Assembly (NCBI GenBank): GCA_963971285.1
Contig: OZ020255.1
Coordinates: forward strand, 9,382,931-9,446,930
Origin: Astropecten irregularis
Lineage: Eukaryota; Echinodermata; Asteroidea; Paxillosida; Astropectinidae
Length of the DNA stretch: 64,000 bases
Direction: 5' to 3'
This document shows positions 1 through 64,000 of this stretch, piece after piece (the first letter of the stretch is position 1; every line of letters starts with the position of its first letter). The notes under the pieces were generated by a model. The model was not told the origin of the DNA. It saw only the letters and a program-made list of their open reading frames with translations, and searched no databases. The position numbers and the translations under genes are program-made.

Positions 1-439
1 GTAAGGAAATAATCTTACGTGTAGACCTACGTGTAGTATTAGGCCTATAATTACGAGTTGAGTACAACTTTGTTTAAGCGGCCAAAAGGAGACTTTTCAG
101 ACGTTGGCGGCAGCAGACTGAAGTCTCTTTTTTTTTTTGCTAGCTCTGAGCATGCGCGCGCAATTGTGAGCATGCGCGTGTTGTTGTTGTGCGCTTGCGC
201 TATCAAGTTGAAGATCCAGCTCCAAAGTCTCCCATTAGAATGCTATGTAAAAACTATGCACCTTCCTTTTTGTGTAGAGACACGGTATACTGGTGGTTGG
301 TATGGTCGGCCAAGTTGCAAAATATCACCATGGCCAAATTTCAACTTCTTGCGAACTCTCGAGTTTGCGGAATATATCATCTTCGTTTCTGCCAAACAAA
401 TTCAGAACAATATTTGAATGTTTACGAACTTTGATTATC

Positions 440-545
440 AATACAAGTAATAAACTGCTACAAACTGCTCATCAGCCAAAATGACCCGAAATTAACGGGA
501 GGGCCTGACGCGTTTCGATCCTAATAGGATCTTTCTCAAAGGCAA
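440..545 (-). repeat. Dispersed repeat with GATCC hairpin and GAAACG motif
   Basis: This copy shares the words CTCATCAGCC, GGGCCTGACG and GATCCTAATAGGATC with copies near 19.83, 23.97, 24.90, 30.74, 35.83 and 50.49 kb. Read on the minus strand it gives a GATCC hairpin followed by GAAACG, which resembles the stem II plus GAAAC part of a hammerhead ribozyme of Penelope-like elements. That identification is inference. Confidence 0.5.
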
Positions 546-754
546 ACTTTGATTATCCGTTTTTTTCGTTGCATCGATGGCTTTCAATAGTCTCTGCCCA
601 AATGGTTGGTAAAAAGTGGGACGTGGCGTCGCACTAAAATTCCTGTCTGCTGCCACCTAGTATTTGAAATCAATAAGTTTATAGTCAACCCCATTATTTT
701 TGAATCAATTCGTTTGGGGTTAAAGGTCACCAGTCCTCATTAAACATTTTACAG

Positions 755-941
755 GCTCATGCGAGGCATGGCCGTGGTTACCCTGGCGTATGCGCCGATC
801 TGCATCGCCCTCCGTCGCCCCGGCAACGCCAGTGACGTCAGCACCAGCAACGGTTACGCGCCGGGAACTCAGGATGACGTCATTGATGACGTGGGGGCCG
901 TCCACGTGCCGTCCATTTCTCGGCGACTCTCGAGGGTTTGA
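755..941 (+). CDS. Probable last coding exon of a multi-pass membrane transporter (SLC18/MFS-like)
   Basis: A GC-rich open stretch follows a good acceptor (TTTTACAG, ending at 754) and closes at TGA 939-941. Translated in the open frame it gives a hydrophobic segment (MAVVTLAYAPICIALRR) and then a hydrophilic acidic tail of about 40 residues ending RRLSRV. The pattern VxLAYAPICIALRRP resembles the end of the last membrane helix and cytosolic tail of vesicular amine transporters (SLC18, major facilitator superfamily). The rest of the gene would lie left of the window. Base composition is clearly unlike the AT-rich flanks, which supports coding. No convincing upstream exon is visible in bases 1-754. 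The family assignment is tentative; another membrane protein tail is possible. Confidence 0.42.
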
Positions 942-1036
942 AAAAAAAATTGAAAAATCAGAACGGGAGTCGTGGCTCGATTTTCTCGGCTTAACGTCCA
1001 CCAAAAAGAGGTCGCAGTTTATCAGTTTGTTGGGGT

Positions 1037-1063
1037 ATTTGTTTGTTTGTTTGTTTGTTTGTT
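1037..1063. repeat. (GTTT)n microsatellite
   Basis: About six tandem TTTG units are visible. Confidence 0.85.
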
Positions 1064-1241
1064 GCATGGGATGGGATGTTTGTTTATTTCTTTGTTGTTT
1101 GGATGTTTATTTAATTCATTTATCTATTTATTATTTGTTTGCTTTCGTTTGACAATAACCTCCTGTTGTTTTGAAATTCTGAACCGTGTAAATTGGAAAA
1201 ATTAATATAATTTTATTATATTGATAACCAGCTGACAGGCA

Positions 1242-1265
1242 CCTTATATATATATATATATATAT
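1242..1265. repeat. (TA)n microsatellite
   Basis: Uninterrupted TA dinucleotides, about twelve units. Confidence 0.9.
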
Positions 1266-1317
1266 AACACTTCTCTTTAAAGTTACATCAGTACAGGACA
1301 TGGCAACATACACAAAC

Positions 1318-1560
1318 ATAAATGCTCACAGATTTACGTATAACTTTCATGATATGTAAATGATGCTTGCCGAAACCTACTATTAAAATATTTCCGGCTA
1401 AAAATGGTGTGTTTATCCAGAAATTATAGTAAAACAACGACCGAAAACAGTTTTGATCTCGGGTTGAGATAAAAACTCCTTTGAATAGTTTTGAAAATAC
1501 CTGAGCGTTTTCACCGTTTTCTAAAGTTTCCGATGATCATATGAGCTGAAAAATCACAGG
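1318..1560 (+). mobile_element. Decayed copy of TTAA inverted-repeat family A
   Basis: Internal words of family A remain in order: AGATTTACGTATAACTTTCA, then a GAAACCTAC segment, then ATCCAGAAATTATAGTAAAA and ACGACCGAAAA. Both terminal repeats are lost or strongly diverged, so this is an old copy. Confidence 0.6.
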
Positions 1561-2174
1561 TTTGTTTTTCGTTCCATGAGAAATCAAATAATATGAACAG
1601 CCTACAGCTGTTCTATCACCTTTACCACTCCTGCAATATGCCTTTAATTGACGTAAGACAGTATTGAACGGAATCGATTAATTTTTTTACAGTCTTTTCA
1701 ATTGTGCTAACCACTGATTTTAACCATAAAAGTACCAAACAAAAGATTATCGATTATGAACTGTATATGACCTTATGAAATCCACGTAGTGATAATACAC
1801 GGCTTACGGTATGGTAACTTGTAAATACTCGCACACGCCCTATGGTATATTGGAAATAATGGATAATACCTTGCCCCTTGTCACTACAGTATTATTTTCT
1901 TTTGTGAGTAATGGATGTTTTAATAATCTATAATTGTTAGAATTGAAAGGAAATGCATCGTTTGTGCTTAGTGCTACGCATTGCCATAATACAGTTCAGC
2001 GGGCAATTATAATTGTTTTCTATACAATCGCACAAGAGTGTGTCTTCGTGCATGGGGCTTAAATAATAATGACCAGCATTTGAAACGCTGTTTTTAGTAA
2101 ACTATATCACCAGGCTAACATCAGCTCCTGGGAAGTATACAGCCCCCGGCTGCCTGCAAAGCGCACAAGGGTTA

Positions 2175-2368
2175 ATCAAACACAAAGCCATATCTACTCA
2201 CACAGGTACCCATTTTCACCTGGGTGAAGAGGACCAGTATGTGATAAAGCGTCTTGCCCAGGGACGCAAGCACCACTAGCCCATGGCTGGATTCGAACCT
2301 ACAATCTGTAGACTGACCACAAGATCTTGAGTACGACACACAGACCACTAGGCCACAGTACCCTTGTA
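2175..2368 (-). mobile_element. tRNA-derived SINE
   Basis: On the minus strand an A-box-like GTGGCCTAGTGG (RC of 2345-2356) lies upstream of a B box GGTTCGAATCC (RC of 2289-2299). A body follows with CTTCACCCAGGTGAAAATGGG, a tail type known from deuterostome SINEs. The RNA polymerase III promoter boxes and the tail support a SINE rather than a functional tRNA. Confidence 0.65.
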
Positions 2369-2849
2369 CAAAGTTTATAGTATACCGGCGATTTTCCATT
2401 TTTTTGCTGCTGTATTAAGAGAAATGGCGGAGTCCCTGTGTGACGTCAGGTGAAAAGCGCCCTCTACGGTGACAAAAACTTTGCACAGATGTGATCGATT
2501 GATTGACCGAGACCAAGAAATTTCTAATTATATAAAATTAAGACGTAAAGAAAAAAAACGTAATGCACTATACTGTATTTTTGTTTGTATGTATGTTCAT
2601 TATCGACATGGAAACTTATTAAAATGCTATGCTTTAAATCAGGTTTTTCTTCAAAAATGGAACTAATTCTTGTCATTTATTGAAAATAGTTTCGCAGAAA
2701 AAAAACATTATTTTTCAAAAAATTAATGTTCTATCTGTTTAATCAGCAACATAAGCATAATAAATATGGAAGACAATATGAACATTTTTCTTGCATGCAA
2801 CCATAATGGTTGAACTTCGCCGACATAATTATTTGAGGAGCGCAGCCGC

Positions 2850-3300
2850 GGTTCTACGGGGGGGTGGCCGGGGGAGGCTAGGGGGCTATTAATTTTGTCT
2901 AGCCCCCCCCCCCCCCCCCCAATGCAATTGAAAAAAGAAAATTCTTGAAAATACTGGATCTTTTCAGTAACATGTATTAGGCGCCAATTACATTTAAAAA
3001 AAACGCGTAGTGTATGACATAATTATGTGCATGTTTTGTCGACCCCTATAATAAGACATAGCAGAAGTGAGTGTTAGAAGAACCCAAAATATTGGGTCTT
3101 CTAGCCCCCCCCCCCCCCCCCCCCCCCAAACAAAAATAATGATGGCCTTCTATCCAGACGGACTCTCCAAATATTCTCCCATTATAACCTGCAAGTTTAT
3201 TTGTCCCTCGGCTTATTATTAGGTGCAGATAATTGCATGGGACATTAGCAAAGAGGGTTGTGTACGTTACGTAACAGGCGTTAATCACATCAATAATGTT
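2850..3300. repeat. Poly-C tracts and a dispersed 'CTAGCCCC' repeat
   Basis: Two long C runs occur (2903-2920, 3105-3127), each preceded by CTAG. Bases 3045-3120 match 13230-13320 in inverted orientation (words around AGTGTTAGAAG and the CTAGCCCC side), so this is a dispersed element with homopolymer cores. Run lengths may be unreliable in assembly. Confidence 0.6.
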
Positions 3301-3647
3301 GAACGTCTATTGTCAACACGTTTTCTATGGCCGTGTGTGTTGTGTACATGATTGTATGTACATGTACACTATCGGCTTACCCTATTGCTCTTTGCTTTAC
3401 CGTACGTTACTGCTAGCTGCAGGCTGGCTAAGTAAACTTCCAGTAATAACATCTACAACCGTAAATGAATGATGGGTATAATTTGTATAACTTTCAAAGA
3501 TGATAATTATGGCACGAGATGATCCACGTAAAATTTTAATTGCATTGGAACCGAGAACAATTCGGCCTTGTCCAAGAGATTGAACAAAAACGAATGAAAA
3601 ACGGCGGGAAAATATCGAAATAAGTTCGATATACGTGAACAGTCAAC

Positions 3648-3802
3648 AGGGATCTATTTCACCTAACTCGTCGTAACTTATTATCAATCGTAGGACCGTA
3701 TGATACATTGCAGCCCTGTGTAGGACTAGGATAGACCCCCTACGATGGGTTATCCTTCGTGACTCGATCGTAGGGCTTCGCATGGTGAAATCGACCCCTG
3801 GC
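3648..3802. mobile_element. Foldback element (AATCGACCCCTGG type)
   Basis: The ends CAGGGATCTATTTCAC and GTGAAATCGACCCCTGG are inverted repeats. The interior GATGGGTTATCCTTCG and TCGTAACTTA words recur near 34.05, 35.77, 43.96 and 59.59 kb. It is about 155 bp and non-coding. Confidence 0.7.
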
Positions 3803-4187
3803 GTATACGTTTTTTTTAATAAGTTGTTTGTGAAAAACTGATATGCCAGTTTTCCTTTTTTTTTCGTTTCCTTTTCTTATTCTATCAAAGAGTGACACAC
3901 ACTGGAAAAAAGAACGAATGACAAAGCTTTCAATATTCACCAGTGTTAATTCATTGTCACGGTCTTGCGAGTTCAAGTTGACCTGTGTACGAGTTGATCG
4001 ACCTATTCCTAATACGAATAACAATTTTTCCACAATTCACATGTGCAACTCAATATTATACATACTCCAAAAAGACTAAGGGAAGCCATTTTTGATTCTA
4101 TATTTCGTTCTTTATTCAGAACATCTTCAGGAATGCCTATGTGCAAACTTTGATGTGCAAACTTTGTTCCATGCCCTAGGGCGTTCA

Positions 4188-4434
4188 TTACGAAACGGAG
4201 ACTCAGGCTCATCAGGCTTCGGCTCCATTTCGTGAATCCATTCTAAATTTAGTAACGGGTACCAAAATAGAGGCAATTTTGGCTGCGGTTTGGAAGTAGA
4301 TTCTCTGGTTTGCCAAAGGAAAACAGCTGAGCCTCGGTCTCATCAATGATGAAAAACCACAACCTATATTTTCAGCATATGAATGACAGAGCTGGAGCCC
4401 GAGCCTGAGCCTGAGCCTGAGCCTCCATTTCGTA
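4188..4434 (+). mobile_element. GAGCCT-tract foldback element, copy 1
   Basis: The element starts CGAAACGGAGACTCAGGCTC and ends with tandem GAGCCT hexamers plus CCATTTCGTAA, making inverted ends. The interior (GGCTGCGGTTTGGAAGTAGA, AACCACAACCTATATTTTCA) recurs at 5.13, 27.6-27.9, 44.5 and 51.1 kb. Confidence 0.7.
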
Positions 4435-4439
4435 AACCC

Positions 4440-5128
4440 CCTTAAATACTAATTACAGCTCCTATATGAGATGCAGTATGTGACAAAATATGGACATGTT
4501 CAACATTCAGATCCATGCATGGAGCTAGCTATTCCATGGAGGTAACTCCATGGTCGATCAAGTTGAGTCCCAGTCAAATAATCTGTTTGTACTTCTACGG
4601 TCAAATTAACATGTGCACTTAGGCGCAATAATAGCGTCGTGGCTTCTGTAAACATTGCCCCGCCCTGCTTCCTTCCTCCACCGTTATCAGACAGTCTGCC
4701 CATCAGCACTAATCTTTGTAAACGGTCTTGTTAACGTGAAAAGGTGGTGACTAAAATTCATGAGTAGCTTGTCGTACGTAGGCCTACGTACAGTCAAGCA
4801 TTGCACTTAATTAACATACGACCGCTGCAGTGTGGAGCAGCAGCATCACAATCTTGTGAGTTCGTCCAGTATCTACGATTTCAGACTATGCCACGCGGCG
4901 TGAACGTTTTATACCTCGACCTCCCATCACACAAACCATATGGTGATGTGTTCTTATTCCTCCATGATAAAACACAAACCAATGTAGGCCTACTAGAAGC
5001 ACGCGAGGATTACCCATGTGACGATGAGAACACATGCTCCATAGGACGTGTACATTGCAGCCAGAGATGTGTGATACTCATTTATGCACAACACCGATAT
5101 TGAGGTAAGTCATCCATCATTAGAGGGA
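4440..5128. other. No recognisable gene
   Basis: A 100-codon open frame at 4801-5103 shows no domain, signal peptide or clear coding composition. I see nothing else here. Confidence 0.4.
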
Positions 5129-5343
5129 CTTGCAAAACGGAGGCTCAGACTCGAAGCTCATGATTCATCTCTGTCATCCGTATGCTGAAAATATAGTTCG
5201 TGGTTGCTTTATTGAAGCTGAAGCTCTGTTTTTCCTTTTCAAACCAGGGAATCTACTTCCGAACCCGCCGCAGGCAAAAGCCTCTATTTTGATGGATATA
5301 TTTTATGAAAATAATGGAGTCGGAGCCTGAGCCTCCATTTCAA
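5129..5343 (-). mobile_element. GAGCCT-tract foldback element, copy 2
   Basis: This is the same family as 4188-4434 in the opposite orientation. It opens with AAAACGGAGGCTCAGACTC and closes with GAGCCTGAGCCTCCATTTC. The interior AAATATAGTTCGTGGTTGC and GAATCTACTTCCGAACC correspond to the reverse complement of copy 1. Confidence 0.7.
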
Positions 5344-5384
5344 GTCGCAACTGTCCCCCATAATAGATTCGAGCCAGGGGGCAG

Positions 5385-5445
5385 GGGCCAACTTTATAGA
5401 GCTGCTTCAGCACCAAAATCTGCTTAAGCACCGAAATCCTTAATA
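5385..5445. repeat. Fragment of GGGGCCAA foldback family
   Basis: GGGGCCAACTTTATAGAGC followed by CTTAAGCACC matches one arm of the family complete at 39.8 kb. The opposite arm is absent. Confidence 0.45.
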
Positions 5446-5550
5446 GTAAATAATCAGTATGCAAAAATGTTCTCATAGTCATATATTCACAATGGCCATT
5501 GTGTACATAACATTATGTGTTTTGATGCAAAGTTCCTCTGGGCCGTAGAG

Positions 5551-5929
5551 GTACGTTCAGACAGCGTGTTAAATTCGCTAAAACAACTGTTTTCACCCGA
5601 TCGGTTTTAGCAATATGTGTCTGGACGCTCTACAACAGTTATTTATCCGCCGCTAAAACACCAGCTGATTACGTAACACATGTTGTGGCGCGCTTGCTTA
5701 TATTCAACACACAGATAAATCCGCGCACTTTATTTTATAACTGGAAGCTAATACGGGGTCAAGGCAAAGTACATGACCTCTTAAAACCAAAAATAAAACT
5801 GATCTGTTTTAACTGCAAACAGTAAAACGCTGTATGGACGCAACAGAATTTTAACTTACGACTTACCCCCCGCGGTTGCCGAGCGGTTTAACTCAATTCG
5901 TTTTAAATACAAGGCTGTCTGAACGAACA
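5551..5929. mobile_element. Foldback/MITE with GTTCAGACAGC ends
   Basis: GTACGTTCAGACAGC at the left and GCTGTCTGAACGAAC at the right are inverted. The interior has paired TGTCTGGACGC and GTATGGACGC words but no open frame. No second copy was found in the window. Confidence 0.5.
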
Positions 5930-5967
5930 GGCTCAGAGCAGATTAACAACACACGTACGTGCTTTGT

Positions 5968-6346
5968 TTAAAGGTAGTATAGTATCATACTTTGGTTTTT
6001 GTCAAAGAAGTACAGATTCATGGGCAAAAATATCAAGGAAGATACAGTCACAGTCATCTGTAAAAATTTCAATTCCATAATTATGTTGCCCACTTTTTTT
6101 TGAAAATCGTGAAAAACGTCCACAGTATTTCTTAAGACTTTTCTCTTTTATTTTTGATCTTTTAAAACTAAGATCAAAAAGACTTTCGGTCGTTGTTTTA
6201 CTCATTTCTGGATAAATACGCCATTTCAGGCGGAAAATTGTTAACGGAAGATTTCTACTAGCATCATCTTCATACCCTGAAAGTTATACGTAAATCTCTG
6301 AACATTTCTGTTTTGGTCTCTTACCAAAGTATGATACTACCTTTAA
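5968..6346 (-). mobile_element. TTAA inverted-repeat element, family A
   Basis: It is flanked by TTAA (5968-5971 and 6343-6346). The terminal inverted repeats read AGGTAGTAT...CATACTTTGG and CCAAAGTATGATACTACCT. The family's ATCTTTTAAAA stretch near the centre is degenerate in this copy. The size and TTAA target fit a non-autonomous piggyBac-type element; no transposase is encoded. Confidence 0.8.
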
Positions 6347-6679
6347 TGGTGTCTGGGTCGTAAGTCGTCACGCACGTCGGGCTAATAAATGAGGAGCGCT
6401 GTGCTGGCATAACATCTCGTAACGCTGAATCAATGTAAAATAACTGAAAATAACCTTTACTGATTTTATTTTTAGACACAAAAGTTAACATTGAACTTCA
6501 GTGGCCTTGCGAATGAGCAATGTGGCGTGACTCTGTTCAGAGGGACAACATTATAGATAAACTTGCTATTATGCTGTCATAGTTTTTATATGCCTCCAGT
6601 CGGATGAAAAATGGTCATGATATAACGGCATTACATTTCACCTTCATTGTATAGCAAAAAGCAAAGGTTTGAATATTCA

Positions 6680-8985
6680 CCTGAGCAATATTGTACTGGC
6701 ACCCGTTCGTTATAATTCATTGTTGAATATTGTGAAGGTCGCACAAGGTGACATATTAATTTTATCTGGCTGACTCGTTGTGGAGGACTTGTTTTATATC
6801 TGAGAGGATAAACTTTACCGTTTCTTTTGTATTTCAGGCACTCCTGTATGAGAAGCTTCCAGTTCGGGCAACACTGCTGCAACATAATGAGCCTGTATCC
6901 ATTCAGCAACCCGCTGAATGTACCCTATGATCTGCTGGAGGCAGTGTTTGAGTACCTCAGCCCAGCCGATCTCTCACGGCTGGCTGTGTGCAGCCACAGC
7001 TGGCGGGACGCTGTCAACCAAGACACGGTGTGGCGAGCCCTGTGCCGGAGAAACGACTGGGAGCGATGGGGAATGTCTCCCATCCTCACGGCAGAGGCTC
7101 CCACTGACCCCTCCTACCAAGACACGGACCCTTCGATGGAGGCACGCCACAATTTCGTGCCCTTTGACGTGGATGCAGTGATTGGCGCCGACTGTCCGCT
7201 GGTCGGCGTGCCGCCCACCTGCAGATGGAAGGCGGTCTTCATGAGAGCCCGGCACCTTGACGACAACTGGGCAAACCATCGCTGTTGCATAAAATCTATT
7301 AAAGTGTTCGACGCCTCGGAACTGGAGGAAGGGCGTCCGTACGTTCATAGTACGGACGGCGAGGGAGACTGCTTTGTGCTCGGCTTATCCAACAAGACGA
7401 TGAAGGTGTGGAACTTGAGGAAAGGGACTTGCGAACACGTGATTACAGTGCACCTCAGCGGTCACCTGGACACTTTGAAAGTCGAAAATGGTGTCATAGT
7501 CGCCGGTTGTAAGGGGGGCTCCATACGGGCTTTTAGTGCATGCACTGGAGAGGAGCTTGCTGTGATGCTGGGACACAAGGAGACGGAAATCAAACAGCTC
7601 TTCTTCGATGGCAAACTGGTCGTGAGCACAGCCACCGACGACAACGACATCCGCGTGTGGGACGTCCACAGCGGTGCCTGCCGACACACTCTCGCGCCAG
7701 GAGACAAGATCAAAGATCTGGATTACCGAGACAAGGTGGTGGCAGCGACGTACGAGGACGACTTCCTCCGTGTCTGGGACGCAGACAGCGGCCTCTGTCT
7801 GCACAGTTACCCGAGCAACCTACCTTTCCTGAAGGTTTGCGACGGCATCGTGGCCAGCATGTGCTCCGATACCGGTGGGACAAAGCTCTGCATCTGGGAC
7901 GTGGACGCCAGCCGTTGCATCGACACCTTCCCCGTGGCAGACTTCGAGGAGCACTACGGCTCGACGCGGATAGCCAACTGTTTCGCCAACGAAGCCATGC
8001 TGTTGCTGTCTCCCCCCAATTTTAAATTCGAGTGGATGTACGTGGACAGGCGGAGTCGCAGCGTGCATCTCCTGGAGACCCTGCGTCATCTGAGAACCCA
8101 GTACTGCTTCCACGGTAACAGGTGTGTCATGCATGACCGCTACGACGACAACGACAACGAGTACCGCATCTACAAGGCCACGGCGGATGGTCTTAAACTT
8201 ACGCAGGCTCTGAAGCACCAATATAAGGAGAAACTCTTGAGCCTTTGGATGGATGACTTCAAGGTCGTATTCCGTGACAGTACCAAAGACATGTCACTGT
8301 ACGTTTACCATTACTGGTAAGTCATCCAACCCTGATCCTACCAAGCTCTTCGGATTCAGCAAGATAAACCCCTCAGAGGAGATACCATGTTTACCCTCAA
8401 GCTGGTTGGTAGCACTGACTGGGAAGCAGTGACACAATTTCCAAAAAACGAAGTTGATTTGCTTGACATGACGACTATGCCACAGTCGGCTGAATTTGTA
8501 AAACATTACCCTTCTCCAGTATGATAGCAGTGACAATGACAATGGTTCCACTTGAAATAGTATCTATATATACTTAAATGGTATTAAAATGGTAGTTCCT
8601 CTTGTAGATAGAGTAACCCATATCTAGAGGATTTTGCACACCTACGATACTGGCAGAGGTGTATGCATGCCCATTCAAACCAAGTCACTGACTGAGGGCC
8701 TCTCTTCTGAATTATCTATAGATTTCAAAACACCAGCAAGATAGCAGCACAAGATTTGTTTGTTTTTAATTTTGTTCAATGTGGGATTTTTCGTATTAAA
8801 GTAAGGTACCGAATTAGATTAGATTGGATTTATCCATTTTACTTTTTATAAAATCAAGAAAACTGTTCGTACAATTATAATCGCATTTTAACGAGACTTA
8901 TCATTGCATTTTAAAGGTTTTACCTGTACATTGGCTTCCATTTTATCGAGCTCGAATCTTTTGTGTTAATGCTTTCCTCTAATGC
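6680..8985 (+). repeat. Tandem duplication unit 1 (contains F-box/WD gene 1)
   Basis: Homology to 10975-13150 starts upstream of the gene (CAATATTGTACTGGCACC), covers the 5' UTR acceptor, the whole coding region and the 3' flank, and ends near TTTTAAAGGTTTTAC. The coding part is far better conserved than the flanks, which contain indels. That suggests selection or gene conversion on the coding region. Confidence 0.85.
6887..8320 (+). CDS. F-box/WD40-repeat protein, copy 1 (intronless coding region)
   Basis: It encodes 477 residues. An F-box spans about residues 9-55 (NVPYDLLEAVFEYLSPADLS, then W39, W49). WD40 blades lie from about 155 to 345, with blade-closing VWN 174-176, VWD 257-259, VWD 296-298 and IWD 336-338. 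F-box/WD proteins normally bind Skp1 through the F-box and recruit substrates to a cullin-1 ubiquitin ligase in cytosol or nucleus; the substrate is unknown. The frame stays open upstream to 6827, but 6831-6837 is an acceptor-like ATTTCAG, so earlier ATGs are partly intronic. A one-base change breaks the upstream frame in copy 2, so 6887 is the shared start. The stop TAA sits in a donor-like TACTG|GTAAGT context. The copies differ at about 21 residues, mostly outside blade motifs. Confidence 0.9.
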   Translation: MSLYPFSNPLNVPYDLLEAVFEYLSPADLSRLAVCSHSWRDAVNQDTVWRALCRRNDWERWGMSPILTAEAPTDPSYQDTDPSMEARHNFVPFDVDAVIGADCPLVGVPPTCRWKAVFMRARHLDDNWANHRCCIKSIKVFDASELEEGRPYVHSTDGEGDCFVLGLSNKTMKVWNLRKGTCEHVITVHLSGHLDTLKVENGVIVAGCKGGSIRAFSACTGEELAVMLGHKETEIKQLFFDGKLVVSTATDDNDIRVWDVHSGACRHTLAPGDKIKDLDYRDKVVAATYEDDFLRVWDADSGLCLHSYPSNLPFLKVCDGIVASMCSDTGGTKLCIWDVDASRCIDTFPVADFEEHYGSTRIANCFANEAMLLLSPPNFKFEWMYVDRRSRSVHLLETLRHLRTQYCFHGNRCVMHDRYDDNDNEYRIYKATADGLKLTQALKHQYKEKLLSLWMDDFKVVFRDSTKDMSLYVYHYW

Positions 8986-9649
8986 ATTCATACATTTAAG
9001 AAGGGTCTTGAAAGCGGCAGACCGATCCTTGGCTACGGCTACGTGCAAATAATGAGGCTGCGGCTTGATTGTACACGCTTGTTTATGGTACATGGCTGAA
9101 GGCAGCCGTTTTCCATACCCGTGCGTGTAATTTTAAGCCTTTGTTTTGACCAATATAATTCAAACGCAGCCCAATTTGAGAAGTTGCAAGGTGTCTGCTG
9201 CCATCAAGCGTCTGAATCCATTACAATCGATTTAGAACCTTCATTTATTTTGATTAAATTCAATTTAAGAAAATAAAATCTGCAATCCGATCTTATCATT
9301 ATTATTATTTTATAACAATGTTCTTTCATCCGATATTTTCTTAATTATTGGTGTTATTAATTTGCCTTTGGAGAACGCAAGGTGGTGAAAAGTCCTTGCC
9401 AAAAAAATATATATAAATCATAAAGCTGTAAAAAATGTCCGGTGCAAGACTAAAAAAAGTACCCCTCCACAACATGGCAAAAGTAGAGCCACCTTATGCC
9501 TGATTTCATCCAAACTATACTCACAGGTGAAAGTTCAAACTCTGGGACTGGGTTCCATTCATTCTTGCTGCAAAACTTCCCACGCACGGCCCATCAAATG
9601 CTTTTCACAAAACAAACACCCCAAACAAAACGATTTTGAGGTATAGGCC

Positions 9650-9975
9650 AACCATACAGATACTCATACTAATAATAAACTAGAGGGCGGACGCACAATA
9701 CTCCCCTGTCCTGTGGCACTGTGATCGCATGGGCCCGTGCCGCCATGACTATTATGGGCACGAATTACGTATACTGCATGCGTACCAGGGATCGGGAATG
9801 CTGTGCTGACGGAGCACTTACGTCAACTACAATACAAAGCCCTACACTGTACGTACACAGCAAAGATAGTAAAGCGCCGGCGCAGTGCACATTTCAATAT
9901 GGCGGATCGATCCCCATGTTGTCACAGAAAATTTGCCGAGCCCACCCTCTAGTTTGTTAGTGTGTATCTCTATGA
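9650..9975 (+). mobile_element. Inverted-repeat element with AAACTAGAGGG ends, copy 1
   Basis: Ends AAACTAGAGGGCGGACGCAC and ACCCTCTAGTTT are inverted, with a longer imperfect flank (CATACAGATAC at the left, GTATCTCTATG at the right). The interior (ATCGCATGGGCCCGTGCC, GCGCCGGCGCAGTGCAC, GGATCGATCCCCATGTTG) recurs in the opposite orientation at 26185-26465. Confidence 0.8.
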
Positions 9976-10287
9976 GGCCAACCCAACTTGAGCTCCGCGG
10001 ACTGATTTGGGCCTTTTGACTGGTGGTCTGCACCCTTGTAGCTTTGAATACACGAAAATCCCATAGACCGAATGTACACGGTGAAGGCAGATGATTGTAC
10101 ATAGTCGTACTGACGTATAGGCCGAATAATCTGCGAAAGACGCTAATGTGTGAAATTTCAGTGTGTTTTCTGAATAAAGTTTGTCAGCTCTAAGTGAAAA
10201 CTCCATAAAAACTGGACTCTTCTCTTGATTATCAAACCACAAACCGAGCACCATATGTCTGACGTCACTCTTATTTGGCATCAAGTA

Positions 10288-10470
10288 GCGAGGATTGGTC
10301 AATTGTGATCACGTGATTCAATCAAAATGGCTGTTCTGTGGCAGTACGGAACAAGTTTTATACATTGTTTTAACAGTATACTGCACTGTTTGTTCTTCAT
10401 TAATTAAGCACATGAAATGTACCATTTTAATAAAGTTGTGCATGGTTTACTGTACGTATTAACATTATCA
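10288..10470. repeat. Direct repeat upstream of F-box/WD copy 2
   Basis: GCGAGGATTGGTCA...GTGATCAC and ATCAAAATGGCTGTTCTGTG recur at 13752-13920 downstream of copy 2. Weaker similarity continues through GTTGTGCA and TATTAACA words. It may mark the start of the duplication unit and a truncated third unit. Confidence 0.6.
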
Positions 10471-10974
10471 GGAGGCATGCATGATGTAACAGTGCTTTGA
10501 AACATGCATGCTGTACACAATTTGTGAAAATTATATTTTCGGTTTGCATTGATGGTCCCTATACTTGTGTGCGCCATCTTGGTTGGCAAAAATTCGAGCT
10601 GTGATTGCGCCAAAATGGCCAAATTGTCCTTTAATTTTCCTGGGGCGCGGAGAGTGACCTACATTCTCTTGGCAACAGCCCAAGTTCGGTCATTGTGCGT
10701 GCAGCCGGCCATGCATGTCTGCCCAGTAAGAATAAATAAACCACGAGTGTGTGCATAATCATATTGACCTTTCTGTGGCCTTTGCGTATTAGCTATGGAC
10801 GTGACGAGTGACCCACTTTTACGTTCGGGACGACGGCACTCTGGGTCAACTTGCTATATTATTTATAATCGCACGTATGGCTGCATCAATTGCAAAACGA
10901 CCCGCGGCATATCTGCATAAATTGCGTTTTATTTTCATTGAATTGTATTAAATAGCACTAAGGTATTATTCACC

Positions 10975-13150
10975 ACAGCATAATATTGTACTGGCACCGT
11001 CGGTAAGGTTCATTGTCGAATAATTGTGAAGGTCGCGATACATCGGGCTGACTCGACGTGGAGGCCTTGGTGTCACTTTATTTGAGAAGATACATATTTT
11101 CCCGCGTTTTCAGACACTCATCTGTGAGAAGCTTTAGTTCGGGCAACACTGCTGCAACATAATGAGCCTGTATCCATTCAGCAACCCGCTGAATGTACCC
11201 TATGATCTGCTAGAGGCAGTGTTTGAGTACCTCAGCCCAGCCGATCTCTCACGAGTGGCTGTGTGCAGCCACAGCTGGCGGGACGCTGTCAACCAAGACA
11301 CGCTGTGGCGAGCTCTGTGCCGGAGAAACGACTGGGAGCGATTGGGAATGTCTCCGATCCTCATGGCAGAGGCTCCCACTAACCCTTCCTACCAAGACAC
11401 GGACCCTTCGATGGAGGCACGCCACAATTTCGTGCTCTTTGACGTGGATGAAGTGATTGGCGGCGACTGTCCGCTGGTCGGCGTGCCGCCCACCTGCAGA
11501 TGGAAGGCGGTCTTCATGAGAGCCCGGCACCTTGACGACAATTGGGCAAACCATCGCTGTTGCATTAAATCTATTAAAGTGTTCGACGCCTCGGAACTGG
11601 AGGAAGGGCGTCCGTACGTTCATAGTACGGACGGCGAGGGAGACTGCTTTGTGCTCGGCTTATCCAACAAGACGATGAAGGTGTGGAACTTGAGGAAAGG
11701 GACTTGCGAACACGTGATTACAGTGCACCTCAGCGGTCACCTGGACATTTTGAAGGTCAAAAATGGTGTCATAGTCGCCGGTTGTAAGGGGGGCTCCATA
11801 CGGGCTTTTAGTGCATGCACTGGAGAGGAGCTTGCTGTGATGCTGGGACATAAGGAGACGGAAATCAAACAGCTCTTCTTCGATGGCAAACTGGTCGTGA
11901 GCACAGCCACCGACGACAACGACATCCGCGTGTGGGACGTCCACAGCGGTGCCTGCCGACACACTCTCGCGCCAGGAGACAAGATCAAAGATCTGGATTA
12001 CCGAGACAAGGTGGTAGCAGCGACGCACGAGGACGACTTCCTCCGTGTTTGGGACGCAGACAGCGGCCTCTGCCTGCACAGTTACCCGAACAACCTATCT
12101 TTCCTGAAGGTTTGCGACGGCATCGTGGCCAGCATGTGCTCCGATACCGGTGGGACAAAGCTCTGCATCTGGGACGTGGATGCCAGCCGTTGCATCGACA
12201 CCTTCCCCGTGGCAGACTTCGAGGAGCACTACGGCTCGACGCGGATAGCCAACTGTTTCGCCAACGAAGCCATGCTGCTGCTGTCTCCCCCCAATTTTAA
12301 ATTCGAGTGGATGTACGTGAACAGGCGGAGTCGCAGCGTGCATCTCCTGGAGACCCTGCGTCATCTGAGGACCCAGTACTGCTTCCACGGTAACAGGTGT
12401 GTCATGCATGACCGCTACGACGACAACAACAACGAGTACCGCATCTACAAGGCCACGGCGGATGGTCTTAAACTTACGCAGGCTCTGAAGCATCAATATA
12501 AGGAGAAACTCTTGAGCCTTTGGATGGACGACTTCAAGGTCGTCTACCGTGACGGTGTCAGAAACATGTCGCTCTACGTCTACCAATACTGGTAAGTCAT
12601 CCAAACCAGATCCTGCCAAACTCTTCAGATACAGCAAGATAAACCCATCATGGGAGATACCATGTTTATCCTCAAGCTGGTTGGTAGCACTGACTGGGAA
12701 GCAGTGACACAATTTCGAGAGAATGAAGTTGATTTGCTTGGCATGACGACTACGCCACAGTCGGCTGAATTTGTACAACATTAATTACCCTCACCCAACA
12801 TGATAGCAGTGATTGTGCACACCAAATTAAGATGCTGGCAGACCTGGTGTCTGCGTGCCCATCCAAACCAAGTCATTGACTGAGGGCGCTCTTCTAAATT
12901 ATCTTTAAATAGGTTTCAAAAAGAAGTTTATAGCAGCCCAAGATTTGTGTAGTTTTGATTTTGTTCAATTTGGGTTTTTTATTTTTAAATTAGATTAGAT
13001 TTACATAAAATTTGTCCATTTTTTCTTTTTTATAAACTCGAGAATACTTTTGGTATAATTAATATATAATCGCATTTTTAATGAAACTTATCTTTACATT
13101 TTAAAGGTTTTACTTGTACAAGTTGCTTGAATTTTTATCAAACTTGAATA
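10975..13150 (+). repeat. Tandem duplication unit 2 (contains F-box/WD gene 2)
   Basis: This is the partner of 6680-8985. Shared upstream words include ATATTGTACTGGCACC and GGCTGACTCG. Shared downstream words include GACTGAGGGC, TTAGATTAGAT and TTTTAAAGGTTTTAC. Confidence 0.85.
11162..12595 (+). CDS. F-box/WD40-repeat protein, copy 2 (intronless coding region)
   Basis: It encodes 477 residues with the same architecture as copy 1: F-box near residues 9-55, then WD40 blades with VWN/VWD/VWD/IWD closures. The frame is intact and differences from copy 1 are mainly conservative (for example L32V, V48L, W61L), with a cluster near the C-terminus (FRDSTKD to YRDGVRN). Both F-box and blade motifs are kept, so it is probably functional. 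An acceptor-like GTTTTCAG ends at 11113, in the position equivalent to copy 1, implying a 5' UTR intron in both. As in copy 1, the TGG TAA GTC end overlaps a donor consensus. By family it would be an SCF adaptor; the target is unknown. Confidence 0.9.
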   Translation: MSLYPFSNPLNVPYDLLEAVFEYLSPADLSRVAVCSHSWRDAVNQDTLWRALCRRNDWERLGMSPILMAEAPTNPSYQDTDPSMEARHNFVLFDVDEVIGGDCPLVGVPPTCRWKAVFMRARHLDDNWANHRCCIKSIKVFDASELEEGRPYVHSTDGEGDCFVLGLSNKTMKVWNLRKGTCEHVITVHLSGHLDILKVKNGVIVAGCKGGSIRAFSACTGEELAVMLGHKETEIKQLFFDGKLVVSTATDDNDIRVWDVHSGACRHTLAPGDKIKDLDYRDKVVAATHEDDFLRVWDADSGLCLHSYPNNLSFLKVCDGIVASMCSDTGGTKLCIWDVDASRCIDTFPVADFEEHYGSTRIANCFANEAMLLLSPPNFKFEWMYVNRRSRSVHLLETLRHLRTQYCFHGNRCVMHDRYDDNNNEYRIYKATADGLKLTQALKHQYKEKLLSLWMDDFKVVYRDGVRNMSLYVYQYW

Positions 13151-13393
13151 TTTTGTGTAATGCCAAGTGCCAGTTAACTCTGACTTATGTGATATAATGG
13201 GGCAAGGCACGGTTCTAGAGCCAATATTATGTTTAGAGGGGGAGGGGGCTAGAAGAGCCACTTATTTGGGGGCTAGACCTTTCTTCTAACACTCGCTTCT
13301 GTTATGTTTTATTAGGAGTAGAAATGCATCCACTTATAGCCTACACAATAGCCTTGCAATTTTTTTATGGGGGGGGGAATCGCTTTCTTCGAA

Positions 13394-13724
13394 AGACTCT
13401 ATACACAGATCCGACGGCACGAATTACCATCCGCCATTTCTGCGGTGTCTCCGGCCGCCTTTCGTGTGTATTACACGAATAAGACTTGCGATTTATTGTA
13501 ATTGGCCCTGCAGTGTATCAGGGGACATACACCCTGCAGTATTGAGTGCGGCGGAGCCATAGAGCTATATTATAATTAATTTTAATATATAGGCCTAGCT
13601 CTATGGGCGGAGCGGAAATTCGTTTGTTGTCACTCGGTGGGCACAAAAGGCGGAGAGAGCTAGGTGGGGGGGGACACCGCAGTAATGGCAGATGGTATGT
13701 CGTGCCGTCGGATCGGTCTATACA
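13394..13724. mobile_element. Foldback element with ~55-bp terminal inverted repeats
   Basis: The left arm GATCCGACGGCACGAATTAC...TGCGGTGTC is mirrored at the right by GACACCGCAGTAATGGC...GTGCCGTCGGATC. A second palindrome (CCATAGAGCTATAT...AGCTCTATGG) is nested near the centre, about 13557-13606. Confidence 0.8.
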
Positions 13725-13751
13725 AGGGGGTAACAGAGTAAATACACCATG

Positions 13752-13920
13752 CGAGGATTGGTCAGATGTGATCACATGATTCAATCAAAATGGCTGTTCT
13801 GTGGCAATACCGTGCAGGACAGAACAATTGATTAATATGCACAAGAAAGGTTATTTATTCTTCTTATTGAAGCTGTGCAGGGTTTTTGTTTTACTTTTTA
13901 TAAATTAACAACGGGTGACT
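13752..13920. repeat. Direct repeat downstream of F-box/WD copy 2
   Basis: It matches 10288-10470 strongly over the first 60 bases and weakly beyond. See the duplication finding. Confidence 0.6.
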
Positions 13921-14159
13921 ACGTCAGTAATGAAATTATTTAACATAAAGTGATTTATTAAAGGTAAAGGACTGGATTTGAGATTATTTAAAAAAAAAAA
14001 AAAAAAGAGGTTTTGTTTATAGTTTTGTTCTGAAACTGGTACTCAGTAAAGTTCATACTAAAACCCAGAATTCTATGAAATCACTGTTTTTCTAAACTTT
14101 AATCGTTTTGTGCGAAAAAACTGTATTTTAATGCCCCAAAACGAAACACCGCATCAAGA

Positions 14160-14517
14160 GTAAAGGTAGTATCATACTTTGGTAAGAAACCAAAACAGAA
14201 ATGTTCACATATTACGTATAACTTACAGGGTATGAAGATTGTGATGGTAGAAAGATACCGTTAACATTTTTCGCCTGAAATGGTGTATTTTTCCAGAAAT
14301 TAGCAAAAAGTAAAAATCGTTTTGATCTTTTAAAAGATCAAAAATAAAAGAGAAAAGACTTAAAAAATACTGTGGCTGTTTTTCACTGTTTTCTCAAAAA
14401 GTGGGCACCGTATGGGACTGAAATTTTCACAGATGACTGTTAATGTATCTTCCTTGAGATTTTTGCCCATTTAACTGCATTTCTTTGACAAAAACCAAAG
14501 TATGATATTACCTTTAA
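14160..14517 (+). mobile_element. TTAA inverted-repeat element, family A
   Basis: Starts AAAGGTAGTATCATACTTTG with a mutated target (GTAA) and ends AAAGTATGATATTACC then TTAA. The central palindrome GATCTTTTAAAAGATC is intact. Confidence 0.85.
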
Positions 14518-14751
14518 ACTCAACGTTCGCAAATTCATTTACAGAAAACAAAGGCAAAACGACACTTAACAACAAATTAAATTGAAGAAAAACCGTTATA
14601 CGTCGCTAAAAACGTCAACCATAATTTCGTTGAATTTCAAGTTTTTGTAGATTATAGATTGATATTAATAGTTATGTTGTTGTTGTTTTTTATTCAAACT
14701 CTAAGGAGTTTTCCCAATCCAGAAAATGAGTATAGTCATCAATAATGTAAT

Positions 14752-14800
14752 CTCATGATGATGACTAGAGCAAGCTAGTCGAAACGTTGAGACCTAACCA
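14752..14800 (+). ncRNA. Hammerhead-like motif (GATGA ... GAAACG)
   Basis: GATGATGACTAG, a short loop, CTAGTC, then GAAACGTTGAGAC forms a strong stem bounded by core-like words. Flanking TCTCA and TGAGA can also pair. The same motif is present at 28345-28395 on the minus strand. Hammerhead motifs of this form are known in Penelope-like retroelements. The core here is imperfect, so activity is doubtful. Confidence 0.35.
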
Positions 14801-14890
14801 AAAGTGCGACGAAATAAGAAGTGCGAACGAATACTGGTTTCTCTGCAAACTGATCCATATACTTTTTTTGTCAATAATGTGTTTTTCGTG

Positions 14891-15256
14891 TTAAAGATGG
14901 TATCATACTTTGTTTTTATCAAAGAAATACAGATTCATGGGCAAAAATACAAGAGAGATCATACGGTCACAGTCATCTGTGAAAATTTCAGTCCCATACG
15001 TTGCCCACTTTTTGAGAAAACAGTGAAAAGCGGCCACAGCATTTTTTAAGTCTTTTCTCTTTTATTTTTGATCTTTTAAAAGATCAAACAGATTTTCGGT
15101 CGTTGTTTTACTAATTTCTGGATAAATACACCATTTCAGGCGGAGAAAATTTAACGTTAGGTTGCTACTAGCTTCATCTTCATACCCAGAAAGTTATACG
15201 TAAATCTGTGAGCATTTCTGTTTTGGTCTCTTACCAAAGTATGATACTACCTTTAA
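14891..15256 (-). mobile_element. TTAA inverted-repeat element, family A
   Basis: TTAA lies at 14891-14894 and 15253-15256. Orientation is opposite to 14160-14517. The centre GATCTTTTAAAAGATC is present. Short open frames inside are products of the repeat. Confidence 0.85.
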
Positions 15257-15363
15257 GTCGGCTTTACGTATGTGACTTAGGCCTACATGGAATGTTGTTG
15301 GCATGTTCGTCTTGCCTGCAGGCTTGCCTTTGGCATACAGCTTTACTCCGTATGGTGTTCTAG

Positions 15364-16671
15364 CTACGTGTACGCGTTTTGTACAATATTACCAACAAGT
15401 GACTGGGATAAGTCTTTGAGATGATGTTCGCTCTCCAGCAAGCGGTACCCCATCAGGTTCATCATCTCCGCACAGCGTCCTTGTTGCTCAATCTCCCGGG
15501 CCAAGTTGAACGGAATGCGGCGTCGCCAGGCCTGGAAGACCTGGTTGGAATTCTTCTGGGTGGCGAAGTCGTCCTGCTGGCCGTAGACGGACCTGGTGTT
15601 GGTCTCGATCCACGTCAGCACGGACTTTGGCACTCGGCGCTGGCCGAGGAACGAGTAGATCCTCCGGGCAGCCCCGAGCGGATTCTTCGCCACGTCTTCG
15701 TACCGCAAGAACATGTACCGTCCCCGGAAGGCGTCACTCCGTTGCACCAGCTGGAAGTTTCGTAGGTTGTTCGCGCAGTACCAACTTAGTGCGCGCTTGG
15801 CAAAATCCGTCAGGAGTGACTTCGACTCAGTGTTGGATCTGCTCAGCTTAGGCCTATCCTCCATCACTTTTACCATGGACATGATCACGGGGCGTGGATC
15901 TCTCACTAGATGTATCACCTTCAGGTTGATGTCCTTGTCGTTAATCATCGGAAGCAGCTTCTTCATGTCTGTAATCCGGATTTCTTTGAAGACGATGTGT
16001 TTACTCGCCCGGCAGCTTCTCTCGGCCGCACTTGCCGTGACTACACAGCCCGCATCGTCGGGGACAAATGTTGCGTTGCTGCCGCTGACGCAGACTTCGT
16101 ACAGCCTTGGCACCCGGTGTTGTAGCGTCTTGAAGGGCTGCCTCGCCAGGTATTTAAGGTAGAAGTCCAGTTGATGGAAGTCGCAGCGGAACATCTTGTG
16201 CAGCATGTCAAGCAATAGGTCCTCCCCTTGATCGCTGGACGCTTTTTCGTCAGGCAGCCTCAGCCACATGGAGTGTCCCGGCTCAAAGAGGTAGAAGATG
16301 TCCCGGCTGTTGCCGAGCAGCTCGCCCACGAAGGAGGACCCGGTCCGCATGCTGGCTAAGATCAGGACCCGCTGGGATCCGTCCGAGGTCGACGCCGAAG
16401 CAGCAACAGCAGCAGCCACGTCCAGTGGGGCTCCTTGGAGCCGTCCAGATCCAGCGGCCACACCAGTATTCCTGTCGGCCCGTGCATCCACGGCGTATCC
16501 CTGCTCCAGAATCTCCCGGTCATAAGTCTCATCCAGACGCACTCGCCCAATCGGTAACACCCTTATCAGGACATTGAACAAGACAAGCAGACTTAGGCAC
16601 AGGGTTAGGAAGCATCTACGCAAAGAAGCTCTGGAGTAATACGCCATAATCGCGACCAGATCACTCGTCAC
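15364..16671 (-). CDS. Carbohydrate (GlcNAc/Gal/GalNAc-6-O-type) sulfotransferase, single exon
   Basis: It encodes 435 residues, the usual size for CHST1/3/7-type enzymes. An N-terminal signal anchor (about residues 19-40) predicts a type II Golgi membrane protein. A low-complexity Ala-rich stem (about 85-95) leads to the catalytic domain. The 5'-phosphosulfate loop is RTGSSFVGE (109-117), followed by FYLFEP. The 3'-phosphate motif is LVRDPRPVIMS (255-265). A later RYEDVAKNP segment is also family-typical. It transfers sulfate from PAPS to a sugar hydroxyl on glycans; the exact acceptor cannot be read from sequence. A second ATG at codon 9 (16647-16645) begins the typical short cytosolic tail and may be the true start. 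The gene is intronless, as are many vertebrate homologues. An N-glycosylation site occurs at N199. Confidence 0.93.
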   Translation of the reverse strand: MTSDLVAIMAYYSRASLRRCFLTLCLSLLVLFNVLIRVLPIGRVRLDETYDREILEQGYAVDARADRNTGVAAGSGRLQGAPLDVAAAVAASASTSDGSQRVLILASMRTGSSFVGELLGNSRDIFYLFEPGHSMWLRLPDEKASSDQGEDLLLDMLHKMFRCDFHQLDFYLKYLARQPFKTLQHRVPRLYEVCVSGSNATFVPDDAGCVVTASAAERSCRASKHIVFKEIRITDMKKLLPMINDKDINLKVIHLVRDPRPVIMSMVKVMEDRPKLSRSNTESKSLLTDFAKRALSWYCANNLRNFQLVQRSDAFRGRYMFLRYEDVAKNPLGAARRIYSFLGQRRVPKSVLTWIETNTRSVYGQQDDFATQKNSNQVFQAWRRRIPFNLAREIEQQGRCAEMMNLMGYRLLESEHHLKDLSQSLVGNIVQNAYT

Positions 16672-17308
16672 AAAACAGTTTCAGGCCTATCCCAGTAACT
16701 GCAGCTGATCCTGAGCGCGCCAAAAAATAAGTGTCCACCCTTAGGCCTACTCTTATCGACGTCACGACATTCAAGTCCACGTAACAAGTTGATTATCGGC
16801 ACCACAATGAATTGCACCACAGTATCTTGATTCGAAATAAAGATACCAAAGTTTCACTGTTTGTTTTAGTAAAACGGTTCATGAAAATCCGTCGCACCAC
16901 ATCGAGAATATTGTTATGGGTTTGGTCCCCGATAGCATGTGAACTCATGGATGTAGCAGCCGGCGTTGGCAGTGTGACACGTACACACACTGAACGCGCC
17001 TCAAAACTAGAAATTGGGATTGGTGTCCGGAAGAAATTGAGCAAGACAAAACCACGATCATGCTTCGAAGTCGTGCTCAATAATTCCTGTGCATTGTTAA
17101 AATATTGAAAGGTTTTGCAATCATCATTTATCAGGAAAACAGACAATGCGACAGCTGTTCATGAACCGTGTGGGAAAAAAAAATGTAATCGATCGTGAAA
17201 AATTAATAGAAAACTACATTGTTCTGCAGTTTATTAGAGAATGGTGCAGAATTCAACAGATGTACAGGGCATTGCATCACCACACTACCATCAGTTTTAC
17301 ATGTAACA
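16672..17308. other. Upstream flank of the sulfotransferase
   Basis: No gene is seen. The probable promoter and 5' UTR of the minus-strand sulfotransferase would lie here, but I cannot pin a TATA box or start. Confidence 0.35.
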
Positions 17309-17372
17309 ATGATGATGATGTTACTGCTTTTGTTGTTGTTGATGTTGATGTTGATGTTAATGTTGATGTTGA

Positions 17373-17422
<50 letters not shown>

Positions 17423-17668
17423 GTTGTTGTTGTTGTTTTTGTTGTTGTACGTTGCTGTTGTTGTGTTGTGTTGTGTTGTGATGTTGATGTTGTTGTTGTT
17501 GTTCTTGTTGATGTTGTTGTTTGTTTTTGTTGTTGTACGTTGCTGTTGTTGTGTTGTGTTGTGATGTTGATTTTGTTGTTGTTGTTCTTGTTAATGGTGC
17601 TGTGTTGTTGATGTTGTGTTGTTGTGTTGTGATGTTGATTTTGTTGTTCGTGTTGGTGTTGTTGTTCC
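17309..17668. repeat. Compound (TGT)n/(GATGTT)n microsatellite
   Basis: About 360 bases consist almost only of TGT and GATGTT units, with larger internal duplications (the segment TTGTTGTACGTTGCTGTTG occurs twice). Antisense open frames rich in Asn and Gln here are products of the repeat, not genes. Confidence 0.95.
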
Positions 17669-17681
17669 GAACATTCAGGGG

Positions 17682-17928
17682 CCAATTTCATAAAACTGTT
17701 CAGCACAAAAAGTTGCTTAGCGCAAAAATGTCTCGCACAATAAAACAAACCGCCATTGAAAATTCCATTTGATATCCATGGTCAGCGAACAACAACCAAA
17801 GAACAATCACAAGTGATAGGCCTACACAACACGTGGCAATTTGTTTGTTAACCCTGTTTTTTTTAAAGACAGAAATGTCATGCTTAGCAAATTTTTGTGC
17901 TTAACAGTTTTATGAAATTGGCATCAGG
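17682..17928. mobile_element. Foldback element, GGGGCCAATTTCAT family
   Basis: Left CAGGGGCCAATTTCATAAA and right TTTATGAAATTGGCATCAG are inverted. The subterminal arms GCTTAGCGCAAAAATG and GCAAATTTTTGTGCTTAAC also pair. The interior (AATTCCATTTGATATCCATG, CAAAGAACAATCAC) recurs at 33.6, 36.8, 41.1 and 43.6 kb. Confidence 0.85.
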
Positions 17929-18239
17929 ACTTTTGCCCCAGGCCATTAAACCCAGGGTTGATTTTTTTCCCACTCATCAGTGAAATTGAGAGCCCCGCCC
18001 CTTTCACTTTCCCTGAACTACTAAATTTGAACTCAGTATCATTGTATTATCCTTCAATTAAACCCTTGCTAAATAAATATTTGGATAACTTGTTATGCAG
18101 TATCATGTTAGCAGTGGTGTTATTCTCAATTCTATCATTGCTTACGCTAATTTTACCCGAACTGTTCATTAACATTTTTTGGCAATCCCTCGATCGAAGA
18201 TTATTATCATTTTTAACCTGAACCTGATAATTGTAATGT

Positions 18240-18667
18240 CGCCCTCTATTGACATAAAGCTAGCCCACTTATGGTGACGTCAAACATAAACTTGTACCAT
18301 GCTACCAGTGGCAAGCTGGCACTCTGCGTACGCGTACGTGCACAACACGGCGAAGATACCTATAGCAGGGCGTGAAGCACGAATGCGACTGACACAAGTT
18401 TATTTCGTAGCAAAACCACATACCGGAAGTGCAACAGTGAGTCGTGTATCGTGACTTTGTGTTCATCTTGTGGGCGGTAGTGTGGTAGACTGTTTCCAAA
18501 ACTTCGAGCAAAGCCATCAACTTTTTCTTTCTAAAAATCCACGAACTGACTTCGATCACAGTCGTTTTCGGTAGTGTGTGATTTAACCGTTGTAGTTGTC
18601 AGAGGACGTGCGACCAGGAAGAACAATTGCCATTTGGGAATAGGACAAAATCAAGTTAGTTAAGAAG
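18240..18667 (+). promoter_or_regulatory. Candidate promoter and non-coding first exon of the integrin beta gene
   Basis: A relatively GC/CpG-rich patch ends in TTAAGAAG|GTAAGC (donor at 18668). The integrin beta start exon has a clear acceptor (TTTATTTGCAG, ending 27346) in its 5' UTR, so an upstream non-coding exon must exist. This is the best donor-bearing patch I see upstream. The link is inference; only RNA can confirm it. Confidence 0.3.
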
Positions 18668-18865
18668 GTAAGCTACATTTACTTTTCGAATTAAATTATC
18701 CGTGATTGATTACCGCGTAGCCAACTTTTGTGCCCAGTTTTCGGACACCGTATCTTTCTTGGCTTCGTGATAAACACGGATGAAAAGAATTGTGTTAAGT
18801 TCACCGTCACAGAATTACAACATCGCTCATAAGTAGACTAGGCCTAAATGATCATTTTTGGCATT

Positions 18866-19454
18866 AGGCCACATAAAAAAAAAAAATTGTTTAGCGTCCA
18901 CCTGTTCCAAATTTTCTAGGTAGGAGGGAGGTTTTTATTTTTATTTTTTATTTTAAGGATAGAATGGCAACATGCCTGTGAAAGAAAAGATACATGGTAT
19001 TCATGGTCAGAAAACATGTTAGGAAGATACTGAAGACCATAGAAGCTTTCAAGCTAGATATCTGACCATTGGAAATTTCAGTAGACTAGAGAAACCTAAG
19101 TATGTAGACTTGACTCAAGTCGGGTTACGGTAGTTCTAGTCATGCGCTCGGCTGATACCTTCAGTCCGCCACATCGGTACAAATTTCCGGAACGTTGATT
19201 ATCAAATGTCCCTTCCGCTTAAATTTGTACATTTTTCGCATGCTGCGGCTTCTACCCCAGGTGGCCTTCATGATGTTTAGTCCGAAAATTACGGTAGATA
19301 TTAGCGCACACTGCTTTTACATACAAGGAATAATTGTTTCCCCAAATATTTATTTTTTTTGAGACAAATAAAAAATAAAAAAATAATACAGGTCGGGCTC
19401 ATATCGGAGGTCGGGCGGGGACGCTAAACAAGTAATTTTTTTTTATGTGGCCTT
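18866..19454. mobile_element. Foldback element with AGGCCACATAAAAA ends
   Basis: TTAGGCCACATAAAAA...TTGTTTAGCGTCC at the left is mirrored by GGACGCTAAACAAGTAA...TTATGTGGCCTTA at the right, about 590 bp apart. The interior has no open frame of note. Confidence 0.75.
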
Positions 19455-19665
19455 AGTGTAGTTTACGCCATCCATATTATTTTCAGTATTTATTTGGGTA
19501 AGAAACTGTTTTGTTTTCAGTTTTCACTGAAATATTGCAGAAATAAGTTCTTTTTAGGGTTTTCAGGACCCATGAATAAATTTGCTTTAAGTAACAAATC
19601 TCATTTTGGAACAGAAGAAGGTAAATAAATACTGAAAATAATATGGGTGGCGTAAACTACACTAA
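19453..19665. mobile_element. Foldback element with TTAGTGTAGTTTACG ends
   Basis: TTAGTGTAGTTTACGCCA...ATATTATTTTCAGTATTTAT is mirrored by ATAAATACTGAAAATAATAT...GGCGTAAACTACACTAA. The element directly abuts the preceding foldback and shares its terminal TTA. Confidence 0.8.
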
Positions 19666-19827
19666 CCCCTAATTTTTAAAGATTTTCTCTAGTAGCTAGG
19701 TAGCTACAAATCAACATTTTAATTTTAGCCTGTTGTCATTTAGGCCTAGTCAAGTTCTCTTTTTCAAGCATTGAAAAAATGAAAGATTTAACTTTTTAGT
19801 TTTTACCTTTTCAATTTAATTTGAGTT

Positions 19828-20005
19828 TGCTTGGAGTTAGGAGGACGATCCTAGCAGGATCTTTATCGAAGGCTTAATGGTCAAATCCTGCTAGGATCAG
19901 AATTTCTCAGGCAATCCTAACTCCAACTTTCAAGCATTTTATGGTTTTCAATTTCAGGTTGTTATTTTGGCTGATGGGCAGTTTGTAGCAGTTTAGTTTA
20001 ACATT
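19828..20005 (-). repeat. Dispersed GATCC-hairpin repeat
   Basis: TTGGAGTTAGGAGGACGATC, GCAGGATCTTTATCGAAGGC and GGCTGATGGGCAGTTTG are shared with the other copies. An inverted second GATCC hairpin is included. Confidence 0.6.
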
Positions 20006-21300
20006 CATTATTTCATGTCTACACTTTTTGTGGTAACGCTCAGTGTACAGGTTACATGTACCTGTTCTTCACTTTTTCAAAAGCTAGCGTCTCCAAAAAT
20101 AGGCCCCCTATCCAAGCTGTTGTCAAGAACAATACAATGAGCTTATTTTGTGGTTTTGATATTGTTTTGCCAGAATTGTGCCTCCAACTCCAAGGTTCGT
20201 AGAATACATTGTAAATATTACAAATGTTTTCTCAGTCTTTGATATATTACTTCTTGTTCAAATCCAAGACCTGTGATCATTAACTTATCTGACATGTAGG
20301 CCTAATTAGATAATTATCAAATACAACCACAAGGGAAACTGACTGGAATTAAACTTAGTCATTGAAAAGTGAACAAAGACAAATTGACTGGAGCGGGATT
20401 TGAATCAGTGACCTCCTGAGCACCGTACAGGCGCTCTACCAACTGAGCTATCCAGCCCTACGTTGATGGTGTCCCTAATAATCATGTATCTTTGTTTGTT
20501 TGGCAGTCAGAAGCCATGAAACCACACACATACTGCCATATCCCAGGGATCATTTCATCGATCGATACAAACATATTTTGAACATACTTGTTAATGTATC
20601 CATGTTCATATTTTTGGATAATTAAGAAACGTACAAACATGCCTCTTAAATCTTTTCTTCAGCCTTATTTGTAAGACATTTTTAAGACAACTTTAAGATT
20701 TTTCTTTATGTTTTTTAAACAATGACACACCAAGCTACTTTGATCTTTGGTTTTTCTTTTGAACAATGGTAAGCTAGAACACTATGCTTTTTATTATGCC
20801 AGCAAAAAAAAAAAAAAAGGTTTACTTTGTATAAACCTACGGCTACCAGTACATAAACCGTTCGCTCAAAAATACCATTTGAAAGAAATAATCTGTTCAG
20901 TAAAGCATACTTTGTATCACAGTTACTAACAATAATACATTGAATATGAAGTCGGGTGAAAAATATTTGAGGTTAACCGCGCAGCTTAATAATACTCCTT
21001 AGGCATTTTAACCATCAGTATAATTTATTTATTTGTTTATTTGTTTATATTTTTGGGGAAAGAGTTTATTTATTACATTTGCTTTTAGAACATTGAACTT
21101 TGAAAACACTTGAGACCACGTCCACGGTTAGTCAGCCCATGGCACAATGGTGCTTCAGTAATGGTGCTTTAATACACACATGAGTCATGATACATTCATC
21201 GTTGATGATAAAGCATCATCAGAAAATAGATACACACCCTTGGAATTTAGTTCCGGACCCTCTGGTCATACTGTAATTACTGACAAAGTCTACAAACTGT
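20000..21300. other. Intergenic, no gene seen
   Basis: Apart from the SINE at 20370-20525 this is AT-rich sequence with homopolymer runs and short open frames without coding features. Confidence 0.45.
20370..20525 (-). mobile_element. tRNA-derived SINE (copy 1 of 3)
   Basis: On the minus strand: A box TAGCTCAGTTGGTAGAGCGC and B-box-like region at the GGATTTGAATC side. It is flanked by the TAGGGACACCATCAACGTAGG leader and the (G)CAGTCAGAAGCCATGAAA segment that also precedes the copy at 35.26 kb. Shared sequence outside the tRNA-like part rules out a plain tRNA gene. Confidence 0.75.
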
Positions 21301-21547
21301 CTACAAACTGTGCAACGCATTCATGAGCAATGAGAGAACTGCTATACATGTAGGTCCTTACCTATGGAAACCAACTCATGGGAAGCGCAGACGTGGTCGG
21401 CCTAAAACTACTTGGAGAGATGTCATTCAGAGAGATCTCTCACTCCTAGACACTAGGTGGTCAGTTGAAGATGCAGAAGTGGCAGCTCAAGACCGGTCCA
21501 TTTGGAAGTTTTTCTCAAGTCAGGCAGCAAGTGCAGAAAATGCATGA
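21300..21547 (+). pseudogene. Non-LTR retrotransposon 3' coding remnant
   Basis: The translation contains GKRRRGRPKTTWRDVIQRDL followed by EDAEVAAQDRSIWK and a stop. This is the characteristic C-terminal tail downstream of reverse transcriptase in several LINE clades. The remaining reverse transcriptase is absent, so it is a 5'-truncated dead copy. Confidence 0.7.
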
Positions 21548-22137
21548 AGCTTTCCAGTTAGTTGGTTTGTTAGTTACAAGCTGTAACCGACAACTACTGA
21601 CAAAAACAAGATGGTGACCAATAGGCCTTTCTTTTGCAACGTCTCAGCCTGACTTTTTGGCAACCAAGATGGCGGAAACTATGGAGAGCCATCAAAGCCA
21701 GGCATAAAAAATAACTACTATTTGTACACAATGTTTCATGAACATTGAAAGATTTTCCTGAATGTAATGGAAACAACACTAAGCAATGATGGTATTTGAA
21801 TTTTGTTAGAGCTATGGAAAGTTTTTAAAATGTTGAATTTTGGTTACGGCGTCTGCGGAAAAGACGAAATGATTTGCAACATTTGGCCGCCCATGCCAAC
21901 CATGATACTCTGGCAAAAAAAAAAAAAATTTCCATCCATTTTCTGGTACATATTCATTTTTGTGCAAGAACTGTGCACAATGGCACAAACAGTCTAAAAC
22001 AACGAGATTTAATGCTACACATGATGGAAGTACATATTGTACATTAGATATGAAAGTGATTTTGCGGTAACACTATAAGACATGTGTTATACTCTCTAAT
22101 TAATGTCAGAGTTAAAATTGCTCTAAAAAGAGCCTGT

Positions 22138-22521
22138 TTAAAGGCATTGCATACGTTTGGTAATGACTCTGAAAATTTATGGCAATAAAAACTTACTTGG
22201 TGAGAAGTACAGCTGCTTTGGATAGTATAATGCATATTGAGAAACGTTCGATTCGAAGTACCGCGGTTATGGAAAAATATGTCACTTTTTATCTCCAAAA
22301 GTTATGAATCTGAGAAGCGTTATGGCCGTAACGCTTCTCAGCTATTGACTACCTGTTATCTGGCGTGAAATAACCGCTCTAGTTTGTCGCCAAAATCTCA
22401 CAAACGCTACCACCTTTTGAATTGAAACTTTCACAGGTTAGTTTTATGGTATATATATACAATTATATTGGTTTGAAACAAACAATAGGCTCAAATTACC
22501 AAACGTATGCAATCCCTTTAA
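22138..22521 (+). mobile_element. TTAA inverted-repeat element, family C, copy 1 (384 bp)
   Basis: TTAA lies at 22138-22141 and 22518-22521. Terminal repeats are AGGCATTGCATACGTTTGGT and its inverse with one change. A central perfect palindrome CTGAGAAGCGTTATGGCCGTAACGCTTCTCAG-type (22311-22342) sits near the middle. Copy 2 at 42582-42965 has the same length in the opposite orientation. Confidence 0.9.
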
Positions 22522-22574
22522 ACTCAACGTTCCGGCCAGTAGGCCTATACTCTCAGGCTGGCTGTCTTCTTTCC

Positions 22575-22895
22575 TTAAAGGTACTATCATACATGTACTT
22601 TGGCAGCTTACTGAAACCGAAATCTTCACAGATTTACATGTACCTACATGTATAACTTACAGTGTATAAAGATGGTGATGGTAGATAGAAACATACAGTT
22701 TTCCGCCTGAAATGCTGTATTTGTCCAGAAAGGAGTAAAACCAGTGACCAAAATCATGTTTGATCTTTTAAAGATCTGAAATTTTCTGAGATGACTGAAA
22801 TTTTCACAGATGACTGTTACTGTATCTTCTTCCTTGATATTTGTGCCCATGAATCTGTATTTCTTTGACAAAAACCAAAGTATGATTACCTTTAA
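22575..22895 (+). mobile_element. TTAA inverted-repeat element, family A (internally deleted)
   Basis: TTAA at both ends. The interior between the GATCTTTTAAAGATC centre and the right part is shortened. TACATGTACTTTGG at the left shows a small insertion in the terminal repeat. Confidence 0.8.
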
Positions 22896-23250
22896 CAGTG
22901 AATGAATCATAATAATGACCACGATTGTTAAAAAAAAACCTTAAAAACCGGAAGCAACATCCTGTTAAGGGTAGGGCCACATTCCATCATGGTCACCTTC
23001 AAATGATAATACTAGTACATGTACATCCATCTCTGGTCATATTATACACAGTGACTAATTGGCTTCCCACAACTGGCCAGTCAGTGGGTTGAAGTAGAAC
23101 AATTCCTGGTTTTCAGTCTCTCTGATGGTCGGAGGATCTAAAACAAACAAGCTGTGGAGAGAACAAAGGAAGTCCCACTGATGAGGTCATGTCCTTGTCT
23201 GTGTTAGTCAATGCACAATGGGTTCATTGTCTCGGAGTTAAATACAACAA

Positions 23251-23341
23251 CAGTACCATACATGTACATGTGTACAGTGTATGACACATGTACATACAGT
23301 ACCATACATGTACATGTGTACAGTGTATGACACATGTACAT
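23251..23341. repeat. 46-bp tandem duplication in CATGTACA-rich DNA
   Basis: CAGTACCATACATGTACATG begins at 23251 and again at 23297 with near-identical continuation. The surrounding 23251-23420 is rich in self-complementary ACATGT/TGTACA words. Confidence 0.85.
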
Positions 23342-23557
23342 GTACATCACATGTGAAGTGTAATAGGGGTGCACATGTGTACAACAGTACATGTATGTAT
23401 AAAACATGTGCCCATGTGTACATTTTCATATGTACACTATGTGCCATACTGCCATATGTACGAAATCATAGGAAATAGCACTTGTACAATGTCAACACAC
23501 ATGTACAGCATGCATATTGTGCATTACAAGTAATAAATTGTAATAAAAATCGAGGGC

Positions 23558-23955
23558 TCGAATTTTGTGAAAAAAAAAGCACTGGACAGCAGGGGCCGAT
23601 TTCATAAAATTTACGACGCGTGGCAGAGATAAGACGCATCCTTTCTCTATTCTTTCTGCGACATGTCGCAGCTACGACGCGTCGCAAACCGAGTTGCGAG
23701 TTTGCGACGCGTCGCAGAGCTTTATGAAATCGGCCCCAGGTCTCATAACTGACGCATTTTACTAGACATGAACTTTTTTCACAAGACATGGCATTCATAT
23801 AAACTTATAATAATTGTATTGCAAAATTGGGTCAAAATCTTCAATTTAGGAACCATTTTATTTTGTGCAAGGAAAACAAAATCACTAGACAGCCAGACTA
23901 GTGCAGTTCACACTTTACTAGACCGACACTGAAATTGCTAGACTCGGTCCTCGGT
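23558..23955. repeat. Dispersed 'CTAGAC' repeat, copy 1, interrupted
   Basis: GCACTGGACAGCAGG and ACTAGACATGAACTTTTTTC...CACTAGACAGCC match copies at 29330-29605 and 49745-50022. This copy is split by the foldback at 23592-23741. Confidence 0.75.
23592..23741. mobile_element. Foldback element nested in the CTAGAC repeat
   Basis: GGGGCCGATTTCATAAA and its inverse TTTATGAAATCGGCCCC bound GACGCGTCGC-rich arms. Compared with uninterrupted copies (GGACAGCAGGTCTAG), the insertion left AGG on both sides, a 3-bp target duplication as expected for PIF/Harbinger-type elements. The superfamily is inference. Confidence 0.85.
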
Positions 23956-23964
23956 CATTTTGAG

Positions 23965-24375
23965 CCCTGAAACTGCTCATCAGCCAAAAATCACCATGAT
24001 GCTTGGAGTTTAATAGGAGGACCTGACGTGTTTCAATCCTAGCTGGATCTTTCTCAAACTTAAGCCCACCGCACACTATACGATCCGACATTCCGACTAG
24101 GACCCGACTGGTTTTTGGAAGGATCGCAAAGCATTCTGGGAGTCTTAACCGTGATTGTTCCCAGTCGCAGACCCACTCTGATGGCCAGTCGGCAAGATTC
24201 GACTGTCGAATCACGGTTAAGACTCCCAGAATGCTTTGCGATCCTTCCAAAAACCAGTCGGGTCGTAGTCGGATCGTATAGTGTGCGGTGGGCTTAATGC
24301 TACATGAGAAAGATCCTTCAAAAAAGATCCTGCTAGGATCATAACACGTCAGCCCCCCAAATTCCAATAACTGTA
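23965..24375 (-). repeat. Dispersed GATCC-hairpin repeat, interrupted by a TTAA foldback
   Basis: CTGCTCATCAGCCAAAAATC and GGACCTGACGTGTTTC lie left of the insertion; AAAGATCCTGCTAGGATC lies right of it. The insertion is 24060-24297. Confidence 0.6.
24060..24297. mobile_element. Near-perfect foldback with TTAA target sites
   Basis: TTAA lies at 24060-24063 and 24294-24297. The arms (GCCCACCGCACACTATACGA...TTAACCGTGATT and inverse) are about 90-100 bases each and differ mainly by a 9-base indel, leaving a short loop. Such arm identity implies recent insertion or conversion. No protein is encoded. Confidence 0.9.
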
Positions 24376-24699
24376 TTAAATTAATTAACATTGTACTCAT
24401 TTCTTATCTTTATCAAAGATTCATGTTTTATTAAATTTATTCATCAAAAATTTGTTTGGCTTTCCAATGCTAATGCACTCTCCTTGGGGGACGAAAATGA
24501 ATGAATGTGTAAATTCCTTGAGTTTGTCACTTCAGGGTCATGATGAGTACAACATTGTCCATACATTGATCAGCAAACCTTTTCACAGATGTACAACTGT
24601 CCTTGAATGGATTACACGCATAATGTGCATTGTACAGTTAACCTTCAGATTAGAATTGAAATCAATTGTAACCACACATAGGATGTGCTGCATAGTATG

Positions 24700-24890
24700 T
24701 CCATCTCTAGGTCGTCCTCAGACGAGCCTTCCATCGTCGCTTCCAGTCATTTTGGTTTTCGATACTTTCTGCCAGCTCGCTGGTGCTTTGCACTCCTGCG
24801 TCCTTCTCTAGAACGTCCAGATATGTTATTGTGGGACGTCCTCGCATGTCCATGTTACTCAAATATTGACAGTACCCACAACTGCCCCAA
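24700..24890 (-). pseudogene. Non-LTR retrotransposon C-terminal remnant
   Basis: The minus-strand translation includes MRGRPTITYLDVLEKDAGVQ, then STSELAESIENQNDWKRRW and a stop. This is the typical post-reverse-transcriptase tail (RGRPxxTYxDVLxxD...LxxxxxDRxxW) of LINEs. Only the tail is present. Confidence 0.7.
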
Positions 24891-24899
24891 AATATAGTC

Positions 24900-25175
24900 T
24901 GTTTATTTTTTGGAGTTAGGAGGACCTGACATTTCGATCCTAGCAGGATCTTTGGGCCTGTTTGTTTAAATGCACCGGATCCCAAACTTTGGGATCCATG
25001 TCCTATGCAGGGTACGCTAAAATGGGATCCGGATCCGCAGGATTCGTCATAAACAAACAGGCCCTTTATCAAAGCCTGTGATAAAGACCCTTCTCAAAAT
25101 GTCAGGCCCCAATCCTAAGTTCTTCAAGCATTTTACAAATTTCAGGTTATTAAAATGAGCAGCAGTTTATTACTT
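24900..25175 (-). repeat. Dispersed GATCC-hairpin repeat, interrupted
   Basis: The sequence TTGGAGTTAGGAGGACCTGA...GATCCTAGCAGGATCTTT is split by the foldback at 24953-25064 and resumes at TTTATCAAAG. Confidence 0.6.
24953..25064. mobile_element. Short foldback with GGGCCTGTTTGTTTA ends
   Basis: GGGCCTGTTTGTTTA and AAACAAACAGGCCC bound arms with GGATCCCA and TGGGATCC. It is nested in the repeat around it. Confidence 0.8.
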
Positions 25176-25785
25176 GTAGGCCTGTCTCTTTATTTCAGTT
25201 CAACTGACATGATTATACTGTACTTCCACATTATACTGTACTTGTAATGTATGATTTATACAGTACAACCATAGAGCTCAAATCAGTTTGTAGCTCTATG
25301 GTACAACGTGTACTGTATGATTTTAAAATGAATATTATGTGCAGCAATAACCAGCCCCTTTCATTTGTTATGAAATGTGCTAACCTTGCTATTCCAAGCT
25401 AGCATACTGTATTATAAGTGCAAACGTTAAGGTCAGTATATTGAGTATTACAGTGAATGGAGATTGTTGAATGGCAAGTACGTGTAATACTGTACAGTCT
25501 GAGCATGGAGCTAGGAAGAGACTGTAGAAACTATGGGGTCACTCTGTCCTTGAACCATTGACTAGTCTGGTATGGGTGGTCTGGTCTTCACATGCACAGT
25601 CTCTGTGTACCTGATAATATGTATTTATAGCCACTTGGTTTTATCTTTTCAGTGGGATATGGAAATTAATTTGGTACATGTACAGGCTACAGTATGGGCC
25701 ACTCATATAGTTAAAGTGGTGTTATCTTGGGGTTGTACGCTAGAGTACTAAGAAAATATTATTTGCGGTTGAATTTCAAAAACTT
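25175..25785. other. No gene or clear element
   Basis: One small palindrome (CCATAGAGCT...AGCTCTATGG, about 25270-25302) is seen, sharing its arm with the palindrome near 13560. Nothing else is recognisable. Confidence 0.45.
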
Positions 25786-26174
25786 AACTCGAAAACTTAA
25801 CTCGAAACTCGAAAACTTAACTCGAAACTCGAAATCTTACCTCGAAACTCGAAAACTTAAGTCGTAACTCGAAAACTTGACTCGAAACTCGAAAAACTTA
25901 ACTCGAAACTCGAAAACTTAACTCGAAACTCGAAAACTTAACTCGAAACTCGAAAACTTAACTCGAAACTCGAAAACTTAACTCGAAACTCGAAAAAATA
26001 ACTCGAAACTCGAAAAGTTAACTCGAAACTCGAAAATTTAACTCGAAACTCGAAAATTTAACTCGAAATTCGAAAATTTAACTTGAAACTCGAAAATTTA
26101 ACTCGAAACTCGAAAATTTAACTCGAAACTTGAAAACTTAACTCGAAACTCGAAAACTTAACTCGAAACTCGAA
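25786..26174. repeat. 20-bp minisatellite (ACTCGAAACTCGAAAACTTA)n
   Basis: About 19-20 tandem units, most of them exactly 20 bp, some with single substitutions. Each unit contains two CTCGAAA words. There are no spacers, so this is not a CRISPR array. Confidence 0.97.
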
Positions 26175-26184
26175 GAAAAGAAAC

Positions 26185-26465
26185 CCTCTAAACTAGAGAC
26201 CGGGTTCGGCGAAATTTCTGTGACAACATGGGGATCGATCCGCCATTACTGAAATGGGCACTGCGCCGGCGCTTTACTATCTTTGCTGTGTACGTACGGC
26301 GTAGGCCTTTGTACTGTAGTTTACGCATGTGCTCCGTCACCCCGTTGCTGTATACGTAATTTGTGCCCATAATAGTAATGACGGCACGGGCCCATGCGAT
26401 CACAGTGCCACAGTACAGGGGAGTATTGTGCGTCCGCCCTCTAGTTTACGTGTATCTCTATGGGT
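26185..26465 (-). mobile_element. Inverted-repeat element with AAACTAGAG ends, copy 2
   Basis: Reverse-orientation partner of 9650-9975: GGGGATCGATCCGCC, GCGCCGGCGC and GCCCATGCGATCAC are conserved, and the right end is CCCTCTAGTTTACGTGTATC. The left end abuts the minisatellite without the extended flank. Confidence 0.8.
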
Positions 26466-27092
26466 TGTACATGTACATACTTGTAGTTGTAGGCCTACAT
26501 ATACATTGTGTACGTGTATGGACCGTGCTTTCCTTTTCCATATTTTTTTATCTGCATTTTCTCAAAATGAGAAAAACAACAGCATTATAAACAAACCAGG
26601 TTTTCTGAAGAGAAAATACTGGTAGATAGAACAGCGTTCATAGAGCGTATTGATTGTATGCCTTGCATACAGGTTTGTTGAATGTATACATGTACATACT
26701 AGCAAATGTGTACAGTATAAATATGTTCAGTATCTCTAAGCACAAAAAATACATATAATCTGTCATAAGGCCTATGCTGTCATTTCCATTAATTTATAAC
26801 ATATGAATTAAACAAGTACAAATGAAGTCTAGTAATAAATTGATGTATGTAATCTCTAACTTTTTTACTTTAATTTAATGAGTTGTCTTTTGAGTCCCCG
26901 CCTCTGCCTCGTTTCAGCCCCGCCCCCAAAAGTTTACAAATGCAGTGTTGCCATGGATGTTATTCATAATTGCATTGATAATTCGTTTGTGTTTCGGAAA
27001 ATCTAAGTTAAACTGGCGGGACTTGTAGTCTATTCGATAATTTCATATTGATAAAAAAATTAAATTATTTGAACGAGAAATATGCAATGTTC
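26466..27092. other. No gene seen
   Basis: AT-rich sequence with CATGTACA words and a CCCCGCCC-containing patch near 26900. No exon is supported. Confidence 0.4.
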
Positions 27093-27254
27093 AATAGCGC
27101 TCCGCACTAATGACGTCACAAAATCCCCGGATGTCAGACAAACATTGACTCACACACGTAGTGTACAAGCACGCGCACACGCACACACGTTTGCATGGTT
27201 CCAATGTTTGTCTGAGATCCGGTGCTATTTTTAGCGCAAGTGCGGAGCGCTATT
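27093..27254 (+). mobile_element. Foldback element AATAGCGC, copy 1 (upstream of integrin beta exon 1)
   Basis: AATAGCGCTCCGCAC and GTGCGGAGCGCTATT-type ends are inverted. Inner words CAGACAAACATTG and CAATGTTTGTCTG also pair. The partner copy lies at 27659-27807. Confidence 0.85.
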
Positions 27255-27346
27255 TACAATCATAAGGTTCTGAGTGGAACTGAGTGGAATTTAACATCTA
27301 AAATTCTAATCTTAGGATGGGATCTATTATGTATGTTTATTTGCAG

Positions 27347-27382
27347 ATTTCAGAGTTTGTGTAATACTGATACGAGGCAGGA
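27347..27382 (+). other. 5' UTR part of integrin beta exon 1
   Basis: It follows the acceptor TTTATTTGCAG (ending 27346; a second AG at 27352 is possible). An in-frame TGA at 27368-27370 precedes the ATG, so the coding region cannot extend upstream in this exon. Confidence 0.6.
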
Positions 27383-27485
27383 ATGGCGTCGGAAGCCAGG
27401 GGAATCTGTGGTCTACCGCTGCGGCAAGTTGTGTGGGTCTTCGTCACCTTGATCGTCATGACAAGGACGACTTGCCGAGCTCAAT
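27383..27485 (+). CDS. Integrin beta exon 1: signal peptide
   Basis: Residues 1-34: basic start, hydrophobic core [11 protein letters not shown], then CRAQ. The exon ends phase 1 at AAT|GTGAGT. An in-frame stop upstream fixes the start. Confidence 0.9.
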
Positions 27486-30400
27486 GTGAGTACAGCCTTT
27501 TGACAATGTTATATACAGGGTCGTGTTCTGGGTTATTTCCATACTACGTTGGAACACAGATATATAACAAACACATGGCTTTTTACAAACCTGGGCTCCG
27601 GCTCAGTCTCCGGCTCAGGCTCCGGCTTCATCTCTGTCATGCTGAAAATATGGGTTTTAATAGCGCTGCGCACTTGCGCTAAAAATAGCACCGAACCTCA
27701 GACAAACATTGCAACGTGGCCATGCAAACGTGTGGTGAGTGGAAGCATGTGTGGAAGTATGTGTGCGCGTCGCGCGTGGTGTGACGTCATTAGTGCGGAA
27801 CGCTATTGAAGCTGAAGCTCTGTTTTCCTTTTCAAACTGGAGAATCTACTTCGAACCGCTGCCAAAACCCCCTATTTTGATACCCGTTATTTTAGAATGG
27901 ATTCACAAAATGGAGCTGGGGCCTTTTGCTACATGTGCATTGTATGTAGGCCCTAGATACCGAACATCATCCTTGGCTCCCAGTTTTTGTGTTAAACTTA
28001 AAAGCAGAGTTGTGGGGTTGCAACTTTTCCTCGGATCAGATGATTTCCTTGTTTTTCACTCCACTCTCTAATGCCAATGAAAAATGGAAAACACTGGACA
28101 AGCCAACTTACCAACTATGGTACATGTAAAGCTTGGAATTTCCTTGTTTTTTAATGTTAAGTCCAAGTTGCCTGCCTGGGAATTGCACAACATACCTATA
28201 TTTATCCGGGATTAAACATTTTCAGGAATTATGTAGTATGAATAGGAAATTGCTGTGTTGTCTCACTGTATGCATACATTATGTGGATCAGGTTGTGGAA
28301 ACACCATGTAAGAATCGTTCATACTTTTGCACAAGTTTCTGTTTCGTTCGCACTTCTCGTAAGGTCTCAATGTTTCGACTAGCCTGCTCTAGTCCTCATC
28401 AGGAAACCCACATACTGTACCAATTGTCACCATGCAAAGCCTCAAATCTTTCTTGTATTTTATTTTATTTTATCGTCCACGAGGCTTAAACATCCTGATT
28501 TGGGGTTTTGAGTCGGATCACGTTTCATGCAGTTTAGACGTCAGCGGACCAGTTAAAAGTTACCCTTTCAAAATCTATGTTCATAGTGTAAGAGTGCATT
28601 GGCCACCAAATCTATGACATCATAATTGTTGGTATCCTTCCCTTCCCCCTGCCCCCTGCCCTTCAGACGTCAGACCCCAACCCCTCCCCCTTCCCCCTCC
28701 CCTTTCCGTCCCAGACTGCCAGCAATACATACATGTTCAACATGTTGGGAACTGTTTGTATGTGTAGTATACAGGTACATCATGTACACATATATCATGT
28801 ACACGTATACATGAATGTATGCAGTACATGTAGTACGCATACAGTCACACCAGGAAAATAGGTATAACATTACATGTACAGTGTCTGAAATACAACCGTG
28901 ATTGAAACCAATAACATGAAACCACACCATTGGCAGCCCGGATGCTTTATACCAAAAACAAGTGTTGAAACCTAAAACCAAATTATGTTGGGAAATGTAT
29001 TGTCCCATTGGAAATGATATTTTTTCTTTCGTTTTCTTGCTTTTATATGTTTTGGTTTGGTTTGGGGTTTTATTTTTATTTATCAGTTCTGGCAACAAGA
29101 AGACTTGAAAGTTCTTCTATGGAAACAAAACAAATTCTGTTATAATTTTGCATTGCTGCTTTTCATCCATTCGTGGATGTTGCCTTCTTCTGTAACAAAA
29201 AAAATGCCAAAAACTTGTAAACCAAAAATCTTGTCATGATGAATTCTGTAGCAGTAGTGACATGTACTACTGTGCATTCTCTTGTACATCTACACTGTTC
29301 TTCAGATCTCATATTTCATGAAAACAAGTTCTGGACAGCTGGTCTGGTAATTGAAGCATTTTACTAGACCTGAACTTTTTTCACTAGACCTGTGACAGTC
29401 ATGTACATACATATAAGAAAACCGTAATTGGTTGCAATATTGTATCAAAGATCATCGATTTAGGAATCATTTTATTTGTGCCGAGGAAAACAAAATCACT
29501 AGACAGCTGGACTTGTGCAGTACACACTTCACTAGACTGACACTGAAATCACTAGACTCCGTCCACGGTCTAGCCGTCTAGTGGATACATGTATTTCGAG
29601 CCCTGTTCTTTATGTACGTGTATCCATGTTTATTTGTGGTTAATTTTTTATCCCAAAAAGTTTTAAAATCATTCTGAAGTGGTGGAGTCAAAAGATATAC
29701 TGTAGTGTATATAATTGAAAAGCTTAATTCTAGCAAAAAAAACTTTTAAAAAAATGAAGAAAATTATGAGTTAATATCTTCACTGTATGTGGATCGGTTT
29801 GCGGAAACAAACCGATCCACATACATGTACACATCTTCACTGTGTGACAATTTTGCCAAAAGAAAAGACTGTCTGTGTGTGAGCCAGCAGAATTTGTTGG
29901 CAAAAATTCCAAGTATCTCTGATTTTATACGAACCCATTATTTTTTGTGGTTAAATAATATTAAAGCCGGTCCTGATGAATAGTTTTCCAGGCGAGGTTA
30001 CGGCGGTCAGTATTAATTTTGGCAGTTTCAAGTCAACCGGACATCTGTGGTAACCTTTAATGAGATTTTAGGCTGTGCATGTAGGCATCGCAAGCTGGTC
30101 AGCTAGCACAGTATACACGTGTGCGGTTTGTGGTAGCACCAACGTGATGTCTTTTGCTGAGTGTCGCTGGTTCTCATTAGTTCCTCTGGTTCTTTTCAGA
30201 ACCTAAAATACTCAGAAAAAGTTATCATTTTTAAGCCTTCATTTTAATAAAAAATAAGGAGAGCTGCAAATCACTCTCCTTAAATCAACGTAGAGAATTT
30301 AGGAGAGTTATTTGCTCTTGCTAACAAAAATCAAGTTTGAGCTGCAAATTCAAGAGATGCAAAATTTTGCTTGTCCTGTTGAACATTAATTTTTGTATTT

Positions 30401-33400
30401 TCCGCAAAGGGCAAATGTTGGCTGGAAAAATGGAGGAGAGCAGAGGAGAGTGATCACTCTCACTCTCCTTAAAAATCAAGGTCTGCATTTTACACATGGT
30501 ATCACTGAGCATCTTTAACCCAACCATTGGCTTCATATTATTCTGGTTTTTAGTTTGTTTGTTTGTTTTTGGCCCCTACAAGAAATTTGTGAAAAGATCT
30601 AGACAAGATCTGGGGCCTATTTCATGGCTCTGCTTACCGCAGATTTTGGCGCTTATGATTCTTATTCTTTGCTTACGAGCTTAGGGTAAGCGTCAAATTT
30701 CTACCCAAGTTGAGAAATCCTTTGTTAAATTAGTTATTAGCCTTTGAGCATGTTGAGGAAGATCTTGCTAGGATCAAAATGTCAAGCCTTCGCTTCCTAC
30801 ATGTGATTCCAAGCAAATCCTTAATTCTATGCTTTCAACTAAGCAGAACCATGAAATTGGTCCACCCTGTTTGAGCACTGGCTACAGGTTTTTTTTTTTT
30901 TTTTAATAAATCGACTAGATGATGGAAGGAATTTTGCAGTGTAATTTTACGCCGCTGTAACAAAACACGGCAGGACCCACAGATATCTAGGCCATTGTAA
31001 CAGTTGATCATCATGATCATTAGCGATCGTAACACACCATACCAGTGCTTTGGAATTTGTACACATAAACTGGGATTGGGAGCCAAGGATGATGTCCAGT
31101 GTACATACCTGAATGTCTAGTGTAGCAGTGTCAATTAAAGCAGCATTCCACTGTCCTGGTTTGGTCATTAGTAGTCAATTTGTGCATCCCCCCCCTATGA
31201 AACCTAATGTAATCAGCAGATCATGTCTGTAAATTGCAATATCACAGCCCTGAGACTGTGACAGGTAAATATAACACGACTGTTATACTGACAGGTTGAT
31301 TGATTGTATTTTCCCCTTCACTGACTGATTCTTCATACATGTGAGGAGATCCATGCTGTTCATCTGGTTGGGTTCCTCCTGTTGGTTGTGAAATAGAGAG
31401 TCATGCATCTTCTGCATAATTATAGTGAAAGTTGAAACTTCAAAAACTGAAAAATTGTCATAACTTTCATTTATGCATACATGTGTACAAATTAGATTAC
31501 TTACATGTACATGGTACACGTACATGTGTGTACAGTTATACACATATGCATACATTACACACCTGCACACAGTCATATAGGCTACACATGTGCATGTGTA
31601 GAATTGCAGGATCCTCGCTAAAGATTTTTAAAGAGTTTAAATAAATAATGAAATAAATAGATGCATAGGCCCTATTTAATTTTAAAAATAAGTAGAAAAA
31701 AGAATTGCTAAAGGAGTTAACTGTAATAAACATTTTTTTAACTTTCTTCTTTCCGTACAGAGGAAATTTGTATTGCATTGAGCTTAATTAAACAATTGAA
31801 CAATTAATGTAGATTTATTTATAAAAAGATATTTATTACAAAACGTTGTTCACCTCAAAGTACCGGTATATACATGTTGGGCCATTATGTAGGCCTGATG
31901 GGGAATGATGCAAAAGGTAGAAAAGTTAGTGTTTATAAAGGGAGCATATAGGATTTGTAAAGATGTGCGTTTTGGCTGAATTTGGTACTTAAACAGAAGT
32001 GAAGTTCTCAAACTTCCTTACAGACGTTGTTTCATGTACCTTTTTATGCTTTGTTCATCTGGAAAGCAGAAATACGTCCGAAATAATCTTGCCCCCCTCC
32101 AAATCCTTCACGGTTGCACCTTGCTTTTGAAAAGCTAAAAAGATCGTTCAGGCGAACAATGTTTTTAAATTAAAAAAAAGACACTAAATCTTGATTTCCT
32201 TGGAAAAATCCAGCATCTGATGAACCAAGATTTCCCATGGTGACTGTTTGCACTGTTTACAAACTGTTGAGTCCATTTTCTGTCTCAAACAGGAGGCCTT
32301 GCGAATCCTGTACGCTGCCTGTAATTGTACATGCATGTTTTAATGTGCATGCATCAACAGTCTTACAAGTTTTAAATACATACTGTATGTAGATGATAAA
32401 ATGATAGGTCTAGGCCTATCTACATGTACTGTACATGTAGGATGTACAATACATGCAAATTTGTGCATATTGCCCAAACCTGACATGACCTATTTTGTGC
32501 AAGTTGGGTCAACGTTCTTCTGCTTTGAATTAGAAAGGAATTTCAGAAGAGTCTGACTGGAACTGATTATAATCAAAAACATTCTTATGACCCACGCAAA
32601 GTGCGGCTGCACTGCTCAGAAAGTTCTGTAAAAACCCAAGTTTTCAATACCACAAATCTTAGGTTTTGTATTTTGTGTTTGCACCAGGTTTAAAGGTAAT
32701 TTCATACTTTGGTTTTTTGTCAAAGAAATGGAGATTCATTGGGAAAAAATATCAAAGAAGATACAGTAGCAGTCATCTTTGAAATTCACAGTCCCATACG
32801 GTGCCTACTTTTTGAGAAAACAATGTTTAAGAAAAATCTTTTTACAGGATTTGACATCTTCTGACATCAAAACTGTTTTTAGTCATTGGTTTTACTCTTT
32901 TCTGGATAAATGCAGCATTTGAGGCATTTGTTTTTATCATTATCTTTGGACGTTTTGAAATGATGTTTTCCGAAATTATTATGGCACAAGGAAATGTTTT
33001 CCTTATGAAAACGGAACTTCCTTAACAAAAGTGAAAGCAACAATAATATTATGCAAATGATTTATTACCCTTCACTGCTGTAGATGAGCTTTTCACTAAG
33101 TAAATAAATGCACATGAAAAAATCATGCGCTGACTCGGGTGGGATTTGAACCTTCAACCTCCTGCTTACGAGTTAACATTGATAATTTCACCCTTTAAAA
33201 CAATCTGCTTTTGTTCCAAATTACACGCGTCCCTATTAACCCTTGAACACAGTCTGCACACCACAGTTTACCACACTTGTTTTTTTCCCTGTGGTATCCT
33301 GAATACCACAATGCACCACAGTGTGGTTTGTGTGGTAATCTGTGGTTTATGATCCAGTTCCCCTGTGGAGACTGTGGTAATGTGTGGTAAGCAGCAAATC

Positions 33401-36400
33401 TACCACAGTCATGCTAGTAATGGTGTATCACCATGAATCGTGTTTTCCCTCCGTCTTATTAATTTCAATTTCTCATTTTGTTCTTCCTTTTCCCGTACAG
33501 CTGATTTATGCAAAGATGCCAAGACATGCGGTGGCTGCATTGTACTGGATCCATCCTGTGTGTGGTGCAAACAAGAGGTACATAAAGAGAGACAAATTTC
33601 AACATTGGCTTAAACAGGAGTAACAACCAAATTTCCAAGTGTTGTGTATCACTTGCAATTGTTCTTTGGCTGTTTTTCGCTGACCACGAATATCAAATCG
33701 AATTTTCATTGGTGGTTTATTTTATTCAACAAACCATTGTTGTGCTAAGCAGCTGTATGAAATTGGCCCCTGGCCTGGTCTGGCTTTTAAGTGGCTAAGC
33801 TCAGCCAATGTTGAAATTTAAGGAGAGAAACTGGCTGGGCCTAGCCATTTAAAAGCCAGGCCAGGCTAGGTCTGGGCTCTTAGGCTCTTCTATAATCCCT
33901 AGGCTTAAACTATCATCGTCAAGACCCTGTTTATGTCTTCGAACACTGCACTATTACCTGATTGACAGATTAAGTTTGCATTGATCTTGGACAGTATATT
34001 GAAGCCAGGGGTGATTGATTTTTAGCAAGTCTATTGTAGTGAAGTTCAGGGATCGATTTCACAAAGCCCTATGATCGCTCATAACTCGATTAACAAGATA
34101 ACCCATCGTATCCTACGTAGGACTGCGATGCATCATTAAGTCATACAATCGATATTAAATTACGATGAGTTTGGTGAAATTGACCTTAGGGCTGACAAGA
34201 GGAGGATTTTAGGCCCGAAGGTCCAGGCCTGGTCTGGCTTTTCAAGGGCTGTGCCCAGTATTACAGTCTCCCTCCCTAAGACTGTATTAAGGGACTGTAA
34301 AACCAAGCTTACGTGTACATACATGTATACCAGTACATGTATAATCTTGTTTTTCAGACATGTCTGTTTTGTAGCATTTGTGTCATTAACCCTGGTATCC
34401 ATTGGCAACGTGGACTCACAATTTTTCCCTTTTCTGTTGAAATCTCAGACAGTTCAGGAAATAAAAAAACAAACATTTCAGAGATTTATCATTTTTGACG
34501 GATTAGTCTACATTAACAAACACTTTATACCTTTAAAAATCTACACAGACGTGACTTAACAAATTTTGTTTCATTCAATACAGTTGCCATGGTAACTGCA
34601 TTCTTGTTTTTTACCCATTTTTCCTTTGTTCAGGATTATAAAGATGCCGAAGGTAAAACCTTTCCGCGATGTGATGTCATCGCCAATCTGGAGAAGAACG
34701 GCTGCACAGATTTTAGCAATCCAGCCAGCACGTCCATCTTAACACGGGTAAATATGTCGTAGGAAAGAAACGAAAGGATAGCCATTTTTTATTATTTTTT
34801 TTTTCTTCAAAATGTGGTATGCCAGATTTGCTGAGATTTTGATTTGAATAGAAATTGTTAATTTTGAATCATTTGACCGAGATCCAGAGATTCTTGTGTG
34901 TAACAAGCATACCAAAAGCACAAAAATCAAACACTTTCAATCTCAGGCTGTACTCCGTGATCATATATGGGTTGATGTGGCTGGCAGCCAAGGGCGCCCA
35001 TGAAAGCCTGCTACTCGATTACGTTGAAGTCGCATCCTTCGCAATTCAGCACCCCAGCTGCCAGTAAGGATGATTAGCCTCCCAAATTATTATTATTAAA
35101 TGAAATGATCCTTGGGATATAAAGTGTGCATTCGTTTAGCTCCCCCGGGTTGACACCAGTCAACCTCGTCCCCATTCTCTCACCTGTTTTGTGCAGTAAA
35201 GCACTACCATTCCCAGTAAGGGCTGAACCGCGTTAGCTAAACGAATGCACCCAGTGGTATGTGAGTGGTTTCATGGCTTCTGACTGCTAAATGAACAAAG
35301 ATAATTGACTATTAGGGACACCACCAACGTAGGGCTGGGTAGCTCAGTTGGTAAGAGCGCCGGTACGGCATTCCGGGGGTCGCAGGTTCGAATCCCACTC
35401 CAGTCATTTTTCTTTTGTTCACCTTTGTTGATTTCAAGCATTCTTATTCTCATAACCGTTGTCTAAAAATATTTTGTATAGCGCTTTGATCTTTTTGTAA
35501 AGGCACTTTAGAAATACATAACTGTTGTTGTTATTATTTTCCTTAACAATGGACAGACCCAACTTTGATACACCTGTCATTGTATCATTTCATTTTCAGG
35601 ACGAGCCTTTAAGCGATTCAGGGGCATCAGGAAGCTCGGCCGCTGTGCAGGTCAAGCCCCAGGCGGTCACTCTCAAACTCAGACCCGGTCAGTTCAACAA
35701 ATTACCCTCATATTCCATCGACTTTATACTGTACATCCTCTGTATACGATACTTTAAGTCTTCGTGTAGGGACCCAGGGGTCAACTTCACCAAACTCATC
35801 ATAACTTTACTATCAATCGTAAGACTTACATTTAATAAACTTCTGCAAACTGCTCATCAGCCAAAACAATGACCTGAAATTTATAACATGCGTGGAGTTA
35901 GGAGGGCCTGACGTGTTACGATCTTAGCAGGATCTTTGTCAAAGGCTAAAAGACATAAGGACAAGAACATGCAAGTAAAGATACACATAAATAGATGAGA
36001 AGATCGGGACAAAAGAGGTTATTGGGAAGGTACATGTATGACTTGTGATACAATTGCAGCACTATGTAGGATAGGCCCCCTATGATGGGTTATCCTTCAT
36101 ATAAAATTGAGTTACGATCGATTGTAGGGCTTCGTGGAATCGACCCCAGTCCAGCTCAAAGATTATATAGCGCTACGCGCAAGATGGAGAACTCTCCCTG
36201 AAACGTGTAATCGCCGGGGCGCGCGCTCCACGTACGAAGATGATATGTGTGCGATACTTGCAAAAGAAGGTCCAGAAAACCACCAAAACCGCCGTTTTCA
36301 TATTCAGCTGCTTCACATCAATGTCAAATATTTTTATTTACAATAAATAATAGGTTTTAATCAAATCCGGGCCAATATTTTGCCTAATGCTCCACTTTTC

Positions 36401-39400
36401 TTTCATAAATCTCCCAGCCCCCATATGTCCCGTGTACAAACTACTCGCTATTTCCACACCAACATGGCGGATCGTGTATAATTTGTATGGAGAATGGCGA
36501 CCTCCATACCGATTACCACACGCCCTATGGGCAGTTATCCATCTTGCGCGTAGCGCTATATAATCTTTAGTCCAGCTTAGGCACTAGTAAAGGACTATCC
36601 ATGCCCCACGAGGCAACGTTTGCAGGCAACTATGAGGCAACCAACTACACTGCATGCAAGAGGAAAATCTTCTTCAAAAGTCATTTCTCTAGTACCTTCT
36701 TGGTATAGTTTCACACCATTCCCAAGACAATTATATTGAACACAATTCCAAGGTGAATGCCATTTCTTCTTGGCGATTGCCAGAGGCCAATTTCATGGAG
36801 CTGCTAAGCACAAAATGTTGCTTAGCACAAAAATGTCTTGCCCAATAAAACAAACCACCAATAAAAATTCCATTTGATATTCATGGTCAGCGAACAACAG
36901 CCAAAGAACAATCACAAGTGATACACAAAACATGAAAATTTGGTTGTTATTCCTGATTTTATGAAGACAGAAATTTCATGTTTAGCAAATTGTTAATTGG
37001 CCCCTGGAATTGATTGCCTACACTTCATGTATAAAAATTGCCTCTTGTGCCATAGGCTATAATGTGCAATTAACATTTCCTTGTGTAGCGAAACCTACAA
37101 TGTAGGATTAGTTTTCCACTTTCAGTTTTGCCTTATATCATCATCGGTTGATTTATTTGTAGGTCAACCGACCGACATAACCATGTCGGTGCGTCAGGCT
37201 GAGGACTATCCTGTTGATCTCTACTACGTCATGGATCTGTCTAAATCCATGGAAGATGATCTGAATAATCTTAAGGAGCTCGGGAGCCAACTCGGTAAGC
37301 GGCAAAAATTCCTTTCAAGTTTGGGATAAAATTTCTTTCATAAGGCAAGCTTTGCAGTTTTTTTTTCACCACATCCTCTATCTGTTCGTTTTCTTCTCAT
37401 CTCATCGTTTATTTTTATTTTTTACTTTACTTTCTATTGCATTTTACACTTTTGGAGTTATTCTATCTAATGTGTTTTAAGTATTTTACTGTAAATAAGT
37501 AGTTTATTATTAATCATATTGTTTTGTCCTTTATTTGTCCTGCAAAAATCAATAAATGAAATAAATTAAATGAAATTAAGCTCCAATTTTTCCTGCTAAG
37601 TTCCATAATGTTCACAGCGACCAATAGTACTTGGTAAATAGTACTTACTGTTCATAATTTGATAGTTCATGAAATAAAAACAAACCTGTGACATTTCAGC
37701 TCAATTGATCATTGGAAACAGTAGAAAACAGCAAAAAACCTTAATTGTCTTGCGAAATTATAAAGGTAATTGTAATTGTGAGGTTTTGATCTTGAAATGC
37801 AAAACTGTTTTCTACATTTTGTTTCATTCATTTCTGGAAAAATACAGCATTTCAGGCAGAAACGTTTTAATGGTATATGTTTGTACCAGGGCCAGGGGCC
37901 GATTTCACTAATGCTTTGTGATCATCGCTAAAGCCCAAATCCATCGCTAAACGGAAAATTGCTACACTAAAGTAGCGATCAATTTTCCATTTAGAGATGA
38001 ATTTGGGCTTTAGCAATGATCGCAAAGTGTTCGTGAAATCGGCCCCAGGTCTATCTTTATACGCTGTAAGATATAGATAACTCTGTGAACATTTCTGTTT
38101 TGGTTTCCTACCGAAGTATGATACTACCTTTAATCATTAGGCTATAGACACAGACACAACACACAGGGCACTCCAGCACTGTGTTGTTGTTTTGTCGTGA
38201 CCCGATGCATTTTTTTTTTACCATTGTTGTTTTTGGCCGTCCTTTTATCGGCACAGCACGAAGGATGCAAGAAATCACGACCAACTTCCGCCTCGGTTTC
38301 GGATCCTTCGTGGACAAAACTGTCATGCCATACGTCAGCACCGTACCAGCAAAGTAAGTTCCTTATTTATTTACCCTCACCCGTGGGTGGCTCTGGTTCA
38401 CATCCAACATTGTATGAAAAGGGAACTTCTTTAACAAAAGTGATATCAACGATAATATTTTCATCCTAAACAATCTGCTTTTTATTCCAAACTATATGCG
38501 TCCGTATTTTACCCTAACCCACCTCCATACAACGGTTTACCACAATACTCCACAGTGTGGTTTGTGTTGGTAATGCATGGTTTATGATCCAGTTCTCCCT
38601 GTGGAGACTGATAATGTGTGATAAGCAGCTCTTGTCTTGTGTGGTAGGTGCAGAGGGTTAGGGTTAAGTCCTCTTGTGGAGACTGTGGTAATGTGTGGTA
38701 AGCAGCTCTTGTCTTGTGTGGTAGGTGCAGAGGGTTAGGGTTAAGCATTCATTACATAACTACAAGTTAAAGGGGTCAAACCCTTTACAAGCTTTGGCTT
38801 CTTGTCTGACCTCCTTTAATTTCAAGTTCCATCAACATTTTTTTGTACAGTATCCAACTTCCTAATAGGACAGAAAGAATCCAGAACTTTTGTATTCATC
38901 TACTCAGGTCAGCTTCATAAAGCTGCCGAGCCAAAACCAACAAAAAGGCATGGCCCTTGCCAGGCCTTTCAGTGGCTGGCACCGACCAGTATTCAAGTTT
39001 CTCTCCCTATTAAAGTATACTTTGCTAGCTACTCAACTCCATTTATGTGGGCATGTGGCATCAGGCCACTGCTGTTGAGCTCCGGCTGTCAGTTTGTTTT
39101 AGAGTCTACACTCACAGTTCTTGTCAGGACCACACTTCTTCCCAAAAGAGTAGCAGTCGCTGGATAGTGGCTGCCATAGGTGCTTGAGAGTGTAGACTCC
39201 TTTCCTAACCACACTGCTTCCCAGAAGAGTACATGGTGCATCCTTAAAGCCTTGCATCTCTTGGTCTGTACTAGGCCATGTCCCAATTCTCTGGCTGCGA
39301 CCGCAAATAACACACAAGTCTATGGAAACGGCTGCAGTCACTGGCTAGTGGCTGCCACAGGTGTGTGAGAGTGTAGACTCCTTTCCTAACCACACCTCTT

Positions 39401-42400
39401 CCCAAAAGAGTACATGGTGCATCCGCAAGCCTTCTATCTCATGTCACTTCTGCCGTGCAAAGCTTCAAAACCTACTCTGTCAGTTTTTGTTACCCAGTTT
39501 TATACGCGTTCATCATTTCAGGTTGAAAAATCCTTGCACTGGCTGCGAGGCGCCGTACGGCTTCAGGAACGTCCTGCCCCTAGACACAGACACGACTAGG
39601 TTCACTGTAAGTATGCTGTACCTCACAAGAAACAATACCACCTTGTCCCTATCCCATAGCGAGCCTGGCAGGAAGCCACTCTTGCCTTATTACCATGTAT
39701 TTTTTTTTCTTACATGCCACGATTTCGGGGTTTTTTTACGAAATGAAGACTATTTCAAGAGCTTTAAAACGATGTGAAGTTTATCTCTGTAGGTGCTTTA
39801 CTTCTGGGGCCAATTTCATAGAGCAGCTTAAGCACAAAAATTGCTTAAGCATGAAAAGTCTTCCTTGATCAAGCAAGATTACCAACCAAATGTTCATGTG
39901 ATGTTTACTGCTTTTGACTTGTATTCTGGTCATTGTTTGCCGAGCATAACATTCACGAGGAGTTTTGGCTGGCATACTGATTTTATTTGCCAAGGTTTTT
40001 TTATGCTTAAGCAAATTTTGGTGCTTAAGCAGCTCTATGAAATTGGGCCCTGGAGTTATGGATGTTTCAATGTGGCAGGTCTTGCAAGTTAATAGTGGAC
40101 AGTTCATAATGATGAGGACTTTGACTACAAGTTTGATTTTTTAGATTTTGCGATGTGACAAAGCTTGAAATGTATCTGTATACCTCTAGATATTTGTGAC
40201 TGATACATATTGATGTCATTTTGCAGTATGATGACAATTTTTTCACTCTCTTTTTTCCTCGCTAAAATCGTTTTGACAGGAAATTGTTCGTAATCAGAGT
40301 GCGTCTGGCAACCTTGATGCACCAGAAGGTGGCCTGGATGCCCTGATGCAGGTTACCGTCTGCACGGTAAGTAATCACAGCCTGTGTTTGTTGCGTTTTG
40401 GTTGGTACCCGGTAACCTCAGTTTATAACATGACTGCTTTTATAGCTTCCTAGAATGTGAAATTACACACAGAGTGAAACAGCTAGAATTGATAGTGTAC
40501 CTTGGTTTGGCGTGATATCAGTTGCCCTTTCCATTTTCAGTTGTCCCTAAGAATTTCACTGTAGGTCTAGAGTGTTACGGTGAAGAACTTTAATGCAGGT
40601 CCTAATATTAAAGTATTAATTTGTCCGCACTGGACTTTTATGGGCAAAGTAACCGAGATGCTGGGTACTTCACCCATTTTAAGTCCAGTGCGGACGTCTC
40701 AGGAACTCTACCTCTCAGTTACTTTTCCCGACCCGTGCGGGCATTTCTACCGGCAAACTTCTGCCCAGGAAAGTACTTCAGACAACTAAGTGCTTAGATG
40801 CTTAACTTCTGAGTACTTTGGTGTAACTTTCAGGTAATTCATACATTCTAGTGAAATAGAACTGGAACATTAACTTGAAATATTTGAATCAGTGACTGTG
40901 ACATAAACCGTGGAATGATTGTTTGTTTTTTTTGTTTTTTTTTGTCTTTAGAATGAAATCGGATGGAGACAGCAGGCTCGTCATCTTGTTATCTTCACGA
41001 CTGATGCACCCTTCCACTACGCAGGAGACGGCAAGGTTTGTGTCTGTTTAATGGTTGTAGAGGGGAGGGGAAGGTTGGGCTAAGGAATGGAGCTTCTGTG
41101 GCCAATTTCACGTCCCTGCTGAGCACAAAAATTGGCTAAGCATGACATTTCTGTCTTTATGAAAACCGGATTAACAATCAAATTTCCGGGTGTTGTGTGT
41201 ATCACTTGCAATTGTTCTTTGGCTGTTGTTGCTGACCATGAACATCAAAATGGAATTTGTAATGGTGGTTTATTTTATTGGGCAAGAAATTGTTGTGCTA
41301 TTAAGCAATTGTTTGTGCTTAATAGTAGCTCCATGAAATTGGCCACTGGTGGGACTAGTTCATGAGAACAAAGCCATGTCTCCACAAGGATACAAATTCC
41401 GGTTTGTTTGTGTATTAATCAGTAAATTTGTCCATTTATGTGTGAGGTTTTGAATCGTCCAATCAGAGTTCTGAGTTTACAACTGACGCGGCTTGTTCTC
41501 TCACATTCAGCAACAATTTGAACATTTTAAAACAATGTGGCATATTTTGTCTTCCTTTGCAATACAGCTGGGCGGTATTGTGACTCCGAATGACGGAGTG
41601 TGCTACCTGAATCCTACCGAGTACACAAAGTCCAAAGACTTGGTAAGTGCATTGCCATTGAAGTGCTTTAAATATAGACCCTTTCACAGTTAGACAGGAA
41701 GTGTGCAGTGAAGGTATATGAGAAATGCATTGTGGGACAGTTTGTACTAAAATTCTGTATGCGAAATTCCACAAAATGGTCTGTTGAGTGTAGTTTGTGT
41801 TGTGTGTAGCTTTTTTCAGTACCCAAATGTTGTAATGTCTACTCAAATTATGCCGTGATTAGAAAGTTCTGAAGTGTGGCATGTTCTCAAGTGTAGTGTA
41901 ACTCGAGTAGCTTTTTTTATCCTTGAGTGTAGGTAAAAATACTCAAATGTTGCTACCAGCAACACAGCATCGCGTGACATCAATCACCTTTGTCTTTTAT
42001 ACTTAAATGTAGTTCTTACACAGCTGCGCTGTCCATTTTATGAGAATTTTTCTTTCTGCTTTTGGTTTGTTGTTTTGTTTAATGAACTAGACTAATCCTG
42101 TAAAAATAGGTTGATTTTACACTTATCGCTGTATGTTTTCTTCCGTTGCTATGGTGATGCAGGACTACCCTTCCATTGGTCAGTTGAATGCTAAGATGCA
42201 ACAGAAGAGCATTATTCCCATCTTTGCCGTGACGGAGAGCGAATATGGCATTTACTCCGTGAGTATCTCGGATTTATGAATGAAATACAGTCTATCGGCT
42301 AGGGTAGGGTAGTGCGTCTGATTGTAGTGCTCCTTGATCACTCCCAGTTTCCAAGTCCCATAGCCACTTTGGTGCAACTAGCAGAAACCAGACCTATGAT

Positions 42401-45400
42401 TAGTCCCATGGCTACTTCAGTGAGTGTGGCAAAAGCCAGACATATGACCAGTCCCATGGCTACTTCAGTGAGTTGGGAACCAGACTGGTGACCAGTCCCA
42501 CGGTCAACCAACCGATACATTGAAAATGATATACAAAGTTTCTTTTTAAAAACTGTGCATTTGCTGAAAATGACTTATTACTTAAAGGGATTGCATACGT
42601 TTGGTAATTTAAGCCTACTGTTTGTTTCAAACCAATATAATTGAATATATATACCATAAAACTAACCTGTGAAAGTTTCAATTCAAAAGGTGGTAGCGTT
42701 TTTGAGATTTTGGCGACAAACTAGAGCGGTTGTTTCACGCCAGAGAACAGAAAGTCAACAGCTGAGAAGCGTTATGGCCATAACGCTTCTCAGATTCATA
42801 ATTTTTGGAGATAAAAAGTGACATATTTTTCCATAACCGCGGTACTTCGAATTGAACGTTTCTCAATATGCATTATACTATCCAAAGCAGCTGTACTTCT
42901 CACCAAGTAAGTTTTTATTGCCATAAATTTTCAGAGTCATTACCAAACGTATGCAATGCCTTTAACATGAACACTTAAAATTTGCGACCTGATTTCCATG
43001 TTTTTTGAGGGGTTTTTGTTCCATTTTTCCTATTCCTCTTCTCAGAATTTGACCCAGTATATCGAGGCAGCCACCGCGGGTATCCTTGCTGCCGACTCAA
43101 GCAACATCGTGGATCTGGTAGCGCAGAATTACGCAGTAAGTTTTTTTGAATTGAATTGATTGATTTCGGTTTATTTGTTAAAACATTAAAATGGACACAA
43201 GGCAACAGCCCAGAGACTGAAATCACCAAGTTTACAATTAATAAAAAATTAATAAATAATAACATGAAAATTACAATTACATGCAGCGGGTATATATACA
43301 GATTTATAGTAAGAAAACGGTGAATTGTAATAATAGACAAACATTATTTCAGAACATCACACAATATCAAGTTGATAAAATTCAATAAAATACTGACAAG
43401 CACAGTAGTCCCCACATTAAAAGCAAATATTCCAGAGGATGAATAAGTTCAGAATTGTCTGTCAAACAACCAGTTTTCAGTTCAGTATCATAGAAGCTCA
43501 TGATTCTCGTCGGACTTATTGTCAATCCATGGGTATCCAGTGTTGGGCCAATGAGGAGCTGCTATTAGCACAAACAATTGCTTAGCACAAAAGTGTCTTG
43601 CCCAATAAAACAAATCACCATTAAAAAATTCCATTTGATATTCATGGTCAGTGCAGCAGCCAAAGAACAATCACGAGTGATACACAACACATGGAAATTT
43701 GGTTGTTAATTCTGTTTTTATTATTAAAGACAGAAATTTCATGGTTAGCAAATTTTTGTGCTAAGCAGGGTCGTGAAATTTAATTTGATTTAAGTACAAC
43801 AGCTAACTGTATAATAGGAATTCATGTTTTTCTCCTTGATGGAGAAAGGCAGTTAGTGACTCAAGGTCCTTATAACACTAATAGAATCCTCTGGCTAGAT
43901 TCGCACCCACAACCCGCAGAAACCATCACAGAGGTCTTTGGACTTGACAAAGCTACTGTCGATTTCTGTGAAGCCCTACGGTTGATAGTAATTCAAGTTG
44001 CGAAGGATAACCCATCGTGTCCTACATAGGGCTGCAATGCATCATACCTTCTATGATTGATACTAAGTTACGATGAGTTTGGTGCAATCGACCCCTGGGG
44101 CCGATTTCACTAACGCTTTACGATCATCACTAAAGCCACAATCCATCGCTAAACAGAAAATTGCTACACAAAGTTATAGCGATCGTTTAATAGAGATGGA
44201 TTTGGGCTTTAGCGATGATCGCAAAGCATTAGTAAAATTGGCCCCTGACCTCATAGTGATGGCATCTTAAAACCCTTCATTTCTCATTTCAGGCAATCAC
44301 GTCCAAGGTTGAGGTTGTGGACAACGCACCGCAGAACATCACCGTGGGGTACGTTGCCCACTGCCTGAGGGGGTTGGTCACCCCGGGCTCCAAGGAATGC
44401 ACTGGGCTGAAACTGGGCGATACCGTCAACTTCACACTGTCCGTCACGGCCACGACATGCCCGGAGCAACGCACACAGACGTAAGGATGCATTATTTGGA
44501 TGGGCTGAGCAGCTTTTGTTAAATGTGCACAGATCCTATTATTATTTCCTATCATTTCTTGAATCCATTCTAAAATTGCGGGTATCAAATAAGAAACCTT
44601 TGGCGGCGGTTCAGAAGTAGATTCTCTTTTTTGAAAAAGAAAATGGCGCTTCAGCTTCAAAGATAAACCACAACCTATATTTTCAGCCCATGGCTGACAG
44701 AGACGAAGCCGGAGCCTGAGCCGGAGCCGGAGCCTAGCTTTGAGAAAGACCCCTGAAGTGTCTTTATTTTTATAATTGTTCTCACAGGTTCACCGTGAGA
44801 CCCATCGGTTTTAACGAGGAGCTTACAGTCACGGTCGAGGTGATCTGCGAATGCGAATGCGAGGCAGGAAAGGTATGTTCACATTTCCCAAAACTTTGAC
44901 AAAATATGATCATGTTTTGCCTGTCTTATTTTCTGCTTACTTTGTGTTTGTGCTGTGAAGTCTATAGTCGGTTGGCCACAAAAAAAGGAGTTCATCTTGT
45001 GACCGAATTATCTCGCTTTTTTATTTTCACGCTGCTGTCGTCATTAGGTGATGAACAGCGACAAGTGCAGCAACGGCAACGGCACTTTGGAGTGCGGCAC
45101 CTGCAAGTGCAACCCCAACCGCTACGGCCAGGAGTGCGAGTGCAGCAGCAGCGATGCTGACCTCGGCGATAACGACTCGTCGTGCAGAGCGTAAGTTGAC
45201 ACACGACCTTCGTTAATCGGTTTTAGTGTCTGGCATCCATAACTAGCCTTGCCCCAAAAATAAAACTGAAGCCCTTTAGATTTAGATTTGGCTCAGCCTC
45301 ACAACCAACATCAGGCCTCAAATTTAACGGTGGCCACGATGGCCACTGGCTGCCGTTGCCCACTGCACTGGCCGTAGTGCCCTCAAAATCAGATATTTCT

Positions 45401-48400
45401 TACGGCCACCACTGGCCGACGTGCCCTTCTTTAATAAGTCCATATGCCCTGGGCTGCAAGTGCAGACAATTCTCACTGAGTCCGTGCGAAAACATCTGAC
45501 AAAACATCAACAAACGATCACAGGAATAGTGAACTTGTGTAGTGTTGAATACATAGAGAATTGAGAACGTGGTGCCCTGAGTTTATAGTGTTATTTTAAA
45601 GGTAGTATCATACTTTGGTAAGAAACCAAAACAGAAATGTTCACAGATTTACTTATAACTTACATGGTATGAAGATGGTGCTGGTAGAAACATACCGTTC
45701 AAATATTTCCACCTGAAATGGTGTATTTATCCAGAAATTTAGTAAAACAATTACCGAAAATCTTTTTGATCTTTTAAAAGATCAAAAATAAAAGAGAAAA
45801 TACTTACGAAATACTGTGGCTGTTTTTCACTGTTTTCTCAAAAAGTGGGCAACGTATGGGACTGAAATTTTCACAGATGACTGTTACTGTATCTGTCTTG
45901 GTATTTTTTGCCCATGAATCTTTATTTCTTTGATAAAAGCCAAAGTATGATACTACCTTTAAACCGCATTGGGGAGTTACAGGTAGGGTACGCGTTGTAA
46001 GCTGAGCGGATAGTATGATGCCCTTCACTGGTTACATGCAAATGCCTCGGCAAGCCCTGTTTTCTGTTAATTTTATTGATTGTGTTCTTTGGTCGTTGTT
46101 TTTTTTTTTTTGGACAGGGGTAACTCTTCCATCGTGTGCTCGGGCCGTGGATCTTGCGTCTGTGGTCAGTGCGTCTGTTTTCAGAGACCGGTAAGAAACC
46201 TGAATTTTTCAGAACAAATTTTGAATGGAAATTCATATGATCTTCAGATGCAATAAATATTGGATGTTTTAAAGCTCGGACAGAAATAAACACAAGTTTT
46301 TGTTAAATAGTACAGGTGTGTGAAAATTCAGATTTTTGTCTGATTTCAGATTTTTTTGTTTAGATTTTAACTCAAAATTTCAGGTTTTTGTGTACACCTG
46401 CTCTGTACAAAAGTATAGTGACAGTATTTAAAGGAACTTATAGAAATAATGTCAGCGTTTTGCTTGGTGTTTTTAAATTGTGTGTGTGTGTGTTGCCACT
46501 CACATCCCTGCTCTTAAAGATGGAGAATAATGATTTGTAAAAAAATTAAACAAATATAAATCCTCGTTTATAGGACATATAAGAACTTTCTTAAAATATA
46601 CCATGGGGCTGTTCTTTTTTTATTATCCAGTAATATTTGAAATAAAATTTGATAATAATTGTAAATTCTTGGGACTATTTACCCAAACTGGCCGTGGGTG
46701 GCGCTATTTAGATTTAGGTCAATGTGTGACCTAGTTGAGGGGATACGGTCCAAGAACGAACCCCCTCGGTGCGCGGGAGTTGTATGGGATTTCCAATGAG
46801 TTTTGTGTACATGCGGTTTCTGTATGCTAAAACTGTCTGAATCACTGCCCGAATGATCATTACTATCCGATAATACATTGATTCTTCATCGATGCTGTAT
46901 TCCTCCCAAGGACGGTAGCTATAATGCAACATTTTCAATCATTTTACTTTCGCAATGATCGTAGTGCATGTATTGCGTGTGGGTATATAATATGCAACAC
47001 TCTGTGTATAAATATTCATAAGGAAAGCGAATCCCCTCTTCTACGTCATCAACTTGAGGAAAACACGAATATTCATGATATGTAAATGACCAAACAACTT
47101 GGAAATTCGAAAGAAAATGGCTTATTCTTGGCGAATGTGGAACGGATAAGTGGTTTAAAATTCACATCAAGAAACTTCAAAAGTGAGGGTTAATACTATG
47201 TTTACCTTAATTGGAGTTAGGTGAACACAATTTTAGGTGAACATCTTATTTTTCGAAATCGTTGGAGCCCTGCTCTTAAGAAAATTCACGAAAATCCTAA
47301 AAAGTTGGAAGAGGAACTAGTGTAAAGCCGCCTTCCATGATGCAGAACAAAAATCTGGTGGAACGGTTCTAAAACACTTCTTTCTTTTTCCAAGTTTGAT
47401 TTTGTTTTTTGTATTTCACACTGGCAAAACAAAGATAATTATTTGTAAATACAAAAAAACTTTCTGTAAAATAATTTGCTAGATTCTATGCTTTATTGCA
47501 AATCATGTTGTGGCAATTGTGTTGTTTAAAGACGAACATGCCAACAACATTCCATGTACGGGCCTAAGTCGCATATACGTAAGGCCGACTTAAAGGTAGT
47601 ATCATACTTTGGTAACAAACCAAAACAGAAATGTTCACAGATTTACGTATAACTTTCAGGGTATGAAGATGGTGGTGGTAGAAACCTACCGTAATAATTT
47701 TTCCGCCTGAAATGGTGTATTTATCCAGAAATTAGTAAAACAACGACCGAAAATCTTTTTAATCTTTTAAAAGATCAAAAATAAAAGAGAAAAGACTTAA
47801 GAAATACTGTGGCCGTTTTTCACGATTTTCTCAAAAAGTGGGCACCGTATGGGACTGAAATTGTCACAGATGACTGTTACTGTATCTTCCTTGATATTTT
47901 TGCCCATGAATCTGTACTTCTTTGACAAAAACCAAAGTATGATACTACCTTTAACAGTGACCATAGTGGGAAATGGAATTTACTTTTTTCATGGACGGCT
48001 GACATTGAAGTAAAAGTACAATTCTTTAGGAAACATGATTCTTTAGGAAGTGGGAGTCCTGTTACGAAGTCCGGGTTCGGGATGGTGGTGTTATTGTTTT
48101 TTTTCTAGGTACTGATAGTGCAAGGTAACGGTTTTTGCCACCATTTGTTGTTTCCTGTTTCCATCATTCAAAAGTGAAACACAGAAACCTTATGCTTTAT
48201 AATGGTAATATCATACTTTGGTTTTTGTCAAAGAAATAAAGATTCATGGGCAAAAATATCAAGGAAGATATAGTAACAGTCCTCTGTGAAAATTTCAGTC
48301 CCATACGGTGCCCACTTTTTGAGAAAACTGTGAAAAACGGCCACAGTATTTCTTAAGTCTTTTCTCTGTTATTTTTTATCTTTAAAAGACAAAAATAATG

Positions 48401-51400
48401 TTGGTCACTGGTTTGACCCTTTTCTGGATGAATACAGCATTTCAGGCAGGCCAATTTTAACAGTATGTTAAAATTGGCCTGTGAAGATTTCTGTTTCGGT
48501 ATGCTACCAAAGCATGATAAGTACCTTTAATCTACCAACACTGATTGGTCGAAATTTATGACGGAGGCAGATCTAGAGGGGTTGCAACCCCCCCCCCCAC
48601 TCCCCATTTATCCACAGACCAATGCTAGCTAACTGTGATTTGATTATCATAATGAAAATACCATGTAGTGTTTTTGCCTGTTTCCTTAAAATGTTGGCAC
48701 CGTATGGGACTGGGAATTTCACAGATGACTGTTACTACATCTTTTTTAATATTTTTGCCCATGAATCAGTATTTCTTTGGCAAAAAAACAAAGTATTAAG
48801 TTGCCTTTACATCGATACTTTGAGTTCCTGATATGCGAGATGTTGTTGTTGGCAATCACTGCTGTTTTTGGAGACCGTGTCAACCCGCGATTCAATCTTG
48901 TTTTTGTTGCGATCTTATCATTGTGGTTTGGGCCCGATTTCATCGCGATGCTTAATATAAATGACTACTTTATGTAGTGGAGATTGGCTAAAGCATACAA
49001 ACAAACTTTGTCAAACTTTGTGGTGACTTGCATAGTTGATGAATTTTCAAATTGATCGTTAAGGACAACATCGCTTGTTTTGTAAGCATTTCATGACATT
49101 GGTCCTTAGTTCTGGTTTGAAACCAAGTAACACTCCCTTAAAGTGGCCAAAATGTATCAGTGTGGTTCCTGTTGAAGTAATGAATCGTTTATAGCAAAAG
49201 TTGCTGTGGTGTGTTTTAAAGTCGTCTTGAAATTTACTCTATTGCCAATGGTTAGATGCCATTTGATGCTGTCTTGTACATGCATTTCTCTAACATTTTG
49301 GCAGCAGAGTCCTATCTGAATCTGTCAGAAATTGTTTCCGTAGGACACTTTTTGACCAAGTGTGCATGACGTGGATTTGCGAGATCAAATATGGCGACCA
49401 AGATCCACAACGAAACAAACAGGCCCTACTGTAATGCCATCCAAATCCGACTCACAATGATGCACTGCATTATGTCCCTATCCACCATGCACAATTTCAA
49501 GCTGTTCCACCGATTGATTTTCACACCTTTGTTGATCTTTGACATTTTACTTATGACCCAGGACCCCCAGGAACAGGTGTCTGGCGCATACTGTGAGTGC
49601 GACAACTTTTCCTGTGACCGATACAAGGGGGAGCTATGTGGAGGTATGTTGGGTGCCATTAGGCCCCGCCCTAAAACTGAACAATTCAGCCCTGCCCCTT
49701 TTAAAGTAGTGCTGGGAAAAAAACAAATAATAAAATATCTGCAAGGCTTGAATTTCCTGAAAAAAAGCACTGGACAGCAGGTCTAGTAATTGAAACATTT
49801 TACTAGACCTGAACTTTTTTCACTAGACCTGTGGCAATCATGTACATAGGAAACAGTAATTGTATGCAATATTGTGTCACAATTCACCAGTGTAAGGCAC
49901 CATTTTAATTGTGCATGGAAAACAGAATCACTAGACAGCCGAACTAGTGCAGTACACACTTTACTAGACCGACACTGAAATCACTAGACTCTGTCCACGG
50001 TCTAGTGGATATTTCGAGCCCTTATCTGTATAACCATTTGCTTAACGATCAAACTTTGCTTTAAAGGTTGTATCATACTTTGGTAAGAGACCAAAACAGA
50101 AATGTTCTCAGATTTACGTATAACTTACAGGGTATGAAGATGGTGCTGGTAGAAACATACTGTTAAAATTTTTCCGCCTGAAATGGTGTATTTATCCAGA
50201 AATATAGTAACAACCGAAAATCTTTTTGATCTTTTAAAAGATAAAAAATAAAAGAGTAAACACCGTTTTTCGCTTTTTTCTCAAAAAGTGGGCAACGTAT
50301 GGGACTGAAATTTTCACAGATTACTTTTACTGTATATTCCTTGATATTTTTGCCCATGAATCTGTATTTCTTTGACAAAAACCAAAGTATGATACTACCT
50401 TTAATAGAAATTGTGCAGGTTTGTATCCCACTTCTGGCGGATTTTATTGTCTTTTTATAATGGCTCAATAAATTTTAATACAAGTAAAAAACTGGCACAA
50501 ACTTCTCAACACCAAAAATAATGTCCTGAAATGAATTTAAAGTTAATATATTTTTTTTTTGGTTCCGTCTTAATAAGGCCCGGACAACGGAGTTTGCGTG
50601 TGCGATGAAAAGACGAAGCGCAGCAAGTGCGACTGCAAGCCGGGGTTCACCGGCGACGCCTGCGAGTGCTCGACCCGGCAGGACACTTGCACCGCCTCTA
50701 ACGGGGTAAGCAAATATACCTCAGAGGGATTTTTTTTCTACTCCATACAAAATTTGTTCAGTAATTTTTTCTAATTTTGATGTCAACATGTACGTGTTGT
50801 TTCTTTGCAGCTGCTCTGTAATGGATTCGGAGAATGTAAGTGCGGCAAGTGCGAGTGCAATGTGACCACGCCCTACAGAGGGGAACGCTGCGAGGAGTGC
50901 CCAGTAAGTCAAAGTTCAGAGGTCATAGGGTCAAAGTTCTCTGGGTCATGGGTCAGGAGGAAGTGTGCAGTGAAGGTATAATGAGAAATGCATTGTGGGA
51001 TAGTTTGCTGCAGTGAAAACTTTGAACGTAGAATTTGATAGGCCGGCTATCTATGATGTGGTTTATGGGCCTTTTCGAAACGGAGGCTCAGTCTCAGGCT
51101 CAGGCTACGGCTCCCGCTCTGGCTCCATTTCGTGAATCCATTCTGAAATAACAGCATGAACCGGTACTATAATAGAGGCTTTTGGCTGCGGTTCAGAAGT
51201 AGATTCTCTGGTTTGAAAAGGAACACAGAGCTTCAGCTTCAATGAAAAACCACAACCTATATTTTCAGCATATGGATGACAGAGCTGGAGCTTGAGTCTG
51301 AGGCTGCATCCGAATCTGTTGTCTAGAGCTACGGCTAGGTCTTCGCTCCATTGGAAATACGCGGAGACATAAAGACAATACACCTAGGCGTAGCTCTGGA

Positions 51401-54400
51401 AGCCCGTTTCGGACACGGCCTGAGCTTCATTTTTGAAAAGGTCCGATGTATGTATGTCTAGAGGTCAAAGGTCAGAAGGTCAAATATCAGCAAAGCAATG
51501 TCAGGGAGGCCAAAAGAAAAAACCCTGGAGACGATATAACAGGAAGTGAAATATCAGGAGGTCAGATGCCAGTAGGTTGTGCAAAGCGCAATTGCCGAAC
51601 AATGCATCTTCATTAGACAGCAATGTAGTATCTACTGCCATTCATCGTTCAAAACATTTTGTCTGAAACTTTCGGTGACTTTTGTCCGAAAAAACAGGCA
51701 TGTCCGGGAAAATGCGAGGTGAACCGGGATTGCGTGGCATGCAAGCAGTTCCAGGAAGGACTGAGCCCTGAACAGTGCGAACGTTGCCCATTCCAGGTCA
51801 TCCCCGTCAAGGAACTACCAGGTGAGTACATACTCTAGCTCCCTTCCGCCCTTTTGACATGATGCCAAAAAAAAACTCTCAACTATTGAGAAATTCTCTC
51901 ACGGTTGCAAAATCTTACAAAAGTGTAATCGTGTGAAAGGACACCAATGCTTGAGAGTGACCGACGTCCCTGGTGAATCCTTGAGAGATTTTGACCGAGA
52001 TCCAGACCTACGACAAAATTTCTCAAAGCTTTTATAGTGCTTTGCAATGCGCATGCGTGTGTTTTTCTATGTGTTACATTGCGTTTGCAGACCGCGCGCT
52101 TCACGCGCAATCTCAGCGTCGTGATGGTACTAGCAGCGTTTTACATTCACAAAATGCATAGTTTATCGATTACCCGCGTTCCGTCTCAAGGGAGGTTTGC
52201 GAAATGTTACACTGTGCCGTGTGAAAGGACGCAAAAGCGGCCAGCATAAAACCGTTTTGTATAAGATTTTGTAACCATAAGAAAATGTCTCAATGGTTGA
52301 GAGTTTTTTTTTAGCTTCGTGTGAAAAGGCCTATAGACTGCAAAATGGAGGAAAGATGCGTCATAAATTTGACAAACTTTGTACAAAACACTGAAAAGGA
52401 GTCTTATTATGTAACTCGAGTATCGTAATAGTAACATGTACTTTTTTTCCCCGGTTGCAGAGCAAGATACCGAGCGCTGTCTGTATCACGACCAGAACGA
52501 TTGCTCGGTACTCTTCACGTACCAGACGCTAGAGAACGGGACCTTTATACTGATCGTGCAAGAGGGACCTGGTACGAATTTGTTTCCCACGTAATTCTGC
52601 TTAATTTAACATGTCATCTATTGCCCATTTGGCTTCAGACTGCCAAACGAACAAAGATAATTGACTAGTAGGGACACCACCAACATACGGCTGGATAGCT
52701 TAGGTGGTAAGAGCGCCAGTATGGTATTCCACAGATCGACGGTTCGAATCCCACTCCAGTCAATTTAACTTTGTTCACTTTTTAATGACTGAAAGGTAAT
52801 ATCATACTTTGGTTTTTGTCAAAGAAGTACAAATTCATGGGCAAAAATATAGATACGAAATAAGATATAAAGATACAGTCACAGTCATCTGTGAAAATTT
52901 CAGTCCCATACAGTGCCCTTTTTTGGGGAGAAAATCGAGAAAAAAGGCCACAGTATTTCTAAAGTCTTTTCTCTTTTATTTTTGATGTTTTGGTCGTTGT
53001 TTTTTTACTATTATTTCTGGATAAATACACCGTTTCAAGCAAAAACATTTTAACGGTATGTTTCTATCACCACCATCTTCATACCCTGTAAGTTATACGT
53101 AAAGCTGTGAACATTTCTGTTTTGGTTTCTTAATACCAAAGTATGATACTACCTTTAAAATTAATCCAGCAAGTTTCCCTTGTGGTTATTTGATGATTAT
53201 TATGATTAATTCTTGCTTGTTTTGTTTGTATGTCCAGTGTGTCCAGTACCAGTCAACAGTGCAATCATTATTGGGGGCATCGTAGCGGGCATCATCATCA
53301 TTGGCCTGATCTTGCTCATCATCTGGAAGATCCTGACTCACATCTACGACTCGCGAGAGTTTGCTCGCTTTGAGAAAGAGCGCACACAGGCCAAGTGGGA
53401 CCAGGTAAGCCGGTACCCCGTAGGAAACCTTTGTTTGTGTCGTTGCTTGTGTCATACCTTTCCTTCTGTTATTATTTTCAACCTGTGCTCAAATGTCACA
53501 TAAAAGGCATGTACAACATTGGTAAAGGTGATAGAACAGTAGGCTGCTCATAATTTGATTTGTCATGGAATGAACATAAACTTGCGAAATTTTCAGCTCA
53601 ATTGATCATTGGAAACAGTAGAAAACAGCGAAAAACCATTGCACTTGTTACAGCAAATTATGTGGGAATAGCTGTGACATTTTTTATCTTTCCAAGATCA
53701 AAAATGTTTTGGTGTTTGGTTTTACTCTGGATAGATACAGCATTTCAGGCAGAAACATTTTTCCAGTATGTTTGTACCATTACTGTCTTTATATCCTGTA
53801 AGTTATACGTAAATCTGTGAACATTTCTATTTGGGTATGTTACCTATCCTGTATTGTACCTTTAAAGCAGGCATGCAACTTTTCCTCTGATCAGCTGATT
53901 TCCTCTTTTTTCACTTCACTCTTGTGCCATTGAAAAGTGAAAAACACTGTACAAAATATGGTAAAGATTGGAATTTCCTCTTTTTTAAGAAAGTCCAAGT
54001 TGCATGCCTGTTAAAGGTAGTATCATACTTTGGTAAGAGACCAAAACAGAAATGCTCACAAATTTACCTATGACTTTCAGAGTATGAAGATCATGCTAGT
54101 AGAAACCTTCCATTAAAATTTGTCCGCCTGAAATGGTGTATTTATACAGAAATTAGTAAAACAATGACCGAAAATCTTTTTGGTCTTTTTAAAGATCACA
54201 AATAACAGAGAAAAGACTTAAGAAATACTGAGGCTGTTTTTTTCACAAAAAGTGGGCAGCGTATGGGACTGAAATTTTCACAGATGACTGTTACTGTATC
54301 TGTCTTGATATTTTTGCCCCTGAATATGTATTTCTTTGACAAAAACCAAAGTATGATACTACCTTTGGTAATAAGTCAAATTTGCGCATGGTCAGCAATG

Positions 54401-54500
54401 TTATATTCCGTTTTCTTCTGTTTGTTCTATTTCACAGAGCGAGAACCCAATTTACAAGCCCTCGACTTCGACCTACAAAAATCCCATCTACCGCAAGTAG
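27383..54500 (+). CDS. Integrin beta subunit, complete gene in 23 coding exons
   Basis: Joined exons (27383-27485, 33501-33577, 34634-34747, 35600-35687, 37163-37294, 38257-38353, 39522-39606, 40280-40366, 40952-41035, 41568-41642, 42163-42258, 43046-43135, 44293-44480, 44788-44872, 45048-45190, 46118-46190, 49562-49643, 50578-50705, 50811-50903, 51698-51821, 52461-52571, 53238-53404, 54438-54500) give 794 residues. The protein is a type I cell-surface adhesion receptor that pairs with an alpha chain. Domains: signal peptide 1-33, PSI 35-60, hybrid (split), beta-I about 130-375 with MIDAS D152-S154-S156, ADMIDAS D159/D160, SyMBS N243/D245/P247/E248, four I-EGF modules about 455-640, beta-tail to 718, one membrane helix about 727-748, and a 46-residue tail with two NPIY motifs. 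All introns are GT-AG with consistent phases. The beta-I specificity loop is unusually short (CTGC, 209-212). The class within echinoderm or vertebrate betas is unresolved. Confidence 0.96.
27575..27925 (-). mobile_element. GAGCCT-tract foldback element, copy 3, interrupted
   Basis: GGCTCCGGCTCAGTCTCCGG and GAAAATATGGG lie left of a nested foldback (27659-27807); GAAGCTGAAGCTCTG and GAATGGATTCACAAAATGGA lie right of it. Confidence 0.7.
27659..27807 (-). mobile_element. Foldback element AATAGCGC, copy 2, nested
   Basis: Inverted relative to 27093-27254 (TGCGCTAAAAATAGCACCGA, CAGACAAACATTGC, GTGACGTCATTAGTGCGGA). It is inserted inside the GAGCCT-tract element within intron 1. Confidence 0.85.
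28014..28182. mobile_element. Short inverted-repeat element (TTGCAACTTTTCC ends), copy 1
   Basis: Left GGTTGCAACTTTTCCTC and right AAGTCCAAGTTGCCTGCCTG are inverted. A cleaner copy lies at 53873-54010. Confidence 0.7.
28345..28395 (-). ncRNA. Hammerhead-like motif (CTGATGAG ... GAAAC)
   Basis: On the minus strand: CCTGATGAGGACTAG, a short loop, CTAGTC, GAAACATTGAGACC. Both conserved core strings (CUGAUGA and GAAA) flank a stem II of at least five pairs. It is closely related to 14752-14800. A Penelope-like element remnant is the likely source; cleavage ability is unproven. Confidence 0.45.
29330..29605. repeat. Dispersed 'CTAGAC' repeat, copy 2
   Basis: TTCTGGACAGCTGGTCTGGTAATTG-like start, TTTACTAGACCTGAAC, CACTAGACAGCTGGAC and GTCCACGGTCTAG are shared with 23558-23955 and 49745-50022. 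Confidence 0.75.
30611..30860. mobile_element. Foldback element, GGGGCC(T/A)ATTTCAT family
   Basis: GGGGCCTATTTCATGGCTCT at the left and AGAACCATGAAATTGGTCC at the right are inverted, with CTTACC/GGTAAG-type subterminal pairing. A GATCC-hairpin fragment lies inside, near 30750-30790. Confidence 0.65.
32690..32935 (-). mobile_element. TTAA element family A, right-truncated
   Basis: TTAAAGGTAATTTCATACTT starts the copy and the GTCAAAGAAATGGAGATTC interior follows. The far terminal repeat is missing. Confidence 0.75.
32985..33410. repeat. Dispersed 'ACCACA' repeat with a SINE-like insert
   Basis: GGAACTTCCTTAACAAAAGT, AAACAATCTGCTTTT and GTGGTTTATGATCCAGTTC are shared with 38395-38640. Relative to that copy, about 33033-33182 is extra and contains, on the minus strand, a B-box-like GGTTCAAATCC at the tRNA-like TCGGGTGGGATTTGAACC side, consistent with an inserted SINE. 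Confidence 0.55.
33501..33577 (+). CDS. Integrin beta exon 2: PSI domain
   Basis: Residues 35-60 ([13 protein letters not shown]...CVWCKQE) carry the cysteine and CxWC pattern of the plexin-semaphorin-integrin module. Acceptor CCCGTACAG; donor GAG|GTACAT. Confidence 0.92.
33600..33776. mobile_element. Foldback element of the GGGGCCAATTTCAT family, one end lost
   Basis: ATCACTTGCAATTGTTCTTTG and GTGGTTTATTTTATT match the interior of the 41.1 kb copy; the right end is AATTGGCCCC. Confidence 0.65.
33776..33876. mobile_element. Short foldback (CTGGTCTGGCTTTTAAG)
   Basis: CCTGGTCTGGCTTTTAAGTG is mirrored by AGCCATTTAAAAGCCAGGCC, about 100 bp. Related single arms occur near 34215, 38960 and 56110. 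Confidence 0.6.
34047..34190. mobile_element. Foldback element (AATCGACCCCTGG type)
   Basis: CAGGGATCGATTTCACAAAG at the left, GATGAGTTTGGTGAAATTGA at the right, ATAACCCATCGTATCCTACG inside. Confidence 0.7.
34634..34747 (+). CDS. Integrin beta exon 3: PSI end and hybrid domain start
   Basis: Residues 61-98; [12 protein letters not shown] matches the conserved RCD...L...GC segment. Acceptor TTTGTTCAG; donor CGG|GTAAAT; phase 0 on both sides. Confidence 0.92.
35262..35430 (+). mobile_element. tRNA-derived SINE (copy 2 of 3)
   Basis: A box TAGCTCAGTTGGTAAGAGC (35340-35358), B box GGTTCGAATCC (35385-35395), and acceptor-like ends GGGCTGG and CCAGTC that can pair. The anticodon arm is imperfect. 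Leader TAGGGACACCACCAACGTAG is shared with the copies at 20.4 and 52.6 kb. Confidence 0.8.
35600..35687 (+). CDS. Integrin beta exon 4: hybrid domain strand
   Basis: Residues 99-127; [10 protein letters not shown] is the conserved (Q)xxxLxLRPG element just before the beta-I domain. Acceptor CATTTTCAG; phase 1 donor CCCG|GTCAGT. Confidence 0.92.
35766..36150. mobile_element. Foldback (AATCGACCCC type) interrupted by a GATCC-hairpin repeat
   Basis: CCAGGGGTCAACTTCACC starts the copy and CGTGGAATCGACCCC ends it. Between them TAATAAACTTCTGCAAACTG...GGATCTTTGTCAAAGGC is the dispersed repeat, so the repeat inserted later. Confidence 0.65.
36158..36568. mobile_element. Inverted-repeat element with ~30-bp ends and 9-bp target duplication
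   Basis: AAAGATTATATAGCGCTACG...CAAGATGGA is mirrored by TCCATCTTGCGCG...TATAATCTTT. AGTCCAGCT flanks both sides, a 9-bp duplication that fits Mutator-like elements. There is no transposase. Confidence 0.85.
36783..37016. mobile_element. Foldback element, GGGGCCAATTTCAT family
   Basis: GGCCAATTTCATGGAGCTGC at the left; TTAATTGGCCCCTGG at the right. The interior CCATTTGATATTCATGGTC and CAAAGAACAATCACAAGTG is shared with 17682 and 43550. Confidence 0.8.
37163..37294 (+). CDS. Integrin beta exon 5: beta-I domain with MIDAS
   Basis: Residues 128-171. [18 protein letters not shown] contains the metal-binding DxSxS (D152, S154, S156) and the adjacent D159/D160 of ADMIDAS. Phase 1 on both sides. 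Confidence 0.95.
37640..38133 (-). mobile_element. TTAA element family A (diverged), with a nested foldback
   Basis: The right end CGAAGTATGATACTACC then TTAA (38130-38133) is clear; the left part (AATTGATCATTGGAAACAGT) is a diverged subfamily shared with 53.5 kb. The foldback at 37896-38049 interrupts it. Confidence 0.65.
37896..38049. mobile_element. Foldback element (GGGGCCGATTTCACTAA)
   Basis: Arms GGGGCCGATTTCACTAATGC...GCCCAAATCCATC and inverse are almost fully paired. The sister copy is at 44097-44250. Confidence 0.85.
38257..38353 (+). CDS. Integrin beta exon 6: beta-I domain
   Basis: Residues 172-204; [19 protein letters not shown] is a hallmark of beta-I domains. Acceptor CGGCACAG; donor AA|GTAAGT (phase 2). 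Confidence 0.93.
38395..38745. repeat. Dispersed 'ACCACA' repeat with ~75-bp tandem duplication
   Basis: Homologous to 32985-33410. From 38594 a 75-76-bp unit ending GAGGGTTAGGGTTAAG occurs twice (ends at 38668 and 38745). The TTAGGG word occurs once per unit and is not a telomere array. Confidence 0.75.
39098..39435. repeat. Direct repeats of ~100 bp (period ~179)
   Basis: GTGTAGACTCCTTTCCTAAC...AGAGTACATGGTGCATCC occurs at 39153-39255 and 39332-39435, with a partial third copy at 39098-39150. Confidence 0.85.
39522..39606 (+). CDS. Integrin beta exon 7: specificity-determining loop
   Basis: Residues 204-232, [19 protein letters not shown]. The two loop cysteines (C209, C212) are separated by only two residues, against five or six in human beta 1 and beta 3. 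Splice signals are clean (CATTTCAG; ACT|GTAAGT), so the short loop is not a missed exon edge. Confidence 0.93.
39808..40055. mobile_element. Foldback element, GGGGCCAATTTCAT family
   Basis: GGGGCCAATTTCATAGAGC...CTTAAGCACAAAAATTGC at the left and inverse at the right (GCTCTATGAAATTGGGCCC) form nearly complete ends. Confidence 0.85.
40280..40366 (+). CDS. Integrin beta exon 8: SyMBS segment of beta-I
   Basis: Residues 233-261; [17 protein letters not shown] carries N243, D245, P247 and E248 that bind the synergistic metal and MIDAS ions. Confidence 0.95.
40620..40745. repeat. Inverted repeat GTCCGCACTGGACTT
   Basis: GTCCGCACTGGACTTTTATG at the left and AAGTCCAGTGCGGAC about 70 bases on; the right side continues with related half-arms. 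Confidence 0.55.
40952..41035 (+). CDS. Integrin beta exon 9: beta-I domain
   Basis: Residues 262-289; [18 protein letters not shown] contains the conserved TDAxFHxAGDGK motif. Phase 0 on both sides. Confidence 0.95.
41098..41352. mobile_element. Foldback element, GGGGCCAATTTCAT family
   Basis: GTGGCCAATTTCACGTCCC at the left; CTCCATGAAATTGGCCACTG at the right; the interior is in the opposite orientation to 36783-37016. Confidence 0.75.
41568..41642 (+). CDS. Integrin beta exon 10: beta-I domain
   Basis: Residues 290-314; [20 protein letters not shown] matches the conserved KLGGIVxPNDGxCHL block. Confidence 0.94.
42163..42258 (+). CDS. Integrin beta exon 11: beta-I domain
   Basis: Residues 315-346; [20 protein letters not shown] then FAVTE is the conserved DYPSxxQL...NIxxIFAVT block. 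Confidence 0.95.
42352..42502. repeat. ~47-bp minisatellite (GTCCCATGGCTACTTCAGTG)
   Basis: Three consecutive diverged units begin GTCCCATAGCC, GTCCCATGGCT and GTCCCATGGCT, with AACCAGAC/GACCA words at the unit ends. Confidence 0.75.
42582..42965 (-). mobile_element. TTAA inverted-repeat element, family C, copy 2 (384 bp)
   Basis: TTAA at 42582-42585 and 42962-42965; terminal AGGGATTGCATACGTTTGG and inverse. The central palindrome (GAGAAGCGTTATGGCCATAA...) is kept. Inverted relative to 22138-22521. Confidence 0.9.
43046..43135 (+). CDS. Integrin beta exon 12: beta-I end
   Basis: Residues 347-376; [18 protein letters not shown] matches the final beta-I helix (xxLxxDSSNVVxLIxxxY). Confidence 0.94.
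43550..43790. mobile_element. Foldback element, GGGGCCAATTTCAT family
   Basis: TTGCTTAGCACAAAAGTGTC, CCATTTGATATTCATGGTC and GCTAAGCAGGGTCGTGAAATT; the terminal words are degraded. Confidence 0.65.
43955..44098. mobile_element. Foldback element (AATCGACCCCTGG type), abutting the next
   Basis: GTCGATTTCTGTGAAGCCC at the left and TTTGGTGCAATCGACCCCTG at the right; ATAACCCATCGTGTCCTAC inside. Confidence 0.7.
44097..44250. mobile_element. Foldback element (GGGGCCGATTTCACTAA), copy 2
   Basis: Inverted arms from GGGGCCGATTTCACTAACGC to CATTAGTAAAATTGGCCCC; sister of 37896-38049. Confidence 0.8.
44293..44480 (+). CDS. Integrin beta exon 13: hybrid domain
   Basis: Residues 377-438; [20 protein letters not shown]...[16 protein letters not shown], the conserved second hybrid segment. 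N-glycosylation sites NIT and NFT are visible. Ends phase 2. Confidence 0.95.
44520..44755 (+). mobile_element. GAGCCT-tract foldback element, copy 4
   Basis: TTGAATCCATTCTAAAATTG, GGCGGCGGTTCAGAAGTAGA and the tract GCCGGAGCCTGAGCCGGAGC; the left end is missing. Confidence 0.65.
44788..44872 (+). CDS. Integrin beta exon 14: hybrid end into I-EGF1
   Basis: Residues 439-467; [20 protein letters not shown] then ECECEAGK opens the cysteine-rich stalk. Confidence 0.94.
45048..45190 (+). CDS. Integrin beta exon 15: I-EGF1
   Basis: Residues 468-514; [20 protein letters not shown] then RYGQECEC is a standard integrin EGF module. Acceptor TCATTAG; phase 2 donor. Confidence 0.94.
45596..45962 (+). 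mobile_element. TTAA element family A
   Basis: TTAA at both ends (45596-45599, 45959-45962) with full terminal repeats and the GATCTTTTAAAAGATC centre. Confidence 0.9.
46118..46190 (+). CDS. Integrin beta exon 16: I-EGF2 first part
   Basis: Residues 515-539; [18 protein letters not shown]. The acceptor follows a pyrimidine tract and TGGACAG; donor CCG|GTAAGA. Confidence 0.94.
47590..47954 (+). mobile_element. TTAA element family A
   Basis: TTAA at 47590-47593 and 47951-47954; complete and close to the family consensus. It makes a good reference copy. Confidence 0.92.
48200..48530 (-). mobile_element. TTAA element family A
   Basis: AATGGTAATATCATACTTTG at the left with degraded TTAA; GTACCTTTAA at the right. 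The AGGCAGGCCAATTTTAACAG segment shows a local internal duplication of TTAAAATTGGCCTG. Confidence 0.8.
48650..48812 (+). mobile_element. TTAA element family A, right-half fragment
   Basis: GGCACCGTATGGGACTGGGA...CATGAATCAGTATTTCTTTG; the left half is missing. Confidence 0.75.
49562..49643 (+). CDS. Integrin beta exon 17: I-EGF2 second part
   Basis: Residues 540-566; [19 protein letters not shown] matches the conserved CECDNFxCDR block. Two in-frame acceptors are possible: CCCAG ending 49561 or CCCCCAG ending 49570, which adds or drops Asp-Pro-Gln. Confidence 0.9.
49745..50022. repeat. Dispersed 'CTAGAC' repeat, copy 3
   Basis: GCACTGGACAGCAGGTCTAG is the uninterrupted counterpart of the foldback insertion site at 23592. 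It ends GTCTAGTGGATATTTCGAGC. Confidence 0.8.
50061..50404 (+). mobile_element. TTAA element family A
   Basis: TTAA at 50061-50064 and 50401-50404. A short deletion follows the GATCTTTTAAAAGAT centre. Confidence 0.88.
50578..50705 (+). CDS. Integrin beta exon 18: I-EGF3
   Basis: Residues 567-609; [20 protein letters not shown] with the C-x-C pattern of I-EGF3. Acceptor TTAATAAG is weak in pyrimidines near the AG but follows a T-tract. Confidence 0.92.
50811..50903 (+). CDS. Integrin beta exon 19: I-EGF4
   Basis: Residues 610-640; [15 protein letters not shown]...RGERCEECP. Acceptor TTCTTTGCAG; donor CCA|GTAAGT. Confidence 0.95.
51068..51440. mobile_element. GAGCCT-tract foldback element, copy 5, compound
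   Basis: CGAAACGGAGGCTCAGTCTC...GGCTGCGGTTCAGAAGTAGA...GAGCTGGAGCTTGAGTC then an extra unrelated part to TGAGCTTCATTTTTGAAAAG. Confidence 0.65.
51698..51821 (+). CDS. Integrin beta exon 20: beta-tail domain
   Basis: Residues 641-681; [20 protein letters not shown] matches the CxxxCxxxxxCVxC beta-tail start. Phase 1 donor CCAG|GTGAGT. Confidence 0.94.
51822..52460. other. Intron 20, partial inverted structure
   Basis: AAAAAAACTCTCAACTATTGAGAAAT (51869 on, split across) and AATGTCTCAATGGTTGAGAG plus TTTTTTTTAG (near 52284-52312) are inverted; TGTGAAAGGAC words occur inside at 51933 and 52219. It is probably a foldback of about 450 bp. Confidence 0.45.
52461..52571 (+). CDS. Integrin beta exon 21: beta-tail domain
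   Basis: Residues 682-718; [20 protein letters not shown] matches C...DxxDCxxxFxY. Phase 1 donor CCTG|GTACGA. Confidence 0.94.
52633..52789 (+). mobile_element. tRNA-derived SINE (copy 3 of 3)
   Basis: Leader TAGGGACACCACCAACATAC, degraded A box TAGCTTAGGTGGTAAGAGC, B box GGTTCGAATCC. It abuts the TTAA element at 52790. Confidence 0.78.
52790..53158 (-). mobile_element. TTAA element family A
   Basis: AAAGGTAATATCATACTTTG at the left (target mutated to TGAA) and TATGATACTACC then TTAA at 53155-53158. It ends 79 bases before exon 22. Confidence 0.85.
53238..53404 (+). CDS. Integrin beta exon 22: transmembrane helix and proximal tail
   Basis: Residues 719-774; a hydrophobic helix about 727-748, then [17 protein letters not shown], equivalent to the vertebrate HDRREFAKFEKE talin/alpha-actinin-binding segment. 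Confidence 0.96.
53535..53865 (-). mobile_element. TTAA element family A, diverged subfamily
   Basis: AATTGATCATTGGAAACAGT and GTAAGTTATACGTAAATCTG; the right end CTTTAAAG has TTAA at 53862-53865. Same subfamily as 37640-38133. Confidence 0.65.
53873..54010. mobile_element. Short inverted-repeat element (CAGGCATGCAACTT), copy 2
   Basis: GCATGCAACTTTTCCTCTGA and AAGTCCAAGTTGCATGCCTG are inverted ends; directly followed by the TTAA element at 54011. Confidence 0.8.
54011..54366 (+). mobile_element. TTAA element family A
   Basis: TTAA at the left; at the right ATGATACTACCTTT runs into GGTAATAAG without TTAA. It ends 71 bases before the last coding exon. Confidence 0.88.
54438..54500 (+). CDS. 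Integrin beta exon 23: cytoplasmic tail end
   Basis: [20 protein letters not shown] then TAG. Two NPxY motifs (Y780, Y792) for talin and kindlin type PTB domains, with a Ser/Thr-rich link between. Confidence 0.96.
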   Translation, partial: SENPIYKPSTSTYKNPIYRK

Positions 54501-54779
54501 TCCCTCACCATCTTCCTATTTGTCATTTCTATATATTTTTGTAGTAAATGTAATTTTGTTAGGTCGGTAATCGTTGGAGAAAAAAAACAAAATTTTTATT
54601 GGAGGATTGGGCCAAATGTTTATATTTTTTGGGGAGGGAGTTTTAATAAGATTATTTGGTTTGGTGTGCTGTTAGAAGCTTCCATTATGTTACAAGATCC
54701 CTTGCAAGTGGTGGAAAAAACGATGGAGTGATCTTCCGCGTTCTGTAAAGGCTGACACTGTCTGTTACTACCCTGGTCT

Positions 54780-55080
54780 TGGGGCCAATTTCATGGAATC
54801 CGTTACTGTTAGCAAAAATTCTTCACTTACGGTAGCAGACCTTTTTTTTGGTTATAGTTAGCGTATTTCACAGAAGAGTTTCCTTTTTGGTAACGGTAAG
54901 CAAGGAATTTGTGCAGAATGCATACGACAGCCTGTTAGCAGAAAATGATCACGGTAACCCTAGAAATTCTTCGCTAACCGAAAGTCTTGCTTACGGATTC
55001 CATGAAATAGATTTCACACGTAGCAGTACCCGTAAGCACAAAAATAGGCCGTAACGGATTCCATGAAATTGGGCCCCGGT
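54780..55080. mobile_element. Foldback element (GGGGCCAATTTCATGGAATC)
   Basis: GGGGCCAATTTCATGGAATC at the left; GGATTCCATGAAATTGGGCC at the right, with an additional internal GGATTCCATGAAAT arm, suggesting an internal duplication. Confidence 0.8.
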
Positions 55081-55135
55081 CATTTTATACCAAGGAACCT
55101 TCCCTTGTCTTCCCATATTTGGACACTGTTAACAG

Positions 55136-55544
55136 TAGTGCTGGGATTTGTATCCAGTCATAGGTTAACTGACACGGATTTAATTATCCCGTTACAAATC
55201 TTTTGCTAACCGTTAACCGAAACTGAAAGGAATAAATAGTGACGGACATTTAACTCATGTTCAAAAAAACCCAAAAAGTGTTAACTCTAGAATTTCAGTC
55301 AGTTATTTTGTCCATTTTGCCCGCATTTTTCGCATGCTGGATCTAAAAGAAGCATTACATGTGTTTGATCTACAAATCTAAAACATAACGTCATAAAAAG
55401 CATTCTGAAAGTGACAGTCACATTGAAGAAGGCGTATACCATAAATCGCACACATTGCACGTGATTACATAGGTTAACTGTTAACCTGATTTTTTTTTGC
55501 AATCAGTAACCGGATATGAAATTACCCGATTTTGCCCAGCACTA
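55136..55544. mobile_element. Inverted-repeat element with TAGTGCTGGG ends
   Basis: TAGTGCTGGG and CCCAGCACTA bound about 410 bp with GGTTAAC words repeated inside. The end word also occurs at 49706. Confidence 0.55.
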
Positions 55545-56749
55545 GTTAGCAGTACCTTTTTTTTGTAACTTGTCCTCTGTGGCTGCTTTGGCTGGGTACC
55601 CTCCTTATACTCTAAGAGTCTATTAAACATTGTGCAGTATTCCTACTGCAACCTTAAGCAGCTCTTCACTTGTGGATGGCACCCTTCCTGAATCACCTTA
55701 TAAATGTCTGTTCTTTCCACCGGTCATATTCTTTTGACTTGATCTTAATACGAGCCAGCAATCTTGCAACGGTAGGGCAGCGTCTGGACTCTGTGCCTTT
55801 CAAAATTTCAGGAACACGTGAGATGGACTTCAGTGGGTTTGGGATGGGTTGGGGGGTTGACGATGCCAGTGACTTTTAAGAAGAGAAACTTGAACATTTA
55901 CAGGGTTAACCTTCATAATTCAAGTCATGATAGATCATAGGGCTTCGTGAAATCAACACCTGGATCATTGGTGACGCTATTAAGCTTCTGATTGACAAAA
56001 TTGAGTCCGCGATGATCATAGACAATATCAACGGTAGCAAGCCAGGCGATGTCAATTTTAAGCAGCTATGTTGTTATGAGCTCCGGAGTTGTCTAGTGAA
56101 GGATTTCAGGCCCGAAGTCCAAAGCTCTGGTCAGGCTTCTCAGTGGCTCAGCTAAACCGACATTAAAAGCTTCTCTCCCTAATAGGTCTAAATGTGATTT
56201 AAGATCATGCCCAATGTTTCAATTTTCATTCTGTGGACGATGCTATCGCTATTTATTTTGAAAGATCGAGATACTTGTCATGTTTCAAACAATAAATGGT
56301 TGTTGATATCTAACATTTGTCATTTTTTTTATAGGGAGGGAAAGTTTTAATAAGAGGGTATCAATCAAAATGTGGTTAACATTAAAAAGTAAGTGAAAGT
56401 TTCATGAGTGAAGGCCAAATATTAAATCGAAAGTGGATTGTGGTCTGGTGCTTTTTTTTAATTTTTCCCAGTAGTTAGGGGAACTTCGCTGAAAAAACAA
56501 CACAAATATTTGGATCACACAAAGGGAAAAGGGAAACAAAAATCTGTTTCCTGGATTTAAACCGCAGCACATGACTTTTTGTTTTTTTGTGATGAGAAAT
56601 AGTTCCTGGTGCTCTAGAAACAATCATACCCCCTCATAGGAAGGACTAAAAGTTTGTTTGTTTTGTTCTACATATCAAATAACATGGGTATGACTTAAAA
56701 CATTTTTTATTCTGGGAAATTGGCCATGTTTCATTTTGCTTTTTCTTTT

Positions 56750-57154
56750 TAGAAGTACTATCATACTTTGGAAGCATACTGAAACAGAAATCTCCACAGA
56801 TTTAGATTTACCCATAACTTACAGGGTATAAAGATGGTGATAGTAAAAACATACTGTTAAAATGTTTATGCCTGAAATGCTGTATTAATCCAGAAAAGGG
56901 TAAAACCAATGACCAAAAACAATGTTGATCTTAGGAAGATCAAAAATTAACGGTGAAAAGATTTTTTAAAATACTGTGGGCGTTTTTCACAGTGATCTCA
57001 AAAAGTGGGCACCGTATGGGACTGGGAATTTCACAGGTGACGGTTTCTGTATCTTTCTTGATATTTTTGACCTTCTTTATATATGTATCCTGTATAGGTA
57101 AATCTGTGAAGATTTCTGTTTTGGTATGCTACCAAAGTATGATGCTACCTTAGG
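56750..57154 (+). mobile_element. TTAA element family A, old copy
   Basis: AAGTACTATCATACTTTGG at the left; ACCAAAGTATGATGCTACC at the right; TTAA lost at the left. Confidence 0.75.
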
Positions 57155-58089
57155 ACATTTCAGTCTATTTTGCTTAATACTCTCAGATCTGTTGGTCCAA
57201 ATGAAGTAAGTCCATCTTTTAAAAAGGTTGGAATAATAACGCTGTAAAGGGAGGAAGCCATTGTTTGTTGTTTTAAACTCTGTGAGGTGGATTTTTTGTT
57301 GTCACGACCGTATTTAATTTATGTTATGTGACACTTGAGGTGCATCCCGTTAGAAACTTGAGACGCTTTCCTGAGATTTTGAAAGTGATAGTCGGCAGAA
57401 TCATTTGCCCTTTCGATATTGCTGGTCAGAGCTTAGTAATAGTTACACCGAGTGACACTGTTCACATTTTTGGCCTGTTAAGGATGCGGGCCCCAGCAGA
57501 GCTTGGCATATCATCATGGTTTACCATGGCGACGTACCTTATCAAAACTACAAACACGATCACACTTCATTCGTTATTTGGTATTAAGAGCAATAAATAT
57601 TACATTACTTTGGTGAACCAGTCCCCTCTCAAATAGAACAAGTAAAGGATTTAAAAACACAGATTTCATCAATCAATGATGTATCTCTTTACATGGCAAA
57701 GTGACAGTTCCGCTTTTGTTAAAGATTATTGTACACAAGTTGTATGGAATTAAACACTTGATGTGCTGTTTATCAAGTGATACTAGATTTTGAGTCGTTG
57801 GTTCAACCAATGCTCAAAGGTCGTTGACCCTGCCCCGCCCACAAATATCAATAGAGGACATGTGAAGTTCATGAATCTTGAATGTAACATTGCTGAGTAC
57901 AAATAAGTTGTTTTTATTATTTTATTTTGTGTGTGTATGTGTGTACTTGTTGGGGATGTGTGTGGTTGTTTTGAAATCAAAATTGAAAATGACAATTGTG
58001 TAACATAAATTACTATTTTTGTAACAATTAAAAAAAAAAAAATGGATGAAAAAAAAACAACAACTTTAAGCTCGTATTGGAAATGTTGC

Positions 58090-58275
58090 TGATTTATCTC
58101 CGAGCAAACTTGAATGCTGGATGCTGATTGGTTGATCACCTTAGCAGCAGCCAATCAAATTGTTTTATAGTGACCAAAAGCTTCAAAATACATTTAGTCT
58201 GTCTTTTTGTCCATGCTAATTTTTTTGAAAAACTAAAATGTAGGTCCGTTTTTATTTAAGTTTGCTCCGAGATCA
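58090..58275. repeat. Inverted repeat TCTCCGAGCAAACTT
   Basis: TCTCCGAGCAAACTT and AAGTTTGCTCCGAGA lie about 160 bases apart; single locus. Confidence 0.5.
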
Positions 58276-59589
58276 CAGAAACAATTGCCTTTTTTCCCCA
58301 TTATGTCAAAATGTGTTAAAGTGATGCTTGGTATTTTTAGTGATAATGCTAGCTGCTACTTATTAGTCACAGTGCAAACTTGCTAGTTTACAAGTCTGGT
58401 ACACTGACTCAGTTGATTACATGTGCATATCAAACACTGCAAGTCCCCAGACTAGGGACTCTGTTCCAATTTAGGCAAGATGTTGCTCAATATGTTACAA
58501 GAGCCGGCCAGTAGTAATACATTCTGCTCAGTAGTTCTGCGTGCCAAAAAAAGATACCAGATTGTTCTAAAGCCAAAAGTTACCTTGTAAGAGCTTGCCT
58601 TATATCTTAAGTTACATCATTGTTAGGATTTTTGAATAACTTTAATCTGGATGCACTTTCAGTCCAAATCAAGTCGATATCCAAATTCATTTTGCAAAAC
58701 TTTGTGCCTTTAATACTGCTTTTTTTTCTTAATAACCTGCTTAATATATTTACCGTCTGTCATAAAGTTGTATATTTTTTAGTGTAAAAGCCAAGCTAGC
58801 TATGTGGAATTTTCCTCACTGCAATTTATGTATTGGTAGTTTTTTAAGTTTAGTAATGTGTGTATATATAAATGTACATGTATGTGTTGTGGGCTTAACA
58901 AATTGGGTTGAATTTTTCAATTTTCAAATATCAGGTATCATGAGAAGTTGATTACTTTTACAAGATGTGTTTAATTTAGTCAAATTTCTAGAGATGCAGA
59001 GGGCACCAGTTTGCAATTGGCGCGTGTAGAAACAAATGAAAGCAATCATGGGTCACCAACTAAATTGTTTTTATGGTATTATAATGTAAACTGGTTGTAA
59101 CTGGTCCCCTGAAGATGTTTTGTACTGATAGAAATTTAACAAAGTTTTTAACAGGACTACATCCTGCTAAAAAGTTATTGTGGGCCATGGTCATTTTATG
59201 ACTGTAGAGGGCGCTACACTTAGCAACAGCAGCAGAGGCCTTCTAAAATGCTGTTGGTACCATTCTAAAGGAACGTTTGCACAACAGTTCCTGCAACAAA
59301 AATCTGTGTCTTCCATTTGGCTTACTTAATTCCATAAGACTTTTTTTTTTGTAAAACAATTGTATTGTCTTCCACTTTTTGACCAAAATGTGTCTTTTTG
59401 TACTCTACAGAAAGGGTGCTACATAATTAACAACTTTTTTTCAGCAAACACAGGGTGTCTTTAATATAAGAATTTGTCAGTTCCAAAAATGGTTTCCAAT
59501 CTGACGGTAGAAATTCAAATAGAACGTTACAAATAAAAAAATATATTGCTTATGTCAAAATTGGTGCTTTCTTCCGCTGTCGGTTGAAC

Positions 59590-59745
59590 AAGGGGACAAT
59601 TTCACGAAGCCTTACGATCGATCGTAACTCGAGTTACAAAGGATAACCCGAGTCGTAGGGGCCTATCCTACATATGACTGCAATGCATCAAAAGTGCTAC
59701 GATTGATAGTAAGTTACGATGAGTTTGGTGAAATCGACCCCTGAT
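59590..59745. mobile_element. Foldback element (AATCGACCCCTG type)
   Basis: GGGGACAATTTCACGAAGCC at the left; GAGTTTGGTGAAATCGACCC at the right. Confidence 0.75.
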
Positions 59746-60245
59746 GTAGTTTTGTCTTTGCAATCAAATTGTTTCACTGTCAACGTTTTCAAAATTGTTC
59801 AGTCTATGGGTATAACCACAATGGGTATACCACTGGTGCATTAATCCAATGGTATTCGGTTCAATTCCCCGTTTAGTTCTCATTGTTAATTTTTTCACTC
59901 ACCACCGGAGCAAACCTTTACATTTTCATGAATAATGATTAAAGATAACTAAGCAAGCATATATAAATTAAGTACATGTAATATATAACATCATGGTAAA
60001 AAGACAATTCGCAAATAACCTTTGAAGTGTAAATAATGTGTTTTGCTTTTTAATTCTAAAGATAAGTAACAAATTATAAACTTTGTATGCAAATTAGCGT
60101 GATGACAATGTAACCGATTTGTATTTTTCAAGCAAGGCAGACGGATATTTTCAGCTTTTCTTTCTTTCTTTCTTTTTTTACTAAAAAATTAATAAATAAA
60201 TAAATTAAGAAATCGAGAAAAATGGCACAGACTCAATTGAATTGT

Positions 60246-60596
60246 TTAAAGGTAGTATCATACTTTGGTTTTTGTCAAAGAAGTACAGATTCATGGGCAG
60301 AAATATCAAGGAAGATACAGTCGCAGTCATCTGTGAAAATTTCAATTCCATACGGTTCCCACTTTTTGAGAAAATCGTGAAAAACGGCCACAGTATTTCT
60401 TAAGTCTTTTTTGTCTTTTATTTTTGATCTTTTAAAAGATCAAAAAGATTTTCGGTCGTTGTTTTTTTTTTTTTTACTCATTTCTGGAAAAATACACCAT
60501 TTCAGGCGGAAAATCATCTTCATACCCTGAAAGTTAAACGTAAATATATGAACATTTCTGTTTTGGTCTCTTACCAAAGTATGATACTCCCTTTAA
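60246..60596 (-). mobile_element. TTAA element family A
   Basis: TTAA at 60246-60249 and 60593-60596; the centre GATCTTTTAAAAGATC is intact; a T-run expansion lies near 60463. Confidence 0.9.
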
Positions 60597-61410
60597 AGGC
60601 AGCGTACAGGATTTGCAAGGCCTCAAAGGATACGCGTATGGTACAGATGTTTATGTTTCTATTATTATTTCTATAATTTGTCTGTTTTCTATTGCAGAGA
60701 GTTATGAGTCCTTTGTATAGTGAAACATGTTATCCTTGGAAACGCTTTGCGAGGGGTACAATGAATCTGCATTTCTATAGAGAAAAACAAAGTATGAAAT
60801 TACCTTTAAAAAAAGGGTGATTTTCATTTCTGCCAAACCCCATCATTGTGATTCCAACTAAAACGGTTTAGGATTCAACTAAAACGGAAAAGGTAGTACC
60901 AGTTTTACGGATATATCCATGACCCACAGGTGAAAATGAACACGTGTAACTTGATACTGTACATTTAATGTATGAATAATTGTGTTAAAAAAAAAAACAA
61001 GAAGAAAAGATGCAGTTCCTGATGTATGGCACGGTGGGGCATCAGGAAACCATGAATTGTATTTCTTTGCAGCACTTCCCTTTTCTCGACCCTGATATAT
61101 TTTTTTTCTCTCAGTACATTCATAAACAAGTCGCGTTCTACATCCATGAACAGATAAGCCAGGCCGCGCGCTGCATGGTGAAGTTGATTGAGGAGTTTTG
61201 ACCGTGTGTGGGCCGCGCCTAGGCCTGTAGATGACGCCTGCTAGCTGTTCGAAACGTCAGTCACGATAATTTCGCGTTATTGGTTCCCTACTTTGTGACA
61301 CTGTGTAGCAATTGCCCCATTGGGGTTCGTTTTTGGTGACCTGACTGTGTTTGATTATTACACGATATAAAAATCATCACTTTTGGTGTAGTCCTACCAA
61401 AACCAAATTA
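60597..61410. other. Upstream flank of integrin alpha
   Basis: A family A right-end fragment (AAAGTATGAAATTACC, near 60790) and a GAAACGTCAG motif at 61250 resembling the hammerhead-like repeats. A possible UTR acceptor ATTACCACAG ends at 61421. Confidence 0.4.
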
Positions 61411-61534
61411 TTACCACAGGCTGAAGCAGTTTTGACGGTCGACGGGGAACAAGGCTGCATTCTCTTTGTGCTTGCATTGTCCAACCTCGTTCTCAGCGAG
61501 TACGAACACTTGATTACTGAACGGCACCTTCAAA

Positions 61535-61704
61535 ATGGGCGTGTGCAGTTTAGATTGGGTCAAGTTGACCCTTTTGCTGAGTGGACTTGTAGTGTCGTCC
61601 GCCTTCAATGTTGACACCGATTCCCCGACCATATTTACCGGCCCGAATGGTTCTCTTTTCGGCACGTCGGTGTTGGGACATGAAATTAGTGACACTACAA
61701 AATG
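61535..61704 (+). CDS. Integrin alpha subunit, exon 1 (signal peptide, propeller start)
   Basis: The ATG is preceded by an in-frame TGA at 61511-61513. Residues 1-23 are a signal peptide (VKLTLLLSGLVVSSA) and the mature chain begins FNVDTDSPTIFTGPNGSLFG, matching the FNLDxxxPxxxxGPxGSxFG start of integrin alpha beta-propellers. The exon ends phase 2 at AAATG|GTAAGT. Integrin alpha chains pair with a beta chain on the plasma membrane; this one lies about 7 kb downstream of a beta gene on the same strand. The remainder of the gene is beyond the window, so the alpha class (RGD, laminin or other) cannot be called. Confidence 0.92.
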
Positions 61705-63627
61705 GTAAGTTCACTAAATTAATTTCAGGTCTAATTTCTTTCTGTTAAAGGTAATAATTTTATCGTACTTTTTTTGTCAAAGAATAATACTGCAGATTTA
61801 TGAGCAAATGAGCAACAGACATATGTGAAATTTCCAGTCCAATTAACGGTTCCCACTTATTGACAAAACAACCACGGTATTTTAAAAAAATCTTTTCACC
61901 GTTATTTGTTTTTTTAATCTTTAACAGATCAAAATTGTTGTTGGTTATTCATTTTACTCTTTTCTTATTATTTTTGGGGAAACTTCGTCAAAGTAGTGAA
62001 CAAAATAGCAACTCTAATGAATAAACACGCATAAAAAATGCTCTCCTGACGAATGTTATATACAAGCCATTGCAGGATACCCACTTAGTAAAAATAATTA
62101 TTAGGCCCTATCAATGACATGAGATCATGTAGTGAAACGTTCCAAGGTTAACATGTTTCGAAACGGAATACTATACAAAGGACTCATAACTATCTGCAAA
62201 AGAAAACAAACAACAGAAACATTAGAATATGTACCACACGGATATCCTTGAAATTTGTCGTACAATACGAGCCCATACCTAAAATGAAATTATTGCGCCG
62301 TTTAAAACTTGGGACAAGTTTGTCAAAAAACGTCAGAAACCCGGACAAGTTCGGGTTCGTCAAAAAACATGTAGGGCCTAATGATGTATACATGTATGTA
62401 CAGTTATATCTGTTTCAGTTTCTCGTGGCAACGCCGCTTCATTGTCTTCGTAAACGTCATCATCTTTTGAAATTGTCATCTTATTGAATTCTTTTGTATA
62501 GACCTATTGTTTTTGTGTTTATTTTAATGGTAGTATCATACTTTGGTAGCACACCGAAACAGAAACCTTCACAGATTTACCTAGAACTTACAGGGTATAA
62601 AGATGGTGATGGTAGAAACATACCGTTCAAACTTTCCTGCCTGAAATGCTGTATTTATCCAGAAAAGAGTATAAAATGACCAATTATTTTTTTGATATTT
62701 TAAAGATAAAAAATAAAAGAGAAACTTGCCCGGACTTAAGAAATACTGTGGCCATTTTTCACTGTTTTGTCAAAAAGTGGGCAACGTTTGGGACTGAAAT
62801 TTTCACAGATGACTGTCACTATATCTTCCTTGATATTTGTACCCATAGATCTGTATTTCATCGACTGAAAACAAAGTATGATATTACTTAATAATCGTTT
62901 CGTATCTTTTTCGATCGTTTTGTATGATAATCGTTTCGCACAGTATCAAATAATTATGTATTTTATTAAAGGTAATTATAATACTTTGGTTTTTGTCAAA
63001 GAAATGCAAATTCATGGGCCACAATAATGAAGGAAGTTACAGTAACGGTTTTGAATTTTTCAGTCCCATATACGCTGGCCACTCATTTTTTGAGAAAGCA
63101 GTGAAAAATGCATGCCCACAGTGTTTCTTAAAGTCTTTTACCGTGATTTTGATCTTGAAAAGATCTTTAAGATCTAAAAGATCTTTAAAATATCTAAATT
63201 GTTTCTGGTCATTGGTTTTACTGTTTTCTGGATAAATGCAGCATTTCAGGCAGAAAAAATGTTACGATACGTTTCTACAATCACCATCTTTATTAAGTTA
63301 TGGGTAAATTTGTGAAGTTCTGTTTCGGTAGGCTATAAAAGTAGTACCTTTAAATTCATTTTAGGTTGTTTTTGTGGGGTTTATGTTAAAATGCCCTATT
63401 AATAATAATAACAAAAGATCTACAGACGATTCAAATCAAAATATGATATATATTTAAAATGTTTAACCAACAATTAGGGCCTAATGAATTTTTAACCGGT
63501 AGGATTTTAGTTGGAGCGCCCAAAAGTTATTCGGACTGCCAGACTAACCTTCCTGGGCCGCCGGGGGCGCTATACAAGTGTTCCTTATCATCGAACAGGT
63601 GCAACCAAGTGTGTCTTGACGGAACAG
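61535..63627 (+). CDS. Integrin alpha gene, 5' partial (two exons in window)
   Basis: Exons 61535-61704 and 63503-63627 join in phase to give 98 complete codons: signal peptide and first blade of the seven-bladed propeller, including WILVGAPKS and GALYKC, equivalent to the vertebrate LLVGAPxxx...GxVYxC block. The donor at 63628 (ACAG|GTACGT) shows the gene continues. No further exon is recognised before 64000. Two family A elements (62524-62891, 62966-63353) and one fragment lie in intron 1. Confidence 0.9.
61745..61985 (-). mobile_element. TTAA element family A, truncated
   Basis: TTAAAGGTAATAATTTTATC at the left, TTTTTTGTCAAAGAATAATA inside; the far end is missing. Confidence 0.7.
62524..62891 (+). 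mobile_element. TTAA element family A
   Basis: TTAATGGTAGTATCATACTT at the left; GTATGATATTACTTAA at the right; TTAA retained at both ends. Confidence 0.85.
62966..63353 (-). mobile_element. TTAA element family A
   Basis: TTAAAGGTAATTATAATACT at the left; GTAGTACCTTTAA at the right. The centre is expanded with repeated AAGATCTTTAAGATC-like words. Confidence 0.8.
63503..63627 (+). CDS. Integrin alpha exon 2 (propeller blade 1)
   Basis: Acceptor AACCGGTAG ends at 63502. Together with exon 1 the split codon is TGG, giving W then ILVGAPKSYSDCQTNLPGPP and GALYKC. An alternative AG at 63510 would break the LVGAP frame, so 63503 is preferred. The donor is ACAG|GTACGT, phase 1. Confidence 0.88.
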
Positions 63628-64000
63628 GTACGTAGGTCTGTCATTTGAAGTTTCTTTTGAACTTTTGGAGTGATAGAATTGAAATATATATAAATATTTA
63701 GTTTTCTGACAAGCAAGTACAAGTAGCAAGGTTGGAGTTGATATTGGTAATCACTAATTCGGTTTCTAACACTACAGTTTGCCTACACCCATGGAGGATG
63801 TTCCTTGCTACACCACACGTACCGATTGTGTACTGCTACTTTTTACTAATCGGGGGCGGATCCGGGGGGAGGCGCACGCCCCCTTTTCTTCCAGCACACA
63901 AAAAAGGAAGAGGAAAACCCGGGGATTGTGATAAGACGAGTCCCAAAACGGAAAAAATTGGAATTCTTGCCCCCAAAACCATAAAGGGAAGGAAAACTAC
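63628..64000. other. Intron 2 start and low-complexity window end
   Basis: No exon is recognised. The last about 150 bases are rich in doubled letters and purine runs (GGGGGCGG, CCCCCTTTT, AAAAAAGG) unlike the rest of the window. Confidence 0.4.

Follow-up and report, generated by a model that had tools for sequence, protein, structure and literature searches.

The window analysed here is the whole 64,000-nucleotide stretch of Astropecten irregularis DNA. It contains an integrin beta gene on the + strand (27383..54500), identified by exon modelling, PDB matches and Pfam, whose model comprises 23 coding exons encoding 794 amino acids with no internal stop. Its top solved-structure match in the PDB is integrin beta-1 (E 3.7e-221), and six integrin beta families pass the Pfam cut-offs (PF00362, PF17205, PF18372, PF23105, PF07965 and PF08725), contributing PSI, beta-I, two EGF models, the beta tail and the cytoplasmic tail. 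With PSI, a beta-I (VWA) domain, EGF repeats of the integrin type and a beta tail, the gene carries the set of domains that defines the beta subunit of integrins, and its model has one membrane span and a tail with two NPIY motifs. Coding exon 1 (27383..27485, +), with the start codon and the signal peptide, is the least certain of the exons and is followed by a 6-kb intron. The PSI domain starts in exon 2 (33501..33577, +; exon model and Pfam), and exon 5 (37163..37294, +) encodes the part of the beta-I domain with the DLSKS metal-site motif, supported by the exon model, a PDB match and an exon match to PF00362. Exon 22 (53238..53404, +; exon model and PDB match) encodes the membrane-spanning segment and the start of the cytoplasmic tail, and exon 23 (54438..54500, +; exon model and PF08725) the rest of the tail, with both NPIY motifs and the stop. 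GT-AG intron ends were imposed by the modelling method and carry no evidential weight.

Downstream lies an integrin alpha gene, also on the + strand, which begins at 61535 and extends beyond the end of the window to about 88485 in window numbering, giving a model of 1023 amino acids. The window covers only its exon 1, with the signal peptide and the start of the propeller (FNVDTDSPTIFTGPNGSLFGTSV; 61535..61704, +), and exon 2, which continues the propeller (63503..63627, +), both based on the exon model and a PDB match; the remaining exons were read from the contig further on. Position 63627, which the first-pass annotation had taken as the end of the feature, is the end of alpha exon 2 and not of the gene. 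The top solved-structure match of the protein is integrin alpha-4 (PDB, E 5.2e-99), and FG-GAP, Integrin_A_Ig_2 and Integrin_A_Ig_3 lie above the Pfam cut-offs, while Integrin_A_Ig_1 is missing from the Pfam result over a stretch where the model is weak. Pfam reported no VWA domain in this protein. An FG-GAP propeller, Ig-like thigh and calf domains, one membrane span and a GFFKR-like tail, in this case GFFRR at 88327 (window numbering), identify it as an integrin alpha subunit. Two spots of the model are weak: one exon, near 74.65 kb, has 32 bases, and an intron near 87.05 kb is implausible at 22 bases. The alpha-4 top match and the lack of a VWA domain make an alpha4/9 class possible, but in a tree built with no alpha-9 row human alpha-4, the pair of alpha-5 and alpha-V, and the trio of A. 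irregularis alphas to which the window gene belongs branch in no settled order. Judging from their predicted sequences, the two products look like ordinary heterodimeric adhesion receptors, with a propeller and a beta-I head, single spans, and GFFRR and NPxY tails.

Exon models, Pfam and PDB matches confirm what the first-pass annotation had described, an integrin beta gene upstream of an integrin alpha gene on the same strand, about 7 kb apart; the distance is 7,034 bp. This spacer (54501..61534, unstranded) has a GC content of 0.363, no N and no recognised gene, and 1,377 of its bases match repeats elsewhere in the surrounding 134 kb. Eight open frames in the spacer or at its edges were compared with Pfam; five had no match and three had one sub-cut-off match each. 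Extra integrin copies near the pair were considered and rejected, as all 45 blast matches of both proteins (E<=0.01, 134 kb around the pair) fell on modelled exons or at most 30 bases away.

When the 475.7-Mb genome was searched with six integrin queries, six alpha and three beta loci were detected, all of them on C19, a 20-Mb contig that makes up 4.2% of the genome and to which 140 of the 141 integrin matches belong when the six queries are pooled. With the window alpha as probe, all 42 matches at E<=1 fell there; with human alpha-V, all 14 at E<=10 did so, and with the PS1-type probe 13 of 14 at E<=10, the exception being FG-GAP repeats on C15 (E 0.93). The beta probes behaved likewise (39/39 matches at E<=0.01 and 18/18 at E<=10), as did family searches with PF00362 (14/14) and PF08441 (1/1). 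Matches of the alpha-V probe cover six loci, at 1.62, 8.45, 9.45, 12.62, 14.72 and 18.65 Mb, those at 12.62 and 18.65 Mb known from short fragments only. Both kinds of integrin gene are found on one chromosome of the genome, within the limits of a search that scores the best candidates exon by exon and that divergent integrins elsewhere could escape. The clustering is far above random placement, with the qualification that paralogs arising by local duplication are not independent.

Less specific searches also reached other contigs. Of 30 matches to PF01839 (FG-GAP), 16 are on C19, three on C15 (including the two strongest) and 11 elsewhere (two each on C9, C33, C62 and C17, and one each on C2, C8 and C1). 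These last are weak matches known by their scores; one on C9 clears the family cut-off (22.5 bits) alone, and C33 and C62 have one match apiece that clears it only together with neighbours. The C15 locus was put aside as an integrin outside C19, since its class scores (189-221) show no clear preference, the alpha-V probe is silent there and the PS1-type probe gives only the E of 0.93; its fragments presumably represent GPLD1-type repeats. The beta-tail family gave three matches on C19 and one on C27, all four under the cut-off. Homeodomain matches at E<=1e-12 numbered 14, of which 12 were on C14 (seven within 15.45-15.82 Mb) and two on C20. Since the same tool places Hox-type matches on C14 and C20 and 14 of the 30 FG-GAP matches off C19, the search is not tied to that contig. 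None of the 14 homeodomain matches is on C19, so the linkage of integrins to Hox genes known from vertebrates was not found here, and Hox linkage is ruled out as the explanation for the integrin clustering.

Each of the three betas has an alpha neighbour within about 125 kb, the pair in the window being the tightest. The pairs differ from one another in both spacing and orientation, one being tandem at 7 kb, one divergent at 54-88 kb and one convergent at about 121 kb, and a conserved shared promoter for the alpha-beta pairs is therefore unlikely. The three beta-neighbouring alphas all have alpha-4 as top match, 55-65 bits above the next class, and cluster in the tree with support of 85/92, short of the level that the program marks with a star; the alpha at 1.62 Mb pairs instead with human alpha-6 (99/97). 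The beta at 8.5 Mb shares the lengths of 9 of 19 modelled exons with the window beta, the others being off by multiples of three, and one of its modelled exons corresponds to two window-beta exons joined.

Several explanations for the adjacency were weighed. That it arose by chance, or from a misjoin of the assembly somewhere from 54.5 to 61.5 kb, is highly improbable. Repeat common to the surroundings does make up about 1.4 kb of the spacer, but the spacer is without N, and a misjoin there would leave the two other neighbourhoods and nine loci on one contig unexplained; as for chance, random placement of three betas on C19 put every one of them at most 125 kb from some alpha in only 0.046% of 200,000 draws, with a limit set after seeing the data. 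A dedicated, co-regulated pair, whose adjacent genes would encode one receptor and be kept in one regulatory domain by selection, might be suggested by the common strand, the 7,034-bp spacing without a recognised intervening gene, and top matches to alpha-4 and beta-1, which in vertebrates form a known receptor, alpha4beta1 (named in PMC7390872). We nevertheless regard this as unlikely, because the layout is not kept in the other neighbourhoods and because six alphas would have to depend on three betas. It is possible, if somewhat doubtful, that a single alpha-beta unit was copied twice as a block along the chromosome, leaving three pairs that still match: all three betas adjoin alpha4-like alphas that cluster together, and beta exon lengths agree. 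The best quartets, each with one human outgroup, are at odds with this, being ((window,8.5),14.8) for the betas and ((8.5,14.7),window) for the alphas, yet two joint topologies are acceptable to both (p-AU 0.14 and 0.13 for alpha, 0.88 and 0.14 for beta). The quartet tests do not show alphas and betas duplicating as fixed pairs.

Integrin alpha and beta chains have dissimilar sequences and are functional only jointly, and a chromosome that bears every detected alpha and beta offers a handle on whether the partner genes began adjacent. The pair in the window probably belongs to an old integrin chromosome, whose genes would later have been dispersed in vertebrate genomes. Its gene structures, the one-contig clustering and the three neighbourhoods are direct observations on this assembly, from which we infer the age of the linkage, the duplication history and the pairing of the products. 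Local duplication alone could explain why the alphas all share a chromosome, and why the betas all do, so that an old link is needed only for the presence of both kinds on the same one. The founding alpha and beta genes would have lain on one ancestral chromosome and their linkage would have been inherited, with exchange between chromosomes slow and shuffling within the chromosome free; an alpha4-like gene and a beta may then have been locally duplicated, enlarging the integrin chromosome and giving three neighbourhoods that each combine a beta with an alpha4-like alpha. An old integrin chromosome with local duplication fits better than a conserved shared promoter. The possibility of an ancient linkage, raised by the first-pass annotation, thus gains support from the location of all nine detected loci, six of them alpha and three beta, on one contig and from the alpha neighbour of every beta, its age being the conjectural part. 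A chimeric probe for the ancestral unit of C19 was uninformative on that unit, all but one of its 150 matches falling on the zinc-finger part.

In Drosophila, mew (multiple edematous wings) and if (inflated) are on the X, and betaNu and alphaPS3-5 are not. Vertebrates resemble A. irregularis in having several integrin genes on common chromosomes, and these are reportedly, in work of Wang et al. from 1995, Hox chromosomes. Drosophila mys (myospheroid, betaPS) is also on the X (PMC2779589), and the beta genes of vertebrates have separate locations (PMC4030831), in contrast to the three betas on one contig seen here, with Hox-type genes on another. The claim that alpha and beta genes are usually dispersed accordingly holds for vertebrate betas and fails for C. 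elegans, whose repertoire of two alphas and one beta (PMC2397394) lies entirely on LGIII, with pat-2 and pat-3 (PMC3355063; pat-3 also PMC5305270) and ina-1 (PMC4019552). The worm thus shares with A. irregularis an integrin set on one linkage group, and differs in having three genes only and alphas outside the alpha4/9 class, worm and fly alphas being assigned to the PS1, PS2 and PS3 classes (PMC1145181). No report of a one-chromosome integrin set was noticed in our literature search, whose partial coverage leaves out most subscription journals; integrin linkage was not found in the accessible parts of PMC10381214, PMC10250714, PMC4072764 and PMC5030081, and the word "integrin" occurs 0 times in PMC7269912 and PMC11175523.

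The same chromosome bears on whether the vertebrate integrin-Hox linkage is old or a later fusion; because Hox-type genes are on C14, that linkage may be younger. In the vertebrate stem, CLGB reportedly unites three bilaterian units. We tentatively propose, at not far short of an even chance, that integrin alpha and beta began adjacent on one chromosome of early animals and, in echinoderms as in C. elegans, have remained on it for half a billion years, the vertebrate integrin-Hox linkage being a by-product of a stem fusion between a Hox unit (BALG B2) and an integrin unit. If so, the vertebrate integrin-Hox linkage would not be a case of parallel evolution. Human alpha4beta1 and alpha9beta1 are the closest counterparts of the window pair, whose alpha matches alpha-4 best and whose beta matches beta-1 best; this is a likeness in sequence, and human alpha-4 and the three A. 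irregularis alphas branch in no settled order in the tree. The three neighbourhoods also name alpha-beta combinations that may be candidates for dedicated receptors.

We modelled the window integrin beta gene, from open frames and splice-site scores, as 23 coding exons on the forward strand (27383-27485, 33501-33577, 34634-34747, 35600-35687, 37163-37294, 38257-38353, 39522-39606, 40280-40366, 40952-41035, 41568-41642, 42163-42258, 43046-43135, 44293-44480, 44788-44872, 45048-45190, 46118-46190, 49562-49643, 50578-50705, 50811-50903, 51698-51821, 52461-52571, 53238-53404 and 54438-54500). The 794-residue product aligns to integrin beta-1 over residues 38 to 792 (E 3.7e-221), with six integrin beta families above the Pfam cut-offs. 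The window gene is split more finely than the beta genes of vertebrates, for which PMC4030831 gives a usual count of 13-16 coding exons. A tRNA-Ala(GGC)-like sequence lies between its exons 3 and 4 (35333-35406, +); a similar motif is apparently repeated in later frames, which suggests a tRNA-derived short repeat.

The window alpha gene starts 7,034 bp downstream on the same strand. Using the adjoining 50 kb of the contig, we modelled 24 exons to position 88485 in window numbering, exons 1 and 2 being inside the window. Its 1023-residue product has integrin alpha-4 as best match (E 5.2e-99). Pfam places its FG-GAP repeats above the cut-off, together with two Ig-like domains of the integrin type, and reports no VWA domain. 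The model has two weak seams, at an exon of 32 bases and an intron of 22 bases, which make the thigh and the segment preceding the membrane span less certain. Both proteins are ordinary-looking new members of known families, and the interest lies in the genomic organisation rather than in the proteins. The spacer between the two genes contains interspersed repeats (56732-57151 and 60240-60624), for which the 134 kb around the pair gives as many as 29 matches.

The genome assembly (475,729,200 bp, 168 contigs) was searched in six frames, exon by exon, with only the best candidates scored, and all matches of three beta queries fell on the contig bearing the window (C19, 20,066,109 bp): 14/14 with family PF00362, 39/39 with the window beta and, at E up to 10, 18/18 with the 14.8-Mb beta. 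They represent three genes: one at 8.55 Mb (+), the window gene at 9.41-9.44 Mb (+) and a third at 14.85-14.86 Mb (-). The 8.5-Mb model has an open frame corresponding to the window beta from roughly residue 98 to the stop, its first exons not being found in the stretch read, and the 14.8-Mb model consists of two pieces without the first exons and the middle, with one exon call out of frame. Each of these two genes retains the metal-site motif as well as two motifs of NPxY type. Nine of the 19 exons in the 8.5-Mb model have exactly the window-gene length (10 with the stop codon treated the same way); the remainder are off by multiples of three, and among them the first exon is cut by the match. 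The window beta has one extra intron, its exons 17 and 18 (82 and 128 bases) forming a single 210-base exon in both other genes.

Alpha probes gave a similar distribution, with 42/42 matches on C19, at four loci, for the window alpha, 13/14 for an alpha6-like fragment and 14/14 for the human alpha-V propeller. Combined, they define six C19 loci, at 1.62, 8.44-8.49, 9.44-9.47 (window), 12.62, 14.72 and 18.65 Mb. The FG-GAP family search placed 16 of 30 matches there; FG-GAP repeats at C15:3841601-3843400, on another contig, look closer to GPLD1 than to an integrin. Alpha-4 is the best match of all three beta-adjoining alphas, with 189.8 bits vs 134.5 for the next class (window), 175.3 vs 110.5 (8.45 Mb) and 188.9 vs 128.4 (14.72 Mb). 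The 1.62-Mb gene is alpha6-like (159.9 vs 124.6 bits), the 12.62-Mb fragments score best with human alpha-5 (247) and alpha-V (238; all others 199 or less) and are thus an RGD-type candidate, and the 18.65-Mb fragment has no clear class. A small tree was built from propeller pieces of about 215 residues, three of them stitched by eye; it groups the beta-adjoining alphas with support of 85/92, short of the program's star, and puts human alpha-4 nearby in a branching order that is not fixed. Alpha4/9 is called vertebrate-specific in PMC1145181, and PMC7390872 describes integrins with alpha4/alpha9 as generally lost in invertebrates. Cnidarian alphas are placed as sister group to alpha4/9 in PMC2397394, so an alpha4/9-like type beyond vertebrates is not unheard of.

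We conclude firmly, for this one assembly, that all detected integrin genes lie on a single contig and that each beta has an alpha as its neighbour. The arrangement differs among the pairs: that of the window is tandem, beta first and alpha second, 7 kb apart; that at 8.5 Mb is divergent (alpha minus, beta plus), the first detected beta exon lying 88 kb from the outermost alpha exon that is firm, or some 54 kb away when weak N-terminal matches (E 0.03-0.17) are included; and that at 14.7-14.86 Mb is convergent (alpha plus, beta minus), about 121 kb separating the outermost exons detected. When three points are placed at random on C19, all of them lie within 125 kb of an alpha in 0.046% of draws, and eight further loci on a single contig of this size would have a probability of 1e-11 if independent; as locally duplicated genes are not independent and both figures are post hoc, they show clustering and not its cause. 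Quartet tests with one human outgroup each, run to see whether the pairs were copied as units, favour window + 8.5 Mb for the betas, rejecting 8.5 + 14.8 Mb (p-AU 0.006), and 8.5 + 14.7 Mb for the alphas (alternatives p 0.14 and 0.13).

Whereas beta genes of vertebrates are given separate locations in PMC4030831, here three share a contig. In C. elegans, pat-2 and pat-3 (PMC3355063) and ina-1 (PMC4019552) are reported on LGIII, these three being described as its complete integrin set (PMC2397394); Drosophila mys is assigned to the X chromosome (PMC2779589). A genome search for homeodomains gave 14 matches, 12 on contig C14, two on C20 and none on C19, and we read seven within 366 kb on C14 as the Hox cluster. 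Integrin-Hox clustering in humans was reportedly taken as parallel evolution by Wang et al. in 1995. The Hox cluster is placed in bilaterian unit B2 by PMC11175523, and the Hox-bearing vertebrate CLGB is stated to correspond to three separate bilaterian units (PMC7269912). If the integrins were on another of these three, vertebrate integrin-Hox linkage would be a product of fusion. The SP1 part of the marker probe had four of its five best matches on C16, a contig distinct from C19 and C14.

Elsewhere in the window, two similar tandem long frames with an F-box and WD40 repeats (6812-8320 and 11138-12595, +) agree at 97% over a 300-base stretch, and a 438-residue frame (15364-16680, -) has a sulfotransferase domain (PF00685, E 2.8e-14). 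COX1 is on a 16,335-bp contig (C168), a 600-base piece of which has AAA at two sites where Asn is expected, fitting the echinoderm mitochondrial code, which flatworms share; an echinoderm source is thereby supported but not proven. Contigs C131, with a COX1-type frame of 552 residues without internal TGA (32162-33484), and C33 and C62, with long FG-GAP frames, may be bacterial contigs within the assembly. A further COX1 match, with seven in-frame TGA codons (C25:9951047-9952018), probably represents mitochondrial DNA copied into the nuclear genome.
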